The position numbers and the translations under genes are program-made. The notes below the pieces were generated by a model. That model worked only from the letters and a program-made list of their open reading frames with translations, was not told the origin of the DNA and ran no database searches. This document shows positions 1 to 64,000 of a DNA stretch of 64,000 nt, in pieces (positions within the stretch are counted from its first letter, which is position 1; every line of letters begins with the position of its first letter). Source of the DNA: an uncultured Bacteroidales bacterium (GTDB taxonomy: Bacteria > Bacteroidota > Bacteroidia > Bacteroidales > UBA932); assembly GCA_944323345.1 (NCBI GenBank), contig CALUSC010000004.1, positions 1 to 64,000 on the forward strand, given 5' to 3'.

Positions 1-58
1 CTCCGGCACAAATAAGTGCCGGAACTGCAGCCAATATCGTTATCAAAGTCTTTTTCAT
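1..58 (-). CDS. Partial secreted protein, N-terminus only
   Basis: Only the first 19 codons lie in the window; the gene runs off the left edge. The reading starts with Met-Lys-Lys-Thr followed by a hydrophobic, alanine-rich stretch, which looks like a Sec signal peptide with a possible Cys near its end. It lies 62 bp downstream of the Ig-like lipoprotein gene on the same strand, so it is probably the last visible member of the sigma factor/SusC/SusD operon, perhaps a glycoside hydrolase or another surface protein. No function can be assigned from this fragment. Confidence 0.6.
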   Translation of the reverse strand, partial: MKKTLITILAAVPALICAG

Positions 59-120
59 GTTTTCTATATCTTTATGATATTCCTTTTTTCGCTCTGGGAG
101 ATTTCTAATTTCCAGGAATT

Positions 121-1722
121 TTATTCGTATGTGATTCCCGTCTCGGCAGACCAGTCATTAAGGAAGGCATTCAAATCTTCTTCGCTCTGGAATGTCTTGA
201 ACCAGAAGAATCTGTACATCAGAGAGCTTGCATCCGGTGCGGCCTCGATATCGGCATATTTTATCTGGAATGTCGAGAATGTGCCGACAGTCCCGTCAGG
301 GAACGCTCCGCCGGTAGCGAAGTTCTGGGTATCCAGGTCATAAACGAAGATGGCGGAACCGTCGCTGCAGAGATATTTCTTCTTCCACTTGTTGTTGCTG
401 CCGCCGAAGTTGCCGGAGAACTTGGTCCCGTCTTCGGTATTTCCGCTGGTGTCCAGATTAATGTTTCTCTTGGAAATGCCTTCGATACCCATGTCCACGA
501 AGTCATCGAACCTGAAACAGATTATAGGGAAGTCCTTGGAAATATATGTAGTCTGCGTTCTCTTGAAGTCGCCTCTGGCCTTTGTGGCATTCTGCTGGTA
601 AGGGATGATTTCCACATAGTTTTCTTTCCCGCCTTCTTTCCAGGTGACGGTCTGTCCGTTGTTGGCCCTGTCCCATAGCAGGTTGGCCCCGTCGGCAAAC
701 ACATCATTATAGTATCCGGCAGGAATGTTCAGAGTGAATTCGGCGGATTTCGCAAAACCGGCTCCAGGAGTTTCTCCTTCAGGACAGGCCGCAGAAATGC
801 TGACGCTTCCGTATTTCTTGAATGTTACGACTCCGTTCTCGACTGTCGCTACGGATTCGTCGCTGGATGTCCATGTAATAAGAGACTGGGTACATGCCGC
901 AGGTTCGGTCTCAAAGACTACTTTGTAAGTCAGGTCGCTCATGGAGAATATGTCATCGGCTCCAGGGGCATTTACAAGCCGGATTCCTACAGGTGTGATG
1001 ATTTCATCGACATAAATATCGATTGTTTCCGTCACAGGGTTTTCAGCGTCCAGGGCGGTGGCCGTAATGGTCACTGTACCTACTGATACTCCTGTCACTA
1101 CGCCGGTGACTCTGTCCACAGTTGCGATTTTTTCATCACCGGAAGACCACAGTACGCTCTTGTATGTGGCGTCTGCCGGTGTGATGGCGGCCGAAAGTGT
1201 CATGGTCTCGCCTATATAGCAGGACGGAAGATCTCCTTTGGTCATGGTGGCATCGCTGCTTATCGAAATTCCGGCAGCAGGCTTTGCAGTTTCCACTACC
1301 CTCACGGTAAGTGATGCATTGGCCACGATGTTCATGGCTTCGGTAGTGACGGTGATGACCGCCGTTCCGGCTGCGTTGGCAGTCAGTACGCCGTCGTTTG
1401 TGGCGGATACGATGCTTTCATCTGAAGAAGTCCAGACCATTTCAGGGAAAGTCACTTCTGAAAGGTCTTCGGGAACTGTGCTGAAACTCAGTGATATGCT
1501 TTCACCTATGACCATCGGAAGCGTTTGGGCTCCGGTTTGTTCGTCGGTGTAAAGTTTCGCGGTGGATACGTCATCCATCACGATGCTTACCGATTCCAGC
1601 ACGGTGGCAGGTTCCATCAGTTCCATCTTTTCCTCAGTACAGGAAACAGCCGGAACCATGATAGCCGCTATGGATAAGTATTTCAATATCTTGTTCATAT
1701 TCATTCTTTTGTTTATTGTCAT
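121..1722 (-). CDS. Ig-like (Big_2-type) repeat lipoprotein of a SusCD operon
   Basis: 533 aa. The N-terminus is a lipoprotein signal ending in AVSC, followed by acidic residues (TEEK) that resemble the Bacteroidetes surface-export signal. Three bacterial Ig-like repeats follow at roughly residues 42-142, 150-240 and 243-335. Each shows the Big_2 hallmarks W(T/S)S.DE.(I/V)A(T/S)V and G..T(I/V)T. The last ~190 residues are not a family I recognise; they are rich in aromatic residues and may bind glycan. It sits where SusE/SusF-type surface glycan-binding proteins usually sit, 81 bp after the SusD gene. Translation could begin at the first Met or at Met7/Met9 just before the signal peptide. A role as a surface-anchored binding protein is inferred from position and architecture. 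Confidence 0.8.
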   Translation of the reverse strand: MTINKRMNMNKILKYLSIAAIMVPAVSCTEEKMELMEPATVLESVSIVMDDVSTAKLYTDEQTGAQTLPMVIGESISLSFSTVPEDLSEVTFPEMVWTSSDESIVSATNDGVLTANAAGTAVITVTTEAMNIVANASLTVRVVETAKPAAGISISSDATMTKGDLPSCYIGETMTLSAAITPADATYKSVLWSSGDEKIATVDRVTGVVTGVSVGTVTITATALDAENPVTETIDIYVDEIITPVGIRLVNAPGADDIFSMSDLTYKVVFETEPAACTQSLITWTSSDESVATVENGVVTFKKYGSVSISAACPEGETPGAGFAKSAEFTLNIPAGYYNDVFADGANLLWDRANNGQTVTWKEGGKENYVEIIPYQQNATKARGDFKRTQTTYISKDFPIICFRFDDFVDMGIEGISKRNINLDTSGNTEDGTKFSGNFGGSNNKWKKKYLCSDGSAIFVYDLDTQNFATGGAFPDGTVGTFSTFQIKYADIEAAPDASSLMYRFFWFKTFQSEEDLNAFLNDWSAETGITYE

Positions 1723-1803
1723 TTCTTTTTTTTCCGTGGATGCAGAGAGTCCGGGATTGCAGGATAGTGCTGGCGAGCACCATTATCCTTTTGCCCCTCC
1801 TGA

Positions 1804-3543
1804 CTACTCCCATCCCGGATTCTGCTTCAGTTCCGGATTCAGCTGGAGTTCGTCGCTCGGAAGAGGAAGAAGGTAGTTCCTGTCGTTCCATTCCCTGTTC
1901 GAATACAGGATTATGTAGCCGTCCTCGTTGGTCTGGTTAGGCATGTCCGTCCAGGCGCTTTCGTATCCTGTTCCGTCATATTTGATTCCGAGCAGGTCTC
2001 CAGGCATCTCGTCTTCGGCTGTCTTCCATCTCTTGAGATCGTCTATGCGGAATCCCTCCATGAAAAGCTCGACTGTACGTTCTGCCCTGATTTCTTCCTG
2101 CATGTCAAGACCGTGTCCCGATACCAGAGAATTCGACAGAAGGGTCATCGTCGGGTTCGAACGGCGGCGTACCAGGTTCAGGGATTCGTCAAGCTGTTCG
2201 TCGGTAATGCTTCCGTTCAGTTCATAAAGGGCTTCGGCGTAATTCAGAAGTACTTCGGCATAACGGATGACAGGATAGTCATAGCCTTCTGATTCATCTG
2301 CCACATGACGTTCCGTGCACCATTTGTAAAGAGCGTATCCTGAGTTTACGCAACGGTTTGCAATCATGCATCTTCCGTCCGCCTCATCTTCCTCGTTCCA
2401 GGAAATACGCCATTCACCGTCATTGTTCCAGTTCTTCTGGCCGTTCATCATCAGAGTGCCGTTCATACGGAGGTCTCTGTTCGTAAAGTCGGAGTTTACG
2501 GCATCTTCTCCTGCATACTGTGTATTGCCTTCTGCATCGACAGGCAGCCCATTCTGGCAGCGGTACATGCTCGCCAGTTTGTATGTAGGCCTGTATGCAT
2601 TGTTCAGACAGCCGTGTGTTATGTTGGCTCCGATAGGTTTCAGCGTCTCGTCATGCCGGCGTGCGAAGATGTATTCGCGGTTGGCCGATTTGGTGAGTCC
2701 GGCAGGGTTGCATTGCTCGTTTTCGAGCACGAACATGTAACGGTAGCTGTCACGTCCGCCGAGAGCTTCGCTGTAGAACAGTTCGTACTGGTCTGAGTTC
2801 ATCACTTCCCGGGCGGCATTTACGGCTTCGGTCAGGAATTCGGAAGAAGCCTGTGCGTCTCCGTCATGGAATTTCTGCCAAGTGCCTTCGTAGAGGGCTA
2901 CCCGTGAGAGGAAGGCCCAGGCTGCATAGCTGCACACGCGTCCGTCCGCAGACGGTGTTTCCGGAAGAAGTTCGGCTGCCGCCTTGAGGTCTGCGATGCA
3001 GTTCCGGATGACGGTCACTCTGTTGTCCCGCGGACCATACAGGATTTCGTTGTCCACATCTACTGGAACATCCGTATAGATGCAGTCTCCGAACATCTGT
3101 ACCAGTTCGAAGTAGAGATATGCCCTGAAGAAATAAGCTTCTCCCATAGGTTCCTCTATTTCGGTCTGAGGCTCGAATTCTCCGGCTTTCTGGAGAAGGA
3201 GGTTCACATAGTAAAGCCGTTTGTAAATCTGCTTGTAGTTTTCGTCGGTAGTAGGGATGGAGTTGTTTCCTGCGCTGAAGTTGTTTACGCTGGCTTCGCA
3301 GAGCAGGTCTGAACGTGTGTCCGCATGCGGTCCGTCCCATACTCCGTTCATGTATGTCACGCTTGTCGACCCTCTGAAGTCGCGGGTCCACTCGTAGAAT
3401 TCGTCGGCGAACAGTGTGAAGTTGTCCGCGCGGTCCCAGACCTGTGCATCGGAGAGCTGTTTCTCCGGGCTGAAATCCAGGCACGATACGGCCATCATCG
3501 CGCAGCCGGCGACACTTGCCAATTTCAATATAATATTTTTCAT
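1804..3543 (-). CDS. RagB/SusD family nutrient-uptake outer-membrane lipoprotein
   Basis: 579 aa, a normal SusD length. The signal peptide ends in AVSC with LDFSPEKQLSD right after the lipidated cysteine, a typical SusD start. The helical TPR-like body contains the usual GEAYFFRAYLYFELVQMFGD block and a C-terminal segment with RAERTVELFMEGFR and LPLPSDELQLNP, both SusD hallmarks. SusD proteins form the lid over their SusC partner and help deliver oligosaccharide into it. The gene is 14 bp from the SusC stop on the same strand, so the two are co-transcribed. The substrate cannot be read from the sequence. Confidence 0.95.
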   Translation of the reverse strand: MKNIILKLASVAGCAMMAVSCLDFSPEKQLSDAQVWDRADNFTLFADEFYEWTRDFRGSTSVTYMNGVWDGPHADTRSDLLCEASVNNFSAGNNSIPTTDENYKQIYKRLYYVNLLLQKAGEFEPQTEIEEPMGEAYFFRAYLYFELVQMFGDCIYTDVPVDVDNEILYGPRDNRVTVIRNCIADLKAAAELLPETPSADGRVCSYAAWAFLSRVALYEGTWQKFHDGDAQASSEFLTEAVNAAREVMNSDQYELFYSEALGGRDSYRYMFVLENEQCNPAGLTKSANREYIFARRHDETLKPIGANITHGCLNNAYRPTYKLASMYRCQNGLPVDAEGNTQYAGEDAVNSDFTNRDLRMNGTLMMNGQKNWNNDGEWRISWNEEDEADGRCMIANRCVNSGYALYKWCTERHVADESEGYDYPVIRYAEVLLNYAEALYELNGSITDEQLDESLNLVRRRSNPTMTLLSNSLVSGHGLDMQEEIRAERTVELFMEGFRIDDLKRWKTAEDEMPGDLLGIKYDGTGYESAWTDMPNQTNEDGYIILYSNREWNDRNYLLPLPSDELQLNPELKQNPGWE

Positions 3544-3557
3544 ATCTGTCTCCGTTT

Positions 3558-6500
3558 TTAGAATGTTAAGTTCACACCGAATGAAAAGCCTCTCATGAAC
3601 GGATAACGTGCTGTAGATGAAGCGTTGCTCTTGGCTTCAGGGTCCCATCCGTCGAGGATCTGCGAATATTCCCAGAGGTCAGTGCCGGTGAAGTAGATAC
3701 GGCAGCCCGATACCACGTTCTGTTTTTCGAACAGTTTTGACGGGAATGTATATCCGAGCGTCAGGTTTTTCAGCCTGATGTATGCGCCGTCGGATGCCGA
3801 CCAGGATGAAGCCTGGTAATTGTAGCTGTTTATGGCTCCGTCATCGGTGTACGGACAGTAGTGCCTGTCAGGATGTTCCACGCTCCAGACATTGTTTACG
3901 GACTGGTTTGTGGTGTTCGTATAGAATGCACGCATAGGCACTGTCCAGTTGTTGATACCGTTCCACATGGTTCTGTTGGCCGCACCCTGGAATACTATGG
4001 ATAAGTCGATGCCTTTCCACTGGATTCCTGCGTTGATGGAGTACTGTATTTCAGGATCATCAGGTCCGAGGTATACGTAGTCGTTGTAGTCGAGTTTGCC
4101 GTCTTTGTTCACATCCGCGAACATATTGTCTCCGACACGGAGATTGTTCGGCATGCCGATGCCGTTGTTCTCATAATACTTGTCGATATAGGCCTGGCGC
4201 ATCTCCTCGTTCTCGATTTTCCCGGCGTAGCGGAGACCGAAGAGGGAGTGGATCGGATAGCCTTCACGGTCGCTTACGTAGCCGTTCTTGATGGTGGCTG
4301 CTCCGCCGAAGTCTACCAGCTCGTTACGGGCGAAGGTGAATGTTCCTCCGATGGAGTAGGAGAAATCCTTCCCGATGCGGTCTCTCCATGTGATCTGGCC
4401 TTCATATCCCCATGATTTGAATTTTCCTTCGTTGACGGAAGGCGGATTGTCGCCGACGATGCTCGGATAGTCGATGCCGACCAGCATGTTGTTGTTTCTC
4501 TTGGTGAAGACCTCGACCATTCCGACGAGCCTGTCATCCAGGAATCCGAAGTCGAGACCGATGTTGTAGTTCTGGACTTTCTCCCATGTTCTGGTGAGTG
4601 AAACCAGATTTCCCGAGGTAGTGATGGTGGATGCCAGTCCGTTGCCTATCAGGGCACCGTTCCCGTTGTTCATGTTGTAGAGAAGGTAGCCGTCGTAGTT
4701 CGAGATACCGTTCTGGTTACCTACCTGGCCGTATGAAAGCCTGAGCTTGAGTTCGCTCAGCCACTCGGAATCTTTCAGCGCACCTTCCTGTGAGATACGC
4801 CATCCGAGAGAGCCTCCCCAGAAGAACGCCCATCTGTTTTCAGGCAGGAACTTCGAAGATCCGTCGTATCGCATGTTGAACTCGACGAGGTATTTCTCCT
4901 TGTAGTCATAGTTCACACGGCCGAAAATGGATGCGATGGCGAATTTGTATTTGTCGGTATTGTCGGCGATGGTCGTAGTGCCGGAGCCGTTCACTATGGT
5001 GATGCCTTCCTGTATATTCTCGGCTCTTACACCGAATCTCATGAAGGTCTTGAGTTCGTACTGGGCACCGAGGGTCGCGCTGAGATTGTGGTTCTCTGCG
5101 AAAGTGTGGTGTCCATTCAGGTAAGCGGAAGCTGAGTAGAAGTCAGTCCGTGATCCGGTCTGCTGGTAGTATGACTCGGCTGCGGTAGGAGTGGTGAGCA
5201 CTTCCTTTGTCCCCGTGTAATTATAGTAGGTTACGGAGTTTGATACCATGTCGCGGAAAGCGGTGTTCGTGCTGTAGCCGAGGTTCACGTTCAGGTCCAG
5301 CCATTTGGTCAGCGTGGCTGTGAAAGCTTCGCTGATGTTCAGGGCAGAGACGGAAAGCTTGTTGTCGCCGCCATATTCTGCGATTGCCACCGGAGATGCC
5401 CATGTACCCCATGCGTAAGGTTTGCCGTCCATGGTCGTGAGCGGAAGGCCGGGCATAGGCATGTTCACCGTCAGCATTGACCCGACATTGGTCGGGGCTA
5501 CCTGTTCCTGGCGGTTGTAGCCGATGGACGAGTCGAGTTTCAGCCAGTCGGTGATATGGAAGGTGTTGTTTATGCGGAGATTGTATCTCTGGTTATTGTT
5601 GTTCCCGTACTGGAGAGGCGAGCCGTCATAGAGGTAGCCGAGAGATACACGGTACGAAATCTTGTCCGAGCCTCCGGACACGCTCAGGTCATGAGTGGTG
5701 GAGTGCGCATTTCCGAACAGGGAGTTCAGCCAGTTCACGGAGTCGTCGAACACATAGTCCGATACATCGGTGAAAGCTGTGGTGCCGAACGGATTGGCTG
5801 TCTGATCCAGGTCTATGTAATGGCCTTTGTACTGTTTGGCGAGCTGCGCATATCTGTACCATGTATGCCCTGTATCATCGGCCAGCGTAGTCATCACTGC
5901 GTCTGCCCACTCGTCCAGAGTCATCAGTTCAGGCATGCGTCCGACAGTCTTCAGGGTATATGAACCTGAATATTCTACTTTTGCACGGCCTTCAGCACCT
6001 TTCTTCGTGGTGATAAGGACCACGCCTCCTGCCGCACGAGAACCGTAGATGGCGGCCGCACCGTCCTTCAGGAATGACATGGACTGTATGTCGGAAGGGT
6101 TCAGCAGCCTCATGTCGTTTATGCTTTCGTAAGCCACGCCGTCGATGATGACCAGAGGTTCGGATGAGTTCGTGGACACTGCACCGCGCAGGCTCATGCC
6201 CCAGCTCTCGTCACCAGGAGCGGAAGATGACCTCGTGATGATGACACCCGGAATCTGACCCTGCATCGCCTGAAGCGGGCTGGACAGGGCGCCCTTTTCC
6301 TGGAGCATCTCGTCCTTGACGACTGAAATGGCACCTGTGAGGGTCTCTTTCTTCTGGACACCGTAAGCCACCACGACCACATCGTCGAGAAGTGTCGATT
6401 CTATCTGCATGGTGATTTTCATGCCCTTGGTGAAAGTGGTTTTCACATCGGAATATCCGATGCATGTAACTGTAATGGCAGTCCCGTCTGCCATGTCGAG

Positions 6501-6698
6501 GGTGAATTCGCCGTCAATACCTGTGGTAGTACCGTTCGAAGTCCCGTCGATGATGACAGCAGCCCCGATGACAGGATACCCCTCATTGTCTATGACCCAT
6601 CCGGAGATTTCCTCCTGGGCAGAGGCGGTTCCCGTCTTCAGCACAAATGCTGCGGCGAGCAATGCTGTCTGCAATAAACGTTTTAATGAATTGCTCAT
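3558..6698 (-). CDS. SusC/RagA family TonB-linked outer-membrane transporter
   Basis: 1046 aa. A Sec signal peptide is followed by a carboxypeptidase-regulatory-like beta-sandwich (about residues 30-115, ITVTCIGYSDVKTT), then VVVVAYGVQKKETLTG as the TonB-box/plug junction, a plug with LVIIDGVAYE and ...IYGSRAAGGVVLITTKKG, and a long C-terminal beta-barrel ending FGVNLTF. It imports glycans across the outer membrane using TonB energy, with the SusD lid encoded next. There is no N-terminal STN signalling domain before the beta-sandwich, although an ECF sigma gene lies 57 bp upstream. The sigma factor is therefore unlikely to be switched on by this transporter through the usual FecR route. Confidence 0.96.
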   Translation of the reverse strand: MSNSLKRLLQTALLAAAFVLKTGTASAQEEISGWVIDNEGYPVIGAAVIIDGTSNGTTTGIDGEFTLDMADGTAITVTCIGYSDVKTTFTKGMKITMQIESTLLDDVVVVAYGVQKKETLTGAISVVKDEMLQEKGALSSPLQAMQGQIPGVIITRSSSAPGDESWGMSLRGAVSTNSSEPLVIIDGVAYESINDMRLLNPSDIQSMSFLKDGAAAIYGSRAAGGVVLITTKKGAEGRAKVEYSGSYTLKTVGRMPELMTLDEWADAVMTTLADDTGHTWYRYAQLAKQYKGHYIDLDQTANPFGTTAFTDVSDYVFDDSVNWLNSLFGNAHSTTHDLSVSGGSDKISYRVSLGYLYDGSPLQYGNNNNQRYNLRINNTFHITDWLKLDSSIGYNRQEQVAPTNVGSMLTVNMPMPGLPLTTMDGKPYAWGTWASPVAIAEYGGDNKLSVSALNISEAFTATLTKWLDLNVNLGYSTNTAFRDMVSNSVTYYNYTGTKEVLTTPTAAESYYQQTGSRTDFYSASAYLNGHHTFAENHNLSATLGAQYELKTFMRFGVRAENIQEGITIVNGSGTTTIADNTDKYKFAIASIFGRVNYDYKEKYLVEFNMRYDGSSKFLPENRWAFFWGGSLGWRISQEGALKDSEWLSELKLRLSYGQVGNQNGISNYDGYLLYNMNNGNGALIGNGLASTITTSGNLVSLTRTWEKVQNYNIGLDFGFLDDRLVGMVEVFTKRNNNMLVGIDYPSIVGDNPPSVNEGKFKSWGYEGQITWRDRIGKDFSYSIGGTFTFARNELVDFGGAATIKNGYVSDREGYPIHSLFGLRYAGKIENEEMRQAYIDKYYENNGIGMPNNLRVGDNMFADVNKDGKLDYNDYVYLGPDDPEIQYSINAGIQWKGIDLSIVFQGAANRTMWNGINNWTVPMRAFYTNTTNQSVNNVWSVEHPDRHYCPYTDDGAINSYNYQASSWSASDGAYIRLKNLTLGYTFPSKLFEKQNVVSGCRIYFTGTDLWEYSQILDGWDPEAKSNASSTARYPFMRGFSFGVNLTF

Positions 6699-6755
6699 AT
6701 TTTGATATGGTTATTGATTATAGTATTTTGTTGTCCGGATTTCCGGACAATATGT

Positions 6756-7322
6756 TTACAATGCTTCTTTCAATGCCCTCCGGGCAATATTCCTGGCGGC
6801 GAAAATGTGATTCTCCACTGTTCTTCTGCTCAGGTCAAGTATCTCCGATATTTCTCCGCTTGTCTTGTGCTGATGTATGTACATAAGGTATATTTCACCT
6901 TTTCTTTTACCCATCTTCCTGATACATCTCTGCTCTATTTCCAGCATTTCGTCCAGTCGTACGGCATCGTCAGTCTGCAAGACTGCGCGCGGGCAGCAGG
7001 AAGTGAAATATTCTTTCGCTTTTTCTGTGTGCGCATGACGGCGGTACCAGTCGATCACAAGATTGTGCGCCGTCCTGTAGATGAATCTGTCGGCGGAGTG
7101 CGGCGTAAGGAATGTCCTGTATTCCAGCAGTCGCGTGAATGTTTCCTGGAGAATGTCTTCAGAGTCCTGCGGGTCGCCTATGCGTTTCCTGATATAGGCA
7201 AACAGTACATCTCTCATCCCGGTATATTTTCCCTCGATGAGAATCTTCTGTCTGTTTCTGAAATCCGTGTCTGAGTTTCCGGTCATGTCAAGTGTTGTCA
7301 TCATGTGGTTCCAATAACGCAA
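6756..7322 (-). CDS. ECF-type RNA polymerase sigma-70 factor
   Basis: 188 aa. Region 2 is visible around residues 50-100 (DSEDILQETFTRLLEYR and the promoter-melting FIYRTAHNLVIDWYRR), and region 4 at the C-terminus carries a helix-turn-helix (TSGEISEILDLSRRTVENHI). The protein is expected to direct RNA polymerase to the adjacent SusC/SusD operon. The anti-sigma factor (FecR-like) that normally follows such genes in Bacteroidales is absent, and the next gene is SusC directly. Met7 or Met8 is an equally good start. A 13-bp inverted repeat lies about 100 bp upstream and may be part of its control region. Confidence 0.93.
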   Translation of the reverse strand: MRYWNHMMTTLDMTGNSDTDFRNRQKILIEGKYTGMRDVLFAYIRKRIGDPQDSEDILQETFTRLLEYRTFLTPHSADRFIYRTAHNLVIDWYRRHAHTEKAKEYFTSCCPRAVLQTDDAVRLDEMLEIEQRCIRKMGKRKGEIYLMYIHQHKTSGEISEILDLSRRTVENHIFAARNIARRALKEAL

Positions 7323-7413
7323 ATATGACGGGAATTAATTTTTCCGGACGGGTATAATGTAACAAATGTTCTGACGGTTTGTCACAAATTGGAATTACGG
7401 CCTGTTTACATGG

Positions 7414-7446
7414 GATAAAATGTAACATCCGGCGTTACATTTTATC
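7414..7446. promoter_or_regulatory. 13-bp perfect inverted repeat in the sigma factor/esterase divergent region
   Basis: GATAAAATGTAAC and its exact reverse complement flank a 7-nt spacer, and the plus strand continues TTTTTG. A third copy of the ATGTAACA core lies about 60 bp away near 7358, next to the sigma-factor gene. It could be a regulator binding site or an attenuator for plus-strand transcription into the esterase gene. The extra half-site copy and the divergent setting favour an operator. Confidence 0.5.
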
Positions 7447-7526
7447 TTTTTGTGAAAAAATTAGCCTGTCATATAGGAAATTTGTATATTGGCAAGGCTC
7501 ATGTATACGCGATGCCGCCTGCAGGA

Positions 7527-7535
7527 GGGGGGGGG
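7527..7535. repeat. G9 homopolymer upstream of the esterase gene
   Basis: Nine consecutive G residues lie 35 bp before the chosen start of the esterase. The tract is inside a longer open frame that begins at 7489, so length changes would matter only if translation starts upstream of it. Otherwise it could alter promoter or leader spacing. Confidence 0.6.
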
Positions 7536-7569
7536 AATGCCTTGCAGACATATCTTGACCGGACGAAAA

Positions 7570-8427
7570 ATGACAAGTTATATGGATATGAACGTTACGA
7601 AAAAAATGCTGGCAGCAGTTTCTGCTTTTGTGCTGGCTTTATGTCTGATTTCATGCTCAGGACAGAAAGAATACGATGTTTATCTTCTTTTGGGACAGTC
7701 TAATATGGCTGGCAGAGGAACTATGTTGCCCGAAGATACACTGAATGTGATAGAAGGTGTGTGGCTGCTGGATGCCGACGGCTGTCCTGAACAGGCCAAA
7801 GCTCCTCTGAACAAGTGGTCTACTATACGGAAAGACTTGAAAATGCAGCAGATAGGCCCTGGAAATTCTTTTTCCGAGAATGTCGCCAAGGCTACCGGCC
7901 GGAAAGTTTTGCTGGCAGTCAATGCCCGTGGAGGGTCGGCTCTGGAAGAGTGGATGCCCGGAAATGAAGAGTATGGATATTTCGATGCCGCCGTTTCACG
8001 TGCCAGGCAGGCTATGAAATACGGGGATATCAAAGCTGTACTGTGGCATCAGGGTGAGAGCAACAGCGGCAGGGCTGAAACGTATCTCGACTCCCTGGCC
8101 GTATTTGTCTCTGCTCTTAGAAAGGCGCTCGGAGATGACACCCTGCCTTTCATTGCCGGCGAAGTGGGCAGTTGGACTTACAATGCCGATGCATTCAATG
8201 CTGAACTTTCCCGTATGGCAGAGGTCATCCCATATTCCGGCTGTGTGACTTCCGAAGGTTGCTCCATGCTGAAAGACGAGACTGATCCGCATTTCAGCCG
8301 TGACGGCCAGATATTGCTCGGCGAGCGATATGCGGAAAAAGTGCTGGAGATATGCTCCAAAGAGGATAATATTGTTACTAACAATGTTATTACTAATAAA
8401 ATTATATCATCGTTTTTTCATCCCTAA
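7570..8427 (+). CDS. Sialate O-acetylesterase-like (SGNH/CE6-type) lipoprotein esterase
   Basis: 285 aa from the chosen start. The signal peptide ends LISC, so it is probably a lipoprotein. The catalytic blocks of the SASA/CE6 SGNH family are present: LLLGQSNMAGRG (nucleophile Ser in GQSNM), NARGGSALEEW, VLWHQGESN and the C-terminal DPHFSRDG with the Asp and His of the triad. Such enzymes remove O-acetyl groups from sugars in glycans. An open frame extends up to 7489, but that part is not signal-like, and Met codons at 7570, 7582 and 7588 are better starts. The gene is divergent from the sigma factor. The last ~20 residues are unusually Asn/Ile-rich and AT-rich, which suggests an altered C-terminus. 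Confidence 0.85.
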   Translation: MTSYMDMNVTKKMLAAVSAFVLALCLISCSGQKEYDVYLLLGQSNMAGRGTMLPEDTLNVIEGVWLLDADGCPEQAKAPLNKWSTIRKDLKMQQIGPGNSFSENVAKATGRKVLLAVNARGGSALEEWMPGNEEYGYFDAAVSRARQAMKYGDIKAVLWHQGESNSGRAETYLDSLAVFVSALRKALGDDTLPFIAGEVGSWTYNADAFNAELSRMAEVIPYSGCVTSEGCSMLKDETDPHFSRDGQILLGERYAEKVLEICSKEDNIVTNNVITNKIISSFFHP

Positions 8428-8545
8428 AATCATCTTTATCCGTACAATGATGTAGATCAAAACCCAATATGGCTCCTTCCGGCCTTTCGCCAATTTACGG
8501 GATTAGATAAAACAATCTGTGCAGTGGCGGGATAGTTGGCGGCCA

Positions 8546-9121
8546 TTATTTTGACAGTTGCTGGAAATTCCCGGTGATGAGCTGTTTCTTGATTTCCCTG
8601 CCATAGCGGTATTCGCCGAAATCGAGGGTGGGGTCCAGAATGAGCCCGTCGGTGCCGAACAGCGAATGCTCTGCCTGTCGGGCCACCTCCCTGATTCTGT
8701 CCATCGTCTCTTTCGGGACTATAAGATGACAAGGTATGATGATGGCCACGGGATTCTGGCCTATGGCATGGGCTACGGCCCGGACTCCGGGCTTTTTCCC
8801 GCAGCGTTCGGCGAAATCGCTGTAACTCTGCAGCCTGGGGCGCTTTTCGAAAATTCCGTCATGATGAGTCAGACAGAACAGCCGGTGCCATACCATTTTC
8901 TGGAAATCGGTTCCGAACAGACGCATGTCATCCCATTTCACGGTCTCTGCCATGCGGATGACCTCACTGGTAGGGACCTTGGTGCACCTGATTTCCGAAA
9001 CGGAATCAGCCGGCATGCGCGATATTTTTCTGACTATTCCCGCGAAAATAGTGTAATCAAGCGATACTGAAACGATTTTGTGGTCGATAGTCGAAACTAT
9101 CCAGTCTTGGTCGGCTTCCAT
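8546..9121 (-). CDS. ogt: Methylated-DNA-[protein]-cysteine S-methyltransferase
   Basis: 191 aa. It repairs O6-alkylguanine by transferring the alkyl group to its own cysteine. The C-terminal DNA-binding/active-site domain is clear: GTDFQKMVWHRL starts it, SYSDFAERCG..GVRAVAHAIGQNP is the helix-turn-helix with the arginine finger, and the acceptor is Cys131 in IPCHLIVP. The usual motif is PCHRV; here Leu replaces the Arg, a variation seen in some homologs. The N-terminal ~65 residues are the less conserved domain. It lies 34 bp downstream of the DUF3298 lipoprotein gene and may be the last gene of the run that begins with the OPT transporter. Confidence 0.93.
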   Translation of the reverse strand: MEADQDWIVSTIDHKIVSVSLDYTIFAGIVRKISRMPADSVSEIRCTKVPTSEVIRMAETVKWDDMRLFGTDFQKMVWHRLFCLTHHDGIFEKRPRLQSYSDFAERCGKKPGVRAVAHAIGQNPVAIIIPCHLIVPKETMDRIREVARQAEHSLFGTDGLILDPTLDFGEYRYGREIKKQLITGNFQQLSK

Positions 9122-9155
9122 GGTTTTAGTGTATGTTGAATGGTTATTGCCGGAA

Positions 9156-9938
9156 TCAGTCGTACAGACTCAGCCCAGGCCTGATGTAAGGCCTGATTTC
9201 TTTCGCAGGGACGAGGATATCTATCACTCCGAACACGTAAGCCGCGATTTCGTACTGGTTGTAAGTGAAAGTCACCCCGTCCGGGCCGATGCTGAAATTC
9301 CCGTTAGGTTCTATCCCGTCTACCAGCAGGCTTATTTTGGATTCTTCGTCTCGTCCGTCATTCAGATGCCTGAGCAGCAGTTCGCCTACCGGATTTTCAA
9401 ACCCTTCGGCGAATATGTCTTCCTGTTCCAGAAGTTTTCCGGTAGATTCCTCGAAATTTAGGTTTATTTCGGTTATCCCGCCATGAGCCCCTCCGGTATA
9501 TGAATAGGATACTGTATTATAACCGATTATACCCCCGAAAGAGCCCGTGACTTTTCCTGACTTGTCGAAAGCCCATGTCATGCCCATGAACGGTCCTTCA
9601 TATCCGTCTTCCTGCAACTGTCTGACTGTTCCGAGATTACTGTCCCGATACTCTGCCGTCAGACTGTCCGCCCATGCTTCCATGGCAGATGCCGGTTCCA
9701 TTGTCAGATAAGAGTTCCCGAACAGAGTGCCGGTTATGGCCTCTGCAATCTTCTGCCCCCTGCTGTCTGACATTTCAGGATATTCTACAGTTATAGAAAT
9801 GCTTATCGAGTCAGTCGCGCCTTCCTGCAGGGCTGTCTTGCCGCTGAAACTTACGATGTCGAACGATACAGGCCCTTTCCCGCATGAAGCGAGCAGGAAT
9901 AATGCGGCGGCAGCGCTTATGTAACGGAAATTTGTCAT
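9156..9938 (-). CDS. DUF3298/DUF4163-type lipoprotein
   Basis: 260 aa. The N-terminus is a lipoprotein signal with LLASC. The N-terminal half (ISITVEYPEM and the following helix) resembles DUF4163, and the C-terminal half resembles the DUF3298 domain of RsiV/PdaC-type proteins, with the typical ending FTYNQYEIAAYVFGVIDILVPAKEI and a GGAHG motif in the middle. RsiV binds lysozyme in Gram-positives; whether this one does is unknown. Its ATG overlaps the peptidase T stop by one base (TAATG), so the two are translationally coupled. Confidence 0.8.
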   Translation of the reverse strand: MTNFRYISAAAALFLLASCGKGPVSFDIVSFSGKTALQEGATDSISISITVEYPEMSDSRGQKIAEAITGTLFGNSYLTMEPASAMEAWADSLTAEYRDSNLGTVRQLQEDGYEGPFMGMTWAFDKSGKVTGSFGGIIGYNTVSYSYTGGAHGGITEINLNFEESTGKLLEQEDIFAEGFENPVGELLLRHLNDGRDEESKISLLVDGIEPNGNFSIGPDGVTFTYNQYEIAAYVFGVIDILVPAKEIRPYIRPGLSLYD

Positions 9939-11158
9939 TATTCTGCGAATTGGGATATGATGTTCAGAATTACCCCGGATGCTTTTTCCATGCTTTCTAC
10001 AGGCACGAATTCCAGTTTCCCATGGAAGTTATGCCCTCCGGCGAAGATGTTCGGACATGGCAGTCCCATGAACGAGAGGTTCGCCCCGTCAGTGCCGCCC
10101 CTGATAGGCCGGATGATAGGGGTGATGCCTTCCATCTCCATGGCTTTCACGGCTTTTTCGATGATATGGTAGTGCGGCTCGACCTCTTTTCTCATATTGT
10201 AGTACTGGTGCTTGATTTCCACAGACGCCACACCTTCGCCGTATTTTGAATTTATGAAATCCACGCATCCCTGCATCATCTTTTTCCTCTTTTCATAAAG
10301 GTCGATGTCGTGGTCGCGGATGATGTATGAGAACGAAGCCTCTTCCACAGTTCCTTTGAAATCGGTGATGTGGAAGAATCCTTCATATCCGTCGGTATAT
10401 TCAGGCCGCTGCTCCACAGGAAGCAGGGCGTTAAGCTCCATCCCGATAAGTATTGCATTCAGCATCTTGCCTTTAGCGTAGCCTGGGTGGATGTTCCGGC
10501 CCTGAATATGGACGGTGGCTGATGCCGCATTGAAGTTTTCATACTCCAGCTCTCCGATTTTTCCTCCGTCCATGGTGTAGGCATATTTCGCTCCGAATTT
10601 GGCTACATCGAATTTCACTACTCCGCGTCCGATTTCCTCGTCGGGAGTGAAGCCTATTTTGATAGGCCCGTGTTTGAATTCAGGATGTTCCATGATGTAT
10701 TCCGCCATGCACATTATTTCAGCGACCCCTGCCTTGTCATCGGCTCCGAGCAGGGTGGTGCCGTCAGTAGTGATGAGCGTCTGGCCCTTGTATTCTGCCA
10801 GTTCCGGGAAATCTGACACTTTAAGCGCGAGTCCAGGTACGCCTTTGAGCGGAATGTCGGAACCGTCGTAGTTTTCTATGATCTGCGGCTTGATGTGAAC
10901 TCCCGAAGCATCTGGAGAGGTGTCCACGTGTGCGATGAACCCTACTGCAGGCACGTCTTTCCCGCAGTTCGACGGGATGGAGGCCATGACATAGCCGTAT
11001 TCGTCCAGGGTGGCATCTATGCCCATTCCAGACAGTTCGTCCCTGAGCAGTTTCAGCAGGTCCAGCTGTTTTGCGGAACTCGGCTGGCTCTCGGACTCCG
11101 GGTCAGATTGGGTATCTATGGCGATGTATCTGAGGAATTTGTCTGTTATCTTTTCCAT
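9938..11158 (-). CDS. pepT: Peptidase T (tripeptide aminopeptidase, M20B)
   Basis: 406 aa, the usual PepT length. It cleaves the N-terminal residue from tripeptides in the cytoplasm with two zinc ions. Visible metal-site motifs are GFIAHVDTSPD (His and catalytic Asp), LLGADDKAG (bridging Asp), FTPDEEIGRG (catalytic Glu-Glu), TMDGG, and the C-terminal IRGGTDGANLS and AGGHNFHGK. It stands downstream of OPT oligopeptide-transporter and ZIP metal-transporter genes on the same strand, so peptide uptake, zinc supply and tripeptide cleavage may be linked. The gap to the ZIP gene is 99 bp, long enough for a separate promoter. Confidence 0.96.
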   Translation of the reverse strand: MEKITDKFLRYIAIDTQSDPESESQPSSAKQLDLLKLLRDELSGMGIDATLDEYGYVMASIPSNCGKDVPAVGFIAHVDTSPDASGVHIKPQIIENYDGSDIPLKGVPGLALKVSDFPELAEYKGQTLITTDGTTLLGADDKAGVAEIMCMAEYIMEHPEFKHGPIKIGFTPDEEIGRGVVKFDVAKFGAKYAYTMDGGKIGELEYENFNAASATVHIQGRNIHPGYAKGKMLNAILIGMELNALLPVEQRPEYTDGYEGFFHITDFKGTVEEASFSYIIRDHDIDLYEKRKKMMQGCVDFINSKYGEGVASVEIKHQYYNMRKEVEPHYHIIEKAVKAMEMEGITPIIRPIRGGTDGANLSFMGLPCPNIFAGGHNFHGKLEFVPVESMEKASGVILNIISQFAE

Positions 11159-11257
11159 ATTATTATGTTTATCTGCAACTATGCAATTTTTTTATTCAAT
11201 AATCCTGTTAAAGTTAATGAAAAATTCTTGTCCGTTGAAATCCACCCTGCCGATTTT

Positions 11258-12100
11258 TTAAATAATCAGCAGGCTTATTGCCATAACTGCCATGCCGGCC
11301 ACCACACCTGATATCGCGATGTGGTGTTTCCCGTATTTTTCAGCAGTAGGCAGCAGTTCGTCGAGTGAAATGAAGATCATGATGCCTGCAACGGCTGACA
11401 GAATCAGCGGAAATGCAGTCCCGCCATCCTGGATCTGCAGGCCAAACAGAGCGGTGACGCCATAACATATAGCTGCTCCTGCAGGTTCGGTGAGCCCTGA
11501 CAATGTGGCATAAAGCAGAGCTTTCCCTTTGCTCCTGGTCGCATAAAAGATAGGTATCGCAACTGCTATCCCTTCAGGAATGTTGTGCACCGCAATCGCA
11601 AATGTGATTCCGGCACCCATCTGCGGGTCGTTCAAAGCTCCTATGAAAGTGGCCATGCCTTCCGGAAAATTATGTACGGCTATAGCCATGGCGGACAATA
11701 TACCGAGTTTCTTCAGTGCTTGCGGACCCTCATGTCCGGATTTCGCAATCATGTCTGTCGCGGCGTTGTGAGAATTCAGAGTCAGGCCGGAAGCTTCATG
11801 CGGATTTTCATAATCGGGTATCAGAAAATCGATGAGAGTGATAATCCCCATCCCGATGAAGAAAGCCAGCATGACGAATACCGCTCCTTCACGGCCTCCT
11901 GCTGTCTCGGAAACTGCTGCCTGAGCTTCAGGATAAAGTTCTGCCAGAGATATGAAAATCATCACTCCTGCCGACAGACCCAGCGCGCCTGCCAGAAAAT
12001 TGCTGCTGATTTTCTTCAATGCCAGTATAAGTGCTCCGCCGATGCCTGTAGCGGCCCCGGCGAGCAATGTCAGCAGCAGTGCGGTGACGACAGGATTCAT
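11258..12100 (-). CDS. zupT: ZIP family metal (zinc) transporter
   Basis: 280 aa, with about eight hydrophobic segments. The two metal-path signatures of ZIP proteins are present: HNFPEGMATF in the fourth membrane helix and HNIPEGIAVAIP in the fifth. The order and spacing match the bacterial ZupT branch, which imports zinc and other divalent ions. A short charged, His-containing loop lies between the third and fourth helices. The gene follows the OPT transporter with an 11-bp gap and is likely in its operon. Metal preference cannot be deduced. Confidence 0.93.
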   Translation of the reverse strand: MNPVVTALLLTLLAGAATGIGGALILALKKISSNFLAGALGLSAGVMIFISLAELYPEAQAAVSETAGGREGAVFVMLAFFIGMGIITLIDFLIPDYENPHEASGLTLNSHNAATDMIAKSGHEGPQALKKLGILSAMAIAVHNFPEGMATFIGALNDPQMGAGITFAIAVHNIPEGIAVAIPIFYATRSKGKALLYATLSGLTEPAGAAICYGVTALFGLQIQDGGTAFPLILSAVAGIMIFISLDELLPTAEKYGKHHIAISGVVAGMAVMAISLLII

Positions 12101-12111
12101 GATTCCGGTGT

Positions 12112-14094
12112 CTATGCGTTTTTCTTCGCCCTGAGAGATGATATGATGATATACGCTATAATCAGAAGGTAAGGTATGACGGCTACAGGTTCAGTCCATA
12201 CAGACGGAGCCATGTACCAGTCGACATCTGCGAATTTCAGGATAGCGCTGACTACGCCCATGAGGGCTCCGCCGGCAATGAATCCGGATGCGATAAGAGT
12301 TCCTTTCTCGTTTCTGGCGTTATTTGTTTCAGGATCCTTGCTGCGAGTGCTTACATACCATGAAATCGCGCCTCCCACCAGCATCGGCATGTTGAGGTCG
12401 AGCGGTATGAACATTCCCAGTGCGAAAGCCAGGGCCGGAACGTTGAATATCGTGAGGATTATGGCGATGACAGCTCCGATGCCGTACATCAGCCACGGTG
12501 CGCTCCCTCCGTTCATCATCGGCTCGATGACGGCAGCCATGGCATTGGCCTGAGGGGCCACCAGTGCGTTCTCTCCGGTGAAGCCGTATGTCTGGTTCAG
12601 CACGAGCATGACACCTCCTACGGTCGCGGCGGCGACCAATGTTCCGAGAAATTTCCAGCTTTCCTGTTTCTTCGGAGTAGAACCTATCCAGTATCCTATC
12701 TTGAGGTCCGTTACGAATGCTCCGGCCACAGACAGCGCAGTGCAGACCACTCCACCTATTATAAGGGCCGCAGTCATTCCTGCCGTCCCTTTAAGTCCGG
12801 CCGCCACCATGACTAAAGATGCGAGAATAAGGGTCATGAGAGTCATTCCGCTGACAGGGTTTGACCCTACGATGGCGATGGCATTGGCTGCCACGGTAGT
12901 GAACAGAAAAGCAATGATGCCGACTACCAGCACTCCGATGACCGCATGCCATATATTGTCTACAACGCCGAATGCGAAGAACAGGAAAACCGCGAGCAAG
13001 GTGACGGCGATGCCGCAGATGACTATCTTCATGGAAATATCCCTCTGCGTCCTTTCCGTCTCGGTGATCCCTGCCGATTTTTTCCTGCTGAATTCACCTG
13101 CCGCCAGCCCTACGGCGGATTTGATGACTCCGAATGACTTTATGATGCCGATGATTCCGGCAGTGGCTATGCCTCCGATGCCGATATGGCGTGCATATTC
13201 AGTGAATATCTGTTCCGCTGACAGCTGCGATACAGTGCTTTTGATGCCTGTATTCATCAGATCTATGACTTCAGGTCCCCAGATGAGATTCATCAGAGGA
13301 ATGATGACCAGCCATACCAGGAAACTTCCGCAGCAGATTACGAATGCGTACTTGAGTCCGACTATATATCCCAGGCCCAGTACGGCCGCTCCGGTGTTGA
13401 GCTTGAATACAAGTTTGGCCTTTTCCGCAATGGTCTCCCCGAACGGCAGTATGCGTGTGGTGATGGTGTCGCTCCACATGCCGAAAGTGGACACGATGAA
13501 GTCGTACAGTCCTCCGACAAGTCCGCTGACCAGGAGTGTCTTGGCCCCTTTCCCGCCGCTTTCGCCGCTGACCAGTACCTGAGTGGTGGCCGTGGCTTCC
13601 GGGAAAGGATATTTCCCGTGCATTTCCTTTACGAAATATTTTCTGAAAGGAATCAGGAAAAGAATGCCCAGAATACCTCCCAGAAGGGAAGAAAAGAAAA
13701 CCTTCGTAAAGTCTACCGTAAGTTCGGGATATTTCGCCTGTAATATATATAGTGCAGGCAATGTGAAAATCGCTCCCGCGACAATGGCTCCGGAACAAGA
13801 CCCGATAGACTGGATCATTACGTTCTCTCCGAGAGAATTTTTTCTGCCCAATGCGCTGGACAGGCCCACCGCAATGATGGCGATCGGTATGGCAGCTTCG
13901 AACACCTGTCCTACCTTCAGTCCGAGATATGCCGCCGCAGCCGAGAATATGACGGTCATCAGAATGCCGATGCAGACAGACCACGTGGTCACTTCAGGAT
14001 AAGTCTTCTTTGGGGACAGCAGAGGCTGGTATGACTCTCCCGGACGCAGCTCTCTGTGCGCGTTCTCAGGCAATGTCATTTTCTTGTTTTCCAT
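12112..14094 (-). CDS. OPT family oligopeptide transporter
   Basis: 660 aa, strongly hydrophobic with about 14-16 predicted membrane segments. The N-terminal region (LGLKVGQVFEAAIPIAI, then ENVMIQSIGSCSGAIVAG) and the later block GKYPFPEATATTQVL are typical of bacterial OPT proteins. The family carries oligopeptides or metal chelates into the cytoplasm. The gene heads a minus-strand cluster with the ZIP transporter, pepT and a lipoprotein gene. A minus-strand TATCTTTG box lies at 14122-14129, about 30 bp before the start. Met1 and Met6 are both possible starts. Confidence 0.93.
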   Translation of the reverse strand: MENKKMTLPENAHRELRPGESYQPLLSPKKTYPEVTTWSVCIGILMTVIFSAAAAYLGLKVGQVFEAAIPIAIIAVGLSSALGRKNSLGENVMIQSIGSCSGAIVAGAIFTLPALYILQAKYPELTVDFTKVFFSSLLGGILGILFLIPFRKYFVKEMHGKYPFPEATATTQVLVSGESGGKGAKTLLVSGLVGGLYDFIVSTFGMWSDTITTRILPFGETIAEKAKLVFKLNTGAAVLGLGYIVGLKYAFVICCGSFLVWLVIIPLMNLIWGPEVIDLMNTGIKSTVSQLSAEQIFTEYARHIGIGGIATAGIIGIIKSFGVIKSAVGLAAGEFSRKKSAGITETERTQRDISMKIVICGIAVTLLAVFLFFAFGVVDNIWHAVIGVLVVGIIAFLFTTVAANAIAIVGSNPVSGMTLMTLILASLVMVAAGLKGTAGMTAALIIGGVVCTALSVAGAFVTDLKIGYWIGSTPKKQESWKFLGTLVAAATVGGVMLVLNQTYGFTGENALVAPQANAMAAVIEPMMNGGSAPWLMYGIGAVIAIILTIFNVPALAFALGMFIPLDLNMPMLVGGAISWYVSTRSKDPETNNARNEKGTLIASGFIAGGALMGVVSAILKFADVDWYMAPSVWTEPVAVIPYLLIIAYIIISSLRAKKNA

Positions 14095-14121
14095 TTTCAG
14101 TCATCTTTCCGTATATCGTGG

Positions 14122-14129
14122 CAAAGATA
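14122..14129 (-). promoter_or_regulatory. Probable -7 box of the OPT transporter promoter
   Basis: TATCTTTG on the minus strand matches the Bacteroidetes TAnnTTTG -7 element, 28 bp before the OPT start codon. I do not see a good TTG -33 element at the expected distance, so the call rests on the -7 box and position only. Confidence 0.4.
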
Positions 14130-14193
14130 AACAAAATATCATATTTCCAGGGATATTCCGGCAGCAGGGCTTCAAAAGAAAAATTGCATGTAT

Positions 14194-14225
14194 TTGGAAA
14201 ATTGGAAATGATTTTTATAACTTTG
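14194..14225 (+). promoter_or_regulatory. Bacteroidetes-type promoter of rdgB-recO
   Basis: TTG at 14194-14196, a 21-nt spacer and TAACTTTG at 14218-14225 match the primary sigma factor consensus (TTG, 19-21 nt, TAnnTTTG). The rdgB start codon is 29 bp downstream. Confidence 0.7.
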
Positions 14226-14254
14226 CCGCCGATTAAGACGAAAATAAAGCAGTT

Positions 14255-14887
14255 ATGAAAATGGTTTTTGCAACGGGCAATAGCGGAAAACTGCGTGAGG
14301 CATCAGAAATTTTAGGCAAGGGATTTGAGCTCGTTACCCCTGCACAGATGGGAATCAAGGAAGATATTCCCGAAACAGGTACGACCCTGAGGGCCAATTC
14401 GCAGCTTAAAGCGGACTACATCTGGAATCACTGTCATACAGACTGTTTCGCGGATGATACCGGCCTGGAAGTCGATGCCCTGGGCGGCGCTCCGGGAGTG
14501 CATACGGCCAGATATGCCGGAGAAGACAAGAATTTCGACAAGAACATGGACAAGCTTCTGGATGAACTTTCCAGAAAGGAAATGGAGGCCTCTCTCATGA
14601 AGTCCATGGGCATAACCCCCAAGACAAATCTGCGCGGCGCGCGCTTCAAGAGTGTCGTCACTCTCATTGTCGGAGGACAGAGATATTATTTTAACGGAGT
14701 TCTGGAAGGCCGCATTGCGAGGAGCAAGGCCGGGAAAGGCGGATTCGGATATGATCCGGTATTCATTTCGGATGATTTTCCGGGAATGTCGCTTGCGGAA
14801 ATCTCCGAGGAACAGAAAAATTCCATATCCCACAGGGGCAAGGCCCTGAGAGCCATGGCGGAATTCCTCGCCGACAGGAACAAATGA
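14255..14887 (+). CDS. rdgB: XTP/dITP diphosphatase (non-canonical purine NTP pyrophosphatase)
   Basis: 210 aa. It hydrolyses ITP, dITP and XTP to monophosphates and keeps deaminated purines out of DNA. HAM1/RdgB signatures are FATGNSGKLREA at the N-terminus (nucleotide binding), FADDTGLEVDALGGAPGVH in the middle (catalytic Asp) and GKGGFGYDPVF with SHRGKALRAM at the C-terminus. It is slightly longer than the E. coli enzyme because of a segment around residues 108-128. The stop overlaps the recO start by four bases (ATGA), so the pair is coupled. The promoter is well defined upstream. Confidence 0.95.
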   Translation: MKMVFATGNSGKLREASEILGKGFELVTPAQMGIKEDIPETGTTLRANSQLKADYIWNHCHTDCFADDTGLEVDALGGAPGVHTARYAGEDKNFDKNMDKLLDELSRKEMEASLMKSMGITPKTNLRGARFKSVVTLIVGGQRYYFNGVLEGRIARSKAGKGGFGYDPVFISDDFPGMSLAEISEEQKNSISHRGKALRAMAEFLADRNK

Positions 14888-15534
14888 ACAGTTCCGAATT
14901 CATCTTGCTGCACACTACGGGATTCGGAGAGAAATCCATGGTCCTTCACACCCTGTCGAAAGACTACGGCAGGAAAGGACTTTTCATAAAAAACATATCA
15001 CGCCGGTCTGTCACTTCCATGTTTTTCCCTCTCGGAATCATGGAAGCAGACATTTGCGAGACATCCGGATCAGGACTTTTCACTGCCAGGAATCCGTCGC
15101 TTCGATATCCTCTGACAGGTCTCAGGAACAATCTGCGCAAGAGCGCAATAAGCATGTTCATCAGTGAGGTGCTTTACCGGGTCGTCCGGGAAGGGGCCAG
15201 GGATAATGCGCTGTATGGAATGTGTGAAAAAAACATATTGCTTCTGGACGCGCTGGAAGATGATTTCAACAACTTCCACCTTTATTTCCTGCTGGAATTC
15301 ATAATCGCACTGGGATTCAGTCCGGAGCCGGGGGATCTCGAACCGTTCGTGAGGGAAAACCGGGATCTGCTGGCGGATTTCATGAAAAGGCCTTTTTCGG
15401 AAGCCATGCTTGTGCCGATGACAGGGGACGTGCGCAGCAGCTTGGCTGAAAGTCTGCTGAAATACATAGAGTTTCACACTGAAGCTGCTGTCAATGTCAA
15501 TTCTCTGAAAGTCCTTCACGAGGTGTTCCGGTAG
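14884..15534 (+). CDS. recO: DNA repair protein RecO
   Basis: 216 aa. RecO anneals SSB-coated DNA and helps load RecA with RecR. The N-terminal OB-fold begins with FILLHTTGFGEKSMVLHTLSKDYG and is followed by the helical C-terminal part (LYRVVREGARDNALYGM, NNFHLYFLLEF). The protein is short, and I see no clear four-cysteine zinc motif in the C-terminal part. The 3' end overlaps the convergent U32 peptidase gene by 38 bp; both frames look genuine to their ends. Confidence 0.9.
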   Translation: MNSSEFILLHTTGFGEKSMVLHTLSKDYGRKGLFIKNISRRSVTSMFFPLGIMEADICETSGSGLFTARNPSLRYPLTGLRNNLRKSAISMFISEVLYRVVREGARDNALYGMCEKNILLLDALEDDFNNFHLYFLLEFIIALGFSPEPGDLEPFVRENRDLLADFMKRPFSEAMLVPMTGDVRSSLAESLLKYIEFHTEAAVNVNSLKVLHEVFR

Positions 15535-16780
15535 CAGCCCAGACATAGACCTTGTCCGAGCGCCTGAGTTTTTCCGTCTGACCTCCGAGGTCTGCCGGAA
15601 TGGAACAGTAGACTCCTTTGGATGCTTCCCGGACCGGTTTCAGGTCTACCCTTATTTCCGACACTTTCAGTTCCACTACTCCCGTGGACGGTCCGATGAC
15701 GAGGATGTCGTCTCCGACTCTCAGCGATTCAGACTCGACGAGTATTTCCACTACACCTAATTTGCTGAACCAGTTTGTGACCTTTCCGCAGTATACTTTC
15801 CTGCGTGTCGCCTTGCTTCCGTACACTTCGCTCCATTCTCCCAGGCGGGCTCCCTGATAGTAGCCGTCCCAGAATCCGCGGTTGAATACCTCTTCCAGTT
15901 CTTTTTTCAGCTCTGCGGCCAGTTCGGGAGTGTATTTTCCTTCGCATACTGCATCCGCGGCCCTTCTGTAGCATGAAGCCGTCCTTTTTACATACTCGGC
16001 AGACCGTGCGCGGCCTTCTATCTTGAAAACAGTGACTCCGGCGTCGATGATTTTGTCCATGAATTCGATGGTACACAGGTCTTTGGGTGACATGATGTAT
16101 TTGTTGTCCACGACCAGTCTGTTCCCTGTTTCCAGATCGGTCACTTCATATCCGCGCCTGCATATCTGATAGCATGCCCCTCTGTTTGCGGAAGCTCCGT
16201 ATTCGTGAAGACTCAGATAACATTTCCCGGAAACCGCCATGCACAGTGCCCCGTGGGCAAACATCTCTATCCCTACCTTGCGGCCCGACGGGCCGGCAAT
16301 ATTTTCTTCGTCTATGATTCTTTTGATTTCCTTTACCTGATTCAGATTCAGTTCCCTGGCCAGGACGATGACATCGGCGTACCTGGAATAGAACCGCAGG
16401 GCCTCGACATTGGAAATGCTGAGCTGGGTGGAAATGTGCACTTCCAGGCCTATGGAATGGGCGTAGACGATGGCGGCCATGTCGGATGCTATGACTGCCG
16501 TGATGCCTGCGGAAGCGGCGGCATCGAGTGTCTTCCGCATGTCTTCGAGATCTTCCTGATAAAGGACGATGTTCAGGGTCAGGTATGATTTCACTCCGTG
16601 CTCCCGGCATATCCGGCATATCTCCGGAAGATCCTCCATCCTGAAGTTATTCGCGGAATGGGACCGCATGTTCAGTTTCTCGACACCGAAATATACGGAG
16701 TCTGCTCCGCCTTGTATTGCGGCCTGCAGGCATTCGAAGTTGCCGGCAGGCGCCATTATTTCCAAACTTTTCTTGTCCAT
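15497..16780 (-). CDS. U32 family peptidase-like protein (TrhP/YegQ type)
   Basis: 427 aa. The family signature is present: MAPAGNFECLQAAIQGGADSVYFGVEKLNMR at the start, VHISTQLSISN, and a Cys-rich core GALCMAVSGKCYLS..ANRGACYQICRR that in E. coli TrhP/RlhA relatives is tied to Fe-S or prephenate-dependent RNA hydroxylation. YegQ/TrhP proteins of this size take part in 5-hydroxyuridine formation at the tRNA wobble position; true protease activity is doubtful. The C-terminal beta-barrel (about residues 330-410) is the usual U32 extension. The start is 21 bp downstream of the polyprenyl synthase stop, so they form a likely operon. The last 12 codons overlap recO antisense. Confidence 0.88.
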   Translation of the reverse strand: MDKKSLEIMAPAGNFECLQAAIQGGADSVYFGVEKLNMRSHSANNFRMEDLPEICRICREHGVKSYLTLNIVLYQEDLEDMRKTLDAAASAGITAVIASDMAAIVYAHSIGLEVHISTQLSISNVEALRFYSRYADVIVLARELNLNQVKEIKRIIDEENIAGPSGRKVGIEMFAHGALCMAVSGKCYLSLHEYGASANRGACYQICRRGYEVTDLETGNRLVVDNKYIMSPKDLCTIEFMDKIIDAGVTVFKIEGRARSAEYVKRTASCYRRAADAVCEGKYTPELAAELKKELEEVFNRGFWDGYYQGARLGEWSEVYGSKATRRKVYCGKVTNWFSKLGVVEILVESESLRVGDDILVIGPSTGVVELKVSEIRVDLKPVREASKGVYCSIPADLGGQTEKLRRSDKVYVWAATGTPREGLSEN

Positions 16781-16801
16781 GTGCGAACCGGTGTCCCGGA
16801 G

Positions 16802-17818
16802 TTATTTGTTCCTGCCGATGAGCCTGTCGGCATATCTGTGCAGCATCTCGTAACGGATTTTGCCCAATCCCAGAAGTCCGGCATAATTCATCGCCTGGGC
16901 GTGCAGCCTGATGATTTCGTACTTTACGTCTTCGTCTATGCCGAGCACCTCGTAGATTTCCTTTACTTTTTCTATTTTGGCCGATTTTTCTGCTTCGTTT
17001 CCGGCTTTCATGTCCATTGCCCTGAGAAGGGCAGTCTTTCCGTGGGCCGGGTCCGCGACTCCTGACTTTTCCAGTTCTTCCCCTTTTTCGAGAGCGCGGA
17101 TCAGGAGCCATGTCTTCTTGTTGTTTATGATGTCTCCGCCGATTTTCTTTCCGAAGATGCTGGAATCCCCGTATGTGTCCAGGTAGTCGTCGGTGATCTG
17201 GAAGGCGAGGCCGAGGTCGTATCCGAATTTGTAGAGCAGGTCGCATGTCCTGGCGTCAGCTCCGGCTATCAGGGCTCCGAGCTTGGCTGAACATGCTATG
17301 AGAACGGCAGTCTTCAGTCCTATCATTTTCATGTAGGATTCCATCGGCACATCTTTCACCTTTTCGAATTCCATGTCGTACTGCTGGCCTTCGCATACCT
17401 GGGCTGCAGTGGCGGTGAACAGGTCCATGACCTGAGGCAGGACTTCGGCAGGGGCCTTTGCTATCCGCCTGTAACTGTCGATGGACATGACGTCTCCGGA
17501 AATGATGGCGGTGTTGTCGTCCCATTTGCGGCATACGGTAGGCACTCCGCGGCGCATGTCGGAATTGTCCATGATGTCGTCATGTATCAGCGTGAAGCTG
17601 TGGAAGACTTCCAGGGCCGCGGCCGGTTCGAGGATCCTTTCATCGAAACTGTCCTTGAAAAGGGCATAGGCCATAAGGCATAATCTCGGACGGACGCGTT
17701 TGCCTCCGATGCCGATCATGTAGCGCAGCGGGTCGTAAAGTCCTGCCGGTTCCGAATTGAACTCTATGTTCTCGAACAGGCTCTTCAGGGTGTCTTCAAT
17801 CTGGTTTTCGTTTATCAT
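16802..17818 (-). CDS. Polyprenyl diphosphate synthase (farnesyl/geranylgeranyl type)
   Basis: 338 aa. It condenses isopentenyl diphosphate with allylic diphosphates for quinone and cell-wall lipid synthesis. Both aspartate-rich motifs are visible: FTLIHDDIMDNSDMRRG (first DDxxD with the following Arg pair) and FQITDDYLDTYGD (second). GGKRVRPRL near residue 33 binds the homoallylic substrate. The residues before the first Asp motif, which set chain length, do not let me decide between C15, C20 and longer products. The gene is divergent from the SulP transporter, with a TACATTTG-like minus-strand -7 box at 17858-17865. Confidence 0.93.
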   Translation of the reverse strand: MINENQIEDTLKSLFENIEFNSEPAGLYDPLRYMIGIGGKRVRPRLCLMAYALFKDSFDERILEPAAALEVFHSFTLIHDDIMDNSDMRRGVPTVCRKWDDNTAIISGDVMSIDSYRRIAKAPAEVLPQVMDLFTATAAQVCEGQQYDMEFEKVKDVPMESYMKMIGLKTAVLIACSAKLGALIAGADARTCDLLYKFGYDLGLAFQITDDYLDTYGDSSIFGKKIGGDIINNKKTWLLIRALEKGEELEKSGVADPAHGKTALLRAMDMKAGNEAEKSAKIEKVKEIYEVLGIDEDVKYEIIRLHAQAMNYAGLLGLGKIRYEMLHRYADRLIGRNK

Positions 17819-17877
17819 GGCTCTTTTCCGTTTTTATGATATGTCGGGCATATTTTACAAATGTAGTGAAAATCCAT

Positions 17878-17885
17878 TATATTTG
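17878..17885 (+). promoter_or_regulatory. -7 promoter box before the SulP gene
   Basis: TATATTTG, an excellent match to TAnnTTTG, ends 16 bp before the ATG at 17902, which gives a very short leader and supports that start. The -33 region is a T-rich stretch without a clean TTG. A divergent box for the polyprenyl synthase gene lies about 20 bp away. Confidence 0.55.
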
Positions 17886-17901
17886 TACCGATTATAGTGG
17901 T

Positions 17902-19629
17902 ATGGATTTTAATCTCGGCATGACATTCAGGCCTAAATTCTTCAGCCTGTTCAGGAAAGGACGTTACAGCCCTGCGACTTTCACATCGGACCTTGCAGCA
18001 GGGATTATAGTGGGAATCATAGCATTGCCGCTGGCGATAGCTTTCGGTATAGCCAGCGGAGTGACACCTCAGCAGGGACTGATAACCGCCATCGTGGCGG
18101 GATTCCTCGTCTCCGTCTTCGGCGGATCGAGATATCTGATAGGAGGTCCTACCGGAGCATTCATAGTGATAGTATCCGGCATCGTAGCCCAGTACGGTAT
18201 GCAGGGGCTGATAATAGCGACCATCATGGCCGGAGTGATGCTGGTGGTGATGGGGCTGTGCCGCATGGGCGCCATTTTCAGGTTCATACCTTATCCCATA
18301 GTCGTGGGATTTACGAGCGGTATCGCCCTGACTATCTTTTCCACCCAGGTGAAGGATTTTCTGGGTCTGGACGTGCAGGCCCCGTCCGGATTCATTCCGG
18401 AATGGATATGCTATATACAGAATATAGGGTCTGTGGATTTCGCGGAGACGGCCATGAGTGTGGCGTGCCTGCTGATTATAGTCCTGTGGGGAAAAGTGAG
18501 CAAGAAAATCCCAGGCTCCCTGATAGCCCTGGTCATCGGGACGACGGCTTCGCTGCTGCTTTCCAGATTCGCGGGAGTGGAACTGGCTACCATAGGTTCC
18601 AAGTTCCCGGAACTGGCCGCCGGCCTTCCCATGCCGAAACCGGTCGCGCCTCATTTCGATTACGAAACTGTAAAAGAACTTGTATCACCGGCCTTTACGA
18701 TAGCTGTCCTCTGTGCAGTGGAATCCCTGATGGCGGCAATGGTCGCCGACGGCGTCACCGGGCACCGGCATGATTCGAATACGGAACTCATAGGACAGGG
18801 TATAGCCAATATCGTCACTCCGATGTTCGGCGGCATACCTGCCACGGGGGCTCTTGCCAGAACCATGGCGAGCATAAACAACGGCGGCAAATCTCCCGTG
18901 ACGGGGATAATCCATGCGGCGGTCCTTCTGCTCATATATCTGTTCCTTATGCCTTACGCCGTGTATATTCCGCTGTCATGCCTGGCGGCTATTCTGGTAG
19001 TGGTGGCATATAACATGAGCGAATGGCGCACTTTCCGCTATCTGCTGAAGGCCGACAGGTCCGATGTGGCGGTGCTGCTCATCACTTTTTTCCTGACGGT
19101 ACTGGTCGATCTGACAGTAGCCATCGAAGTGGGCGTGCTGCTGGCTGTAGTGCTGTTTGTAAAACGTGTCATGGAGACTTCATCCATCGACGTGCTCGAC
19201 GATGACAGGATAGCTGCGACGGAAAACGATGAAATGTCCCGGCTGGACGATACGGAACATCTGGATATTCCTGCCGGAGTGGAAGTGTACGAAATAAACG
19301 GACCTTTCTTTTTCGGTCTGGCAAGCCGTCTCGAAGAACTGGAAGAAGGCAGGAAGACAGGCGTCCATGTCAGGATTATCCGCATGAGGAAAGTGTCGTT
19401 CATGGATTCGACCGGCATAAGGAATCTGAGGAACTTTTTCATACGTACGGAAAAACGCGGCATTAGGGTCATCCTTTCCGGAGTGAATCCGCAGGTGCTC
19501 GCTACGCTCCGCAAGTTCGGCCTCGACCGGGAGATCGGCACTGAATATATATTCCCTCATATCATTCCAGCTTTGGCCAAGGCCAATGAATACCTGCTAT
19601 CCGTCAGGAAAGAAAAAAGGCGCAAGTAA
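17902..19629 (+). CDS. SulP family anion (sulfate/bicarbonate) transporter with STAS domain
   Basis: 575 aa. The N-terminal membrane part starts with SDLAAGIIVGIIALPLAIAFGIASG and continues with GGPTGAFIVIVSGI, both classic SulP blocks; about 10-12 membrane helices follow to residue ~430. The C-terminal STAS domain (about residues 470-560) contains VSFMDSTGIRNLRNF, the anti-sigma-factor-antagonist-like signature. These proteins exchange sulfate, bicarbonate or other anions; the substrate is not resolvable. An in-frame extension to 17836 exists but lies upstream of the promoter box. The next gene, rsgA, begins 10 bp after the stop. Confidence 0.94.
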   Translation: MDFNLGMTFRPKFFSLFRKGRYSPATFTSDLAAGIIVGIIALPLAIAFGIASGVTPQQGLITAIVAGFLVSVFGGSRYLIGGPTGAFIVIVSGIVAQYGMQGLIIATIMAGVMLVVMGLCRMGAIFRFIPYPIVVGFTSGIALTIFSTQVKDFLGLDVQAPSGFIPEWICYIQNIGSVDFAETAMSVACLLIIVLWGKVSKKIPGSLIALVIGTTASLLLSRFAGVELATIGSKFPELAAGLPMPKPVAPHFDYETVKELVSPAFTIAVLCAVESLMAAMVADGVTGHRHDSNTELIGQGIANIVTPMFGGIPATGALARTMASINNGGKSPVTGIIHAAVLLLIYLFLMPYAVYIPLSCLAAILVVVAYNMSEWRTFRYLLKADRSDVAVLLITFFLTVLVDLTVAIEVGVLLAVVLFVKRVMETSSIDVLDDDRIAATENDEMSRLDDTEHLDIPAGVEVYEINGPFFFGLASRLEELEEGRKTGVHVRIIRMRKVSFMDSTGIRNLRNFFIRTEKRGIRVILSGVNPQVLATLRKFGLDREIGTEYIFPHIIPALAKANEYLLSVRKEKRRK

Positions 19630-19639
19630 CCGGAACCGC

Positions 19640-20587
19640 ATGCAGACAGAGAACATAGCTACAGTAGTCAAGCATACCGGAAGCCATTATCTGCTTTCGG
19701 GACTTCCCGAATGGAATCTTTTCCCGGCGGTGCTCAGGGGAAAGATCCGTCTGAAAGGAAGTTCTGCCACCAATCCTGTGGCTGTGGGGGACAGGGTGAT
19801 CTATGAAGCGGATTCCGATGCCCCGACGCTGGAGAATCCGGCTGTCATCAGAGGTGTTCAGCCGAGAAAGAATTATGTCATAAGGAAATCCACCAACCTT
19901 TCCCGACAGGCCCATGTGATAGCCGCGAATGTCGACCAGGCTTTCATAGTCGTGACCCTGGATTTCCCGGAAGTCAAGCTGCCGTTTCTGGACAGGATCC
20001 TGGTGACCTGCGAAGTGTATAATGTGCGCCCTGTCATTGTCCTGAACAAGATGGACCTGTTCGGCGACGGATATTCCGGACAGATCGAGGCATTCCGCAG
20101 GATTTACGGCGGAGCCGGCTATGATATTGCCGGTGTCTCGGCGCTGACAGGAGATGGCATCGGTGCCCTGAGGGAGGCCTGCAAGGACAAGATATCGCTT
20201 TTTTCAGGTGTGTCGGGGGTGGGCAAGTCATCTCTGATCAAGGCGCTGGATCCGTCCGTCGATCTGAAGATAGGGGAAATTTCCGAGGCGCATCTTCAGG
20301 GAAAGCATACTACGACGTTTTACGAAATGTATCCGTTGTCTTCCGGCGGTTTCATCATCGATACTCCGGGAATCCGAGGCTTCGGTCTGGTGGATGTCAA
20401 GCCTGAAGAGATAGCCCTTTATTTCCCGGAAATGCTGTCCGCATCGGCAGGATGCCGGTTCACGCCGTGCACCCATACGCATGAGCCGGGCTGCGCGGTC
20501 AAGGCTGCGGTAGAGGACGGTTCCATAAGCTACGAGAGATATTCTTCATATCTCGGTATGCTGGAAGAAGGCAGAAAATACAGATAA
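19640..20587 (+). CDS. rsgA: Ribosome small-subunit-dependent GTPase A
   Basis: 315 aa from the Met at 19640; longer in-frame starts lie inside the preceding gene. RsgA checks 30S subunit maturation. The circularly permuted GTPase order is plain: G4 LNKMD, G5 VSALTG, G1 GVSGVGKSSL, G2 KHTTTF and G3 IDTPGIRGFG. An N-terminal OB-fold (about residues 1-80) precedes it, and a C-terminal zinc finger (C..TPCTHTHEPGCAV) ends it. The stop codon abuts the ATG of the MATE exporter. Confidence 0.96.
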   Translation: MQTENIATVVKHTGSHYLLSGLPEWNLFPAVLRGKIRLKGSSATNPVAVGDRVIYEADSDAPTLENPAVIRGVQPRKNYVIRKSTNLSRQAHVIAANVDQAFIVVTLDFPEVKLPFLDRILVTCEVYNVRPVIVLNKMDLFGDGYSGQIEAFRRIYGGAGYDIAGVSALTGDGIGALREACKDKISLFSGVSGVGKSSLIKALDPSVDLKIGEISEAHLQGKHTTTFYEMYPLSSGGFIIDTPGIRGFGLVDVKPEEIALYFPEMLSASAGCRFTPCTHTHEPGCAVKAAVEDGSISYERYSSYLGMLEEGRKYR

Positions 20588-21991
20588 ATGGGAGTCAACA
20601 GAAATATTCTCAATCTGGCAGTGCCCAGCATTCTGGCCAATATCACCGTACCCCTGGTAGGGATGGTGGATATCGCCGTGGCGGGGCATCTGGACTCCGC
20701 ATCCGTCATTTCCGCGGCGACACTTATCGGCGGAGTCGCTGTCGGTACGATGCTTTTCGATCTTCTGTACTGGAACTTCGGCTTTCTCAGAGTCGGGACA
20801 GGAGGCCTGACTGCCCAGGCTTTCGGCAAAGGTGACATGAAAGAGTCTGCCGGCATATTCGGCAGGGCCGTCGGCATGGCGCTGGCCTGTTCCCTTCTGC
20901 TCATAGCTGTCCAGTGGCTTTTTCTGAAAGCAGCTTTCCTCGTGGTGGATTGCACTCCCCAGGTGGAGGAACTGGCTTCGCAGTATTTTTTCATCAGGAT
21001 ATGGGCTTCTCCGGCGACATTGAGCCTTATGGCCGTGAAAGGGTGGTTCATAGGGATGCAGGACAGTATTTCACCGATGGTGACTGATTTGGCGGTGAAC
21101 GGAATGAACGCCCTGGCGAGCATTGTCCTGGCCCTCGGCCTGACGATAGGGGATTTTTCCTATGCGGGGATCGGCTTTCCCGGCATTGCCGCAGGCACTG
21201 TGATAGCCCAGTATTCCGGTCTTCTGTGTGCTGCAGTCATCCTGGCAGTGAAGTACGGGAAGAAAGTTTTCTCCGGGTATCGGCTGCGTGATTTTACGGC
21301 TTCGTTCAGAGGTTCGGAAATGAAGCGCTTTTTCGTGATGAATACCGACCTTTTCGTAAGGTCGCTCTGTTTCATCAGTATCTATATCGGATTTACGGCT
21401 TTTTCCGCCCATTACGGGGACCTGCTGCTGGCGTCCGGCACTATCCTGATGAAGATAATGATGCTTTTCTCTTACTTCACCGACGGATTTGCCTATGCGG
21501 GAGAGGCTTTGGCCGGGCGGTACATCGGTGCCGGCGACAGGAGGACTCTTTCGAGGGTGATACGGTTCGTTTTCGTGTGGAGTCTGAGTATCGGAGTCGT
21601 GTTCATGTTCCTGTATGCTTTTGCGGGACAGCCGATTCTGAAAGTCATGACTTCGGATTACCAGGTCGTGGACATGTCTCTGAAATATATGCCGTGGATG
21701 GTGGTGATGCCTCTGGCGGGGTGTGCCGCATTTGCCTGGGACGGTATATATGTCGGCGCTACGGCTTCCCGTCCTATCAGGAATACCATGATACTGGCCG
21801 CTGCCGGATTTTTCCTGGTATATCTGGCAGGTGTCATGGTGCTCAAGGCCGTCCCGATGTCTGAGGAGATGTTTTCAGTATCGGCGATTCATCTTCTGCT
21901 GGCGGCTTATCTGGTGCATCTGGTGATAAGGACCGTGTATCTGTCTGCGCGCTGCAGAAGAGAGATTATGGACAAACCTTTTAAAAGATAG
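20588..21991 (+). CDS. MATE family efflux transporter (DinF-like)
   Basis: 467 aa with about 12 membrane segments in two homologous halves. The N-terminus (LNLAVPSILANITVPLVGMVDIAVAGHL) is typical of MATE/DinF exporters, and RVGTGGLTAQAFGKGD is a conserved loop. These antiporters extrude drugs, dyes or metabolites using Na+ or H+ gradients. The start codon directly follows the rsgA stop, and ndk begins three bases after its own stop, so sulP-rsgA-MATE-ndk is very likely a single transcript. Confidence 0.94.
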   Translation: MGVNRNILNLAVPSILANITVPLVGMVDIAVAGHLDSASVISAATLIGGVAVGTMLFDLLYWNFGFLRVGTGGLTAQAFGKGDMKESAGIFGRAVGMALACSLLLIAVQWLFLKAAFLVVDCTPQVEELASQYFFIRIWASPATLSLMAVKGWFIGMQDSISPMVTDLAVNGMNALASIVLALGLTIGDFSYAGIGFPGIAAGTVIAQYSGLLCAAVILAVKYGKKVFSGYRLRDFTASFRGSEMKRFFVMNTDLFVRSLCFISIYIGFTAFSAHYGDLLLASGTILMKIMMLFSYFTDGFAYAGEALAGRYIGAGDRRTLSRVIRFVFVWSLSIGVVFMFLYAFAGQPILKVMTSDYQVVDMSLKYMPWMVVMPLAGCAAFAWDGIYVGATASRPIRNTMILAAAGFFLVYLAGVMVLKAVPMSEEMFSVSAIHLLLAAYLVHLVIRTVYLSARCRREIMDKPFKR

Positions 21992-21994
21992 ATT

Positions 21995-22456
21995 ATGGAA
22001 AGGACTCTTGTGATTCTGAAACCGGGTACCCTCCAGCGGGGTCTGGTCGGTGAAGTCATCTCCCGTTTCGAGAAGAAGGGGCTCAAACTCGTGGCAATGA
22101 AGATGAAGCAGCTTACTCCTGAAATACTGGACGAGCATTATGCCCATCTGAAAGACAGGCCGTTTTTCCCGTGGCTTAAGGCAGGCATGATGGCCGCTCC
22201 TGTGATTCTGTGCTGCTGGGAAGGTTTCGAGGCCATAAAGACTGTCCGCGAAATGGCCGGTGCCACGAATGCACGCAAGGCTGCGCCCGGCACTATCCGC
22301 GGCGATTACGGAATGAGTTCCCAGGAGAATATCGTACATACGTCTGATTCTCCTGAGAACGCCAGGATAGAACTCGACAGATTCTTTTCTGCCGAGGATT
22401 ACTGCGAGTATCCTTCTCCTCTCGGACAATATCTTTACGCTCCGGACGAGAAGTGA
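21995..22456 (+). CDS. ndk: Nucleoside-diphosphate kinase
   Basis: 153 aa, the normal subunit size. It transfers phosphate from ATP to nucleoside diphosphates through a phospho-histidine. TLVILKPGTLQRGLVGEVISRFEKKG is the N-terminal signature, and the active-site His is residue 115 in NIVHTSDSPENA. The usual motif reads NxxHGSDS; Thr replaces Gly here, as in several Bacteroidetes. It is the last gene of its operon and converges on the DMT transporter with 12 bp between stops. Confidence 0.96.
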   Translation: MERTLVILKPGTLQRGLVGEVISRFEKKGLKLVAMKMKQLTPEILDEHYAHLKDRPFFPWLKAGMMAAPVILCCWEGFEAIKTVREMAGATNARKAAPGTIRGDYGMSSQENIVHTSDSPENARIELDRFFSAEDYCEYPSPLGQYLYAPDEK

Positions 22457-22468
22457 CAGGGCCGGAAA

Positions 22469-23332
22469 CTATTCCCGGCTGAAAATCAGTACGCAGCTTA
22501 TGGCCGAAACTATACCGATGATCTGAGGTACGGTAGGTATATGGGCATACAGCACGAGTGATATGATAGTCGTGATGACCGGAGCTACGGCATCGGCCAA
22601 AGGAGCGACTATCATCGCTTTTCCGTACCTGTTCGCATAGACCAAGGCGAATGCGCCTATCGCATTCAGTATCTGTACTATGAATGTCAGATAAGGGCCG
22701 TTGAACGACCAGTTTACCGGCTGTGAGAAGTCTGTCATGGCGAGAGCTACGGGAATCAGTACCACCGCCGAGATGGCCATGTATACGAAAACGCTTTCGG
22801 CATCGGGCGTGTGATTGTTCGCCAGTTTCATTACGAATGCCTGGGTTCCCCAGCATACAAACACGAGAGACGCCAGAATCAGCCACAGGTATCCGTGTGC
22901 GGAATTGTCCGTACTGTTTGAAAGAGAGAAACTTACCAGAGCCACGAAAGCGAGGGCGATACCCACGGCGCCCAGCTTGCTTACCCTTTCCTTCAGAAAT
23001 ACCGTAGAAAGTATCACAGTGACGATAGGGGCTACTGAAATCATCGGGAAAATCAGATATGCCGGGCCGTATTTCAGAGCTTCGAACAGTATCAGCTGCC
23101 CTGCAGCGCCGAGCAGTCCGACCCCCATGCTCAATGCAGCCGATTTCGGTTTTACGTCCAGTTTGAACCGGATGTTCGCCAGTGCCGCGAGGGCGCACGG
23201 TATCATGCTTATAGCCCATACTACGTATGTCAATGTGGCCGGATAGTCCGGCACTTCTGAAAATGCTCCCCATATACCCCATGTCACCATGGTTATGAGG
23301 GCGTAAGCCAGCCAGTTGTGTTTTCTTGCCAT
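22469..23332 (-). CDS. EamA/DMT superfamily permease
   Basis: 287 aa, about ten membrane segments in two EamA repeats (about residues 8-135 and 148-285). The repeat hallmark is seen in VTVILSTVFLKERVSKLGAVGIALAF near the middle and AVAPVITTIISLVLYAHIPTVPQIIGIVSAI at the end. DMT proteins move small metabolites, including sugars and amino acids. It follows the DeoR regulator with a 17-bp gap on the same strand, so it should be controlled together with the PUL. That makes it the best local candidate for the inner-membrane permease of the released sugar, a role inferred from position. Confidence 0.85.
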   Translation of the reverse strand: MARKHNWLAYALITMVTWGIWGAFSEVPDYPATLTYVVWAISMIPCALAALANIRFKLDVKPKSAALSMGVGLLGAAGQLILFEALKYGPAYLIFPMISVAPIVTVILSTVFLKERVSKLGAVGIALAFVALVSFSLSNSTDNSAHGYLWLILASLVFVCWGTQAFVMKLANNHTPDAESVFVYMAISAVVLIPVALAMTDFSQPVNWSFNGPYLTFIVQILNAIGAFALVYANRYGKAMIVAPLADAVAPVITTIISLVLYAHIPTVPQIIGIVSAISCVLIFSRE

Positions 23333-23349
23333 GTTATTGTCTGTTTATA

Positions 23350-24135
23350 CTATATGTCTACAATGTGCAGTTTTATGCCGGCAGTCCGTATGTAGTCCTT
23401 CATGTCTTCCGGGATACCGCTGTCCGTGACTATCGTGCCTATCTTTTCGAGAGAGGCGATGTGTGCGAAACTCCTTCTTCCGAACTTGCTGGAATCGAAT
23501 ACGGCTATCGTTTCTTTCGCCGACGCTATCATGGTCTGGTTCAGGTTGGCTTCCTCGATATTAGGTGTGGACAGTCCGTCCTTTATGCTCGCGCTGTCGA
23601 CTCCCAGAAACAGCTTGTCGCAATAAAAATTCTTCAGGTCCGAAGTGGCGAGCATCCCTACCGTGGAATTCGAAACCGACCTCATGTTCCCTCCCAGGAC
23701 GATGATGTCGAATCGCTCATATCTGCTCAGTATGATGGCGATGTCCAGAGCGTTGGTGATGATGGTCAGTTTTCTGAACTTGTCCAGATTCTTGGCCACT
23801 TCCATCATGGTAGTGCCAGAATCGATTATGATGGTGTCGTTTTCTTCTATAAGTGAGGCCGCGAGCCTGCCTAAAGCCTGTTTTTCCTTTACTTTCAGAA
23901 GTTTCTTATGATGTACCGGAACATCATCGATATCCTCCGTCTGGCGCATGATGATGGCCCCTCCCTTTACCCTGACCAGCAGCTGCTGCTCTTCGAGAAC
24001 CGCAAGATCCTTTCTGATAGATACTTCTGATACACAGAACGTTTCTACAAGGTCTCTGATGAATACCTTGTTCTCGTCATGCAGCCTTTTAAGGATCATG
24101 CTCCTGCGCTCATCTGTGCTGTACTTCTTTCCCAT
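23350..24135 (-). CDS. DeoR/GlpR family transcriptional regulator (PUL regulator 1)
   Basis: 261 aa. An N-terminal DeoR helix-turn-helix (about residues 6-60, FCVSEVSIRKDLAVLEE) is followed by the sugar-phosphate-binding DeoRC domain with IIIDSGTTMMEVAKNL and KLFLGVDSASIKDGLSTP. It is a close paralog of the regulator at 40977-41759 (shared EEANLNQTMI and RRSFAHI blocks). It is divergent from the GH36-headed block and co-directional with the DMT permease. By analogy with AgaR, GlpR and FruR it should repress until a phosphorylated sugar intermediate binds. The 239-bp divergent region has several TTTCGAAA-type sites. Confidence 0.93.
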   Translation of the reverse strand: MGKKYSTDERRSMILKRLHDENKVFIRDLVETFCVSEVSIRKDLAVLEEQQLLVRVKGGAIIMRQTEDIDDVPVHHKKLLKVKEKQALGRLAASLIEENDTIIIDSGTTMMEVAKNLDKFRKLTIITNALDIAIILSRYERFDIIVLGGNMRSVSNSTVGMLATSDLKNFYCDKLFLGVDSASIKDGLSTPNIEEANLNQTMIASAKETIAVFDSSKFGRRSFAHIASLEKIGTIVTDSGIPEDMKDYIRTAGIKLHIVDI

Positions 24136-24146
24136 AATGTCATTTG

Positions 24147-24314
24147 ATTTTCGAAAATTTAACTTTTGAAAGTAAAGTTATGTTTTCTGTCGCGAAAATC
24201 AAATTTAATTTTCGAAAGTGAAATTTAAATTATTGTCTTTTAAGTTTCGAAAGAAACCTATTTTCCGGTGTCAAATTTAAAAAAATAAAGTTTCCTGTCA
24301 AAAATATTTTGAAA
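24147..24314. promoter_or_regulatory. Array of TTTCGAAA-type palindromes (probable DeoR operators)
   Basis: The palindromic core TTTCGAAA occurs at 24149-24156, 24210-24217 and 24245-24252, and one-mismatch copies TTTTGAAA occur at 24164-24171 and 24307-24314. The flanks are also similar (ATTTTCGAAAAT, ATTTTCGAAAGT, AAGTTTCGAAAG). The last copy overlaps the -33 box of the GH36 promoter. Related sites are found beside the second DeoR gene. Binding by the DeoR proteins is inferred from proximity and from the TTTC-rich sites known for this family. Confidence 0.65.
24272..24301 (-). promoter_or_regulatory. Promoter for deoR-DMT operon, minus strand
   Basis: On the minus strand, TTG (24301-24299), a 19-nt spacer and TAAATTTG (24279-24272) fit the Bacteroidetes consensus. 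It would give a leader of roughly 130 nt that spans three of the TTTCGAAA-type sites, consistent with autoregulation. It lies back-to-back with the GH36 promoter. Confidence 0.55.
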
Positions 24315-24338
24315 ATTAAGTTTGATATTTTATTTTTG
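24309..24338 (+). promoter_or_regulatory. Promoter of PUL block A
   Basis: TTG at 24309-24311, a 19-nt spacer and TATTTTTG at 24331-24338 match the consensus closely. The GH36 start codon is 36 bp downstream. A TTTTGAAA operator-like site covers the -33 box, which suggests repression by direct occlusion. Confidence 0.7.
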
Positions 24339-24374
24339 TTACGAAAACACAGGAAACACTAATTCTATATAACG

Positions 24375-26444
24375 ATGGGCAACATTAAAAAAAGTATTCT
24401 TTACGGTGCTTTGTCTACCGTAATCATCTCAGCATGTTCTTATTCAGGGCCGGTAAAGTCAGGTGATCTCCTGATAGAGGTCGGTGATGACATGCATGTA
24501 ACCCTGGTTTCAGGCGTGGCGGACGAGCCGATCGTGGAAGCCGGCTCGGCTTTCAGCGACCTGATTATAGACGGCGCGGATCTTCAGTACGTGAAGACAG
24601 GAAGTCGTAAGTCTTCTGTAAATGACAAATTCGGAAAGGGTACATTATATACTATAGAAGGTGAAGCTGTTTCCGGAGATATCCGGATATTGAAGGAAAT
24701 GCAGTTCGCCGCTTATGATGCATTTCCTTCATTTTTGGTTTCGAAAGTGACATATACCAATCTTTCCGACCGTCCCGTGCCGGTCAAAGGTTGGATATCC
24801 GAGGATTTTGATGTATTGCCCGGTGATTATGAGCCGGGCCTGTGGTCATTCCAGGGCCAGTCGACTGCGGAAAGGGCCGACTGGCTTATTCCTATCGGGG
24901 ACGGCGATTTCTATCAGAAGAATTTCATGGGTATGAACAATACCGATTACGGCGGAGGCGTGCCTGTCCTGGTGCTGTGGAGAAAGGATTCGGGTATCAT
25001 AACCGGGCACATAGAACCGACTCCGGAACTCGTATCCCTGCCTGTCAGCAAAGAAAAGGGAGGTGCGGCGTCTATCTCCGTGTTGAAGGAATTTGACACC
25101 CCTGTTTCTCTGGAACCGTCGGGAAAGATGGAAACATACACTACGTTTACCGGAGTTTTTACCGGTGACTGCTTCTCTCCTGTCAGGACTTATGCCGGAC
25201 TGCTTGCCAAAGTGGGTGTCGTAATGCCGGAGAGCGAACCGAGAGCTTTCGAGCCTGCATGGTGCGCATGGGGTTATGCCAGAAAATTCACCATCGACGA
25301 GATAGTCGGTACCCTTCCGAAAGTAAAGGAACTCGGCTTCAAGTGGGCTACTCTCGATGACGGATATCAGATCGCCGAGGGTGACTGGGATCTTACGAAA
25401 GAGAGGTTTCCTCGCGGGGATGAAGACATGAAATACATGGTGGACAAATTCCATGAGTACGGACTGAAGGCTGAACTCTGGTGGGCTCCGCTGGCTGCCG
25501 ATCCGGGTACCGAATTCCTTAAGAAGTATCCGGATGCCCTGATTCTCGACCCTGACGGCGAGCCTGAATATATCACATGGTGGGACAGCTGGTATCTTTC
25601 TCCGCTGGACACCAATGTACGCCGCGAGACTGCAAACCTGGTGAAGAAATTCCTTGTAGATTACGGTTTCGACGGGCTGAAACTCGACGGACAGCATATG
25701 AATGCCTGTGCGCCTGACTATAATCCTGCACACAGTCCCGATGATCCTGAGAAGGCTTCGAGGGAGCTTCCGGGTTTCTTCAAGCTGATTTTCGATACTG
25801 CCAGAAGCGTAAAGCCGGATGCGGTGATACAGTATTGCCCGTGCGGCGACTGCTTCTCGGTGTACAATCTTCCGTATACGAACAAGACTGTCTCTTCAGA
25901 TCCTGAAAGCAGCTGGCAGATTCGCCACAAGGGCTATATCCTCCGTGCCATCGCTCCTAAGACAGCATATTACGGGGACCATATAGAGCTCTCCGACGGC
26001 CGTGACGACTGGCCTACCCAGCTGGGAATCGGGTCTGTCATCGGGACCAAGTTCACATGGCCTGAGGACAATCCTTATGTCAAGGGTCCGGAGAAGTGTC
26101 TCCTGACTCCTGAGAAGGAAGAAGTCATGAAGAACGCCATAAAGATATACAATGAAAAGATGCTGTCTCTCGGCGAATATGTGCCTGGTCTGTACGACAT
26201 AGGATTCGACTATCCTGAGACTCATGCCATCGCCAAGGACGGGAACATGTATTACGCATTCTATGCCAAGGAGGCCCCTGTATCGAAAGTGGAGCTCCGT
26301 GGCCTGGAACCTGGGAAATCATACAAGCTAACAGACTATTATAACCATATCGATCTCGGCACCGTCACACCGGACGGTACGGCGGTCACTCTTGACGTGC
26401 CAGTGGAAAAAGCTCTCCTGGTAGAGGCTGTCCCTGTAGAGTAG
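24375..26444 (+). CDS. GH36-like alpha-galactosidase-family lipoprotein
   Basis: 689 aa. A lipoprotein-type signal ends ISAC. After a ~280-residue beta-sandwich domain, the catalytic TIM barrel begins at FEPAWCAWGYARKFT and carries the clan GH-D blocks ATLDDGYQ, LKAELWWAP, GFDGLKLDGQ and VSSDPESSW. By comparison with GH36 enzymes the nucleophile would be Asp438 in KLDGQ and the acid/base Asp509 in SSDPES. A C-terminal beta domain closes the protein. The family removes alpha-galactose or, in some members, alpha-GalNAc or alpha-galactosamine; KLDGQ resembles the raffinose-synthase-like subgroup more than classic KWD. It heads PUL block A and is followed 34 bp later by SusC. Lipid anchoring points to the periplasm or cell surface. 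Confidence 0.85.
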   Translation: MGNIKKSILYGALSTVIISACSYSGPVKSGDLLIEVGDDMHVTLVSGVADEPIVEAGSAFSDLIIDGADLQYVKTGSRKSSVNDKFGKGTLYTIEGEAVSGDIRILKEMQFAAYDAFPSFLVSKVTYTNLSDRPVPVKGWISEDFDVLPGDYEPGLWSFQGQSTAERADWLIPIGDGDFYQKNFMGMNNTDYGGGVPVLVLWRKDSGIITGHIEPTPELVSLPVSKEKGGAASISVLKEFDTPVSLEPSGKMETYTTFTGVFTGDCFSPVRTYAGLLAKVGVVMPESEPRAFEPAWCAWGYARKFTIDEIVGTLPKVKELGFKWATLDDGYQIAEGDWDLTKERFPRGDEDMKYMVDKFHEYGLKAELWWAPLAADPGTEFLKKYPDALILDPDGEPEYITWWDSWYLSPLDTNVRRETANLVKKFLVDYGFDGLKLDGQHMNACAPDYNPAHSPDDPEKASRELPGFFKLIFDTARSVKPDAVIQYCPCGDCFSVYNLPYTNKTVSSDPESSWQIRHKGYILRAIAPKTAYYGDHIELSDGRDDWPTQLGIGSVIGTKFTWPEDNPYVKGPEKCLLTPEKEEVMKNAIKIYNEKMLSLGEYVPGLYDIGFDYPETHAIAKDGNMYYAFYAKEAPVSKVELRGLEPGKSYKLTDYYNHIDLGTVTPDGTAVTLDVPVEKALLVEAVPVE

Positions 26445-26478
26445 ACTAACACACTAACACCACATAATACAAAGTTTT

Positions 26479-29409
26479 ATGAAGAAGTATTTACTGCTTT
26501 TCTTTTTGATGTCCATCCCTTTTGTCCTGGATGCACAGGTACAGGTGAAGGGAGTCGTGACAGCAAGTGACAATGGCCAGACACTGGTCGGAGTCAGCGT
26601 TATGGAGCAAGGAACGCTGAATGGCGTGGTGACGGATCTCGACGGAAACTATTCCATTGAGGTCAAGAACGCGGATGCAGTCCTTGTCTTTTCCAGTATC
26701 GGTTACAAGACGACTGAAATTACAGTCGGCACCCGGAATGTGATAGACCTGTCAATGGATGTCGACCAGCAGCTGCTGGATGAAGTCGTAGTCATGGGTT
26801 ACAGCTCAAAGACCAGAGGCGAAATCACCAGTGCCGTGACCACAGTCTCTGCAGACAAACTAAAGGATGTCGTAAGTAACAATATCGGAGATATGCTTCA
26901 GGGTAAGGTCGCCGGTGTATCTGTCATAAAAAGCAGCGGCCAGCCGGGTTCGGAGCCTTCGATACGAATCAGGGGAACGTCTTCCATGAATGCCCCGCAG
27001 GAGCCTTTGTATGTGGTCGACGGTATCATCGGAGGTGCTTATGATCCTGATGACGTAGAAAGCATTACCGTCCTGAAGGATGCAGGTTCCACAGGTATGT
27101 ACGGTGCACAGGCGAACGGCGGAGTCATCGTGATTACCACAAAGAGGGCAAAAACCAATGAGACTACCTTTAATTTCAAGGCCAGCATTGGTGTCGCCAC
27201 TCCGGATTTCTCAAGAAACCACAAAATGGACACTCCGCAGCTGTATGCATATTACCGTGAATATTTCCGTGATCCGGAAACCCTTCTCATCGATGACCTT
27301 GCATTCAAGTCTGCCCTGCCGTCATCCATCCTGGATACGAATACTGACTGGAGGGACCTGATTTTCAGGAACGCGCTCGTCCAGAACTATCATTTCTCCG
27401 TATCGGGACGCTCGGAAAAGAATTCGTATTACGCCAGCGTTTCATACTATGACGAACAAGGTACTCTGGAGAAAACGGGTTACAGAAGGATAAACGTCCG
27501 TTCGAACAATACTTACAAGCTGACCAAATGGCTGAACCTGACCAGCAATATCAATATCAACGGACACATGGCCGATACTCCTGACGTGCTGCTGGTCTAT
27601 TACAATGATGTCAATATTCCTTTCGATTCCCCTTATGATGCCGACGGCAATTTCAGACCGTTCAAGTCTTCTACAATATGGGGACAGTATGACGTCAATC
27701 CGATGATCGGTTATTACAGCGACAATCTCGTGAGCAACAACAAAGGCTTCGGCGTCGATTATGACTTTGTCCTGGACATAAGCCTGACTCCTTGGCTCTC
27801 TTTCGTTTCTCAGAACAGGGCTTCTTTAAGTTCGTATGCATCTCACTATCACAGATTCGCGGATGTGGAATACATGTATGCAGGCGACAGTCTCGAAGAG
27901 TCGCAGGAGATATCCTACGGCGGCATTTCCACGAATATGTTCAAGGCCGACCATAAATGGAAGAAGAACTCTATCAGCGGTCTCCTCGGATATGAGGCCC
28001 AGATGTCATGAACTGAAGATGTGTTCGGATCCGGGCAGGGCCTTCCTTACGGACTCGCGGTTCTCAACGTGGTTTCATCCAACAAGCAGGTGTCGGGAAC
28101 CAAGCTCCAGACAGGAATGCAGTCATTCATCGCCCAGGCGAACTACAATTATGACAACCGTTATTTCCTGACAGGCTCCTTCCGTATCGACCAGTCTTCG
28201 ACTTTCAATGCCGACAACAGGACTGCTTATTTTCCGAGCCTTTCCGCCGCCTGGATGATCAGCAACGAAAAGTTCTTCAATGCAGACGCGATTACAAATC
28301 TCAAGCTTAAGGCCAGCTGGGGTATCACCGGTATGAAAGATATCGGATCGTCAAAATACCTCGAAGCATTCGCTTACAGTACCCAGTACAATGGCAATAC
28401 ATCGGCAGTCCCGGTGCAGATGGCGAACCCTGACCTGAAATGGGAACAGACCACACAGTTCAATGCCGGAGTGGAAATCGGATTCCTCGACAGAGTGAAC
28501 CTGGATTTGAACTACTACCGCAATACTACCAATAACCTTCTGGTAAACAGAGACCTTCCACCTTCAGGCGGTTTCGCTACACAGTGGCAGAATCTCGGTT
28601 CCGTACTCAATACGGGTTTTGAGGCTGCGATTAATGTCACACCTGTGGCGACGAAAGATTTCAGATGGGATGTGGATTTCTCGATTTCATACAATTACAA
28701 CGAACTGTTCAATTTCGGAAAAGATGTCGAAATCATCAAATCCAACTATGAAAGCGTATCGCAGATATACCGCGACGGCGTTCCTCTCTATACATGGTAT
28801 CTGAAAGACTATGCGGGAATCGATCCTCAGACGGGAAGAATGCAGTTCCGCGATGAAAACGGCGAGCTGACTTATGATTATTCTTCAGCAAGATTCGTCG
28901 AGGCCGGAACACCGCTTATCCCATGGCAGGGCGGTATTTCCACATATCTGACTTACAAGAACTTCAAGCTGAGTGCCACAGGTAGCTTCGTATGGGGTAA
29001 CTGGCTGTACGGAAGAAGGCGCGCGAGCGACCTCAGTACATTCATCAGCAACTCTCTTGAACCGTCGAATGAAGACAAGATATGGCGTCAGCCTGGTGAT
29101 GAGGCTACTATCGGTCTGCCTTATTATGCTCCGGCCAATATCTATCACACCGGCTCGCTTGTCAGGGGTGATTATTTCAAGCTTAGAAATGTGACCCTGT
29201 CCTATACTCTTCCAAAGAGTGTCATGAAAGACAAGAGCCTTACATTCTCACTGTCTTGCGACAATGTATTCACCGCCACTACAGTATGGGGCGCCGATCC
29301 TGAGACCGGCATGGATGCGAGCGAAGGCATTGCAGGTGAGATCCAGGGGCTGGATTACAGATATCCGAACAAGAGGACTTATATGTTCCAAGTCAATTTC
29401 ACATTCTAA
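26479..29409 (+). pseudogene. SusC/RagA TonB-linked transporter interrupted by one in-frame TGA
   Basis: The first part (26479-28008, 510 codons) holds the signal peptide, carboxypeptidase-regulatory-like domain, TonB-box region (LDEVVVMGYSS), plug (LYVVDGIIGG) and the first barrel strands. A TGA at 28009-28011 follows GLLGYEAQMS, and the same frame continues to 29409 with a complete barrel ending FQVNFTF. Total length would be ~976 aa, normal for SusC. Alignment with the SusC at 46659 is uninterrupted across the stop, so this is one nonsense change with no other decay. Options are a recent null mutation, a sequencing or assembly error, or rare readthrough. TGA is used as an ordinary stop elsewhere (for example 38423-38425), so a changed code is unlikely. 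If real, SusD next door has no full partner unless the second pair substitutes. Confidence 0.85.
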
Positions 29410-29424
29410 AATAGATAAGGTTAT

Positions 29425-30960
29425 ATGAAAAGAATTATATATCTGTTAGTTTCATTGGCCGGAGCCGTCATGCTGCATTCATGCGATCTCGATATTGCAC
29501 CTGCAGACTCTCTTACAGGGGACCAGATGCGTGAATCTCCGACCGGAACCACTGACATAGTGAACGGCTGTTATGCTATTATGAAAGACTGGCCTGGCGA
29601 GAATGACTGGGGTAACAACTGGTATGGCCGTCAGTTCTATCAGATGTCCGATTTTTCTTCCGATGACGTAGTTTACGGACAGTCCACTACGGATGAACTC
29701 AATATGATTTTCCGTTTCGAGGAAAGACATCCGGGTCTGAGCAACGTGACTTCTTTCTGGTCTCAGTCTTACAGGATTATCTACTCGGCCAATGTGGCTA
29801 TAGACGTTCTCAGGGCGATAGAAGCTCCGACTGCGGACGACAACTATCTTCTCGGTGAGGCTCTTTTCCTGAAGTCATTCTCAATGCATTGCCTTGCGAG
29901 ATTTTTCTGCAAGCCATACAAGCCGGAAACGGCAGAATCGCAGAAAGGGCTTATTATCAGAGAAAACAGCGCTGACGGACAGAATAAGGACAGGGCTACA
30001 CTGCAGTATACTTACGATTATATCGAAAGTATGCTTCTCGAAGCCGAGAGCCTCATGCTCGACAATCCTTCATCAAGGTCTTCGGACAGATCCCTGGCAT
30101 CGGTAGCTGCCGTCCAGGCTTTGCTTTCCAGAGTGTATCTTTATATGCACAGATGGGATGATTGCGTGACTTATTCCACCAAGGTGATAGAAAACTCGAA
30201 TTACAAACTGGAAGACGCCACTTCTTTCCCTACTTACTTTACTGAAACCTACAACAGGCAGGAAACCATCTGGTGCCTGAAAATGTTGCCGGAAGATGAC
30301 AAGGAATCCGCCGCAGTGGCATCCATGATCTACAAGGCTGACGGCTGCTGGGGAGAGGAAGGATACAGCGATTCTCTTCTGGAAGATATGGGACAAGGTA
30401 CATCTCTCGAAAATGATGATGCACGCTGGTCATTCGTATGCGAGGTCAATCCGAAGAACGGCCTGAATCTCTATCCTTGTTCAAAGGCTTCGAACCAGGA
30501 CGGCAAGCCGACTCTGTTCTCGCCTCCGTTCCTCCGCCTTTCCGAGATGTATTTCAACCGCGCGGAGGCGCTGGCTCATGACAACGGGTCTCAGACAGAC
30601 ATCCTTGATGACATCAACGAAGTGAGAAGGCACCGTATGACCGCCAATGTGGAAGACCATCTGTATACGGCCCAGGATATTCCTGCCGGAGGCATTCTCG
30701 ACCTCATCCTGAAAGAGAAGAGGGTAGAGTTCTCTTTCGAAGGCCACAGATTTTTCGACCTGGTGCGCAATGACAAGGATATAATCAGGGACTACTGGGG
30801 TTATCATACGAATTATACGGTCGGTACGTCTACTACTGCAAAGCCGGACCTCTCTCTTGAAGGTGTGACTACCAAGTATGATTATGACAGACTCGTATTC
30901 CCTATTCCTACCCAGGAAATCAACAATAACCCTGAGTGCAAACAGAACGCTGGATATTAA
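29425..30960 (+). CDS. RagB/SusD family lipoprotein of PUL block A
   Basis: 511 aa. The signal ends LHSC followed by DLDIAPADS, the typical SusD start. Family blocks include GEALFLKSFSMHCLARFF, LLSRVYLYMHRWDD, a FNRAEALAHDNG helix and the C-terminal KRVEFSFEGHRFFDLVR with PIPTQEINNNP. It should cap the SusC encoded 15 bp upstream and bind the glycan. The frame is intact even though the SusC partner carries a premature stop, which argues that the stop is recent or an artefact. Confidence 0.95.
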   Translation: MKRIIYLLVSLAGAVMLHSCDLDIAPADSLTGDQMRESPTGTTDIVNGCYAIMKDWPGENDWGNNWYGRQFYQMSDFSSDDVVYGQSTTDELNMIFRFEERHPGLSNVTSFWSQSYRIIYSANVAIDVLRAIEAPTADDNYLLGEALFLKSFSMHCLARFFCKPYKPETAESQKGLIIRENSADGQNKDRATLQYTYDYIESMLLEAESLMLDNPSSRSSDRSLASVAAVQALLSRVYLYMHRWDDCVTYSTKVIENSNYKLEDATSFPTYFTETYNRQETIWCLKMLPEDDKESAAVASMIYKADGCWGEEGYSDSLLEDMGQGTSLENDDARWSFVCEVNPKNGLNLYPCSKASNQDGKPTLFSPPFLRLSEMYFNRAEALAHDNGSQTDILDDINEVRRHRMTANVEDHLYTAQDIPAGGILDLILKEKRVEFSFEGHRFFDLVRNDKDIIRDYWGYHTNYTVGTSTTAKPDLSLEGVTTKYDYDRLVFPIPTQEINNNPECKQNAGY

Positions 30961-30976
30961 TTAACGGAAAATCATC

Positions 30977-31858
30977 ATGAAAACAATATACAAGACAGTT
31001 TCCATATTGGCCATGGTTCTCTTCGCCCTGACATCCTGTGTCCACAAGGGTGATCTGGATATAGAACCGGTGCCTGATATCGCTTTCGACTATACAAGCA
31101 AGGGCCTGACGCTGACTTTCACGTCACAGGTCGAAGGAACGACCGATATATCCTGGAATATAATAGGCCAGGACGGCGCGACCGGTACGGGCGAGACGTT
31201 TACTTACACATTCCCTAAACCTGGCAACTATTGGGTCCAGATGACGGGTACATACGGAGGCAGGGAACAGGTATTTTCAGGAAAGATACTTGTCGCCAAA
31301 CCTTCTGTCGTGAAAATGGATGACGACTCGTTCACAGACTGGGACAATGTAAATTATGCGGACTTCATGCTTGTCGCTACCGCTGCCGAAGGAGGCGCGA
31401 ATGTAGGTTCCGGCAAGATAGACTATGATGCCAATTATATTTATTTCTATCTCGATGTGGCTACTACGCTTCCTAAGGCTACGGCCGATCAGATGATCCT
31501 GACCATGAGCATAGATGCTGACAATGATGCAGCTACAGGTCTGGCAAACGGAAGCATGGGCGTAGAGTGGCTGCTGGAAGGTAACTTCTGGTCCGGCGGC
31601 TGGGCCAGCTGGTATGACAGCTCTTCCGGAGAAAATGTCGAAGACCCTGCAAAGGCGGAGTCTTATGTCCAGGGAACATATCTGGCGGAAAATGACAGGA
31701 TGCAGCTGGAATTTGCCATGTCAAGAAAAGACTTCGACATGACAGGTTCGTCGATTACCATGTCCATGAAATTCTATAATGAAGACTGGAGTAACGCCAT
31801 TATGATTTCATGCGACGGCAAGGAAGCTTTCCCGGTAGCAATGGATAAAACCGAATAA
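30977..31858 (+). CDS. PKD-like/DOMON-like surface lipoprotein (SusE/F position)
   Basis: 293 aa. The signal peptide ends LTSC and the mature start has several acidic residues. Residues ~35-110 look like a PKD/Ig-like fold (FTYTFPKPGNYWVQMTGTY), and residues ~115-290 resemble a DOMON/CBM9-type sugar-binding sandwich (DDDSFTDWDNV, then IYFYLDVAT and MSIDADNDAATG). It follows SusD by 16 bp, in the place of SusE/SusF glycan-binding proteins. A similar lipoprotein is in the same place after the second SusCD pair (51462-52235). Carbohydrate binding is inferred; I recognise the folds only at motif level. Confidence 0.7.
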   Translation: MKTIYKTVSILAMVLFALTSCVHKGDLDIEPVPDIAFDYTSKGLTLTFTSQVEGTTDISWNIIGQDGATGTGETFTYTFPKPGNYWVQMTGTYGGREQVFSGKILVAKPSVVKMDDDSFTDWDNVNYADFMLVATAAEGGANVGSGKIDYDANYIYFYLDVATTLPKATADQMILTMSIDADNDAATGLANGSMGVEWLLEGNFWSGGWASWYDSSSGENVEDPAKAESYVQGTYLAENDRMQLEFAMSRKDFDMTGSSITMSMKFYNEDWSNAIMISCDGKEAFPVAMDKTE

Positions 31859-31869
31859 AACATATTCTT

Positions 31870-32967
31870 ATGAAAATTAAAGGAATATCTGTTGCGTTAA
31901 TTATGGTATCAGCCTTAGTCTCCTGTTCGCAAGGACAGGAGGCCGGAGGCTTTGCCGATGAACTGAAGCTGAAAGATTATCAGCCGGTTTCCGTATTCAA
32001 ATTGCCTGAGCATCATCCTCATCAGGCAAAGTTCTCCTGCATCGATATTCATTCCCATCCTTACGAGAGTGATGCCGAAGCCATAAAGGCATGGGCTGAA
32101 AGGCTGGATGCCAACAATATAGAAAAAGTTGTCATCCTGACATACGCTCATGGCGATGAATTCGACCGTCTTTACGATTTGTATACCGGGATTTCAGACA
32201 AGTTCGAACTCTGGTGCGGTTTCGATCTGGACAGTTTCGGGCAGCCTGATTTCGGGCAGAAAGCGGTGGCCGAACTTGAAAGATGCTATAAGAAAGGTGC
32301 AAAAGGTGTCGGCGAGCTCGGTGACAAGGGGCTCGGAGAGTCGTATTGCCTCAGGACTCCTGACGGCACGAAAACGGCGACGGCCCATATAAACGACCCT
32401 TGCTTCGATGCCCTTCTGGAAAAATGCGGCGAACTTGGCATGCCGATAAATATCCACATAGGGGATCCGGTCTGGATGTATGAGGAATTGGATGAGCACA
32501 ATGACGGGTATATGAATGCAGCCGAGTGGAAAATCGACATGTCGGTTCCCGGAATTCTCGGTCTGTATGAATTGTGCGCCACACTGGAAGAGGCCTGTGC
32601 CAAGCATCCGAATACCACATTCATAGCATGTCATTTCATAAATCTGTCCCACGATTACGAATATCTTGCAGGTGTCCTGGACAGGCATCCGAATCTGTAT
32701 CTCGACAATGCCGCCCGTCATCAGGAAACAGCCGCCACTCCGCGCGCCACGAAGAAATTCTATGAGAAATATCAGGACAGGATCCTTTTCGGAACGGACA
32801 ATGATCCGAGCCAGGCCATGTACGATATGCAGTGGCGTATCATGGAGACTGATGACGAACATTTTTATGGCGAGTCCTACCATTGGCCGCTTCACGGCCT
32901 CGATCTCGGCGATGATATACTGAAAAAGGTATATCACGACAATGCATTGAAATTATTATCACGTTAA
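31870..32967 (+). CDS. Lipoprotein amidohydrolase-superfamily (Amidohydro_2-like) enzyme 1
   Basis: 365 aa. A lipoprotein signal ends LVSC. The metal-dependent TIM barrel shows CIDIHSHP (HxH, about residue 59), NIHIGDPVW, ACHFINLSH and FGTDND, matching the metal ligands of the amidohydrolase_2 group. The family hydrolyses or decarboxylates small rings, lactones or amides; most members are cytoplasmic, so a lipid-anchored, PUL-encoded copy is unusual. A lactonase or amidase acting on a sugar derivative would fit, but the substrate is unknown. The paralog at 45348-46517 shares the order of all motifs. It lies 11 bp after the binding-protein gene in the same operon. Confidence 0.8.
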   Translation: MKIKGISVALIMVSALVSCSQGQEAGGFADELKLKDYQPVSVFKLPEHHPHQAKFSCIDIHSHPYESDAEAIKAWAERLDANNIEKVVILTYAHGDEFDRLYDLYTGISDKFELWCGFDLDSFGQPDFGQKAVAELERCYKKGAKGVGELGDKGLGESYCLRTPDGTKTATAHINDPCFDALLEKCGELGMPINIHIGDPVWMYEELDEHNDGYMNAAEWKIDMSVPGILGLYELCATLEEACAKHPNTTFIACHFINLSHDYEYLAGVLDRHPNLYLDNAARHQETAATPRATKKFYEKYQDRILFGTDNDPSQAMYDMQWRIMETDDEHFYGESYHWPLHGLDLGDDILKKVYHDNALKLLSR

Positions 32968-32978
32968 ACTCCCCGAGT

Positions 32979-34541
32979 ATGAAAAGACGAGAATTCCTGA
33001 AAACGAGCGTATTGGCCGGCGCTGCGTTAGGGCTGTCGCCTACTCTTGTGTCCTGGGTCCCGTCCCATAACTGGGACAAATATGACTTCGGTTCCGGGCC
33101 GAAACCTGAAGACAGGCTTTATCAGGGGCCTTTCCCGCAATATGCTCCTGAAGATTTCTTCGGAGGCTCGGTGGTGCAGTACACTACACCGGGAAAACAG
33201 CTCGTGAACTGTTTCGGAATGGGACTGACATCCTACATAGCCGGCGATCTCGGTGCTCCGAATATCCCGGGTAAGACTCTGGAACAGGCCATAGACGAGC
33301 TGTTCAGCTTCCCGTTGGCTACGAAAGTCTATATCCGTCCCAACTGGAGGCATATCCAGAAGACTGCAGGACGTCTGGATTTCGATGACTACTGGAATAT
33401 CACCATGGAAAAGGCGGCGAAGTACGGCAAGCGTGTGGGATTCCGTATCATGGTGAACAATCCTGACATTCTCGAAAACGCACTTCCTGATTTCGTGGCT
33501 GACAAAGTCCCTATGCGAAAGCTCAAAGGCGAGTGGAAGGGAGACCCGTCCATTCCGCGCTATCAGCATGAACATCTCCAGCCTGACTATGACAATCCTT
33601 ATTTCCTCGGATACTTCGAGGAAATGCAGCAGATGCTGGCTGAAAAGTACAACGGCAGCGACCTCATAGAATACATGGATACCAACATGTACGGTTTCTG
33701 GGGCGAGGGCCATACGTGGCCGTACGACGGAAATCTTTTTTCCAGCAACCATCAGGCGGAAAAGACTTTCCTGAAGATATACGATATCCAGAACAGGTGC
33801 TGGGACAAGGTTCCGCTTCTGACCAATACGCAGCCGGATTTCAGCCGTGTCGGCAATTCCGCTGTCCTCGACCGGGCGGTGCGTGATCACAACTGGCTCA
33901 GGACAGATACTATCTTCATCGAGAATGAACAGATAGAGGCGTTGAGCAACCGTCCTGCCTGGTGCGCTGCGGCCGTTGAATGCGGCATGTCTAACGGAAA
34001 GGAAGAGACCATGGAGTACGACAATGCGGGGATACCTCGTAACGAAGCCATTATTTCCCACGTCAAGGATGTGGGGGCGAATTACTTCTCTCTCTGGAAC
34101 TGGCATGACATAAATGCCGACAATCTTTATCGTTACTATGAGAAATTCCCTGACGGACTCAACGACCTGGCCTCATGCATAGGCTTCCGCGTCCGTCCGT
34201 CATGGATATGGCACTCCAACGACAAGGACGGCAACAGCAACCTGATATTCGGCATGGTCAACGACGGAATAGCATGCGTGCCGGGAATCCTGCGTCTGAC
34301 ACTGTTCACGGACGACGGTTCCGTAAACATCAGCGGGTGCCTGGATGCAGGCTATCCTATGACGCGCGGCGTGCGGCAGGCCATGATGACTCTCCCTGCC
34401 GGAGTGGACTGGAACTCCGGTGCACTGAAGCTGAAGGCGGAACTGGAGGTGAAAGGTGTGCGCTATCCTGTGCCGTTCACCATCGCCCAGAAGCTGAACC
34501 CCGACGGGTCTTTGACTATCAAGAGAAATATTAACGATTAA
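32979..34541 (+). CDS. Tat-signal TIM-barrel-like protein, putative glycoside hydrolase (copy 1)
   Basis: 520 aa. It begins with a twin-arginine motif, RREFLK, and a hydrophobic stretch, so it is probably exported folded through Tat. The body looks like an (alpha/beta)8 barrel: YIRPNWRHIQ, KRVGFRIMVNN, and NMYGFWGEGHTWPYDG, whose Glu sits where clan GH-A-like enzymes have an acid/base. After the barrel, from about residue 395, a beta-sandwich starts at IGFRVRPSWIW. The same order (barrel, WGE motif, then LGYR-type beta domain) is seen in the DUF4874/DUF4832-like proteins of this locus, so they may be distant relatives. I do not recognise a named family. The next gene is a tandem copy with an almost identical 3' end. 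Confidence 0.65.
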   Translation: MKRREFLKTSVLAGAALGLSPTLVSWVPSHNWDKYDFGSGPKPEDRLYQGPFPQYAPEDFFGGSVVQYTTPGKQLVNCFGMGLTSYIAGDLGAPNIPGKTLEQAIDELFSFPLATKVYIRPNWRHIQKTAGRLDFDDYWNITMEKAAKYGKRVGFRIMVNNPDILENALPDFVADKVPMRKLKGEWKGDPSIPRYQHEHLQPDYDNPYFLGYFEEMQQMLAEKYNGSDLIEYMDTNMYGFWGEGHTWPYDGNLFSSNHQAEKTFLKIYDIQNRCWDKVPLLTNTQPDFSRVGNSAVLDRAVRDHNWLRTDTIFIENEQIEALSNRPAWCAAAVECGMSNGKEETMEYDNAGIPRNEAIISHVKDVGANYFSLWNWHDINADNLYRYYEKFPDGLNDLASCIGFRVRPSWIWHSNDKDGNSNLIFGMVNDGIACVPGILRLTLFTDDGSVNISGCLDAGYPMTRGVRQAMMTLPAGVDWNSGALKLKAELEVKGVRYPVPFTIAQKLNPDGSLTIKRNIND

Positions 34542-34551
34542 CATACCGGCT

Positions 34552-36111
34552 ATGGACAGACGAACTTTTCTGAAAACAGGTATGATTTCAGGTGCGGCCA
34601 TAATGGCTGCACCTGCATTATCGGCTTGGGTGCCGATCCATAATTGGGACAAATACGATTTCGGTCCCGGACCTAAACCGGAGGACAGACTCTATCAGGG
34701 GCCTTTCCCTCAATATGCTCCGGAAGATTTCTTCGGAGGCTCGGTAGTGCAGTATACGACTCCCGGCAAGCAGCATGTAAACTGCTTCGGGATGGGACTG
34801 ACGACTTATATTTCAGGCGACTATGGCGCACCGTCAGTGCCTGGGGAATCTTTGGAAACGACCATCGACAAACTGTTCCGTTTCCCTCTCGGAACCAAGA
34901 TCCATATCCGTCCCAACTGGCGGCATATCCAGAAACATGCTGGCCGTCTGGAGTTCGATGATTACTGGAAAATTACCATGGACAAGGCGGCGGAATACGG
35001 GAAAAGGGTATGTTTCCGCATAATGCTGAATAATCCTGACACCCTTGAAAACGCCCTGCCCGATTTCGTCCTGGAAAAGGTCCCTATGCGGCGTCTGAAA
35101 GGCGAATGGAAGGGAGACCCTACCCAGCCGCGCTTCCAGCATGAACACCTCCAGCCTGAATACAACGACTATCTGATAGGGTATTTCGAGGAAATGCAGC
35201 ATCTTCTCGCCGATATGTATAACGGCAGCCCTCTTATCGAATTCGTCGATACGAATATGTACGGTTTCTGGGGCGAGGGCCACACATGGCCGTATGACGG
35301 ACACAATTTCCCGTCACGCAAGGCTGCGGAAGACACATTCCTGAAGATTTACGATATCCAGCAGAACGCATGGACCAAGGTTCCGCTCGTGACGAACGTG
35401 CAGCCGGACTATAGCAGGGTCTGCAATTCCGCCGTTGTCGACCGTTCCATGAGAGATCATAACTGGATACGCCGGGATACTATTTTCGTGGATAATGAAA
35501 GTATCGATGCCATGAGCAACCGTCCGCCTTGGTGTGCGGCGTTCGTGGAATGCGCCATGACCAGGGGAAGGCTTGACAATCTTGTATATGACGATGCTGG
35601 CATCCCTCAGAACGAGGCTATAATCTACCATGCCAAGGATGTAGGTGCGAACTATTATTCCCTCTGGAGTTTTCACAGTATCTGTGCCGAGAACCTTGAG
35701 GCATATTACGCAAAATTCCCTGACGCTCTTAATGACCTGGCCTCATGCATAGGCTTCCGCGTCCGTCCGTCATGGATATGGCACTCCAACGACAAGGACG
35801 GCAACAGCAACCTGATATTCGGCATGGTCAACGACGGAATAGCATGCGTGCCGGGAATCCTGCGTCTGACACTGTTCACGGACGACGGTTCCGTAAACAT
35901 CAGCGGGTGCCTGGATGCAGGCTATCCTATGACACGCGGCGTGCGGCAGGCCATGATGACTCTCCCTGCCGGAGTGGACTGGAATTCCGGCGCACTGAAG
36001 CTGAAGGCGGAACTGGAGGTGAAAGGTGTGCGTTATCCTGTACCGTTCACCATCGCCCAGAAGCTGAACCCTGACGGGTCACTTACCATAAAGCAGAATA
36101 TAAACGGCTGA
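34552..36111 (+). CDS. Tat-signal TIM-barrel-like protein, putative glycoside hydrolase (copy 2)
   Basis: 519 aa, a tandem paralog of the preceding gene, 10 bp after its stop. It has its own twin-arginine signal (DRRTFLK) and the same blocks: HIRPNWRHIQ, FRIMLNNPD, NMYGFWGEGHTWPYDG, NRPPWCAAFVE and the C-terminal beta-sandwich. The N-terminal ~390 residues have clearly diverged from copy 1. The final ~125 residues are essentially identical, and 35734-35933 matches 34164-34363 base for base. That mosaic pattern indicates gene conversion between the copies. Function is presumed to be glycan cleavage or modification on the basis of the WGE motif, barrel-like pattern and PUL context. Confidence 0.65.
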   Translation: MDRRTFLKTGMISGAAIMAAPALSAWVPIHNWDKYDFGPGPKPEDRLYQGPFPQYAPEDFFGGSVVQYTTPGKQHVNCFGMGLTTYISGDYGAPSVPGESLETTIDKLFRFPLGTKIHIRPNWRHIQKHAGRLEFDDYWKITMDKAAEYGKRVCFRIMLNNPDTLENALPDFVLEKVPMRRLKGEWKGDPTQPRFQHEHLQPEYNDYLIGYFEEMQHLLADMYNGSPLIEFVDTNMYGFWGEGHTWPYDGHNFPSRKAAEDTFLKIYDIQQNAWTKVPLVTNVQPDYSRVCNSAVVDRSMRDHNWIRRDTIFVDNESIDAMSNRPPWCAAFVECAMTRGRLDNLVYDDAGIPQNEAIIYHAKDVGANYYSLWSFHSICAENLEAYYAKFPDALNDLASCIGFRVRPSWIWHSNDKDGNSNLIFGMVNDGIACVPGILRLTLFTDDGSVNISGCLDAGYPMTRGVRQAMMTLPAGVDWNSGALKLKAELEVKGVRYPVPFTIAQKLNPDGSLTIKQNING

Positions 36112-36124
36112 TATTAAAACTGTC

Positions 36125-38425
36125 ATGAAGAAAATTCTGTTACTGTTAATGGGCATTGTATCTGTCTTGCCGGCATTGGCTTCGGCTTCTCCGGCGGAGA
36201 CGGAAAGCCCGAAAGCGGCCATAGTGATAAGCCGTACTTCATACTTTGCCCGTCAGGGCGAGGTGAGCGGAGCTGCCAAAAGCTGGACTGCCATTGCCAG
36301 TCTGGCAGGACTCCCGTATTCTACGCTTTTTGTAGAAGATCTGGCTTCGGATAATATACTTTCCGATTATGAGGTAGTGGTGCTGTCGCAATGTACGTTT
36401 CTGACGGACAGTGAATATGCCATTATCGACGGATTCGTCGGAAAGCTCCCCGGTTCCGGCTGCAGCCTTATAGTGGATGCTCCTGTCGGACTGTTCGATG
36501 AGCAGGAGGATTACAGGGAAGATCTGACTGTGGATGCGGAACTCGGCATCTCTGTATCTTCCGACTATGTCCCGATAGACGGTTTCAGGCTTAGGGTCTC
36601 CGATAACGGGCATTTCGTTACTGCGGGATATGAAAAGGATGCCGCCGTTTCGAATTATCTGGTTTCGGAACTGCCGGTAATGTCTGTTAACGGCGGACAG
36701 GTGCTTGTGTACATGACAGACGATTCGGCAGCATATCCGTATCTTACCGTGTGTGAAAATGACGGATTCAGGCTGGCTGTGGCGGACGGCCTGTCTTCCG
36801 CGGCGTGTGTAGGAGCCAGTTTCAGGAACTACGCGCCAAAAGGTTTTTTCCCTTCGGAAGTCTATCCGATAATGCGCCGTACGCTGCAGTGGTGCGCCGT
36901 GGATGAAACAGACAAGGCTTTCCCTTCGCTGCTTGTTTCCGGAGGCGATATGACTGCCATCATCCGCGTGGACGGCGATGGCTCGCAGGTGCCTGCGTCC
37001 ATGGACCTCTGCATGACTTATCTTGAAGACATTGCGGATGAAACCGGTGTCCAGGCCATAATGACTTATGTATCGTCGTGGGCTGCAAGGGGCGGATGGC
37101 ATTTCTATGCAGATCATTCACGCAGGCTTCAGGAACAGGGCAGCGCCATAGGGACGCATACCATGAACCATCGTCTGTCCGAGCTCTCCACACAGGAAGA
37201 CTATGCTCTCGAACTCGACGGTTCCAAGGAGGAAATCCGCGCAGGCCTGTCATCATGCGGCTATGATCCGGGTGAAATCCGTTTTCTCGTAAACCCCGGC
37301 GACGGTGCGGCGATGCACGACTACGGAAAATTTGCCGGAAAATTCGACTTTTTCCTGACTCATGGCCTCGACCAGTCATTGCCTGTGGCATACGGAGTCC
37401 TTACATGGTTTACGGACGGGAAGCCTTTCCCTGTGGCGAACGACGGCCCGTCTCCTGACTACCAGTGGTTCTACGACTCTACCTGGTCATACACTGCTTC
37501 CGAGGTCGCCGATTATGAACGTGCCGTACTCGACCATCTGTGCGGTACTGTAGGAAATGGCGTGATATTCAACGCGATGTGGCATGACTACGGTATGAGC
37601 AAGATGCTTGCGGGCGAGCCGCGCAATGTCACCGAAATCATCAGGAAAGGAACCAGGATTATCAATGACGACAATTCATGGTATTATGAAACGATGCGCA
37701 ATTTCTGGAATACTCATGACATCTACTGTCCCGAACCTGCTGAACTGGCAGCCAAGATGCTTTTGCAGGCCGGAGCCGCCGTGTCCTGGTCTTCCGAAGG
37801 GGATGTCCTGACGGTCAGAATAAGTTTTCCCGAAGCTGATTTTGAAAAATATGCACCTTATGCAGGAGGTATGGCTCTTGGTCTGAACGGAGCGACCATA
37901 GCTTCGGTAGAGATGGACGGGCAGCCGTATTATGCTTTCTCTGACGACAAAATCATACTTCCTGTCCCTGATTCCCCTGAAACGGTATTTTCGATACATA
38001 CGGGAAATGCCGCGGACGGTCCGCGCCTGACCTATTCGTCGAAAGTCCTGAACGGCCTGGACTATGACGGGAATGTACTTACGGCGGAATTCAACACCCG
38101 TTCCGTCGCGCGCTTCAGGTTCGATACCGAGCTTCCTTCAGTCCTCGTCGGTGCCAGTTCTTTCGATATCCCTTACGGCAGCAGTTCCGTATCCGGGCGG
38201 CTCGAAGGTTCCGGAAAAGTCAGTCTCGTGCCTGTCGGTTCCAGGATAAGGATTCAGTCTTCCACACTTCCGCTGGCTTCGGCAGAGTCCGGTGAATCCG
38301 GCCTGGCGGTGACTGTAATGTCCAACGGGTCAAGGCATAATAAAATAGTATACAATGTGGACGGTGTCAGGAAGGTCCTCGATATTCCGGCATTTGAAGG
38401 GAAGAAAACCATAACGCTAAAGTGA
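36125..38425 (+). CDS. Secreted polysaccharide-deacetylase-like multidomain protein
   Basis: 766 aa with a Sec signal peptide (cleavage near ASA-SP). Residues ~30-260 resemble a ThuA/glutamine-amidotransferase-like or trimerisation-like Rossmann domain (AAIVISRTSYF, VVVLSQCTFLTDSE). Residues ~270-560 look like a NodB/CE4 deacetylase: IIRVDGDGS supplies an Asp pair and GTHTMNH around residue 343 is the metal-binding HxxxH-type motif, later followed by MWHDYG. The C-terminal ~200 residues are beta-rich. CE4 enzymes remove N- or O-acetyl groups from polysaccharides, which would fit a locus whose cytoplasmic genes point to galactosamine. I am confident in the motif, less in the boundaries. The stop overlaps the next start (ATGA). 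Confidence 0.7.
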   Translation: MKKILLLLMGIVSVLPALASASPAETESPKAAIVISRTSYFARQGEVSGAAKSWTAIASLAGLPYSTLFVEDLASDNILSDYEVVVLSQCTFLTDSEYAIIDGFVGKLPGSGCSLIVDAPVGLFDEQEDYREDLTVDAELGISVSSDYVPIDGFRLRVSDNGHFVTAGYEKDAAVSNYLVSELPVMSVNGGQVLVYMTDDSAAYPYLTVCENDGFRLAVADGLSSAACVGASFRNYAPKGFFPSEVYPIMRRTLQWCAVDETDKAFPSLLVSGGDMTAIIRVDGDGSQVPASMDLCMTYLEDIADETGVQAIMTYVSSWAARGGWHFYADHSRRLQEQGSAIGTHTMNHRLSELSTQEDYALELDGSKEEIRAGLSSCGYDPGEIRFLVNPGDGAAMHDYGKFAGKFDFFLTHGLDQSLPVAYGVLTWFTDGKPFPVANDGPSPDYQWFYDSTWSYTASEVADYERAVLDHLCGTVGNGVIFNAMWHDYGMSKMLAGEPRNVTEIIRKGTRIINDDNSWYYETMRNFWNTHDIYCPEPAELAAKMLLQAGAAVSWSSEGDVLTVRISFPEADFEKYAPYAGGMALGLNGATIASVEMDGQPYYAFSDDKIILPVPDSPETVFSIHTGNAADGPRLTYSSKVLNGLDYDGNVLTAEFNTRSVARFRFDTELPSVLVGASSFDIPYGSSSVSGRLEGSGKVSLVPVGSRIRIQSSTLPLASAESGESGLAVTVMSNGSRHNKIVYNVDGVRKVLDIPAFEGKKTITLK

Positions 38426-39834
38426 TGACAGCCATTATGAAAAGAAATATCTTGACTATTGCGGCCACGCTTGCGTGCGTGTGCTGCTTCGCTCAGGCGG
38501 CAGGTCCTGGGAAGATGGAGGAAGTGATATTCCTTCCCGGTGACGAGGATTTCATAAATCCGGAAAGAGGCTTTGTCAGCAACATGTACAGCGATGAGAA
38601 CAAACTGGACATGAATACTCTGGAAATGTTGAAGGCTAACAGGGAATCCATGGTCTGGCGGCAGTTCAACATCGATGATTTCAAGGACAGGGACCTTTCA
38701 CCCAAGTTCCTTGAATCCGTACGCAGGGATTTCGACCTTATCAGAAAGGCCGGCATGAAAGTCATTCCGAGATTCGCCTACTGCAACAGTATCGGAGACG
38801 ATGATGCCTCCCTGGATATGGTCCTGAGGCATATAGACCAGCTTTCCGGTATCCTGAAGGACAATGCCGACATCATCGCTACGATGAATTGCGGTTTCAT
38901 AGGGGCATGGGGCGAGATGCATTCGTCCACACACGGCCTCGACAAGCCTGACAGCATGAAAATCATAATCGACGCCCTGCTGGATATCCTGCCTCCGGAA
39001 AGGACGGTGCAGGTGCGTTATCCTACCTGCAAGGCGGAAATCTTCGGAGGCCGGACCGAGCCGATCACTCTCGAAGAGGCCTTTTCGGGCAAGCCTTATG
39101 CACGCGTGGCGCATCACAATGACTGTTTCCTCGCCAGTCCTACCGATGTGGGTACCTACCGTACCGATATAGCCAGGGAAAAGGCATTCCTGAATGTCGA
39201 GACCCTCTATACACCGATGGGCGGAGAGACCTGCAATCCCCGCAAGAACTATCCGGTGACTTATGACAAGACCATCGGCGAGATGGAAATGATGCACTGG
39301 TCATATCTGAATTCGAGATATTCCCTGAAAATCATGGATCAGTGGAGAGAGGACGGATATTATGATGAAGTTTCCAAAAGGTTGGGATACAGACTGGAGC
39401 TGGTTTACGGCAGATACCAGACCGAATCTGCTCCGGGAGCTGCGTTCAATCTGACTCTTTCCCTGACCAATACAGGTTTTGCCTCGCCGTACAATCCGAG
39501 GATGGTGGAACTCGTGATCAAGGGAAAGCAGACAGGCGAGAAATACAAGGTCATTCTTCCTCAGGATCCGCGTTTCTGGTTCCCGGATACGGAAATCGAG
39601 TTTTCTTACGCCATAGGTCTTCCGGAAGATATAGCCTGCGATGAATACGAGGTGTACCTCAATCTTCCCGATCCGATGGAAAGACTGTACGACAGACCGG
39701 AATATTCCATCCGCCTGGCCAATTCCGGAGTCGTTTTCACTCCGGAAGGGTACAATGACCTGGGGATTTCCTTCAGGGTGACGGACAAGCCGGCTCCGGC
39801 TCATAATACGTTTCTGAAATTCAAGAAGATATAA
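38422..39834 (+). CDS. DUF4874/DUF4832-like secreted protein (copy 1)
   Basis: 470 aa, or 465 from Met6, with a Sec signal peptide ending AQAA. The N-terminal barrel begins at the diagnostic FINPERGFVSNM, has MKVIPRFAYCNS and NCGFIGAWGEMHSS, and continues through HHNDCFLASPTDVGTY and MGGETCNP. The C-terminal beta domain starts at LGYRLELVYGRYQ, with FNLTLSLTNTGFASPYNPR. This architecture matches DUF4874 followed by DUF4832. The domains are uncharacterised to my knowledge; the barrel with an invariant WGE and a PUL setting suggest glycosidase or lyase activity. Two further copies lie at 52322-53731 and 53743-55215. The stop overlaps the alkaline phosphatase start by one base. Confidence 0.8.
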   Translation: MMTAIMKRNILTIAATLACVCCFAQAAGPGKMEEVIFLPGDEDFINPERGFVSNMYSDENKLDMNTLEMLKANRESMVWRQFNIDDFKDRDLSPKFLESVRRDFDLIRKAGMKVIPRFAYCNSIGDDDASLDMVLRHIDQLSGILKDNADIIATMNCGFIGAWGEMHSSTHGLDKPDSMKIIIDALLDILPPERTVQVRYPTCKAEIFGGRTEPITLEEAFSGKPYARVAHHNDCFLASPTDVGTYRTDIAREKAFLNVETLYTPMGGETCNPRKNYPVTYDKTIGEMEMMHWSYLNSRYSLKIMDQWREDGYYDEVSKRLGYRLELVYGRYQTESAPGAAFNLTLSLTNTGFASPYNPRMVELVIKGKQTGEKYKVILPQDPRFWFPDTEIEFSYAIGLPEDIACDEYEVYLNLPDPMERLYDRPEYSIRLANSGVVFTPEGYNDLGISFRVTDKPAPAHNTFLKFKKI

Positions 39835-40964
39835 TGAAGAATCTTTTTTATGCTGCAGTTGTCCCGGTGTTCTGGTGCGTGTGCGTCGCTGCTGAATGCC
39901 AGGAGCTGCAGTACTATACGTCACCGGCCGGATATGAGCCGGTGCAGGTGGAGTCTCCTTCCGATGACGCCGCTGTAAGGAATATTATCCTGATGATCGG
40001 CGACGGCATGGGGCTGGAACAGATAAGCTGTGCATGGGTCGCCAACCGGGGGAAACTGAATGTGGACAATATGCCTGTCACAGGTATTTCCCGTACATAC
40101 AGTGCGGACAGGCTTGTCACCGATTCGGCTGCGGGCGGCACTGCACTTTCATGCGGAAGCAAGACGGATAACGGTCATGTCGGCGTGGCGCCGGACGGTA
40201 CTGAACTGGTCTCCGTCTTTACGAAGGCCCGGGCTGCCGGGAAACTGACCGGAGTAGTGACCACATGCAGGCTGAATGATGCCACTCCGGCGGCTTTCTG
40301 CTGTCACAATCCTGACCGGGATGAAGCCGAAGCCATTGTCGCCGATTACCTCGACTGCGGGGTGGATTACATTGCCGGAGGCGGACTCCGGTATTGGCAG
40401 GGCCGTGAAGACGGCCGCGACATCATAAAGGAAATGGCGGCGAAGGGATACGGGACAGCTTTGTCGTGGAGTGCCCTCGACGGGATTGATTCCCTTCCGG
40501 TGGTGGCGGTGCTTGCTGACCTGGAATTGCCGGAGGCATCCGAGAGGGGAGACCTGTACAGGGACATGGTGGCGAAAGGAATCGGAATGCTGTCGCGCGA
40601 GAGCGGTGATGCCGGTTTCGTGATGATGCTGGAAGGTTCATGCATAGATGACTGGTGCCACGCCGGGAATATCGGGAAGGCTGTGGAAGAGATGCTGGAT
40701 TTCGACAGGACTCTCGGAGATGTGCTGGAATGGGCTGCCGCAGACGGGCATACTCTGGTCGTGGTGACGGCTGACCATGCTACCGGCGCCCTTACTCTGC
40801 AGGACGGGAATCTGGCGGAAGGAAGGGTAGGTGTGGCATTCGGCAACGACGGACATAACGGTATCGCTGTTCCTTACTATGTTTTCGGACCGGGTTCGTC
40901 ACGTTTCGGAGGTATACTGGAAAATTCGGAACTCGGAGCCCTGATAGCCTCTTTCATAGAGTGA
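39834..40964 (+). CDS. Alkaline phosphatase family protein
   Basis: 376 aa with a signal peptide. The alkaline phosphatase active site is intact: NIILMIGDGMGLEQ (metal-binding Asp), VTDSAAGGTALSCG (nucleophilic Ser, about residue 98), EGSCIDDWCHAGN and VVVTADHATGAL (metal His/Asp). The enzyme would hydrolyse phosphomonoesters in the periplasm. At 376 aa it is shorter than E. coli PhoA. Being the last gene of PUL block A, coupled to the DUF4832 gene, it may remove phosphate from a phosphorylated glycan rather than serve phosphate starvation. It converges on the second DeoR gene with 12 bp between stops. Confidence 0.93.
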   Translation: MKNLFYAAVVPVFWCVCVAAECQELQYYTSPAGYEPVQVESPSDDAAVRNIILMIGDGMGLEQISCAWVANRGKLNVDNMPVTGISRTYSADRLVTDSAAGGTALSCGSKTDNGHVGVAPDGTELVSVFTKARAAGKLTGVVTTCRLNDATPAAFCCHNPDRDEAEAIVADYLDCGVDYIAGGGLRYWQGREDGRDIIKEMAAKGYGTALSWSALDGIDSLPVVAVLADLELPEASERGDLYRDMVAKGIGMLSRESGDAGFVMMLEGSCIDDWCHAGNIGKAVEEMLDFDRTLGDVLEWAAADGHTLVVVTADHATGALTLQDGNLAEGRVGVAFGNDGHNGIAVPYYVFGPGSSRFGGILENSELGALIASFIE

Positions 40965-40976
40965 GGTCGTAGGGTA

Positions 40977-41759
40977 TCAGTCATCGAGGTTCGCGATGTA
41001 CAGCCTGACCCCGGCTTTCTTGACATCTGGGCGCAGTCTTGCAGGAAACTTCTTGTCGGATATGATGGCATCGATGTCTTCGAGTCTGCATATATGTGCG
41101 AAACTGCGTTTCTGGCACTTCGAGTAGTCGAATACCGCGATTACTTCCTTCGACATCGAGATCATGGTCTGGTTCAGGTTCGCTTCTTCCAGATTAGGGG
41201 TGGAAATGCCGTTGGATATCGAAAAACTGTCTACTCCGAGGAAAAGTTTGTCGCAGAAGAATGATTTGAGGCTGGCTTCCGCCGTAGGACCGACCGTAGA
41301 CAGTGAGGTCTCGCGGATGTGCCCTCCGAGCAGAATCACCATGAATCTTTCATACTTAAGCAGTTCTATGGCAATATTGACCGCGTTTGTGACTATGGTG
41401 AGATTCGAGAACCGGTGCAGGTTCCTGGCGATTTCGAGCGTTGTGGTCCCGGAGTCGAGCAGTATGGTTTCCCCGTCGTTGATCAGGGATGCCGCCAGCT
41501 TGCCGATGCCTTCCTTTTCACGTACATTGTCATACTTCTTGGATGAAATGGGGATGTCATAACCCCTGTTCGTGTCGGGAATTTTCATGGCTCCTCCACG
41601 GGTCCTGATCAGAAGTCTGGCATTATGCATTATGTTGAGGTCTTTCCGGAGCGAAACTTCCGATATGCCGAATTTTTCCTGCAGTTCTCCGATGGAAACC
41701 CTGTTGTTCTGCTGGATGAGTTGGAGTATCATTGCCCTCCGTTCCTGGGTAGGTATCAT
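40977..41759 (-). CDS. DeoR/GlpR family transcriptional regulator (PUL regulator 2)
   Basis: 260 aa from the start at 41759. A longer in-frame extension reaches into the divergent gene, but it is not DeoR-like, and this start matches the length of the paralog at 23350-24135. The HTH is FGISEVSLRKDLNIM, and the ligand domain has ILLDSGTTTLEIARNL and KLFLGVDSFSISNGISTP. It is divergent from the AgaS-KbaZ-PfkB operon, so it likely represses that operon until a hexose or hexosamine phosphate appears. The intergenic region holds TTTCGAAA/TTTCCGAAA-type sites, and one covers the promoter region of agaS. Confidence 0.93.
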   Translation of the reverse strand: MIPTQERRAMILQLIQQNNRVSIGELQEKFGISEVSLRKDLNIMHNARLLIRTRGGAMKIPDTNRGYDIPISSKKYDNVREKEGIGKLAASLINDGETILLDSGTTTLEIARNLHRFSNLTIVTNAVNIAIELLKYERFMVILLGGHIRETSLSTVGPTAEASLKSFFCDKLFLGVDSFSISNGISTPNLEEANLNQTMISMSKEVIAVFDYSKCQKRSFAHICRLEDIDAIISDKKFPARLRPDVKKAGVRLYIANLDD

Positions 41760-41800
41760 TTCACACGCGCTTTTTATGAAAATAAACTTTCTGTAGATAG

Positions 41801-41936
41801 TTTCGAAACTTTCCGAAAGGGAATCGAAACTTGATAGTAAAGTTAATAAAAGATTAATATATAAGCAAATAAATAAATAATTTTCTGAATTAGAATTAAA
41901 ATTGAAATATATTTTCGTTAGTAAACCTTTCGGAAA
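41801..41936. promoter_or_regulatory. DeoR-type operator sites in the regulator 2/agaS-like region
   Basis: TTTCGAAA at 41801-41808 is followed by CTTTCCGAAAGG at 41809-41820. The sequence CCTTTCGGAAA at 41926-41936 is the exact reverse complement of the last 11 bases of that site, 105 bp away. The distal copy lies at the expected -33 position of the agaS-like promoter. The cores resemble the palindromes beside regulator 1. Paired inverted sites could support looping; this is inference. Confidence 0.6.
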
Positions 41937-41947
41937 TTTACTGATAT

Positions 41948-41955
41948 TAAATTTG
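41948..41955 (+). promoter_or_regulatory. -7 promoter box of the AgaS-KbaZ-PfkB operon
   Basis: TAAATTTG matches TAnnTTTG, 29 bp before the start codon. The -33 region has no clean TTG and is instead occupied by the CCTTTCGGAAA operator-like site. Confidence 0.5.
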
Positions 41956-41984
41956 TAAACATTAAAAACCAAAACCGAACAGAT

Positions 41985-43115
41985 ATGGGAGCAGAGCAGT
42001 TTTATACGTATCGTGAGATCATGCAGCAGCCGGAAGTATGGCTCAAGGAATATGACAGCATAGTGTCTCACAGAAAGGAAATCAGTGATTTCATCGGACG
42101 TTATGTCGGTAAAGGATACGAAGTGGTTTTCACCGGTGCGGGGACATCCGCATATATCGGTGACATGCTTGTATATCTTTTCAGCGACCTCCGTTTTTCT
42201 GCATACAGGGCCGTACCTACTACGGATATCGTGACGCATGGCCACTCACTGTTCATACCTGGCAGGAAGATTCTCCTGGTATCATTCGCCCGTTCCGGAA
42301 ACAGCCCTGAGAGTGTGGCGGCAGTGAACATAGCCAATACGTCCGGTGCCGAAGTCGCCCATATCTTCATTACATGCAATGCGGACGGCCATCTGGCCAG
42401 AATCGCCGGCGATAATCCTCACAACACGCTGCTTCTGCTTCTGCCTCCTGAGACCAACGACCTCAGTCTGGCCATGACGAGCAGTTTCAGTACCATGGCG
42501 ATGGCGGCCATCATGGCGTTCCATGCAGATAATATCGAGGCTGAAAAAGAAGCCGTGGAGAACGTCTCTTCGAATCTTCGCAAGGCGCTGGAAAAATATG
42601 TGCCTGCTCTGGAGGCTGTAGCGCAGAAAGAGTTCCACCGGGCCGTGTTCCTCGGCTCTGCGGCGCTGAAGGGGATTGCAGAGGAAAGTCATCTGAAACT
42701 CCAGGAACTGACTGACGGTGCCGTGATGTGTACTTTCGATTCGTTCCTCGGATTCAGACACGGTCCGAAGGCGGTAGTCAAGGAAGATGCCCTTCTGGTG
42801 TATCTGCTTTCCGATGATCCGCATGTGCGCAAATATGAGATAGATCTGATCCGCCAGGTAAATTCCGTAAACAAGGTGGCGGCCCAGGTGCTCGTATCGT
42901 CCGAACCTGTCGATGTGGAAGGAGTGGACTTCGATGTCCATGTCGTACTGAATCCTGACGGTCTGGAAACGGATGGTTACGGATATGTGCCTTATGTGTT
43001 CGTGGCCCAGATGCTCGGCTTCTTCAAGTCCATTTTCTACGGACTTTCACCGGACGCTCCATCGAAGTCCGGTAATATCCACAGGGTGGTAGAGGGTGTA
43101 ACTATTTATGAATGA
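41985..43115 (+). CDS. agaS: AgaS-like SIS-domain sugar-phosphate isomerase/deaminase
   Basis: 376 aa. Two SIS domains are visible: the first at about residues 40-180 with VVFTGAGTSAYIGD and LVSFARSGNSPESVAA, the second at about 205-350 with VFLGSAALKGIAEE and DSFLGFRHGPKAVV. This pattern matches AgaS, which deaminates and isomerises galactosamine-6-phosphate to tagatose-6-phosphate in GalNAc/galactosamine pathways. It is followed by a tagatose-bisphosphate-aldolase-like subunit and a PfkB kinase, exactly the enzymes needed next. It overlaps the next frame by a few bases. Glucosamine-6-phosphate or a ketose phosphate are alternative substrates. Confidence 0.85.
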   Translation: MGAEQFYTYREIMQQPEVWLKEYDSIVSHRKEISDFIGRYVGKGYEVVFTGAGTSAYIGDMLVYLFSDLRFSAYRAVPTTDIVTHGHSLFIPGRKILLVSFARSGNSPESVAAVNIANTSGAEVAHIFITCNADGHLARIAGDNPHNTLLLLLPPETNDLSLAMTSSFSTMAMAAIMAFHADNIEAEKEAVENVSSNLRKALEKYVPALEAVAQKEFHRAVFLGSAALKGIAEESHLKLQELTDGAVMCTFDSFLGFRHGPKAVVKEDALLVYLLSDDPHVRKYEIDLIRQVNSVNKVAAQVLVSSEPVDVEGVDFDVHVVLNPDGLETDGYGYVPYVFVAQMLGFFKSIFYGLSPDAPSKSGNIHRVVEGVTIYE

Positions 43116-44349
43116 TTATATTATGGCAAAGACAGAAAGATTGCTCAACAGGATTGCTGAGCTTGAAAAGGAAACAGGCGTAAAAAGAACCGTTTTCGCG
43201 GCTTGTCCTAATTCGATGGCTGTGATAAAGGCGGCTTTCAGGGCAGCCAAAAGGAATGACGCTCCGATTTATTTTGCCGCTACGCTGAATCAGATAGACT
43301 GTGACGGCGGTTACACCGGAATGACGCAGGAAGAATTCATAAAGACATTGAAATTCGAGGCGGCAGCAGTGAATTTCAAGGGAATCTATATCGCTGCCAT
43401 CGATCATGGCGGTCCATGGCTGAAGGATATCCAGTCTGTGGAGAAATGGAGTACGGAAGATGCCATGAACGGCGTCAAGAAGTCTTTCGAGGCAGCCATC
43501 GCAGCCGGATACGACCTGATTCATGTAGACCCTACGGTGGATATCAATGTTCCGAAGGGGCAGATAATAGATATCCATGTCGTGGTCAAAAGAACCGTGG
43601 AGCTGATAAGCCATGCCGAGAAATTCAGAAGGGAGTACGGTTATGCCCCTATCTCATACGAAGTGGGAACGGAAGAGGTGCATGGCGGCCTGGCCGACGA
43701 GAAGACTTTCGATACTTTCCTTACCGGTCTGAAATCCGGACTTGCGGAAGCCGGGCTGCCTGATGTATGGCCATGCTTCATCGTCGGCAAGGTGGGTACC
43801 GACCTTCATACCACTACGTTCGATCCTGAGGTCGCCAGGACTCTGACTGCCAAGGTAAGGCCTTACGGCAGCTGGATCAAGGGACATTATACTGACGACG
43901 TTTCCAACCCTGAAGAATATCCGCTCAGCGGCATGGGTGCCGCCAATGTAGGTCCTGAATTCACCATGAGCGAGTATGAAGCCCTTGCTGAACTCGAAGC
44001 GGATGAAAAGGCTCTTTACGAGTCTGGGCAGGTGGCCAAGCTGTCAAAAATGACGGATACGCTCAATTCCCTGGTGCACAAGTCCGGCCGCTGGAAAAAA
44101 TGGCTGCTCGCCGATGAGAAAGGCAAGGACCTCTATGAACTGACTCCTGAACGTTTTACATGGATCGTGAAGACCTGCAGCAGGTATATCTGGCAGAATC
44201 CTGAGGCTATAGCCGCGAGGACCATGCTGTATGCGAATCTCAAGAGGGTGGGCATCGATGCAGAAGAGATAGTCCTCGGCAGGATCGAGCACGATATGGA
44301 CAAGTATTTCACTGCCTTCAATCTTGTAAATCTGAATAAAGTCCTTTGA
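43108..44349 (+). CDS. KbaZ/GatZ-like class II tagatose-1,6-bisphosphate aldolase subunit
   Basis: 413 aa; Met6 (43123) is an alternative start that avoids most of the overlap with agaS. The sequence carries family blocks such as FAACPNSMAVIKAAFRAAK, ATLNQIDCDGGYTGMT, IAAIDHGGPW, HVDPTVD and YEVGTEEVHGG, matching the KbaZ/GatZ (AgaZ) family. In E. coli KbaZ is described as a non-catalytic or chaperone subunit of the KbaY aldolase, but no KbaY/GatY gene is in the window. Either KbaY is elsewhere or this protein acts alone. Its place between a deaminase/isomerase and a kinase supports cleavage of tagatose-1,6-bisphosphate or a related ketose bisphosphate. Confidence 0.85.
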   Translation: MNDYIMAKTERLLNRIAELEKETGVKRTVFAACPNSMAVIKAAFRAAKRNDAPIYFAATLNQIDCDGGYTGMTQEEFIKTLKFEAAAVNFKGIYIAAIDHGGPWLKDIQSVEKWSTEDAMNGVKKSFEAAIAAGYDLIHVDPTVDINVPKGQIIDIHVVVKRTVELISHAEKFRREYGYAPISYEVGTEEVHGGLADEKTFDTFLTGLKSGLAEAGLPDVWPCFIVGKVGTDLHTTTFDPEVARTLTAKVRPYGSWIKGHYTDDVSNPEEYPLSGMGAANVGPEFTMSEYEALAELEADEKALYESGQVAKLSKMTDTLNSLVHKSGRWKKWLLADEKGKDLYELTPERFTWIVKTCSRYIWQNPEAIAARTMLYANLKRVGIDAEEIVLGRIEHDMDKYFTAFNLVNLNKVL

Positions 44350-45311
44350 TTATGTCCGATAACAGAAAATATGATGTAATCGCTCTCGGCGAGCTCAATG
44401 TGGATATCATCCTTAATTCGATAGACGGTTTCCCCGAAATCGGAAAGGAGAAATTCGCCGGAAGCATGACTGTTACTCTGGGCAGCAGTACGGCGATATT
44501 CGCCGCCAATACAGCGTGTCTGGGCGCAAGGACCGCCTTTGCCGGAATGGTCGGCGACGACAGTTTCGGCGATCTGGTGAGCAGCAGTCTTGAGGCCAGG
44601 GGCGTCGACACGGAATTCCTCATCAGAAGCGCAAAGTATGCCACCGGCGCGACAGTCGTGATGAGCTATGACGAAGATAGGGCGAACCTGACCTATCAGG
44701 GCGCGATGGACCACATGGGATTCGATGATATCGATCCGGAAATTTTCCTGCAGGGCAGGCATATCCATATTTCGTCGATTTTCATGCAGTCGGCGCTCAA
44801 AAGAGATCTTTTCAAGGTCTTCGGTGCGGCTGAGAAAAACGGAGTGACCCTGTCGATGGATACCCAGTGGGACCCTGTCGAGAAATGGGATTTCGACTAC
44901 AAGGCCCTGCTTCCGCACATCAATATTTTCATGCCGAACGAGACGGAACTGAAATGTCTGACAGGAAAGGACAGCCTGGATGCGTCCGTGGAGGCCATTG
45001 TTCCGTACCTGAAGGAAGCGGCTGTCATCAAATGCGGTAGCAAAGGTTCGCTCCTGGTCCGCAAGGACGGGACCAGGGCAATGCTTCCGTCATTCCTGAA
45101 TAAAAATGTCATAGACACGATAGGTGCCGGTGACAGCTTCAATTCCGGCTTCATTTACAGTTATGTCAGGGGCCTGTCTCTGGAAGAGTGCCAGAGGACA
45201 GGCAATCTGACCGGCGCCGTGAACACGACTGCCGCCGGCGGTACCGGAGCCTTTACGAGTCGTTCGGCAGTGGAGAAGACTGCGAAAAACGTTTTCGGAG
45301 CCGCACTGTAA
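44346..45311 (+). CDS. PfkB family carbohydrate kinase
   Basis: 321 aa; the stop of the previous gene overlaps its start (ATGA), so they are coupled. Met3 is an alternative start. The N-terminal substrate-binding part has ALGELNVDI and LGSSTAIFAANTACLG, and the C-terminal ATP site has NETELKCLTG, IKCGSKGS and TIGAGDSFNSGF with the catalytic Asp of GAGD. PfkB kinases phosphorylate sugars or sugar phosphates. Between the AgaS- and KbaZ-like enzymes the expected substrate is tagatose-6-phosphate, or the incoming free hexosamine. Only one kinase is present, so one of these two steps needs an enzyme encoded elsewhere. Confidence 0.9.
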   Translation: MIMSDNRKYDVIALGELNVDIILNSIDGFPEIGKEKFAGSMTVTLGSSTAIFAANTACLGARTAFAGMVGDDSFGDLVSSSLEARGVDTEFLIRSAKYATGATVVMSYDEDRANLTYQGAMDHMGFDDIDPEIFLQGRHIHISSIFMQSALKRDLFKVFGAAEKNGVTLSMDTQWDPVEKWDFDYKALLPHINIFMPNETELKCLTGKDSLDASVEAIVPYLKEAAVIKCGSKGSLLVRKDGTRAMLPSFLNKNVIDTIGAGDSFNSGFIYSYVRGLSLEECQRTGNLTGAVNTTAAGGTGAFTSRSAVEKTAKNVFGAAL

Positions 45312-45347
45312 AGCAAGAAACATTGTCACTGATTAATAAACACTGAA

Positions 45348-46517
45348 ATGACTGGATCATTGATGAAATTATTGCCGGCTGCCGCCGTTGCAGCCATAAG
45401 CATTGTCGGATGCGGACCTGCCGCAGAGCAGGGAAAGCTGGCCGACACATTGCTGCTCAAGGATTATGAACCTGTATCCATTTTCAATGTCCCTGTGACG
45501 AAGGTGGACAAGGCCAAATACCCTGTAATAGACATGCACACCCACGACTATGTCGATACTCCTGAAGAGGTGGACGAGGTCGTGAAGATAATGGATGCCT
45601 GCGGGGTGGAGCAGGCCCACATCATGCAGTGCAACTGGATAAGCGACACTTACGATGTCGTGGCTGAAAGGTATGCCGCCTATCCGGACCGCTTCAAGTT
45701 GTGGTTCTGCCTCGACTATACTGATTTCGATTCGCCTGACTGGTCCGACCGTGCCATAGCCCAGGTGGAGAAGTATTTCGAGATGGGCGCCATCGGAATA
45801 GGGGAGATGGTGGACAAGGGTCTCGGAGATGTCTATGCTTGCCCGGTAGAGGGTAAAGGCATAAGACTGAACGACCCCAAGCTTACTCCGGTACTGAAAA
45901 GATGCGGGGAGCTCGGACTTCTGATAAATATCCACATCGCAGAGCCTATATGGATGTATAAGCCTGTGGACAAGCATAACGACGGTATGATGAACGGCGC
46001 GAACTGGCAGGTGGATACGACAGTGGAAGGCTGCATCGGTTACAATGCCCTCATGGACATGTTCGAGGAGGCGCTGTATTCATGTCCTGATACCAAAATC
46101 ATAGCCTGCCATCTGCTGAACATGTCGCATGACTATCCTCGTCTGGGCGCCATCATGGACAGGCATCCGAACCTGTATCTGGATATATCTGCGAGGTTCG
46201 GCGAATCTTCGGCTACTCCGCGTGCTACCAAAGCTTTCATAGAAAAGTATCAGGACCGTATTCTCTACGGTACCGACAATACGCCGAGCCTTGACATGTA
46301 CAGGTCCACTTTCCGTCTCATGGAAACTGCCGACGAGCATATCTATGACGGCTACAGTTACCACTGGGCAAACAGCGCGTGGGATCTGTCCGACGAGGCT
46401 CTGGAGAAGGTCTACAGGACCAATGCTCTGAAACTTCTTTCAGAAAGGGCTGTAAGCGTGGCTTCATCGAAGAGCACCGCTGATGCCTCAATGTGTTGGG
46501 GGGGGGGAGACTTCTAA
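45348..46517 (+). CDS. Lipoprotein amidohydrolase-superfamily enzyme 2, with a G10 tract near its C-terminus
   Basis: 389 aa, a paralog of 31870-32967. The signal ends IVGC, so it is a lipoprotein although it follows three cytoplasmic enzymes. Metal-site blocks are VIDMHTHDY, INIHIAEPIW, ACHLLNMSH and YGTDNT. The fold ends at NALKLLSE, as in the paralog. A 20-residue tail, absent from the paralog, follows and ends in Cys-Trp-Gly-Gly-Gly-Asp-Phe. That tail is encoded by a run of ten G residues at 46498-46507. Loss of one G would lengthen the tail by about 16 residues, and gain of one would change its last residues. The substrate is unknown. A strong terminator follows. Confidence 0.8.
   Translation: MTGSLMKLLPAAAVAAISIVGCGPAAEQGKLADTLLLKDYEPVSIFNVPVTKVDKAKYPVIDMHTHDYVDTPEEVDEVVKIMDACGVEQAHIMQCNWISDTYDVVAERYAAYPDRFKLWFCLDYTDFDSPDWSDRAIAQVEKYFEMGAIGIGEMVDKGLGDVYACPVEGKGIRLNDPKLTPVLKRCGELGLLINIHIAEPIWMYKPVDKHNDGMMNGANWQVDTTVEGCIGYNALMDMFEEALYSCPDTKIIACHLLNMSHDYPRLGAIMDRHPNLYLDISARFGESSATPRATKAFIEKYQDRILYGTDNTPSLDMYRSTFRLMETADEHIYDGYSYHWANSAWDLSDEALEKVYRTNALKLLSERAVSVASSKSTADASMCWGGGDF
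46498..46507. repeat. G10 homopolymer within a coding region
   Basis: Ten consecutive G residues, five codons before the stop of the lipoprotein amidohydrolase. Such tracts are prone to slippage and to sequencing error. The catalytic domain is upstream and would be unaffected. Confidence 0.8.
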
Positions 46518-46571
46518 TGTAGTTTTCTCCGATGAAATAGATTTACCGGCATCACCGGTAAAATAAGATAT

Positions 46572-46623
46572 GCCTTGCGCTCTTTCTCCCGATAAGGGAG
46601 GAAGGGTGCAAGGCTTTTTTTTT
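46572..46623 (+). terminator. Rho-independent terminator after PUL block B
   Basis: GCCTTGC pairs with GCAAGGC, extended by CTCTTTCTCCC against GGGAGGAAGGG around a short GATAA loop, followed by nine T. It separates the catabolic operon from the second SusC gene, whose start is 36 bp further on. It may attenuate transcription into the transporter genes. Confidence 0.9.
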
Positions 46624-46658
46624 ATTGACACTTAAAGTTCACACTAAAACAATCAATT

Positions 46659-49649
46659 ATGCAAAGCTGTCTAATCAGAAAAATTGCAGTCGCCGGTCTG
46701 CTTATGCTGGCAGGGACGATCTTCGCTCAGGCGCAGACGACAGTTACGGGTACTGTGACTGATGCTGCCACGAACGAACCTCTGGTAGGAGTGAGCATCG
46801 CAGTGGAAGGTACTACGACAGGAGTAGTGTCTGACCTGGATGGCAAGTATTCCATCGAAGTCGCTGATGATGCTGTACTCGTGTTCGGGTATCTTGGCTA
46901 TACTACTGTCACTGAAACCGTGGCAGGGCGGTCAGTCATCAATGTTCCGATGTCTTCGGATATCAATCTGCTCGATGCCGTGGTTCTCATGGGTTATTCG
47001 AGCACCAAGAAGACGGAGCTTTCGAGTTCCGTAGTGAGTATGGAAGGAAATGAACTCAGGGATGTCACTACTCCTGACCTCGGAAACATGCTCCAGGGAA
47101 AGGCTGCCGGCGTGCTGGTCTACAACTCATCGGGACAGCCGGGATCTTCAGCCACTATCAGGGTGCGCGGAACAGGTTCCATTACGGCCGCATCTGACCC
47201 TCTGTATGTGGTGGACGGCATTCCGGGAGGTTCTTTCAATCCGAATGACGTGGAATCCATCACGGTGCTGAAGGATGCCGGTGCTACTGCCCTTTACGGT
47301 TCCGACGCTGCCGGCGGTGTGATCGTCGTTACTACCAAGAAAGCCCAGAAAGGCCAGAGAGTCACTGCCGAGTTCAAGGCCCAGGCCGGTGTGAAGCAGG
47401 CTCTGTTCGGCCGCTTCTCTCCTATGGATTCGGAAGAACTGTATGACTATGTAGGCCATCTGTACAGCCCTACACTTATGAAGACCATGTATCCGGAATC
47501 TCTGCTGGAGCAGGACTATAACTGGATGGACGAGGCCTTCCGTCTTGGAACCACACAGGATTATTATGCTTCAGTCGCAGGCAGTGAAGGCAAGGTGACA
47601 TATTTTGCCAGTCTCGACCACTACAGGGAGAAAGGTACTCTGATAAATACGAATTACAAGAGGACTACCGGAAGGGTGAACCTCGGTGCCCAGCTGGCGA
47701 AGAATCTTGACATGAACGTAAGGCTGAACTACTCCGACAGCCGCAGCCAGGAAGCGTCCAGCTACGTGACTCTGGAGGGTGCGTACAGAATGCTGCCGTG
47801 GGACAATCCTCTCGACGAGAATACGGGTCAGCCTATTCTGATAAACAGTGACACACGTTCGGACAACGGCGGCAAGTGGTATTCGCACGACAAGTACAAT
47901 TTCCTACATAACGAACTCTACAATACAGCCAAGAGCGACGGCATGAACCTAACTGCCGACCTGCAGCTCAGCTGGAGGATAACCGACTGGCTTACCCTTA
48001 CTTCGACAAACAGGTTCGACGGTTCGTCATCAGTCTACAAACAGGTGATAGATCCTCGTACCAACAGCCCGGCATATCCGAACGGATATATCTACAAGAA
48101 TACTTCGTTCAGCCGGAGCTTCTCTACTTCGAACCTATTGAAATTCAACAAGACTTTCCGTCAGAAACATAATGTAAACGCCCTCGTCGGCTACGAATGG
48201 GGCCAGTACAGCACCGATTACACTACGGCTGAAGGCAACAGCATGCCTATCGGAATGACTTCCCTGAATTCGGCTTCGCCGCAGGGCGTGGGCGGATATC
48301 AGATACCTGGAGAAGGCTGGTCCGTGTTCGGCCAGCTGCAGTACAGCTATGACGAGAAATACATCGTGTCCGCTACACTCCGTGCAGATGCCAGTTCAGT
48401 GTTCGCACCTAACCACAGGGTCGGATATTTCCCTTCTGTATCTGCCGCATGGCTCATATCCAAGGAAGGTTTCATGCAGAACCAGGATGTCATTTCATTC
48501 CTGAAACTCCGTGCCAGCTACGGCGAGACCGGAAATGCCAGCATCGAGCCGTTCCTGTATATGGACACTTATTCTCTCAATTCACTCTATCAGGGCGTAG
48601 TTTCCGCCACTCCGACCAGGCTGGCGAATCCTAACCTGAAATGGGAGACCGCGCAGATGACCAATGTCGGCTTCGACATTTCATTCCGCAATTTCCTGGA
48701 AATTAATGTCGATCTCTACAATATCGACAATACTGACCTGCTCCTGAATGTGCCGACGGCTACGAGTTCCGGTTATTTCAGCAGGACTGAAAATGCCGGC
48801 AGCGTCAGAAACCAGGGTATAGAAATCCAGTTGAACTCCACGAACTTCAACAGGAAGAACTTCTCATGGACCACAGGCTTCAACATCGGCTTCAACAAGA
48901 ATACTGTCATGGAACTCCCTGCCGGAGATATCATGCAGTCTGCCAATGACCTGCGCCAGGTTATCCGCGAAGGCGAGCCTCTTTACAGCTGGTATATGCC
49001 TAAATGGGCCGGAGTGGATCCGGAGACCGGAAGCCCTCTTTGGGAAGAGCTCGACGAAAACGGCAATGTAGTCGGTACTACGAGCGAATTCAATGCCGAC
49101 AGGGATTCACAGATCGTGGGATGCGCATCGCCACTGTTCAGCGGCGGACTGGTGAACACCCTGAGATACAAGAATTTCTCCCTGTCGTTCAACTTCAACT
49201 ACGTGTACGGCAACACTATCTATAACTACACCCGTATCACCATGGATTCGGACGGAGCATACAGCGACTATAACCAAATGTCCATCAACAACGGTCTCGG
49301 ATGGTCGCGCTGGGAAGAGCCGGGCGACATCGCCACTCATCCGAAGCTCCAGCTGAACGGAAACAACATGTCCAACAGCGTGAGCTCGCGTTATCTCGAA
49401 GACGGCAGCTATCTCCGGCTGAAGAATGTGACTGTAAGCTATACTCTTCCGAAGAAAGCCCTCAAGAAGATGAAGATGCAGGATTTCAGGATCTTCCTTT
49501 CAGGAGACAACCTGTTTACTCTCACCAGGTTCTCAGGTACCGACCCGGAAGTGCGTCTCGAAGGTACCGAATATGAGCTTGCCGGCATGTTCTCCATGAA
49601 TTACCCTGTAGGCCGGGTAGTCACTCTGGGCGTAAACTTCAAATTTTAA
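46659..49649 (+). CDS. SusC/RagA TonB-linked transporter of PUL block C
   Basis: 996 aa, intact. It has a signal peptide ending AQAQ, a carboxypeptidase-regulatory-like domain (VTGTVTDAATNEPLVGV), the TonB-box region LLDAVVLMGYSSTKK, a plug with LYVVDGIPGGSFNPNDVESI and ...LYGSDAAGGVIVVTTKK, and a barrel ending LGVNFKF. It is related to the interrupted SusC of block A over its full length. With its own SusD it may carry the same or a related glycan and could cover for the broken transporter. No clear TAnnTTTG box lies in the 36 bp after the terminator, so expression may depend on read-through or a non-consensus promoter. Confidence 0.96.
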   Translation: MQSCLIRKIAVAGLLMLAGTIFAQAQTTVTGTVTDAATNEPLVGVSIAVEGTTTGVVSDLDGKYSIEVADDAVLVFGYLGYTTVTETVAGRSVINVPMSSDINLLDAVVLMGYSSTKKTELSSSVVSMEGNELRDVTTPDLGNMLQGKAAGVLVYNSSGQPGSSATIRVRGTGSITAASDPLYVVDGIPGGSFNPNDVESITVLKDAGATALYGSDAAGGVIVVTTKKAQKGQRVTAEFKAQAGVKQALFGRFSPMDSEELYDYVGHLYSPTLMKTMYPESLLEQDYNWMDEAFRLGTTQDYYASVAGSEGKVTYFASLDHYREKGTLINTNYKRTTGRVNLGAQLAKNLDMNVRLNYSDSRSQEASSYVTLEGAYRMLPWDNPLDENTGQPILINSDTRSDNGGKWYSHDKYNFLHNELYNTAKSDGMNLTADLQLSWRITDWLTLTSTNRFDGSSSVYKQVIDPRTNSPAYPNGYIYKNTSFSRSFSTSNLLKFNKTFRQKHNVNALVGYEWGQYSTDYTTAEGNSMPIGMTSLNSASPQGVGGYQIPGEGWSVFGQLQYSYDEKYIVSATLRADASSVFAPNHRVGYFPSVSAAWLISKEGFMQNQDVISFLKLRASYGETGNASIEPFLYMDTYSLNSLYQGVVSATPTRLANPNLKWETAQMTNVGFDISFRNFLEINVDLYNIDNTDLLLNVPTATSSGYFSRTENAGSVRNQGIEIQLNSTNFNRKNFSWTTGFNIGFNKNTVMELPAGDIMQSANDLRQVIREGEPLYSWYMPKWAGVDPETGSPLWEELDENGNVVGTTSEFNADRDSQIVGCASPLFSGGLVNTLRYKNFSLSFNFNYVYGNTIYNYTRITMDSDGAYSDYNQMSINNGLGWSRWEEPGDIATHPKLQLNGNNMSNSVSSRYLEDGSYLRLKNVTVSYTLPKKALKKMKMQDFRIFLSGDNLFTLTRFSGTDPEVRLEGTEYELAGMFSMNYPVGRVVTLGVNFKF

Positions 49650-49658
49650 CGAACTGTC

Positions 49659-51434
49659 ATGAAAAATATATTGATATTCATAGCAGCGGCTTTGGCCGCA
49701 GTATCATGTTCATTGGACTATTTCCCGTCCGATGCCATGAGTTCCTCCCAGATAAAACAGGATCCGGGGAGTGCGGTGTATGCTACCGACGGCAACTATT
49801 CGATGTTCAAGGACAATCTCGACTATAACGGCACGGTGATGTCGGGAAACTCATACATGAGGCATTATTTCCTGATGACCGAGCTCAGGGGCGACAATGT
49901 CTGCCTTTCGGGACGAACCGAGGACCCTCTCTACCAGGCATTGTGCTACAATGACGACTCGAACCTCTATAACCTGACTTACATGTGGTATATCGCATAT
50001 AAGATCATCTACGGGGCCAATACCATGATAGAATCGATTCCTGAAGGCGATCCGGAAAACGATCACCTTAAAGGCGAGAACTATTTCCTGAGAGCGCTGT
50101 GTCATCTGGACCTCTGTACGATGTTCGCACAGCCGTATGCCCTGGGCAGGGATAATCCGGGTGTAGTGCTCAGGAAGTCTACTGACTGCTCTGTCACCGA
50201 GCGTGCTACCGTAGGTGCAGTATATGACCAGATAGTGGCGGACCTCAAGGAAGCCATCCGTCTTATGGGCAACGGCACCAAGAGAGGAAACAACGGCTAT
50301 GCAAGCAAGGAAGCCGCGCAGGGCCTCCTTACCAGGGTCTATCTCCACATGGGTATGGACCAGGAATGTATAAATCTGGTGGACGAAATGCTGGCCGGAG
50401 CTACTCCTGAGAGCAAGCTGGACCCTGACTATGCAAATCTTTTCGCCAATTCCCTGACCTCTTCAGAGGTCCTGTGGTGCATCGGATGCATCGCCAACGA
50501 TGTTACCGAGCAGAGGTCGCTTCTCGGTTCGATGTATTACAGCCCCGACTCTCCGGGGTCTACCGGATGGGGAGAAATGTACTGGAGCCAGCCTATAATG
50601 GACCTGTTCGGAAGATATCCCGAGGATGTGCGTTTTTCTACCATGGCTGTGCCGTATAACTCCCAGGCCGGAAACATGATATACTGGCCAGTGCCGAGTA
50701 CCGGCGAGGATTCCAATGCGGCTACTTCAGCCCCGGAATTCATCTGTTATTCGAACAATCTGGATCTGTCTCCGACAGGAAGCGAGGCTACAGGCTGGAC
50801 AGCGACATATACTTATGAAGATCCGAACTCCGCCGACCCGGGCAATCCTGATGTAATCGAGGAAGAACTTCCCGTATATACCGAAAAATACAACGGCAGC
50901 GGAAAGACCGACCCGGCCGGAGAGTACACCAGGCATTATGTGATGATAGACGGGGTCAAGACTTACGCTACAGTTTCGCAGAAGTACGGAAACCGCCAGA
51001 CTTACCCGACCATGTTCATGAAGAAGTTCTCAGGCAATGACGCCACATATCCTCTGCTCTGTTCTCCTATCAGAATCAGATGGGCCGAGGTCATCCTGAA
51101 CAGGGCCGAAGCCAATGCCCATCTGGGCAATGACGATGCTGCCCTGAACGACGTGAATGTCATCAGGCGCAGGGCACAGCTTCCTGACAATGCCATGTTC
51201 TCGAAAGGAAACATGCACGGGTACGAGAGCGTACTGGATGTAGTTCTCGACGAGAGGCGTCTCGAACTTTGCTTCGAGGGCTTCAGGGCCACGGACCTGT
51301 TCCGTAACGGCAAGACCATGGACCGCCGCTTCGCAGGTGTCCAGCCGTGGGAAGAAGTCGCTCCAGGCGATTCGCGCTTCCCGTTCAGGATCCCGTTCGA
51401 TGAAATTTCTGTAAGCGGAATACCTAATAACTGA
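49659..51434 (+). CDS. RagB/SusD family lipoprotein of PUL block C
   Basis: 591 aa. The signal ends AVSC with SLDYFPSDAMSSS after it. The SusD blocks GENYFLRALCHLDLCTMF, AAQGLLTRVYLHMGM, LNRAEANAHLGNDDA and the C-terminal ERRLELCFEGFRATDLFR are all present. An insertion at about residues 370-430 (Pro/Asp-rich, with YTYEDPNSADPGNPD) makes it longer than the other two SusD proteins here. It lies 9 bp after SusC. It should form the lid of that transporter. Confidence 0.95.
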   Translation: MKNILIFIAAALAAVSCSLDYFPSDAMSSSQIKQDPGSAVYATDGNYSMFKDNLDYNGTVMSGNSYMRHYFLMTELRGDNVCLSGRTEDPLYQALCYNDDSNLYNLTYMWYIAYKIIYGANTMIESIPEGDPENDHLKGENYFLRALCHLDLCTMFAQPYALGRDNPGVVLRKSTDCSVTERATVGAVYDQIVADLKEAIRLMGNGTKRGNNGYASKEAAQGLLTRVYLHMGMDQECINLVDEMLAGATPESKLDPDYANLFANSLTSSEVLWCIGCIANDVTEQRSLLGSMYYSPDSPGSTGWGEMYWSQPIMDLFGRYPEDVRFSTMAVPYNSQAGNMIYWPVPSTGEDSNAATSAPEFICYSNNLDLSPTGSEATGWTATYTYEDPNSADPGNPDVIEEELPVYTEKYNGSGKTDPAGEYTRHYVMIDGVKTYATVSQKYGNRQTYPTMFMKKFSGNDATYPLLCSPIRIRWAEVILNRAEANAHLGNDDAALNDVNVIRRRAQLPDNAMFSKGNMHGYESVLDVVLDERRLELCFEGFRATDLFRNGKTMDRRFAGVQPWEEVAPGDSRFPFRIPFDEISVSGIPNN

Positions 51435-51461
51435 TATGTTTAACACTAAATTTTTATCGCG

Positions 51462-52235
51462 ATGAAAAAAGTTTTGAAATTCACGGCAGCTGCCATCATG
51501 GCAGTATGTGCACTCTCCTGCACTAAAGACAACGGAGATGACAACAAGGTAAACAACGGAAAAGACGATGAACAGGAGCAGCCTGGCGGAGATGAAACTC
51601 CTGCAGCGGCCATCACTATCGACGGCACATTCTCGGACTGGGATGCAGTCGAGACTGTGGATGCCACTGCTCCTGCCGGAGTGATCCAGGACGGTATCTC
51701 GAAGGTAAGGGTATACGGTGACGACATGTATCTTTACATGTACCTCGAAATGCCTCTCGACGGTTTCACATACGACGGCGCTGACGGATATGTTCCTCTC
51801 AGCATCTGTATAGACACTGACGGCAATCCTGATACCGGAGCCACTATCGACTGGATGTGGATGCCTGCCGCTTTCGAGGCTATCCTCCAGGGCAACATAG
51901 CAGGACCGAACAGTGAGTTCGTATCCTTCAACCCAGGCGTGACAGTATGGACCGGAGAAGACGGCATGGGCTACTGGGATGACGAATCAGCTCATTCTCA
52001 GCTCGTGGCAGAGGGCTCAGGTGTCGGAGCAGGTGCAGGTGTCGCTGACGGCGATATCGTCAAGTACGAGCTTTCCATCATCAAGGAATTCATCCCTGAA
52101 ATGGGCAGCACCATCAAACTCGGAGTTTACCTTTCAGACAAGTCCTGGGGTGAAACAGGACGTCTCCCTATCGGAGAACATGACAGTGAGGCTGGGTCGG
52201 ACACTATAGTAGAAATGCTGACTTACAACTTCTAA
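51462..52235 (+). CDS. DOMON/CBM9-like surface lipoprotein
   Basis: 257 aa. After LSC and an acidic linker (DNGDDNKVNNGKDDEQEQ) that resembles a surface-export signal, the domain starts with ITIDGTFSDWDAVE, a typical opening of DOMON/CBM9-like sugar-binding sandwiches, with MYLYMYLEMPLDG and SICIDTDGNPDTGA following. It sits directly after SusC/SusD, where glycan-binding accessory proteins are found, and is related in motif order to the C-terminal domain of 30977-31858. A strong terminator begins 21 bp after the stop. Confidence 0.75.
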   Translation: MKKVLKFTAAAIMAVCALSCTKDNGDDNKVNNGKDDEQEQPGGDETPAAAITIDGTFSDWDAVETVDATAPAGVIQDGISKVRVYGDDMYLYMYLEMPLDGFTYDGADGYVPLSICIDTDGNPDTGATIDWMWMPAAFEAILQGNIAGPNSEFVSFNPGVTVWTGEDGMGYWDDESAHSQLVAEGSGVGAGAGVADGDIVKYELSIIKEFIPEMGSTIKLGVYLSDKSWGETGRLPIGEHDSEAGSDTIVEMLTYNF

Positions 52236-52256
52236 AACGTAATATGTGGTTAGTGG

Positions 52257-52296
52257 GGTTGTCCGTGAGGTTCTGACCGAGCGGGCAACCTTTTTT
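52257..52296 (+). terminator. Rho-independent terminator after PUL block C
   Basis: GGTTGTCCG pairs with CGGGCAACC (one G-U pair) around a 16-nt loop, followed by six T. It ends the second SusCD operon 26 bp before the next start codon at 52322. Confidence 0.88.
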
Positions 52297-52321
52297 GATT
52301 CAAAATCTCGATTTGCCGGTT

Positions 52322-53731
52322 ATGCCGAGAATTTTAGCCTTTGCATTCTTTTTTTCTATCCTCCTGTCCTGCTCGCAGAGACAGGACAATGACATTGACG
52401 GTCAGAAGACCGGTCATGATGTGACTTTTACCGAGTCCGACGAGGACTTCTGCAATCCTGAAAGGGGTTATTACCAGCAGCATACGTTGTGGTTCAGGGA
52501 CGGACAGCTGCCTTCCCCTCCTTCGTCCAAGGCTCTTGAGCTGGGAAGGACGCAGAACCGCACGCTTACCCTGATGCTGTTTTATCTGACTGATTTTATG
52601 GATGGTGATATAAGCGAAGAGGCCCTGGACATTGTCAGACAGAGTCTGCAGGCACACAGGGATGCCGGAGTCAAGGCTGTCCTGCGGTTTGCATACAAGG
52701 ACGGTTACACCGAGGAAGACAAGCCGTGGGATGCTCCCGTGGATGTGGTGCTGCGTCATGTCGGGCAGCTGAAGCCTGTTTTCAATGAATATAAGGATGT
52801 GATTTATGTCCTGCAGGCCGGATTCGTGGGCGCGTGGGGTGAGTGGTATTATACTTCGCATTTCAATATGGACCTGGAGACGGATGCAGACTGGGAGCCT
52901 CGCCGGCAGCTGATACGCGCACTTCTGGATGCCATGCCGCAGGACCGTCAGGTAGCTCTCCGTACTCCGGGGTACAAGATGAAATTCTTCGGGACGGAGA
53001 CAGCCGATTCCATTACCGCAGCGACTGCATACGGGACTTCGGACATTGCCCGCCTGGCCGGGCATAATGACTGTTTCATTTCCAGTTCGAATGACGTGGG
53101 TACGTATTCGAAGGGCGTGGAACGGGAACTTTGGCGCGCAGATACCAGATATGCCATAATGGGAGGCGAGACCTGTGCGGCAGAGGAGCATTACTGTAAT
53201 TGCGACAAGGCTTTCGAGGCTCTCGGAGAATATCACTGGTCATACCTGAACAGCGGCTATCACACCGGTGTGTTCGCAGTCTGGAAACAGGGCGGGTGCT
53301 ATGATGAGATAGCGCGCAGGCTCGGCTACAGGCTCGTCCTGGATTATGCGGATTTCTCAGGCAGTTTCTCTTCCGGGAAGGATTTCCATCTGGATATAGG
53401 ACTCAGGAATGTCGGTTTTGCGTCTCTGATGAATCCGCGTCCCGTGGAGTTCGTCATAGTCAGGAAGTCCGATCCGGCTGAAAAATATACTGTAGGGAAT
53501 GATACTGATCCGCGTACCTGGAAAGCCGGGACATCATGCACTTTGTCTGCCGATATCATTCTTCCTGCCGGCCTCGAACCGGGTGCCGAGTATCTGTTGT
53601 GCCTGAATCTTCCGGATGGCTCGGAGAATCTGAAAGACAATCCTGCATTCAGCGTGCGTTTCGCAAATGAAGGGGTATGGGACGAATCTGCAGGTTATAA
53701 TATTATCGGAACTTTTACTGCTGAACCATAA
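52322..53731 (+). CDS. DUF4874/DUF4832-like lipoprotein (copy 2)
   Basis: 469 aa from the Met at 52322; a start nine codons earlier would overlap the terminator. The signal ends LLSC. Family blocks are FCNPERGYY, YLTDFMDGDISEEALD, VKAVLRFAYKDGY, LQAGFVGAWGEWYYT, GHNDCFISSSNDVGTY, IMGGETCAAEEHYCNC and the beta domain LGYRLVLDYADF. The extra cysteines in HYCNC are shared with the next gene but not with copy 1. It is a tandem paralog of 53743-55215, 11 bp away. The role is unknown; a glycoside hydrolase-like TIM barrel acting at the cell envelope is the best guess. Confidence 0.8.
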   Translation: MPRILAFAFFFSILLSCSQRQDNDIDGQKTGHDVTFTESDEDFCNPERGYYQQHTLWFRDGQLPSPPSSKALELGRTQNRTLTLMLFYLTDFMDGDISEEALDIVRQSLQAHRDAGVKAVLRFAYKDGYTEEDKPWDAPVDVVLRHVGQLKPVFNEYKDVIYVLQAGFVGAWGEWYYTSHFNMDLETDADWEPRRQLIRALLDAMPQDRQVALRTPGYKMKFFGTETADSITAATAYGTSDIARLAGHNDCFISSSNDVGTYSKGVERELWRADTRYAIMGGETCAAEEHYCNCDKAFEALGEYHWSYLNSGYHTGVFAVWKQGGCYDEIARRLGYRLVLDYADFSGSFSSGKDFHLDIGLRNVGFASLMNPRPVEFVIVRKSDPAEKYTVGNDTDPRTWKAGTSCTLSADIILPAGLEPGAEYLLCLNLPDGSENLKDNPAFSVRFANEGVWDESAGYNIIGTFTAEP

Positions 53732-53742
53732 ATATCGAAATC

Positions 53743-55215
53743 ATGAAAACAAGGAATATATTTGCATTTATCGTTTGTGCGGCTTTTTCTGTCGCCGCAA
53801 TGTCCTGCTCTGACAATGCCGGTGACCTTACCGGTCAGACTGATACTCCTGAGAACCCTGATACCGGAACCCCTGATGTTCCGGAACCTGAGGAGACATT
53901 CGATGTGACATATGAGGAAAGCATGGAGGATTTTGCGAATCCCGAAAGAGGCTTCTACAAATACACAGAGGTCGGCTTCAGGGGCGGCTCAGTCCATAAT
54001 CCTATCTCCGTGTCTTCGCTTTCCGCTTACCGGGAAACGGGGAAGACCCTGATTTATCAGTACAACTATCTTACAGACTTCATGGATGGCGATATAAGCG
54101 AAGAAGCGCTCGATGTCATCCGCCAGAACATGCAGGCTCTCAGGGATGCAGGCATGAAGGTCGTCCTGAGATTCGCCTACAAGGACGGTTATGCGGAATC
54201 GGACAAACCGTGGGATCCGCCGGTAGATATCGTGCTCCGGCACGTGGAGCAGCTTAAACCGGTTTTTGAAGAGTATTATGATGTGATTTATGTGCTTCAG
54301 GCAGGTTTTGTAGGGTCATGGGGAGAATGGTATTATACTGATCACTTCGGATTCGAGCCCAAGACTGTCGAGGATTTCAAGCCACGCCGTCAGCTGCTCG
54401 ATGCGTTGCTCGATGCACTTCCTGAGGAAAGGCAGATAGCAGTGCGTTATCCTGAAGCCAAGTTCATGTGCATGGAGACGGAAATCGAGGATACCATTAC
54501 TGCCCGGACGGCATTCAACGGTTCCGATCTGTCCAGAATAGCCGGGCACAACGACTGCTTCGTATCCAGCTCCAATGATGTGGGAACATACAAGAAAAGC
54601 CGTGACAAACAACTGTGGCGCGCCGAGACGAATTATGTCTCCATGGGCGGGGAGACTTGCGATGCCCCGGAACATTATTGCAACTGCGATGCTACATTCG
54701 AGAATCTGGAAGAGTTCCACTGGTCATATCTCAACAGTGACTACAACACTGCCACTCATGCCGTATGGAAAGAAGGCGGCTGTTTCGAAGAGATTTCACG
54801 CAGGCTCGGTTACAGGATCGTGCTGATAGGCGCCAATTACGGCGACAGTTTCGCCGCAGGCAAGGATTTCTCCATCGATATCAAGCTCAAGAATGCAGGA
54901 TTTGCTTCCATGATCAATCCGCGCGACCTGGAGTTCATAGTGGCGTCTGCGTCCGATCCTCAGGAGAAGTACGTGATCGCCACGGATTTCGACCCGCGCG
55001 TATGGAAAGGGGGAAAGGAATACAGGTACCAGACTTCCATAACCCTGCCTTCGGAGCTTGAAGCCGGGGAAGAGTACCGTCTGTACATGAATCTTCCTGA
55101 CCCGACAGAGACTTTGCATGACAATCCTCTTTTCAGTATCCGTCTTGCCAATGAAAATGTATGGGATGGGGCTACCGGCTATAACCTTCTCGGAACTTTT
55201 ACCGCTGTCCGTTAG
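53743..55215 (+). CDS. DUF4874/DUF4832-like lipoprotein (copy 3)
   Basis: 490 aa. The signal ends MSC, followed by an Asp/Pro/Thr-rich linker of about 35 residues that would hold the domain away from the membrane. The domain carries FANPERGFYKYTE, YLTDFMDGDISEEALDVI, LRFAYKDGY, LQAGFVGSWGEWYYTDHFG, GHNDCFVSSSNDVGTY and MGGETCDAPEHYCNC, then LGYRIVLIGANY in the beta domain. It is closest to the preceding gene, so a tandem duplication is evident. The N-terminal linker distinguishes it. The next gene appears to start inside its 3' end. Confidence 0.8.
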   Translation: MKTRNIFAFIVCAAFSVAAMSCSDNAGDLTGQTDTPENPDTGTPDVPEPEETFDVTYEESMEDFANPERGFYKYTEVGFRGGSVHNPISVSSLSAYRETGKTLIYQYNYLTDFMDGDISEEALDVIRQNMQALRDAGMKVVLRFAYKDGYAESDKPWDPPVDIVLRHVEQLKPVFEEYYDVIYVLQAGFVGSWGEWYYTDHFGFEPKTVEDFKPRRQLLDALLDALPEERQIAVRYPEAKFMCMETEIEDTITARTAFNGSDLSRIAGHNDCFVSSSNDVGTYKKSRDKQLWRAETNYVSMGGETCDAPEHYCNCDATFENLEEFHWSYLNSDYNTATHAVWKEGGCFEEISRRLGYRIVLIGANYGDSFAAGKDFSIDIKLKNAGFASMINPRDLEFIVASASDPQEKYVIATDFDPRVWKGGKEYRYQTSITLPSELEAGEEYRLYMNLPDPTETLHDNPLFSIRLANENVWDGATGYNLLGTFTAVR

Positions 55216-56068
55216 CCGTGGTGTTTGTTATCTGGTCGTTTCCCTGCTCCTGCTTTCGTGTTCGGGCAAGGAAATACCGGATTTCCATAAGGTCCCGGCT
55301 TCGGAGTGCATGACCGGCTCTCCGGAAGAATGGCCTGATGCCGGGAGGTACGCTATCAGGGAAAGGCAGTTCGGCAGATTCGCGGAAAGACTGGCGGGGA
55401 TGCCGCCGGAAGATGCTGCAGCGGCGATTTCGGCGGTTTATGATGTGGCCGACAGCATTTCCGTGGAATATGATGACGTATGGACACTGGAGAATCTGTC
55501 AGGAATGTTCGCCGGCAGTTTTTTCATGTCGGATTCTCCTTTGTATGACGAAGATATCTATCTGGCCGTACTGGAGAAGGAAATTTCCTGCAGGGCTTTT
55601 TCCGGAAAAGAGAGACTGAGGGCTGAGTGGCTGCGTAATCTCTTGTCGGCCAATCGAGTCGGTTCGGAAGTCGCAGATATGGCCCTGCTCTCCGAAAACG
55701 GACAGCCCATTACCCTTCATGCCGTACTCGCGGGGAAAAGGACTCTGATTTATATTTACGGGTCTTCATGCAGCCTTTGCCGTAAACTGACATCGGAACT
55801 GAGGTCATCCGTACCTGTGCGTGATTCCGTCCGGGACGGCAGACTTCAGGTCATTTCCATTTTTGCAGGGGACGATATGGATGTGTTCGGCTCCATGTCG
55901 AGACCTCTGCGCGATATTGCGGAAAACTATATTGACGCCGATTCGTCCATAGCGTTCAGAAATGTTTTCGATGCCAGGCTGGTACCCTCGCTTTATCTCG
56001 TTTCGGACGATGGGAAGGTCGAAATTAAAGCGGCGGAAAATATTGGCATGATTGAAAAAATTCTGTAA
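55166..56068 (+). CDS. Thioredoxin-fold lipoprotein (DUF5106-like)
   Basis: 300 aa from the chosen start; Met codons further upstream to 55118 also exist. Every usable ATG lies inside the previous gene, because the lipoprotein signal (VVSLLLLSC) begins almost at that gene's stop. Residues ~60-180 form a helical region like DUF5106, and the C-terminal ~120 residues look like a thioredoxin/TlpA fold: RTLIYIYGSSCSLCRKLTSELR with a CSLC active site, and RLVPSLYLVSDDGKV containing the cis-Pro loop. It may reduce disulfides in the cysteine-rich neighbouring proteins (HYCNC motif), a guess from proximity. Confidence 0.7.
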   Translation: MGLPAITFSELLPLSVSRGVCYLVVSLLLLSCSGKEIPDFHKVPASECMTGSPEEWPDAGRYAIRERQFGRFAERLAGMPPEDAAAAISAVYDVADSISVEYDDVWTLENLSGMFAGSFFMSDSPLYDEDIYLAVLEKEISCRAFSGKERLRAEWLRNLLSANRVGSEVADMALLSENGQPITLHAVLAGKRTLIYIYGSSCSLCRKLTSELRSSVPVRDSVRDGRLQVISIFAGDDMDVFGSMSRPLRDIAENYIDADSSIAFRNVFDARLVPSLYLVSDDGKVEIKAAENIGMIEKIL

Positions 56069-56123
56069 TTTTATCATTCCGGCTTTTCCGCCGGGAATTT
56101 GATTGATAAATAACATAAATTCG

Positions 56124-57746
56124 ATGAAAAACAGGTTTTTATTGCCGGCGATAGCCGCGATGCTGTCTGCAATGGCAGTGTCTGCACAGGAGAACGACAC
56201 TTTGATCGTAAAGCTCAATCCTGGAGAAAAGGTCTGGGGAGGGCGTGTGGCTGACGGTTCGAAGATGCCGTATGCCCCCGGATTCGTAGGGGATATGTTC
56301 TACAACGGAAATAACCAGATCCAGCCTCTGTTGCTGACTGACCAGGGCCGCTATGTTTGGAGCGAGGAACCTTATGTGTTCGGAATAGCCGAAGCCAGGA
56401 TAATCATTGTCCCTCAGAATGAAGGGACGGATCTGGACCTTAAGACAGGTGTGGCGGGAGAGACTCTGGCAGATGCGCACAGGTATGCTTCCTCGGAATT
56501 TTTCCCTGCGACAGGAGTGATGCCTCCTGAGGAATTCCTGAAGGTCCCTCAGTACAACACTTGGATCGAACTGATGTATGACCAGAACCAGAAAGGAATC
56601 CTGGAATATGCGCATGCCATCATAGATAACGGACTGCCTGCCGGTATCCTCATGATAGATGATACGTGGCAGGAAGATTACGGCAAATGGGTCTTTCATC
56701 CGGGGCGTTTCCCTGATCCGAAAGCCATGATAGACGAGCTGCATTCTCTCGGCTTCAAGGTCATGGTCTGGGTCTGCCCGCTGGTGAGCATGGACCAGTA
56801 TCTGATATGTCAGGAAATCATGAAAGACAAGGGATTCCTGCTCAAGGCACCGGAACCCGGCGCTTCATGGGATGAATGTACCGAGCCTTATCCCGTGACA
56901 TGGTGGAATGGGGTTTCGGCTGTTCTCGACCTTTCGAACAAGTCCGCTGTCAGGTGGTTCAAGTCCCAGCTCGACAGGCTGATGGATGATTACGGAGTGG
57001 ACGGATTCAAGTTCGATGCGGGTGACCCTATCCATTACCCGGCCGATGCTGTCAGCAAAGGCGGCGTGACTTCACAGGACCAGTGCATGCTGTATGCTGC
57101 GGTCGGTCTGGATTATCCGTACAACGAGTACCGTTCCGGATGGAAGATGGGAGGGCAGCCTCTCGTCCAGCGGCTCGGCGACAAGAATCATTCATGGGAT
57201 GACCTCAGGAAACTTATTCCCGACATGATAGCGGAGAATCTTCTCGGATACCTTTATGCGTGTCCTGACATGGTGGGCGGAGGCCAGTTCGCCGCTTTCC
57301 TCGACCCTGACAGGATGGATACCGATCTGGTCGTGCGTTCCGCACAATGCCATGCCATGATGCCGATGATGCAGTTCTCCGTGGCTCCGTGGAGGGTGTT
57401 GGACAGTGCCCGTTTCGATGCCGTGAAGAAAGCCGTGGCCCTGCGTCAGGAAAAAGTGGCTCCCCTGGTCATGGAGCTTGCCAGACAGGCAGCAGAGACA
57501 GGAGAGCCGATAATACGTTCTCTGGAGTATGAATTCCCTCACTGTGGATATTCCGGTATCAGGGATCAGTTCATGCTCGGTGATTCATTCATGGTAGCTC
57601 CGATGCTTTCGCCTGGGGAGGGTACCCGCGAAGTGGTGCTTCCGAAAGGGAAATGGCGCGGAGACGACGGTAAAGTCTACAAAGGCGGGAAAACTGTCAC
57701 GATAGAAGTTCCTATGGACAGAATCCCGTACTTTGAAAAACTGTAG
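56124..57746 (+). CDS. GH31 family alpha-glycosidase
   Basis: 540 aa from Met at 56124, with a Sec signal peptide ending VSAQ. A short N-terminal beta-sandwich is followed by the catalytic barrel: GILMIDDTWQEDYG, KVMVWVCPLVS, YGVDGFKFDAGD (nucleophile Asp298), YRSGWKMGGQ, GDKNHSWDDL (acid/base Asp353 of GD) and the C-terminal EFPH..IRDQFMLGDSFMVAPM. GH31 includes alpha-glucosidases, alpha-xylosidases, alpha-galactosidases, sulfoquinovosidases and alpha-GalNAcases, and specificity cannot be set by eye. Given the aga-like genes, alpha-galactosidase or alpha-GalNAcase is the favoured guess. It ends the PUL and converges on the nitroreductase gene with one base between stops. Confidence 0.9.
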   Translation: MKNRFLLPAIAAMLSAMAVSAQENDTLIVKLNPGEKVWGGRVADGSKMPYAPGFVGDMFYNGNNQIQPLLLTDQGRYVWSEEPYVFGIAEARIIIVPQNEGTDLDLKTGVAGETLADAHRYASSEFFPATGVMPPEEFLKVPQYNTWIELMYDQNQKGILEYAHAIIDNGLPAGILMIDDTWQEDYGKWVFHPGRFPDPKAMIDELHSLGFKVMVWVCPLVSMDQYLICQEIMKDKGFLLKAPEPGASWDECTEPYPVTWWNGVSAVLDLSNKSAVRWFKSQLDRLMDDYGVDGFKFDAGDPIHYPADAVSKGGVTSQDQCMLYAAVGLDYPYNEYRSGWKMGGQPLVQRLGDKNHSWDDLRKLIPDMIAENLLGYLYACPDMVGGGQFAAFLDPDRMDTDLVVRSAQCHAMMPMMQFSVAPWRVLDSARFDAVKKAVALRQEKVAPLVMELARQAAETGEPIIRSLEYEFPHCGYSGIRDQFMLGDSFMVAPMLSPGEGTREVVLPKGKWRGDDGKVYKGGKTVTIEVPMDRIPYFEKL

Positions 57747-57747
57747 C

Positions 57748-58353
57748 CTATTCTACGAAATATACATAATCTGCCTTGCGGGGCTTCGGCTGCGGAGCCT
57801 CCTGGGCAGGATAACCTATGATGCAGTTCCCTATGCCTTCATAGTCTCCTTCTATTCCCCATTTCTTGAGCAGGGCCTTGCCTTCTTCGCTGTCGAAGAC
57901 TTCTTTAGCCCTGTGTATCCAGCAGCTTCCCAGTCCGACGGCATGTGCTGCATTCAGCAGATTGCCCATGACCAGTGACCCGTCGTACAGATATGTCGGC
58001 ACGGATTTGTCCGCCAGAACGACAAGTACTGCCGGAGCTCCGTAGAAAGGATCACCGGAGGTCCCCATTATCCCCGCATTCAGTTTTGAAAGGTAGTCAC
58101 GTGTCTCACGGTCAGTGACTGCAACGATTATCGGAGACTGGCTCCCTTTTCCGGTAGGGGCGTAGGTGCCTGCTTCTATGACCTGCTTAAGCAGATTCAT
58201 GTCAGGGACAGAGTCCTGATAAGCACGGATCGACCTGCGCGTCTTCAGGTTTTCCAATGTTTCATTCCTGCTCATGGCTGTTTCGTTCTGAGGATTCGAG
58301 CATGCTGCCAGTATTCCGAGCAGCAATGCGGCTGATAAAAAGTAATGTTTCAT
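57748..58353 (-). CDS. Nitroreductase family protein with a lipoprotein signal
   Basis: 201 aa. The nitroreductase fold starts at ENLKTRRSIRAYQDSVPD (FMN phosphate-binding Arg/Ser), continues with YAPTGKGSQSPIIVAVTD, and has LLNAAHAVGLGSCWIHRA and IGYPAQE near the C-terminus, so the enzyme is complete. It is preceded by about 27 residues that read as a lipoprotein signal (LLLGILAAC). A flavoenzyme of this family is normally cytoplasmic; lipid anchoring would put it in the envelope. An internal Met at residue 27 could instead start a cytoplasmic form. It is convergent with the PUL and probably unrelated to it. Confidence 0.85.
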   Translation of the reverse strand: MKHYFLSAALLLGILAACSNPQNETAMSRNETLENLKTRRSIRAYQDSVPDMNLLKQVIEAGTYAPTGKGSQSPIIVAVTDRETRDYLSKLNAGIMGTSGDPFYGAPAVLVVLADKSVPTYLYDGSLVMGNLLNAAHAVGLGSCWIHRAKEVFDSEEGKALLKKWGIEGDYEGIGNCIIGYPAQEAPQPKPRKADYVYFVE

Positions 58354-58440
58354 GGCTGTATTTTTGTTTCAAATGGAAAAAATTTGCGGCTGTTTCACAA
58401 GACGGAGTTATGTTTTTTCTGACCTGTTGAAGCTTGCAGG

Positions 58441-59352
58441 TCAGAGTATCTGAGTGATCAGCGGGATGCTGAGAATCGAGAGAAGTGTGGAGATGAGGAT
58501 TCCCTGGACCATGACGGTCTCGTCCTTGCCGTACTGGAGGCAGAACATTGCACCGTAGGTGCCTACAGGCATGGCTGCGAGCACGGTGTTGATGCCGAGA
58601 ATGTCACCGCTGAAGCCAATGAGACGGGTGAAATAGTAGATGACTATCGGCAGCACCAACAGGCGGAGGATAGATATGCCCCATACCAGTTTCCCGGAAA
58701 AAATCTTTCGCAGGTCCATCTGGGCCATGGATGTACCGATTATCAGCAGGGCCGCAGGGACCGTGATGTTTCCGAGCAGGGTTATCGGCGTGGTTATCAG
58801 GTTCGGCAGTCCCTTGATGTCGAAAACCACTATCAGGGTGGACAGGTAGCAGGCTATCATGGCCGGGCTTATGAGCACTTTCCAGTCCAGTTTCAGACCT
58901 CCCGGCCCTCCCTGTATCATTTTCCGTCCGAGGGAGAAAGCCAGAAGAGTGAACGGGATGTTCAGCAGGCTCGCATAGAATATGGCATATTTGCCGAAAA
59001 TCGAGGCGACTATCGGATATCCGATGAAGCCTACGTTTCCGAAAGTCAGCATGAATCCGTAGATGCCCTGCATGTCCTTGTTTTTCGTGATGATTCTGGA
59101 GAGAAGCATGGCGACAGCCACGAAAAATGCGTATGTCACGCAGCCTATGGCCAGCACCGGCAGGATCAGGCCCTTGTCCGGAGAAATGTCTCCCATGACG
59201 GAGGATACTATCAGGCAAGGGCTGCTGATATTGATTACGAACACTGACAGCTGCTGTGAGAAGCGTCCGTCTATTATCTTGAGTTTCGCCGCGCCGTATC
59301 CCACGAGAATCAGGATGAAGAGTGCGGCCATTTGTGAAATAATCGTCAACAT
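58441..59352 (-). CDS. AEC family transporter (auxin efflux carrier-like)
   Basis: 303 aa with about ten membrane segments in two inverted halves. The start MAALFILILVGYGAAKLKIID and GNVGFIGYPIV in the middle are typical of bacterial AEC (MdcF/YfdV-type) carriers, as is MPVGTYGAMFCLQY near the end. Substrates in this family are usually organic acids such as malonate or malate. It is alone on its strand, with a TATCTTTG-type -7 box 88 bp upstream on the minus strand (59440-59447). The downstream nitroreductase gene is on the same strand, 87 bp away. Confidence 0.9.
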   Translation of the reverse strand: MLTIISQMAALFILILVGYGAAKLKIIDGRFSQQLSVFVINISSPCLIVSSVMGDISPDKGLILPVLAIGCVTYAFFVAVAMLLSRIITKNKDMQGIYGFMLTFGNVGFIGYPIVASIFGKYAIFYASLLNIPFTLLAFSLGRKMIQGGPGGLKLDWKVLISPAMIACYLSTLIVVFDIKGLPNLITTPITLLGNITVPAALLIIGTSMAQMDLRKIFSGKLVWGISILRLLVLPIVIYYFTRLIGFSGDILGINTVLAAMPVGTYGAMFCLQYGKDETVMVQGILISTLLSILSIPLITQIL

Positions 59353-59439
59353 AAATTCTTCATATTATTCAGGCATAAGGCAGTAGTCCAATGTGGCTTC
59401 GCCTGTCGCCCGTAAACGCAATTTTCAATTTTCGGGGCG

Positions 59440-59447
59440 CAAAGATA
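59440..59447 (-). promoter_or_regulatory. Probable -7 box upstream of the AEC transporter
   Basis: TATCTTTG on the minus strand matches TAnnTTTG. No good TTG lies at the expected upstream distance. The rest of 59353-59618 shows no other recognisable feature and is AT-rich towards the HD-domain gene. Confidence 0.4.
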
Positions 59448-59618
59448 GCGGTTTCTGCTGAATCATGAAAATTTTTCACTTGCTGTTGAGGGGCGCTGAT
59501 CATCGCAGAATACATTCGTTTTTGATGCGGAACAGGTTTTTGATATGGATCTTGATTTTGTGCTGTCCGGTATATCCAGTTTGTTTTTTAAGTATATTGC
59601 GGTTAATAATTATGGCTC

Positions 59619-60095
59619 ATGTCCGAAATTGCAAACAAGACAATAATGACGGTAGAAGAAACATTACAGATTGCGCTCGATGCGCACAAGGGACAAAAAG
59701 ACTTGGACGGGAACCCCGCTATCCTGCACCCGATTGCTGTCGGGATCATGGGTGGCAATGACGCTGAAATCAAGGCCGGTTTCTTGCACGATGTGATCGA
59801 GGACTCGGATTTGACGATTGATGATTTGCGCCGGAAAGGCGTGGCAGAAGATGTGCTTGAGGCGCTGGAACTGCTGACCCATGACAAGTCGACAGATTAT
59901 TTTGAGTATGTCGGCAATATTGCCCGTTCGGGCAATATTATAGCAATTCATACTAAAATCAATGATTTGAAGCATAATCTGGAACGAGGGAGGCGGACAT
60001 TTCTGCGTGCCGTGGAGCTGGAAGACAAGGAAAAGGCCGCACGACTTGAAAAAATCAACGAAAAGCACCGGAAAGCCTTGCAGATATTCGAATAA
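59619..60095 (+). CDS. Small HD-domain phosphohydrolase (SpoT/MESH1-like)
   Basis: 158 aa; Met10 (59646) is an alternative start. Helical HD-domain motifs are ALDAHKGQKDLDGNPAILHP, AGFLHDVIEDSDLT (the HD pair) and IHTKINDLKHNLERG, which match the hydrolase domain of SpoT and of stand-alone small alarmone hydrolases, although the protein is shorter than MESH1. It may cleave (p)ppGpp or another nucleotide pyrophosphate. Its codon use is visibly more TTG- and AT-rich than the neighbours, which suggests acquisition by transfer. It lies about 120 bp before tRNA-Leu. Confidence 0.8.
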   Translation: MSEIANKTIMTVEETLQIALDAHKGQKDLDGNPAILHPIAVGIMGGNDAEIKAGFLHDVIEDSDLTIDDLRRKGVAEDVLEALELLTHDKSTDYFEYVGNIARSGNIIAIHTKINDLKHNLERGRRTFLRAVELEDKEKAARLEKINEKHRKALQIFE

Positions 60096-60110
60096 GAGCA
60101 GCGAACCCTA

Positions 60111-60141
60111 TTGTTTTTTTATACAAATTGTCATACCTTTG
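60111..60141 (+). promoter_or_regulatory. Promoter of tRNA-Leu
   Basis: TTG at 60111-60113, a 20-nt spacer and TACCTTTG at 60134-60141 fit the Bacteroidetes consensus. The tRNA begins 75 bp further on. Confidence 0.7.
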
Positions 60142-60215
60142 CCGACCACAACAAGTTTGTCTATCGGCAGATTCAGCATCAGGCATATATGCAAATGCAC
60201 TGCTGGTCCATACAG

Positions 60216-60299
60216 GCCCGGATGGCGGAATCGGTAGACGCGTTGGTCTCAAACACCAATGTCCGAAAGGATGTGCCGGTTCGACCCCGGCTCCGGGTA
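60216..60299 (+). tRNA. tRNA-Leu (anticodon CAA)
   Basis: A complete class II cloverleaf can be folded. The acceptor stem is GCCCGGA with TCCGGGT, the anticodon stem TTGGT with ACCAA around the loop CTCAAAC (anticodon CAA, reads UUG), the long variable arm is GTCCGAAAGGAT, and the T arm is GCCGG with CCGGC around TTCGACC. The discriminator is A and the CCA end is not encoded. A strong hairpin terminator follows 7 bp later. Confidence 0.96.
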
Positions 60300-60306
60300 C
60301 AAAGAT

Positions 60307-60338
60307 AGCCTCATAATCGATTGATTATGAGGCTTTCT
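60307..60338 (+). terminator. Terminator of tRNA-Leu
   Basis: AGCCTCATAATC pairs perfectly with GATTATGAGGCT around a 4-nt loop, followed by TTTCT. It is placed just after the tRNA. Confidence 0.85.
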
Positions 60339-60403
60339 AATTTTAGCGGGGTGTACTAAAGGAGTACTATTCCGCGAAAAATCGCAAAGGAAAGTCAAAA
60401 ACA

Positions 60404-60433
60404 TTGCCGTTCCGAAAATTATTGTTATCTTTG
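60404..60433 (+). promoter_or_regulatory. Promoter of a possible small RNA
   Basis: TTG at 60404-60406, 19 nt and TATCTTTG at 60426-60433 match the consensus well. No gene of normal size follows; the nearest element is a nine-codon frame and a terminator-like hairpin ending at 60503. Confidence 0.65.
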
Positions 60434-60435
60434 CG

Positions 60436-60503
60436 ATGTCATTGAAAGATGATTATAGGAAATGAAGGCAGGCATCTATCCCTAAATGGGTGCCTGCTTT
60501 TTT
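60436..60503 (+). ncRNA. Candidate small RNA or leader with a nine-codon frame
   Basis: Between the promoter at 60404-60433 and a hairpin at 60468-60497 (GCAGGCA with TGCCTGC) plus six T lies a transcript of about 65 nt. It contains ATG at 60436 and TGA at 60463-60465, a nine-residue peptide with no run of a single amino acid. It may be a small RNA or an attenuated leader. Downstream, 60546-60563 forms another perfect 7-bp hairpin (ATTGCCC GAAT GGGCAAT) of unknown role. I cannot match the region to a named RNA family. Confidence 0.45.
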
Positions 60504-60631
60504 GAACTCTACCGAGGGGAGGTACTTATGCGAGGAGACAGTATAATTGCCCGAATGGGCAATCTTGTATGACCGTGTCCGGGTAAATTGTCTTTCCATC
60601 TTTGTCGCATGCATCATCGAACCGGAAAATT

Positions 60632-60661
60632 TTGCACATTCAATAAAAACGTATACTTTTG
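60632..60661 (+). promoter_or_regulatory. Promoter of the FMN-riboswitch leader
   Basis: TTG at 60632-60634, 19 nt and TACTTTTG at 60654-60661 fit the consensus. Transcription would start about 60668, immediately before the aptamer. Confidence 0.75.
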
Positions 60662-60670
60662 CAGTCGCAT

Positions 60671-60827
60671 ATCTTCAGGGCAGGGTGTAATTCCCGACCG
60701 GCGGTAAAGTCCGCGAACTGAAGGTGAAGACCGAAATATGCCGGAGCTGGTCCGGATATGGAGTCTGAGCCTGATGTTGAACCGTTGGAACTACGGTACC
60801 GACAGTAAAGTCTGGATGGAAGAAGAT
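60671..60827 (+). promoter_or_regulatory. FMN riboswitch (RFN element)
   Basis: The conserved RFN segments are in order: GGGCAGGGTGTAATTCCCG, ACCGGCGGTAAAGTCCGCG, then ACCGTTGG..CTACGGTACCGACAGT and GTCTGGATGGAAGAAG. The closing P1 helix pairs ATCTTC (60671-60676) with GAAGAT (60822-60827). A larger than usual variable arm fills about 60722-60780. Downstream, 60860-60900 contains the perfect palindrome CGGTGTCCGGACACCG and could be part of the expression switch, but no poly-T terminator is visible, so control may be translational. The only gene downstream is a TonB-dependent receptor. Confidence 0.93.
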
Positions 60828-60965
60828 GGATTGCATTGGATCCGGCCGTAAGTGCACGCGGCCGATGCCGGTGTCCGGACACCGCAGATTCATGCGACTT
60901 GTTGACTTTATCATTATCAATGCCTTGAATTGTATGCTGAAAGTAACAGTTTAAGGTTTTTTTGT

Positions 60966-63437
60966 ATGAAAAAGTCATTACTTCTCAGACTGCAATTCAT
61001 TTTTGCAATCACATTTGCCGCAGATGCGGCAGCGGAAGCCGGGATTCCGGCAGCGAATCTCAAAGTCCCGGATGCGGAAAGCGGTGTCGCACCTGCTCCG
61101 GAACAGGTTGGAATAGCTTCACAGGCCGATTCTATTTGGATGTTCGGGGATTCTCTTACCCTTCAGGAAGTTACGGTCGTGTCTCATTTTCAGAGCAGGT
61201 ACAGTTCACCACTCAGACTGAATACTGTAGACAACAGCCAGATTGCCCGGAGGGCAACGGCCAGGACTTATCCGGAACTGATCAAGTATATCCCCGGAGT
61301 CTATGCCACGGCTGAAACCGGCAGCTACGGCGACGCCAAAATCAACATAAGAGGCTTCAAGCAGGAGAACATCTCCGTACTGTTGAACGGAATCCCGATT
61401 TCCGGACTTACGTCAGGGAGCATGTTCTGGAATAACTGGATGGGGCTTACGGATGCCACGTATGCCATTCAGGTCCAGAAAGGTGTGGGCGGTTCCATGC
61501 TTTCTGACAACTCCGTGGGAGGCACCATAAACATCATAACAGCCACTACTACTACCGAAGCCAGGGTGGAGGGCGGCGCCCATCTGACCGACTATGGCAC
61601 CGGAAAAGGTTTTATCTCATTGAATACCGGTGAAATAGGGAAGGGATGGAGCGTCAGTCTTCTCGGCTCTTATGTCGGAGGTGCCGGATATGTCGACAGG
61701 ACGAATGTCAGTTCCTGGTCGTACATGTTGAATGTCGCCAAAAGAATAGGAGACAGGAACACTCTGGTATTCACAGCTCTCGGTTCTCCCGAACAGCATG
61801 AGCAGCGTTCGACGAAACTCAGTTTCGAAGAGGTCGGCAGATATGGCCTTAAATACAACAAGAACTGGGGCTATCGTGACGGCAAGGCCTACAATCTGAA
61901 CAAGAACAATTATTTCAAACCGTATTTTACTCTCCAGCACATTTATTCCGGCGACAGACTGACAATGACCAATTCCGCTTATCTCGCCATAGGCAATGGC
62001 GGAGGACGGTGGTCAGAATCCAAAGGCCGGCCGATATCTTCCTGCCGGACATCCGACGGTCTTGTGGACTGGGATGCAGCCATAGCTGCCAATGCCGGGA
62101 GCAGATACCCCGGAGCCGGAGCTACTGCAGATGAACTCATGGCAGGCAGTGCCGTCAATATCCTGAGCCAGTATATGGCCGGACATACACAGGCCGGTGC
62201 CGTCATATCGGGAACGTACAGATTCGACGACCGGTGGAAACTCGATGCCGGAGCGCATTACCAGTATTATTCGACATGGGAGTATGAAAAGATCACGGAC
62301 CTTCTCGGCGGTGAATACTGGTATGAAGACTATGAGCGAAATTCCCTCGCCGGTCTTGCCGGAAGAAATCCGGTAAAGTACAAAGGGGACTGCGTCCGTA
62401 CCGATAACGGGAAGATTACGCATCATGGCACCGTATATGCCATGGGCAGCTGGTCACGTCCCCGTTGGGATGTCCGGCTCGGAGCTTCTGCATTCGCCGC
62501 TGCCACCAGGCGGTGGGACAAGTACAATTATACAGGGAACGATATCCTGAGCGATGTCGCTTCAGGTGCCGGCTTCAGTACAAAGGGCGGAGTGCTTTTC
62601 AGACCTGCCAAAGGTCATTCCCTCTATCTGAACGGCGGCATCTACAGCAGGCTGCCTTACCCGGGAACATATTTCGCATCCGGAAACAACACGATATCCC
62701 GAAACGTGAAAAACGAGAAAAACCTGCTTGCCGAACTCGGATACCGTTTCGTTTACGGCAGAGGAAGCGTAGAGGTCACTGGCTATTATGCATACTGGAA
62801 AAACAAGACACTGATGTCCGACCCGTATCAGCAGATCGATGATGTGGAAAATGTCAGATACATGATTACGGGACTCGATGCCCTGCATTGCGGGGTGGAA
62901 ATCGAGGCGCAGCACCGCTTTACAAGATGGATGAAACTGCAGGCATTCGCTTCTGTCGGGCACTGGACATGGCAGAATGACGTGTCTGCCAATATCTACG
63001 ATGACTATTCAGGGGCGGCCGTCGAGACGATAAACGTTTACAGCAGCGGACTCCCGGTCGGGGACGCTCCGCAGACTCAGGCAGGTGCGGTGCTTGAATT
63101 CGATTTCCTGAAAAATTTCCGGTTCACGGCAGACTGGCAGTTCAACGACAGGATGTATGCGGATTTCGACCCGGAAGGAAGGACGGATCCGCAGGACAGG
63201 TCTCCTTCTTACCGTATTCCGTCTTACCATTTGGTAAACGCCAGTCTCAGCTGGAGCGGGCATATCGGGAAAAGACTCGGACTTACTGTATTTGTGAACG
63301 GATACAACCTTCTCGATACATTGTACATCGAAAGGGGACAGGACGGGGACGGCCATGACCTGGAATCTTTCAGAGGCTTCTGGGGATTCGGCAGGAACTT
63401 CAATTTCGGCCTCAGATTCTCTGTCATGCCGAGATAG
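60966..63437 (+). CDS. TonB-dependent receptor under FMN-riboswitch control
   Basis: 823 aa. After a signal peptide and a short linker, a TonB-box-like stretch SLTLQEVTVV precedes the plug (YPELIKYIPGVYATAETG, INIRGFKQENISVLLNGIPI, VGGSMLSDNSVGGTINIIT) and a 22-strand-type barrel ending GRNFNFGLRFSVMPR. It is not a SusC: no carboxypeptidase-like domain and no SusD follows. Because an intact FMN riboswitch is its leader, the transporter is probably repressed when flavin is abundant, so riboflavin, FMN or a flavin precursor is the most likely cargo. An alternative is a siderophore-like or metal cargo with indirect flavin control. The true start is the Met at 60966. Confidence 0.88.
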   Translation: MKKSLLLRLQFIFAITFAADAAAEAGIPAANLKVPDAESGVAPAPEQVGIASQADSIWMFGDSLTLQEVTVVSHFQSRYSSPLRLNTVDNSQIARRATARTYPELIKYIPGVYATAETGSYGDAKINIRGFKQENISVLLNGIPISGLTSGSMFWNNWMGLTDATYAIQVQKGVGGSMLSDNSVGGTINIITATTTTEARVEGGAHLTDYGTGKGFISLNTGEIGKGWSVSLLGSYVGGAGYVDRTNVSSWSYMLNVAKRIGDRNTLVFTALGSPEQHEQRSTKLSFEEVGRYGLKYNKNWGYRDGKAYNLNKNNYFKPYFTLQHIYSGDRLTMTNSAYLAIGNGGGRWSESKGRPISSCRTSDGLVDWDAAIAANAGSRYPGAGATADELMAGSAVNILSQYMAGHTQAGAVISGTYRFDDRWKLDAGAHYQYYSTWEYEKITDLLGGEYWYEDYERNSLAGLAGRNPVKYKGDCVRTDNGKITHHGTVYAMGSWSRPRWDVRLGASAFAAATRRWDKYNYTGNDILSDVASGAGFSTKGGVLFRPAKGHSLYLNGGIYSRLPYPGTYFASGNNTISRNVKNEKNLLAELGYRFVYGRGSVEVTGYYAYWKNKTLMSDPYQQIDDVENVRYMITGLDALHCGVEIEAQHRFTRWMKLQAFASVGHWTWQNDVSANIYDDYSGAAVETINVYSSGLPVGDAPQTQAGAVLEFDFLKNFRFTADWQFNDRMYADFDPEGRTDPQDRSPSYRIPSYHLVNASLSWSGHIGKRLGLTVFVNGYNLLDTLYIERGQDGDGHDLESFRGFWGFGRNFNFGLRFSVMPR

Positions 63438-63481
63438 CCTGCAACCGCCGGAGAAACAGAAACCTGCCTCCGTCCGGGGTC

Positions 63482-64000
63482 TCATTCTACGGACGACGGA
63501 TCGATCAGGTTGTTAAGTAATGCATATACCGTGAGACCGGCAACAGTCTTGATGCCGGTCTTGCGTGTAATATTCCGGCGGTGTGTTATCACTGTATGTA
63601 TCGATATATTGTAGATGTCGGCTATTTCTTTGTTGATCAGGCCTTTTGCGACGCAGATGAGGATATCTTTCTCTCGTGCCGAAAGTTCCGAGCATTCCGA
63701 TGCCGCATTGTCTTTCGGTACGGAAACCGCTGCCCTGAGCTTATGCACTATCTCGGCCGGACTGTCGTACAGGCTGAGGACGGCATCGTATTGGCGGCAT
63801 GTCTCTTCATCCATGAAAATGCTTGGGAATGCCACTACTGCAGCGTCCGTCAGTTCCGATATCTGCTGCCGGGCCACGGCCCGCAACGAGTGTGCAAATA
63901 CGGCCGGATCCACGATGACGGCATCTGCCGACATGTTTTTCATCATGACTTCCTCTCTCGGAGAAATATCCGAAACTATCCCCTCTATCTTGAATTCGCC
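63482..64000 (-). CDS. LuxR-type response regulator-like protein, partial at the right edge
   Basis: The frame is open from the stop at 63482 to the window end, 172 codons, and so continues beyond it; the Met at 63946 is probably internal. The C-terminal GerE/LuxR helix-turn-helix is clear: LSAREKDILICVAKGLINKEIADIYNISIHTVITHRRNITRKTG. The part before it (SADAVIVDPAVFAH, AAVVAFPSIF) looks like the end of a receiver-like domain in which an Asp follows VIV. It converges on the TonB-dependent receptor gene with 44 bp between stops. Its target genes cannot be inferred. Confidence 0.85.
   Translation of the reverse strand, partial: GEFKIEGIVSDISPREEVMMKNMSADAVIVDPAVFAHSLRAVARQQISELTDAAVVAFPSIFMDEETCRQYDAVLSLYDSPAEIVHKLRAAVSVPKDNAASECSELSAREKDILICVAKGLINKEIADIYNISIHTVITHRRNITRKTGIKTVAGLTVYALLNNLIDPSSVE

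Follow-up and report, generated by a model that had tools for sequence, protein, structure and literature searches.

The window, a stretch of 64,000 nucleotides, derives from an uncultured, gut-type Bacteroidales bacterium (UBA932; assembly GCA_944323345.1, contig CALUSC010000004.1) represented by an 88% complete MAG. At positions 22469-57746 it carries a Sus-type PUL in which two adjacent SusC/SusD pairs lie with GH36, GH31 and DUF4832 proteins. Exported GH36, GH31, NodB-like and phosphatase proteins are combined here with cytoplasmic AgaS-, GatZ/KbaZ- and PfkB-like enzymes. A Pfam scan of the 25 cluster proteins located the genes named in the original prediction in their expected places with real family matches, the NodB-like protein scoring just below its cut-off. 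The features are as follows:

22469-23332, minus: EamA/DMT permease, candidate galactosamine importer (PF00892, 94.1 bits)
23350-24135, minus: DeoR-family regulator 1 (PF00455/PF08220)
24375-26444, plus: GH36 lipoprotein, FpGalNase type, candidate exo-alpha-galactosaminidase (PF02065, 29.5 bits, cut-off 27)
26479-29409, plus: SusC 1, with an in-frame TGA at 28009 that divides it into ORFs 26479-28011 and 28021-29409
29425-30960, plus: SusD 1 (PF07980, PF14322)
30977-31858, plus: PKD-domain lipoprotein, candidate surface glycan-binding protein (PF00801, lipobox)
31870-32967, plus: Amidohydro_2 (AH2) lipoprotein a (PF04909, 73.4 bits)
32979-34541, plus: Xa, distant relative of DUF4832 TIM-barrel proteins by profile comparison, no Pfam match
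34552-36111, plus: Xb, Xa paralogue, its DNA almost the same as that of Xa over part of the 3' region
36125-38425, plus: NodB/CE4-like exported protein, candidate poly-GalNAc deacetylase (PF01522, 21.9 bits, below cut-off 23.1)
38422-39834, plus: DUF4874-DUF4832 protein a, candidate Pel-type hydrolase (PF16116, 226.1 bits)
39834-40964, plus: alkaline phosphatase (PF00245, 197.2 bits)
40977-41759, minus: DeoR-family regulator 2 (PF00455/PF08220; the ORF list gives 40977-42245, which is too long; the start used here is an estimate based on the HTH domain)
41985-43115, plus: AgaS-like SIS deaminase/isomerase (closest PDB 3odp, 1.5e-77; TIGR02815, 343.7 bits)
43108-44349, plus: GatZ/KbaZ-like protein, candidate tagatose-6-P 4-epimerase (PF08013, 119.8 bits, cut-off 26.7)
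44346-45311, plus: PfkB kinase, ribokinase/IolC type, candidate galactosamine 6-kinase (163.2 bits)
45348-46517, plus: Amidohydro_2 (AH2) lipoprotein b (PF04909, 76.1 bits)
46659-49649, plus: SusC 2, intact
49659-51434, plus: SusD 2
51462-52235, plus: lipoprotein, candidate surface glycan-binding protein (no Pfam match; lipobox followed by TKDNGDD)
52295-53731, plus: DUF4874-DUF4832 lipoprotein b (PF16116, 190 bits)
53743-55215, plus: DUF4874-DUF4832 protein c (PF16116, 197.2 bits; lipobox by eye only)
55118-56068, plus: AhpC/TSA-like protein (PF00578, 21.1 bits, below cut-off 26; coordinates from the ORF list, the actual start probably lying further downstream)
56103-57746, plus: GH31 alpha-galactosidase-type enzyme (105.7 bits; closest PDB 8j53, 2.3e-162, and 8j50, 7.9e-162)

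The three DUF4874-DUF4832 proteins, the two AH2 lipoproteins, Xa and Xb had been missing from the original prediction, as had the stop codon that splits the first SusC; the relative of this SusC in locus L007 is a single ORF of 976 amino acids. Export was screened not with SignalP but with a crude script that looks for either a lipobox or a highly hydrophobic N-terminus. This detected signals on the GH36, AH2, SusD, surface glycan-binding, DUF4832, GH31, NodB-like and phosphatase proteins; the lipoboxes of SusD 1 and DUF4832 protein c were missed by the script pattern and are visible by eye, and residue 33 of GatZ, a protein without leader, gave a false alarm. AgaS and PfkB lacked a leader in the same screen. 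Among the 25 cluster proteins there was no PTS gene, no glycosyltransferase or polymer-export gene, and none of the mucin enzymes GH20, GH33, GH95 or sulfatase. For comparison, 80 GatZ loci with flanks of at most 10 kb were inspected, together with a separate 18-locus set of relatives. The lipoprotein at 51462 has homologues adjoining SusD in 8 of the 80 loci, and DeoR genes occur in 18 of the 22 that bear GH36. The alkaline phosphatase, which has no role in the Pel/galactosaminogalactan scheme proposed below, is rare (2/80, L006 and L071).

The closest PDB match of the GH36 protein is the alpha-galactosaminidase FpGalNase (9awt, 1.8e-54), and the next family follows at 1.6e-15 (6lcj). FpGalNase residue positions were carried over via the PDB-match alignment. 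The cluster enzyme retains the catalytic D463 and the specificity residues C513 and D532, the latter two as C490 and D509; mutants of C513 and D532 are nearly inactive (PMC11762096). D328, D329, K436, D438, C490 and D509 were kept in all 27 aligned rows (26 distinct). FpGalNase Y464 is not kept, being Gly in 26 rows and Ala in one. The protein is thus assigned to the FpGalNase type as a candidate alpha-galactosaminidase. An analogue of the Firmicute A-antigen route "built from different parts", as originally envisaged, is at odds with this result, the GH36 being the same part. Compared with the FpGalNAcDeAc/FpGalNase pair of Flavonifractor plautii, the catalytic and most specificity residues are shared, whereas here the GH36 lies inside a Sus-type PUL with putative DUF4832 hydrolases and a dedicated galactosamine (GalN) pathway, and in cluster relatives it is adjoined by amidohydrolase lipoproteins. 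FpGalNAcDeAc itself was absent among the listed PDB matches of the eight cluster proteins compared. The nearest solved relatives of GH31 are alpha-galactosidases.

All three DUF4832 proteins exceed the PF16116 cut-off of 29.2 bits. In protein c, E195 and E304 are invariant in 26 rows, and the predicted structure (pLDDT 89.6) is a TIM barrel. The alpha-galactosaminidases of families GH114, GH135, GH166 and GH191 address the same class of polymer as Pel and galactosaminogalactan; no structure bearing one of these family names was among the best 50 of 1745 Foldseek matches to the DUF4832 model, and the best PDB matches were beta-amylases. Beta-amylases are one of two fold neighbours given for SIR_1591, a Streptococcus intermedius DUF4832 protein reported as an active hydrolase that disrupts aggregates of Pel, a partly deacetylated alpha-1,4-GalNAc polymer (mBio 2025, PMC12345266); its activity was seen as loss of aggregation, and its deletion had no phenotype. 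In addition, DUF4832 genes sit in streptococcal and clostridial pel loci (PMC7112168). By Pfam family name, the cluster proteins are linked to SIR_1591 and are candidate Pel-type hydrolases. Xa matched the DUF4832 profile with probability 99.2 (E 2.9e-19) when L098 relatives were included in the alignment, and showed no significant match without them. The presence of the DUF4832 proteins shifts the likely substrate towards a polymer of the Pel/galactosaminogalactan type. The galactosamine reading first proposed is strengthened by the affinity of GH36 to FpGalNase and by the GatZ loci that join GH36 to AgaS and PfkB; A-antigen or mucin as the source is less likely.

The S. intermedius polymer is rich in GalNAc and withstands the galactosaminidase Ega3 (PMC12345266). 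A GH36 specific for GalN would therefore depend on a deacetylase, for which the cluster offers candidates only. The NodB-like protein had been cast as the core deacetylase, a role that the comparisons did not bear out: besides its low Pfam score, it had no solved relative in the PDB comparison at E up to 1, and the 294 further genomes of the order yielded no relative at E 1e-20. By eye, it contains HTMNH (HxxxH), a DGD stretch and a later WHDYG; its single-sequence model was unusable (pLDDT 34.5). Homologues of the AH2 lipoproteins adjoin GH36 in five loci. The DUF4832 TIM barrel and a NodB-like protein with an apparent HxxxH recall Pel locus genes (SIR_1591, PelADA) and the Aspergillus galactosaminogalactan cluster. 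Those systems, however, make the polymer, whereas the present locus combines SusCD, exo-enzymes and catabolic genes.

The SIS protein is called AgaS-like because it falls below the curated TIGR02815 cut-off (529.2 bits), although solved AgaS-family chains are by far its closest matches. Its neighbour GatZ/KbaZ clearly passes PF08013 and lies under the NCBIfam equivalog cut-offs (best 91.7 versus 568.8 bits). E. coli GatZ and KbaZ possess C4-epimerase activity, and the modelled GatZ epimerase residues C20, D87, H88, E171 and H257 (PMC11907403) correspond to C33, D99, H100, E189 and H260, which were kept in 89/89 aligned rows (86 distinct); the clade departs from E. coli GatZ at E44 (A57 here) and K279 (N280 here), also in 89/89 rows. 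The genome encodes one class II aldolase (PF01116), an FBA-like protein of 333 amino acids that is 33% identical to the KbaY-like query. A KbaY/GatY-type aldolase was found neither in this 88%-complete genome nor near AgaS in G240, and since the E. coli proteins have epimerase activity, GatZ does not have to act as part of an aldolase. On this point the pathway as first predicted is modified, while permease uptake and conversion by AgaS-, PfkB- and KbaZ-type enzymes were upheld. EamA homologues share the AgaS locus in nine cases, often beside GH36, PfkB or AgaS. PfkB fits ribokinase/IolC models far better than LacC/1-PFK models. Furthermore, a LacC-type kinase replaces GatZ in 3/15 AgaS genomes and PfkB is retained in two of them (L091 and L115), which speaks for PfkB as the galactosamine kinase.

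Conceivably, the same polymer is instead processed via tagatose-1,6-bisphosphate, with PfkB as tagatose-6-P kinase and GatZ as aldolase or aldolase subunit. This would be the classical aga pathway (PMC12118421), and a KbaY-like class II aldolase follows PfkB in 9/18 loci of the relatives set and in L115 and L118. Moreover, such an aldolase is present in 7/8 GH36 loci of that set, compared with 4/22 GH36-bearing loci of the 80. It lies within 10 kb, however, in only 2 of the 43 AgaS-bearing GatZ loci with full flanks, and this, its absence from the searched genome and around AgaS in G240, and the affinities of PfkB, including its retention beside LacC-type kinases, make the bisphosphate route rather doubtful. 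For an epimerase route, a KbaY-like aldolase is superfluous. The locus resembles the aga/gam systems of Proteobacteria and Firmicutes in its AgaS-like, GatZ/KbaZ-like and PfkB-family proteins and DeoR regulators. It differs from them in the lack of a PTS gene among the cluster proteins and of a detected KbaY partner, in having no NagA-family match over cut-off in the genome, in the ribokinase type of PfkB and in the coupling of the pathway to a PUL.

AgaS is present in 68, PfkB in 66 and GH36 in 22 of the 80 GatZ loci, and all 22 GH36-bearing loci carry both AgaS and PfkB. Both are also found in 42 of the 58 loci without GH36, 41 of these 42 showing no SusC within flanks of at most 10 kb and some adjoining unidentified secreted proteins; a Pel-type polymer is therefore not the only context of the pathway. 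Across 295 Bacteroidales genomes, GH36 occurred in 11, AgaS in 15 and both in 9 (Fisher 6e-12), which ties the two together across the order. Strong DUF4832 matches (at least 100 bits) occurred in 12 genomes, with AgaS in 7 (1e-7) and GH36 in 6 (5e-7), leaving 5 without AgaS and 6 without GH36. Excluding the own genome gave 1e-10 for GH36-AgaS, 1e-6 for DUF4832-AgaS and 6e-6 for DUF4832-GH36. In four other genomes (G109, G199, G217 and G167) and the window, DUF4832, GH36 and AgaS share a contig and are found within some 20 kb.

That the pathway apparently serves several substrates would suit another bacterial alpha-GalN(Ac) glycan, such as an O-antigen, capsule or teichoic acid, and the alkaline phosphatase would fit a phosphorylated one; given the rarity of this phosphatase and the strong co-occurrence of DUF4832 with GH36, we consider such a substrate unlikely. 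Host mucin or blood-group A antigen, with alpha-GalNAc ends deacetylated and then removed by GH36 as in Flavonifractor, is less likely still. The FpGalNase-type GH36 and the gut, rumen or faecal labels of many related MAGs speak for it, but the scan of the 25 cluster proteins showed none of the mucin enzymes named above, the three DUF4832 proteins and their two relatives would have no evident role on mucin, and the GalNAc route described for B. thetaiotaomicron belongs to a mucin PUL and relies on a GalNAc 1-kinase (PMC11992087). That system, BT4240-50, is likewise a Bacteroidales PUL feeding an (N-acetyl)galactosamine kinase, but BT4240 is of the APH type and its partners are mucin enzymes; the words AgaS and tagatose are absent from the main text of that paper. 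Galactosaminidases are a minority among GH36 and GH31 enzymes, and the GH31 is closest to alpha-galactosidases, but that plain alpha-galactosides or other sugars are targeted and the amino-sugar genes are incidental is most improbable with AgaS in 9/11 GH36 genomes.

From gene content, homology, conserved residues, conserved neighbourhoods and co-occurrence, we lean towards a PUL that targets an exopolysaccharide rich in alpha-1,4-galactosamine, of Pel or galactosaminogalactan type, and feeds the AgaS/PfkB/GatZ route; enzyme activities, polymer and cell compartments are predicted throughout. Exported DUF4874-DUF4832 hydrolases would cut the polymer, and fragments would enter via the two SusCD pairs, one SusC being broken in this assembly. 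In the periplasm, N-acetyl groups may be removed by the AH2 lipoproteins and here also by the NodB-like protein, GH36 would release GalN and GH31 would take off alpha-galactose. EamA would carry GalN over the inner membrane, PfkB would phosphorylate it to GalN-6-P, AgaS would deaminate and isomerise this to tagatose-6-P, and the GatZ-like enzyme would epimerise the latter to fructose-6-P.

A literature search, largely at title level, yielded no organism shown to feed on a Pel/galactosaminogalactan-type polymer, no PUL for such a polymer and no earlier report of an AgaS-type galactosamine breakdown pathway in Bacteroidales. The nearest precedent comes from a metaproteome table in which GH135 enzymes of bioreactor bins are assigned to galactosaminogalactan (PMC11653725). 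In a survey of genomes from the human gut published in 2017, the AgaS pathway was reported for Actinobacteria, Firmicutes and Proteobacteria only (PMC5583593). Bacterial and mould biofilms contain Pel and galactosaminogalactan as matrix polymers, and Gram-positives such as streptococci, clostridia and bifidobacteria have pel-like loci (PMC7112168). We tentatively propose, as a combination that may well not hold in every part, that Bacteroidales use a dedicated PUL to feed on cationic poly-alpha-1,4-galactosamine from the biofilms of Gram-positives (Pel) or fungi (galactosaminogalactan). In this scheme DUF4832 proteins would form a new glycosidase family and lipoproteins of the amidohydrolase superfamily would serve as deacetylases. 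A route with a single kinase and no PTS would lead from GalN via GalN-6-P and tagatose-6-P to fructose-6-P, dispensing with tagatose-6-P kinase and tagatose-bisphosphate aldolase. If true, this would provide an enzyme set against biofilm matrix, suggest a function for PF16116/PF16173 proteins and add a galactosamine catabolic route to the Bacteroidota.

The original prediction had joined two alpha-glycosidases (GH36 and GH31), a deacetylase and an alkaline phosphatase to AgaS-, KbaZ- and PfkB-like cytoplasmic enzymes, and every gene class it named was present, as judged by Pfam for 30 proteins of the window, of which 25 belong to the cluster, and by NCBIfam for ten. Beyond these classes, the Pfam scans revealed three DUF4874-DUF4832 proteins, two Amidohydro_2 lipoproteins (AH2) and two DeoR regulators in the cluster, none of which had been named. 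Two mutually related cluster proteins, Xa (32979-34541) and Xb (34552-36111), had no Pfam match.

The genes for the AgaS-like, GatZ/KbaZ-like and PfkB-like proteins are consecutive in the window. When the GatZ-like protein was used as query against one genome for every one of 84,980 species, 105 relatives were found, the best 80 of which were used; their genomes were Bacteroidota MAGs, many from ruminant or other guts, and that of Barnesiella sp. An55. An identical aldolase suggests that the An55 locus (L069) corresponds to L090 of the order genome G109, where AgaS, GatZ, PfkB, the aldolase, AH2, GH36, SusC and DUF4832 are all present. Within these best 80 of 105 loci, AgaS was found in 68, PfkB in 66, GH36 in 22, SusC in 20, AH2 in 17, DUF4832 in 14 and a KbaY-like aldolase in 12, all of these being minimum counts (tblastn, E 1e-10, flanks of at most 10 kb, many contigs ending sooner). 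All 22 loci with GH36 also contained AgaS and PfkB. Since 42 of the 58 loci lacking GH36 likewise held AgaS and PfkB, and 41 of those 42 had no SusC, these gene neighbourhoods indicate that the pathway is more widespread than the present PUL. It may also serve other substrates, because in three loci with no GH36 or SusC seen (L010, L013 and L031) an AgaS-GatZ-x-PfkB arrangement adjoins large secreted proteins that are beta-helix-like by eye. Four loci of the Rikenellaceae/Alistipes type (L066, L067, L076 and L078) displayed GatZ with no AgaS in reach and a KbaY-like aldolase some 5-6 kb away. Furthermore, AgaS operons with LacC or a divergent GatZ (L116 and L117) adjoin a protein that by eye resembles a GH20 hexosaminidase, and these are perhaps a beta-GalNAc variant.

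The same 295 genomes of the order Bacteroidales were searched for GatZ (E <=1e-50), GH36 (1e-40), AgaS (1e-30) and DUF4832 (Pfam cut-off), giving matches in 11, 11, 15 and 21 genomes, respectively; 12 of the DUF4832 genomes had matches of at least 100 bits, a line picked once the list was known. With kinship ignored, AgaS was present in 9 of the 11 GH36 genomes (Fisher 6e-12), or in 8 of 10 when the window's own genome was omitted (1e-10). Genomes with DUF4832 at 100 bits or more had AgaS in 7 of 12 cases (1e-7; own genome omitted, 6 of 11, 1e-6) and GH36 in 6 of 12 (5e-7; own genome omitted, 5 of 11, 6e-6), again ignoring kinship. At the curated DUF4832 cut-off, the corresponding counts were 9 of 21 for AgaS (2.8e-8) and 8 of 21 for GH36 (2.3e-8), on the same terms.

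The E. coli proteins GatZ and KbaZ, which long passed for aldolase chaperones, turn fructose-6-P into tagatose-6-P (PMC11907403). The equivalents of the metal and base residues modelled for E. coli GatZ in that study (C20, D87, H88, E171 and H257) were invariant in 89/89 rows of the window's clade (86 distinct, none left out), and in all 89 E44 was replaced by A and K279 by N. Because the modelled residues are invariant but E44 and K279 are replaced, the clade is probably catalytic yet distinct. A KbaY-like class II aldolase (PF01116, 284 bits) occurred in 7 of the 8 GH36 loci of a separate 18-locus set, in 4 of the 22 GH36 loci among the best 80 of 105 GatZ loci, and in 2 of the 43 AgaS loci with full flanks from those 80. 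None was found near AgaS in the window genome or in G240, another genome of the order, and the sole PF01116 protein of the window genome is FBA-like (333 aa).

The GatZ clade was present in 11 of the 15 AgaS genomes. Three others (G131, G199 and G212) have a LacC/1-PFK-type kinase in its place, that of G199 matching TIGR03168 with 206.6 bits and those of G131 and G212 being 48% and 42% identical to it; in G228, GatZ is divergent (26% identity) and the AgaS match contains a stop. At E 1e-8, a LacC query matched only L091 in loci L001-L107. LacC and GatZ thus look like alternative outlets for tagatose-6-P, three LacC cases being few. Since two of the three LacC loci retain a ribokinase-type PfkB, the latter would have a different role, the simplest being to phosphorylate GalN as the first step. 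Elsewhere, the genome encodes four ROK proteins that exceed the cut-off, and these are further kinase candidates. No NagA-family protein over the cut-off was found in the genome, where two weak matches fell below it, and this would fit entry as GalN rather than GalNAc. A fructoselysine pathway, which combines an SIS protein with PfkB, was rejected: the best SIS model was AgaS, and no FrlB was among the six models listed.

The nearest solved structure to the GH36 protein was FpGalNase, the Flavonifractor plautii alpha-galactosaminidase (9awt; E 1.8e-54, 188 bits), together with its mutant 9ayu. The third-best chain, 8x1b (5.5e-54), is titled alpha-galactosidase, and its alignment to the query was almost identical to that of FpGalNase, so that the two are apparently one protein; the alpha-galactosidase 6lcj, at 1.6e-15, represented the family that came next. 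In FpGalNase, W317, D346, D347, W387, K461 and D463 are common with alpha-galactosidases and Y464, C513 and D532 are specific, the mutants D463A, C513A and D532A being nearly inactive (PMC11762096). Mapped by pairwise alignment (chain numbering offset 26), the window GH36 retains all of these residues except Y464, which is a glycine. Its D328, D329, K436, D438, C490 and D509 were invariant over 27 rows (26 distinct), comprising the window protein and 26 of 29 homologous ORFs, the three shorter than 500 aa having been left out.

For GH31, the nearest structures were the GH31 alpha-galactosidases 8j53 (2.3e-162) and 8j50 (7.9e-162). The preferred substrate of these two enzymes is, we assume, alpha-1,4-galactobiose. 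If so, GH31 would fit galactosaminogalactan, because that polymer contains alpha-1,4 galactose along with alpha-1,4 GalNAc (PMC3213105). A sulfoquinovose PUL, for which GH31, PfkB and DeoR might speak, was dismissed, as GH31 scored 545 bits against alpha-galactosidases and 52 against YihQ.

DUF4832 genes are contained in the pel loci of streptococci and clostridia (PMC7112168). Pel consists of alpha-1,4-GalNAc from which part of the N-acetyl groups have been removed, the main form being a GalNAc-GalN repeat (PMC12345266, introduction). SIR_1591, a Streptococcus intermedius DUF4832 protein with a TIM barrel and a beta domain, disrupted Pel aggregates comparably to PelAH; its deletion had no phenotype, and the S. 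intermedius polymer was GalNAc-rich and resistant to the galactosaminidase Ega3 (PMC12345266). The window proteins are linked to SIR_1591 through the name of their shared Pfam family. A model of DUF4832 protein c (53743) built from 26 sequences (pLDDT 89.6, pTM 0.86) had beta-amylases as its best solved Foldseek matches (E 2.5e-8, TM ~0.33), followed by GH5-type enzymes; beta-amylases and beta-galactosidases are the fold neighbours named for SIR_1591 (PMC12345266). E195 and E304 were invariant over 26 rows and are a candidate catalytic pair; no credible solved sequence relatives of DUF4832 were found. Xa and Xb matched the DUF4832 superfamily solely via distant rows from locus L098 (probability 99.2, E 2.9e-19), and with close rows alone there was no significant match. 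Because a stretch near their 3' ends (~60-360 bases from the end) is 95-100% identical in DNA versus 62-78% in neighbouring blocks, recent gene conversion between them is suggested. In another locus (L095:7154-9424), the fusion partners of a DUF4874-DUF4832 protein are CBM9 and a type IX secretion tail. A plasmid search for Gram-positive DUF4832 proteins returned 5 records (Nonomuraea, Prevotella, Spirosoma, Bacteroides and Phocaeicola); no pel genes were seen around DUF4832 in two of them, one of the two being unannotated.

Enzymes of the FpGalNase type require free GalN, which calls for a deacetylation step. The NodB-like protein scored under its Pfam cut-off. PelADA consists of alpha/beta/alpha, esterase and beta-sandwich parts (PMC13254593), and Agd3 is the founder of CE18 (PMC7229062); the NodB-like protein, with 766 aa, could fit such a layout. 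At E 1e-20 it had no relative among the 294 remaining genomes of the order and was discarded as part of a conserved core. The AH2 lipoproteins adjoin GH36 in five loci (L090, L092, L093, L097 and L106), and their H64, H66, H196, H255 and D310, which are likely metal residues, were kept in 18 rows (18 of 26 AH2 proteins, including the window's two). Because neither single-sequence nor profile searches found a solved relative, their proposed role as the deacetylases is a guess, to which we give somewhat less than even odds.

The window derives from a MAG of 2.12 Mb that is 88% complete. The cluster looks accessory, since the same-genus genome G008 lacked GatZ, GH36 and AgaS at the order-search thresholds. 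A TGA stop in frame at 28009 breaks the first SusC gene (26479-29409), the second is whole, and the homologue of the first in locus L007 is a single 976-aa ORF; the split could reflect decay, polymorphism or an assembly error. The motif TTTYGAAAG, picked after inspection, occurred 5 times in the window versus 1.3 expected, a number reached by 1 of 100 shuffles, and its boxes are possible DeoR operator sites, suggestive only. Three of them lie between DeoR1 and GH36 (24136-24374). The alkaline phosphatase within the PUL (39834-40964), taken with the CotH-like and polyphosphate-polymerase genes of the S. intermedius pel locus (PMC12345266), raises the idea that the polymer may be phosphate-linked.

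No PUL for Pel or galactosaminogalactan was among the matches listed from the literature searched, from which subscription journals were mostly absent; galactosaminogalactan-directed GH135 enzymes have been named in bioreactor bins (PMC11653725). A 2017 survey placed the AgaS pathway only in Actinobacteria, Firmicutes and Proteobacteria (PMC5583593), and the GalNAc PUL of B. theta differs from the present one in using a 1-kinase (PMC11992087). The parts of this PUL are of known kinds, and it is their combination, together with the likely polymer, that is new.
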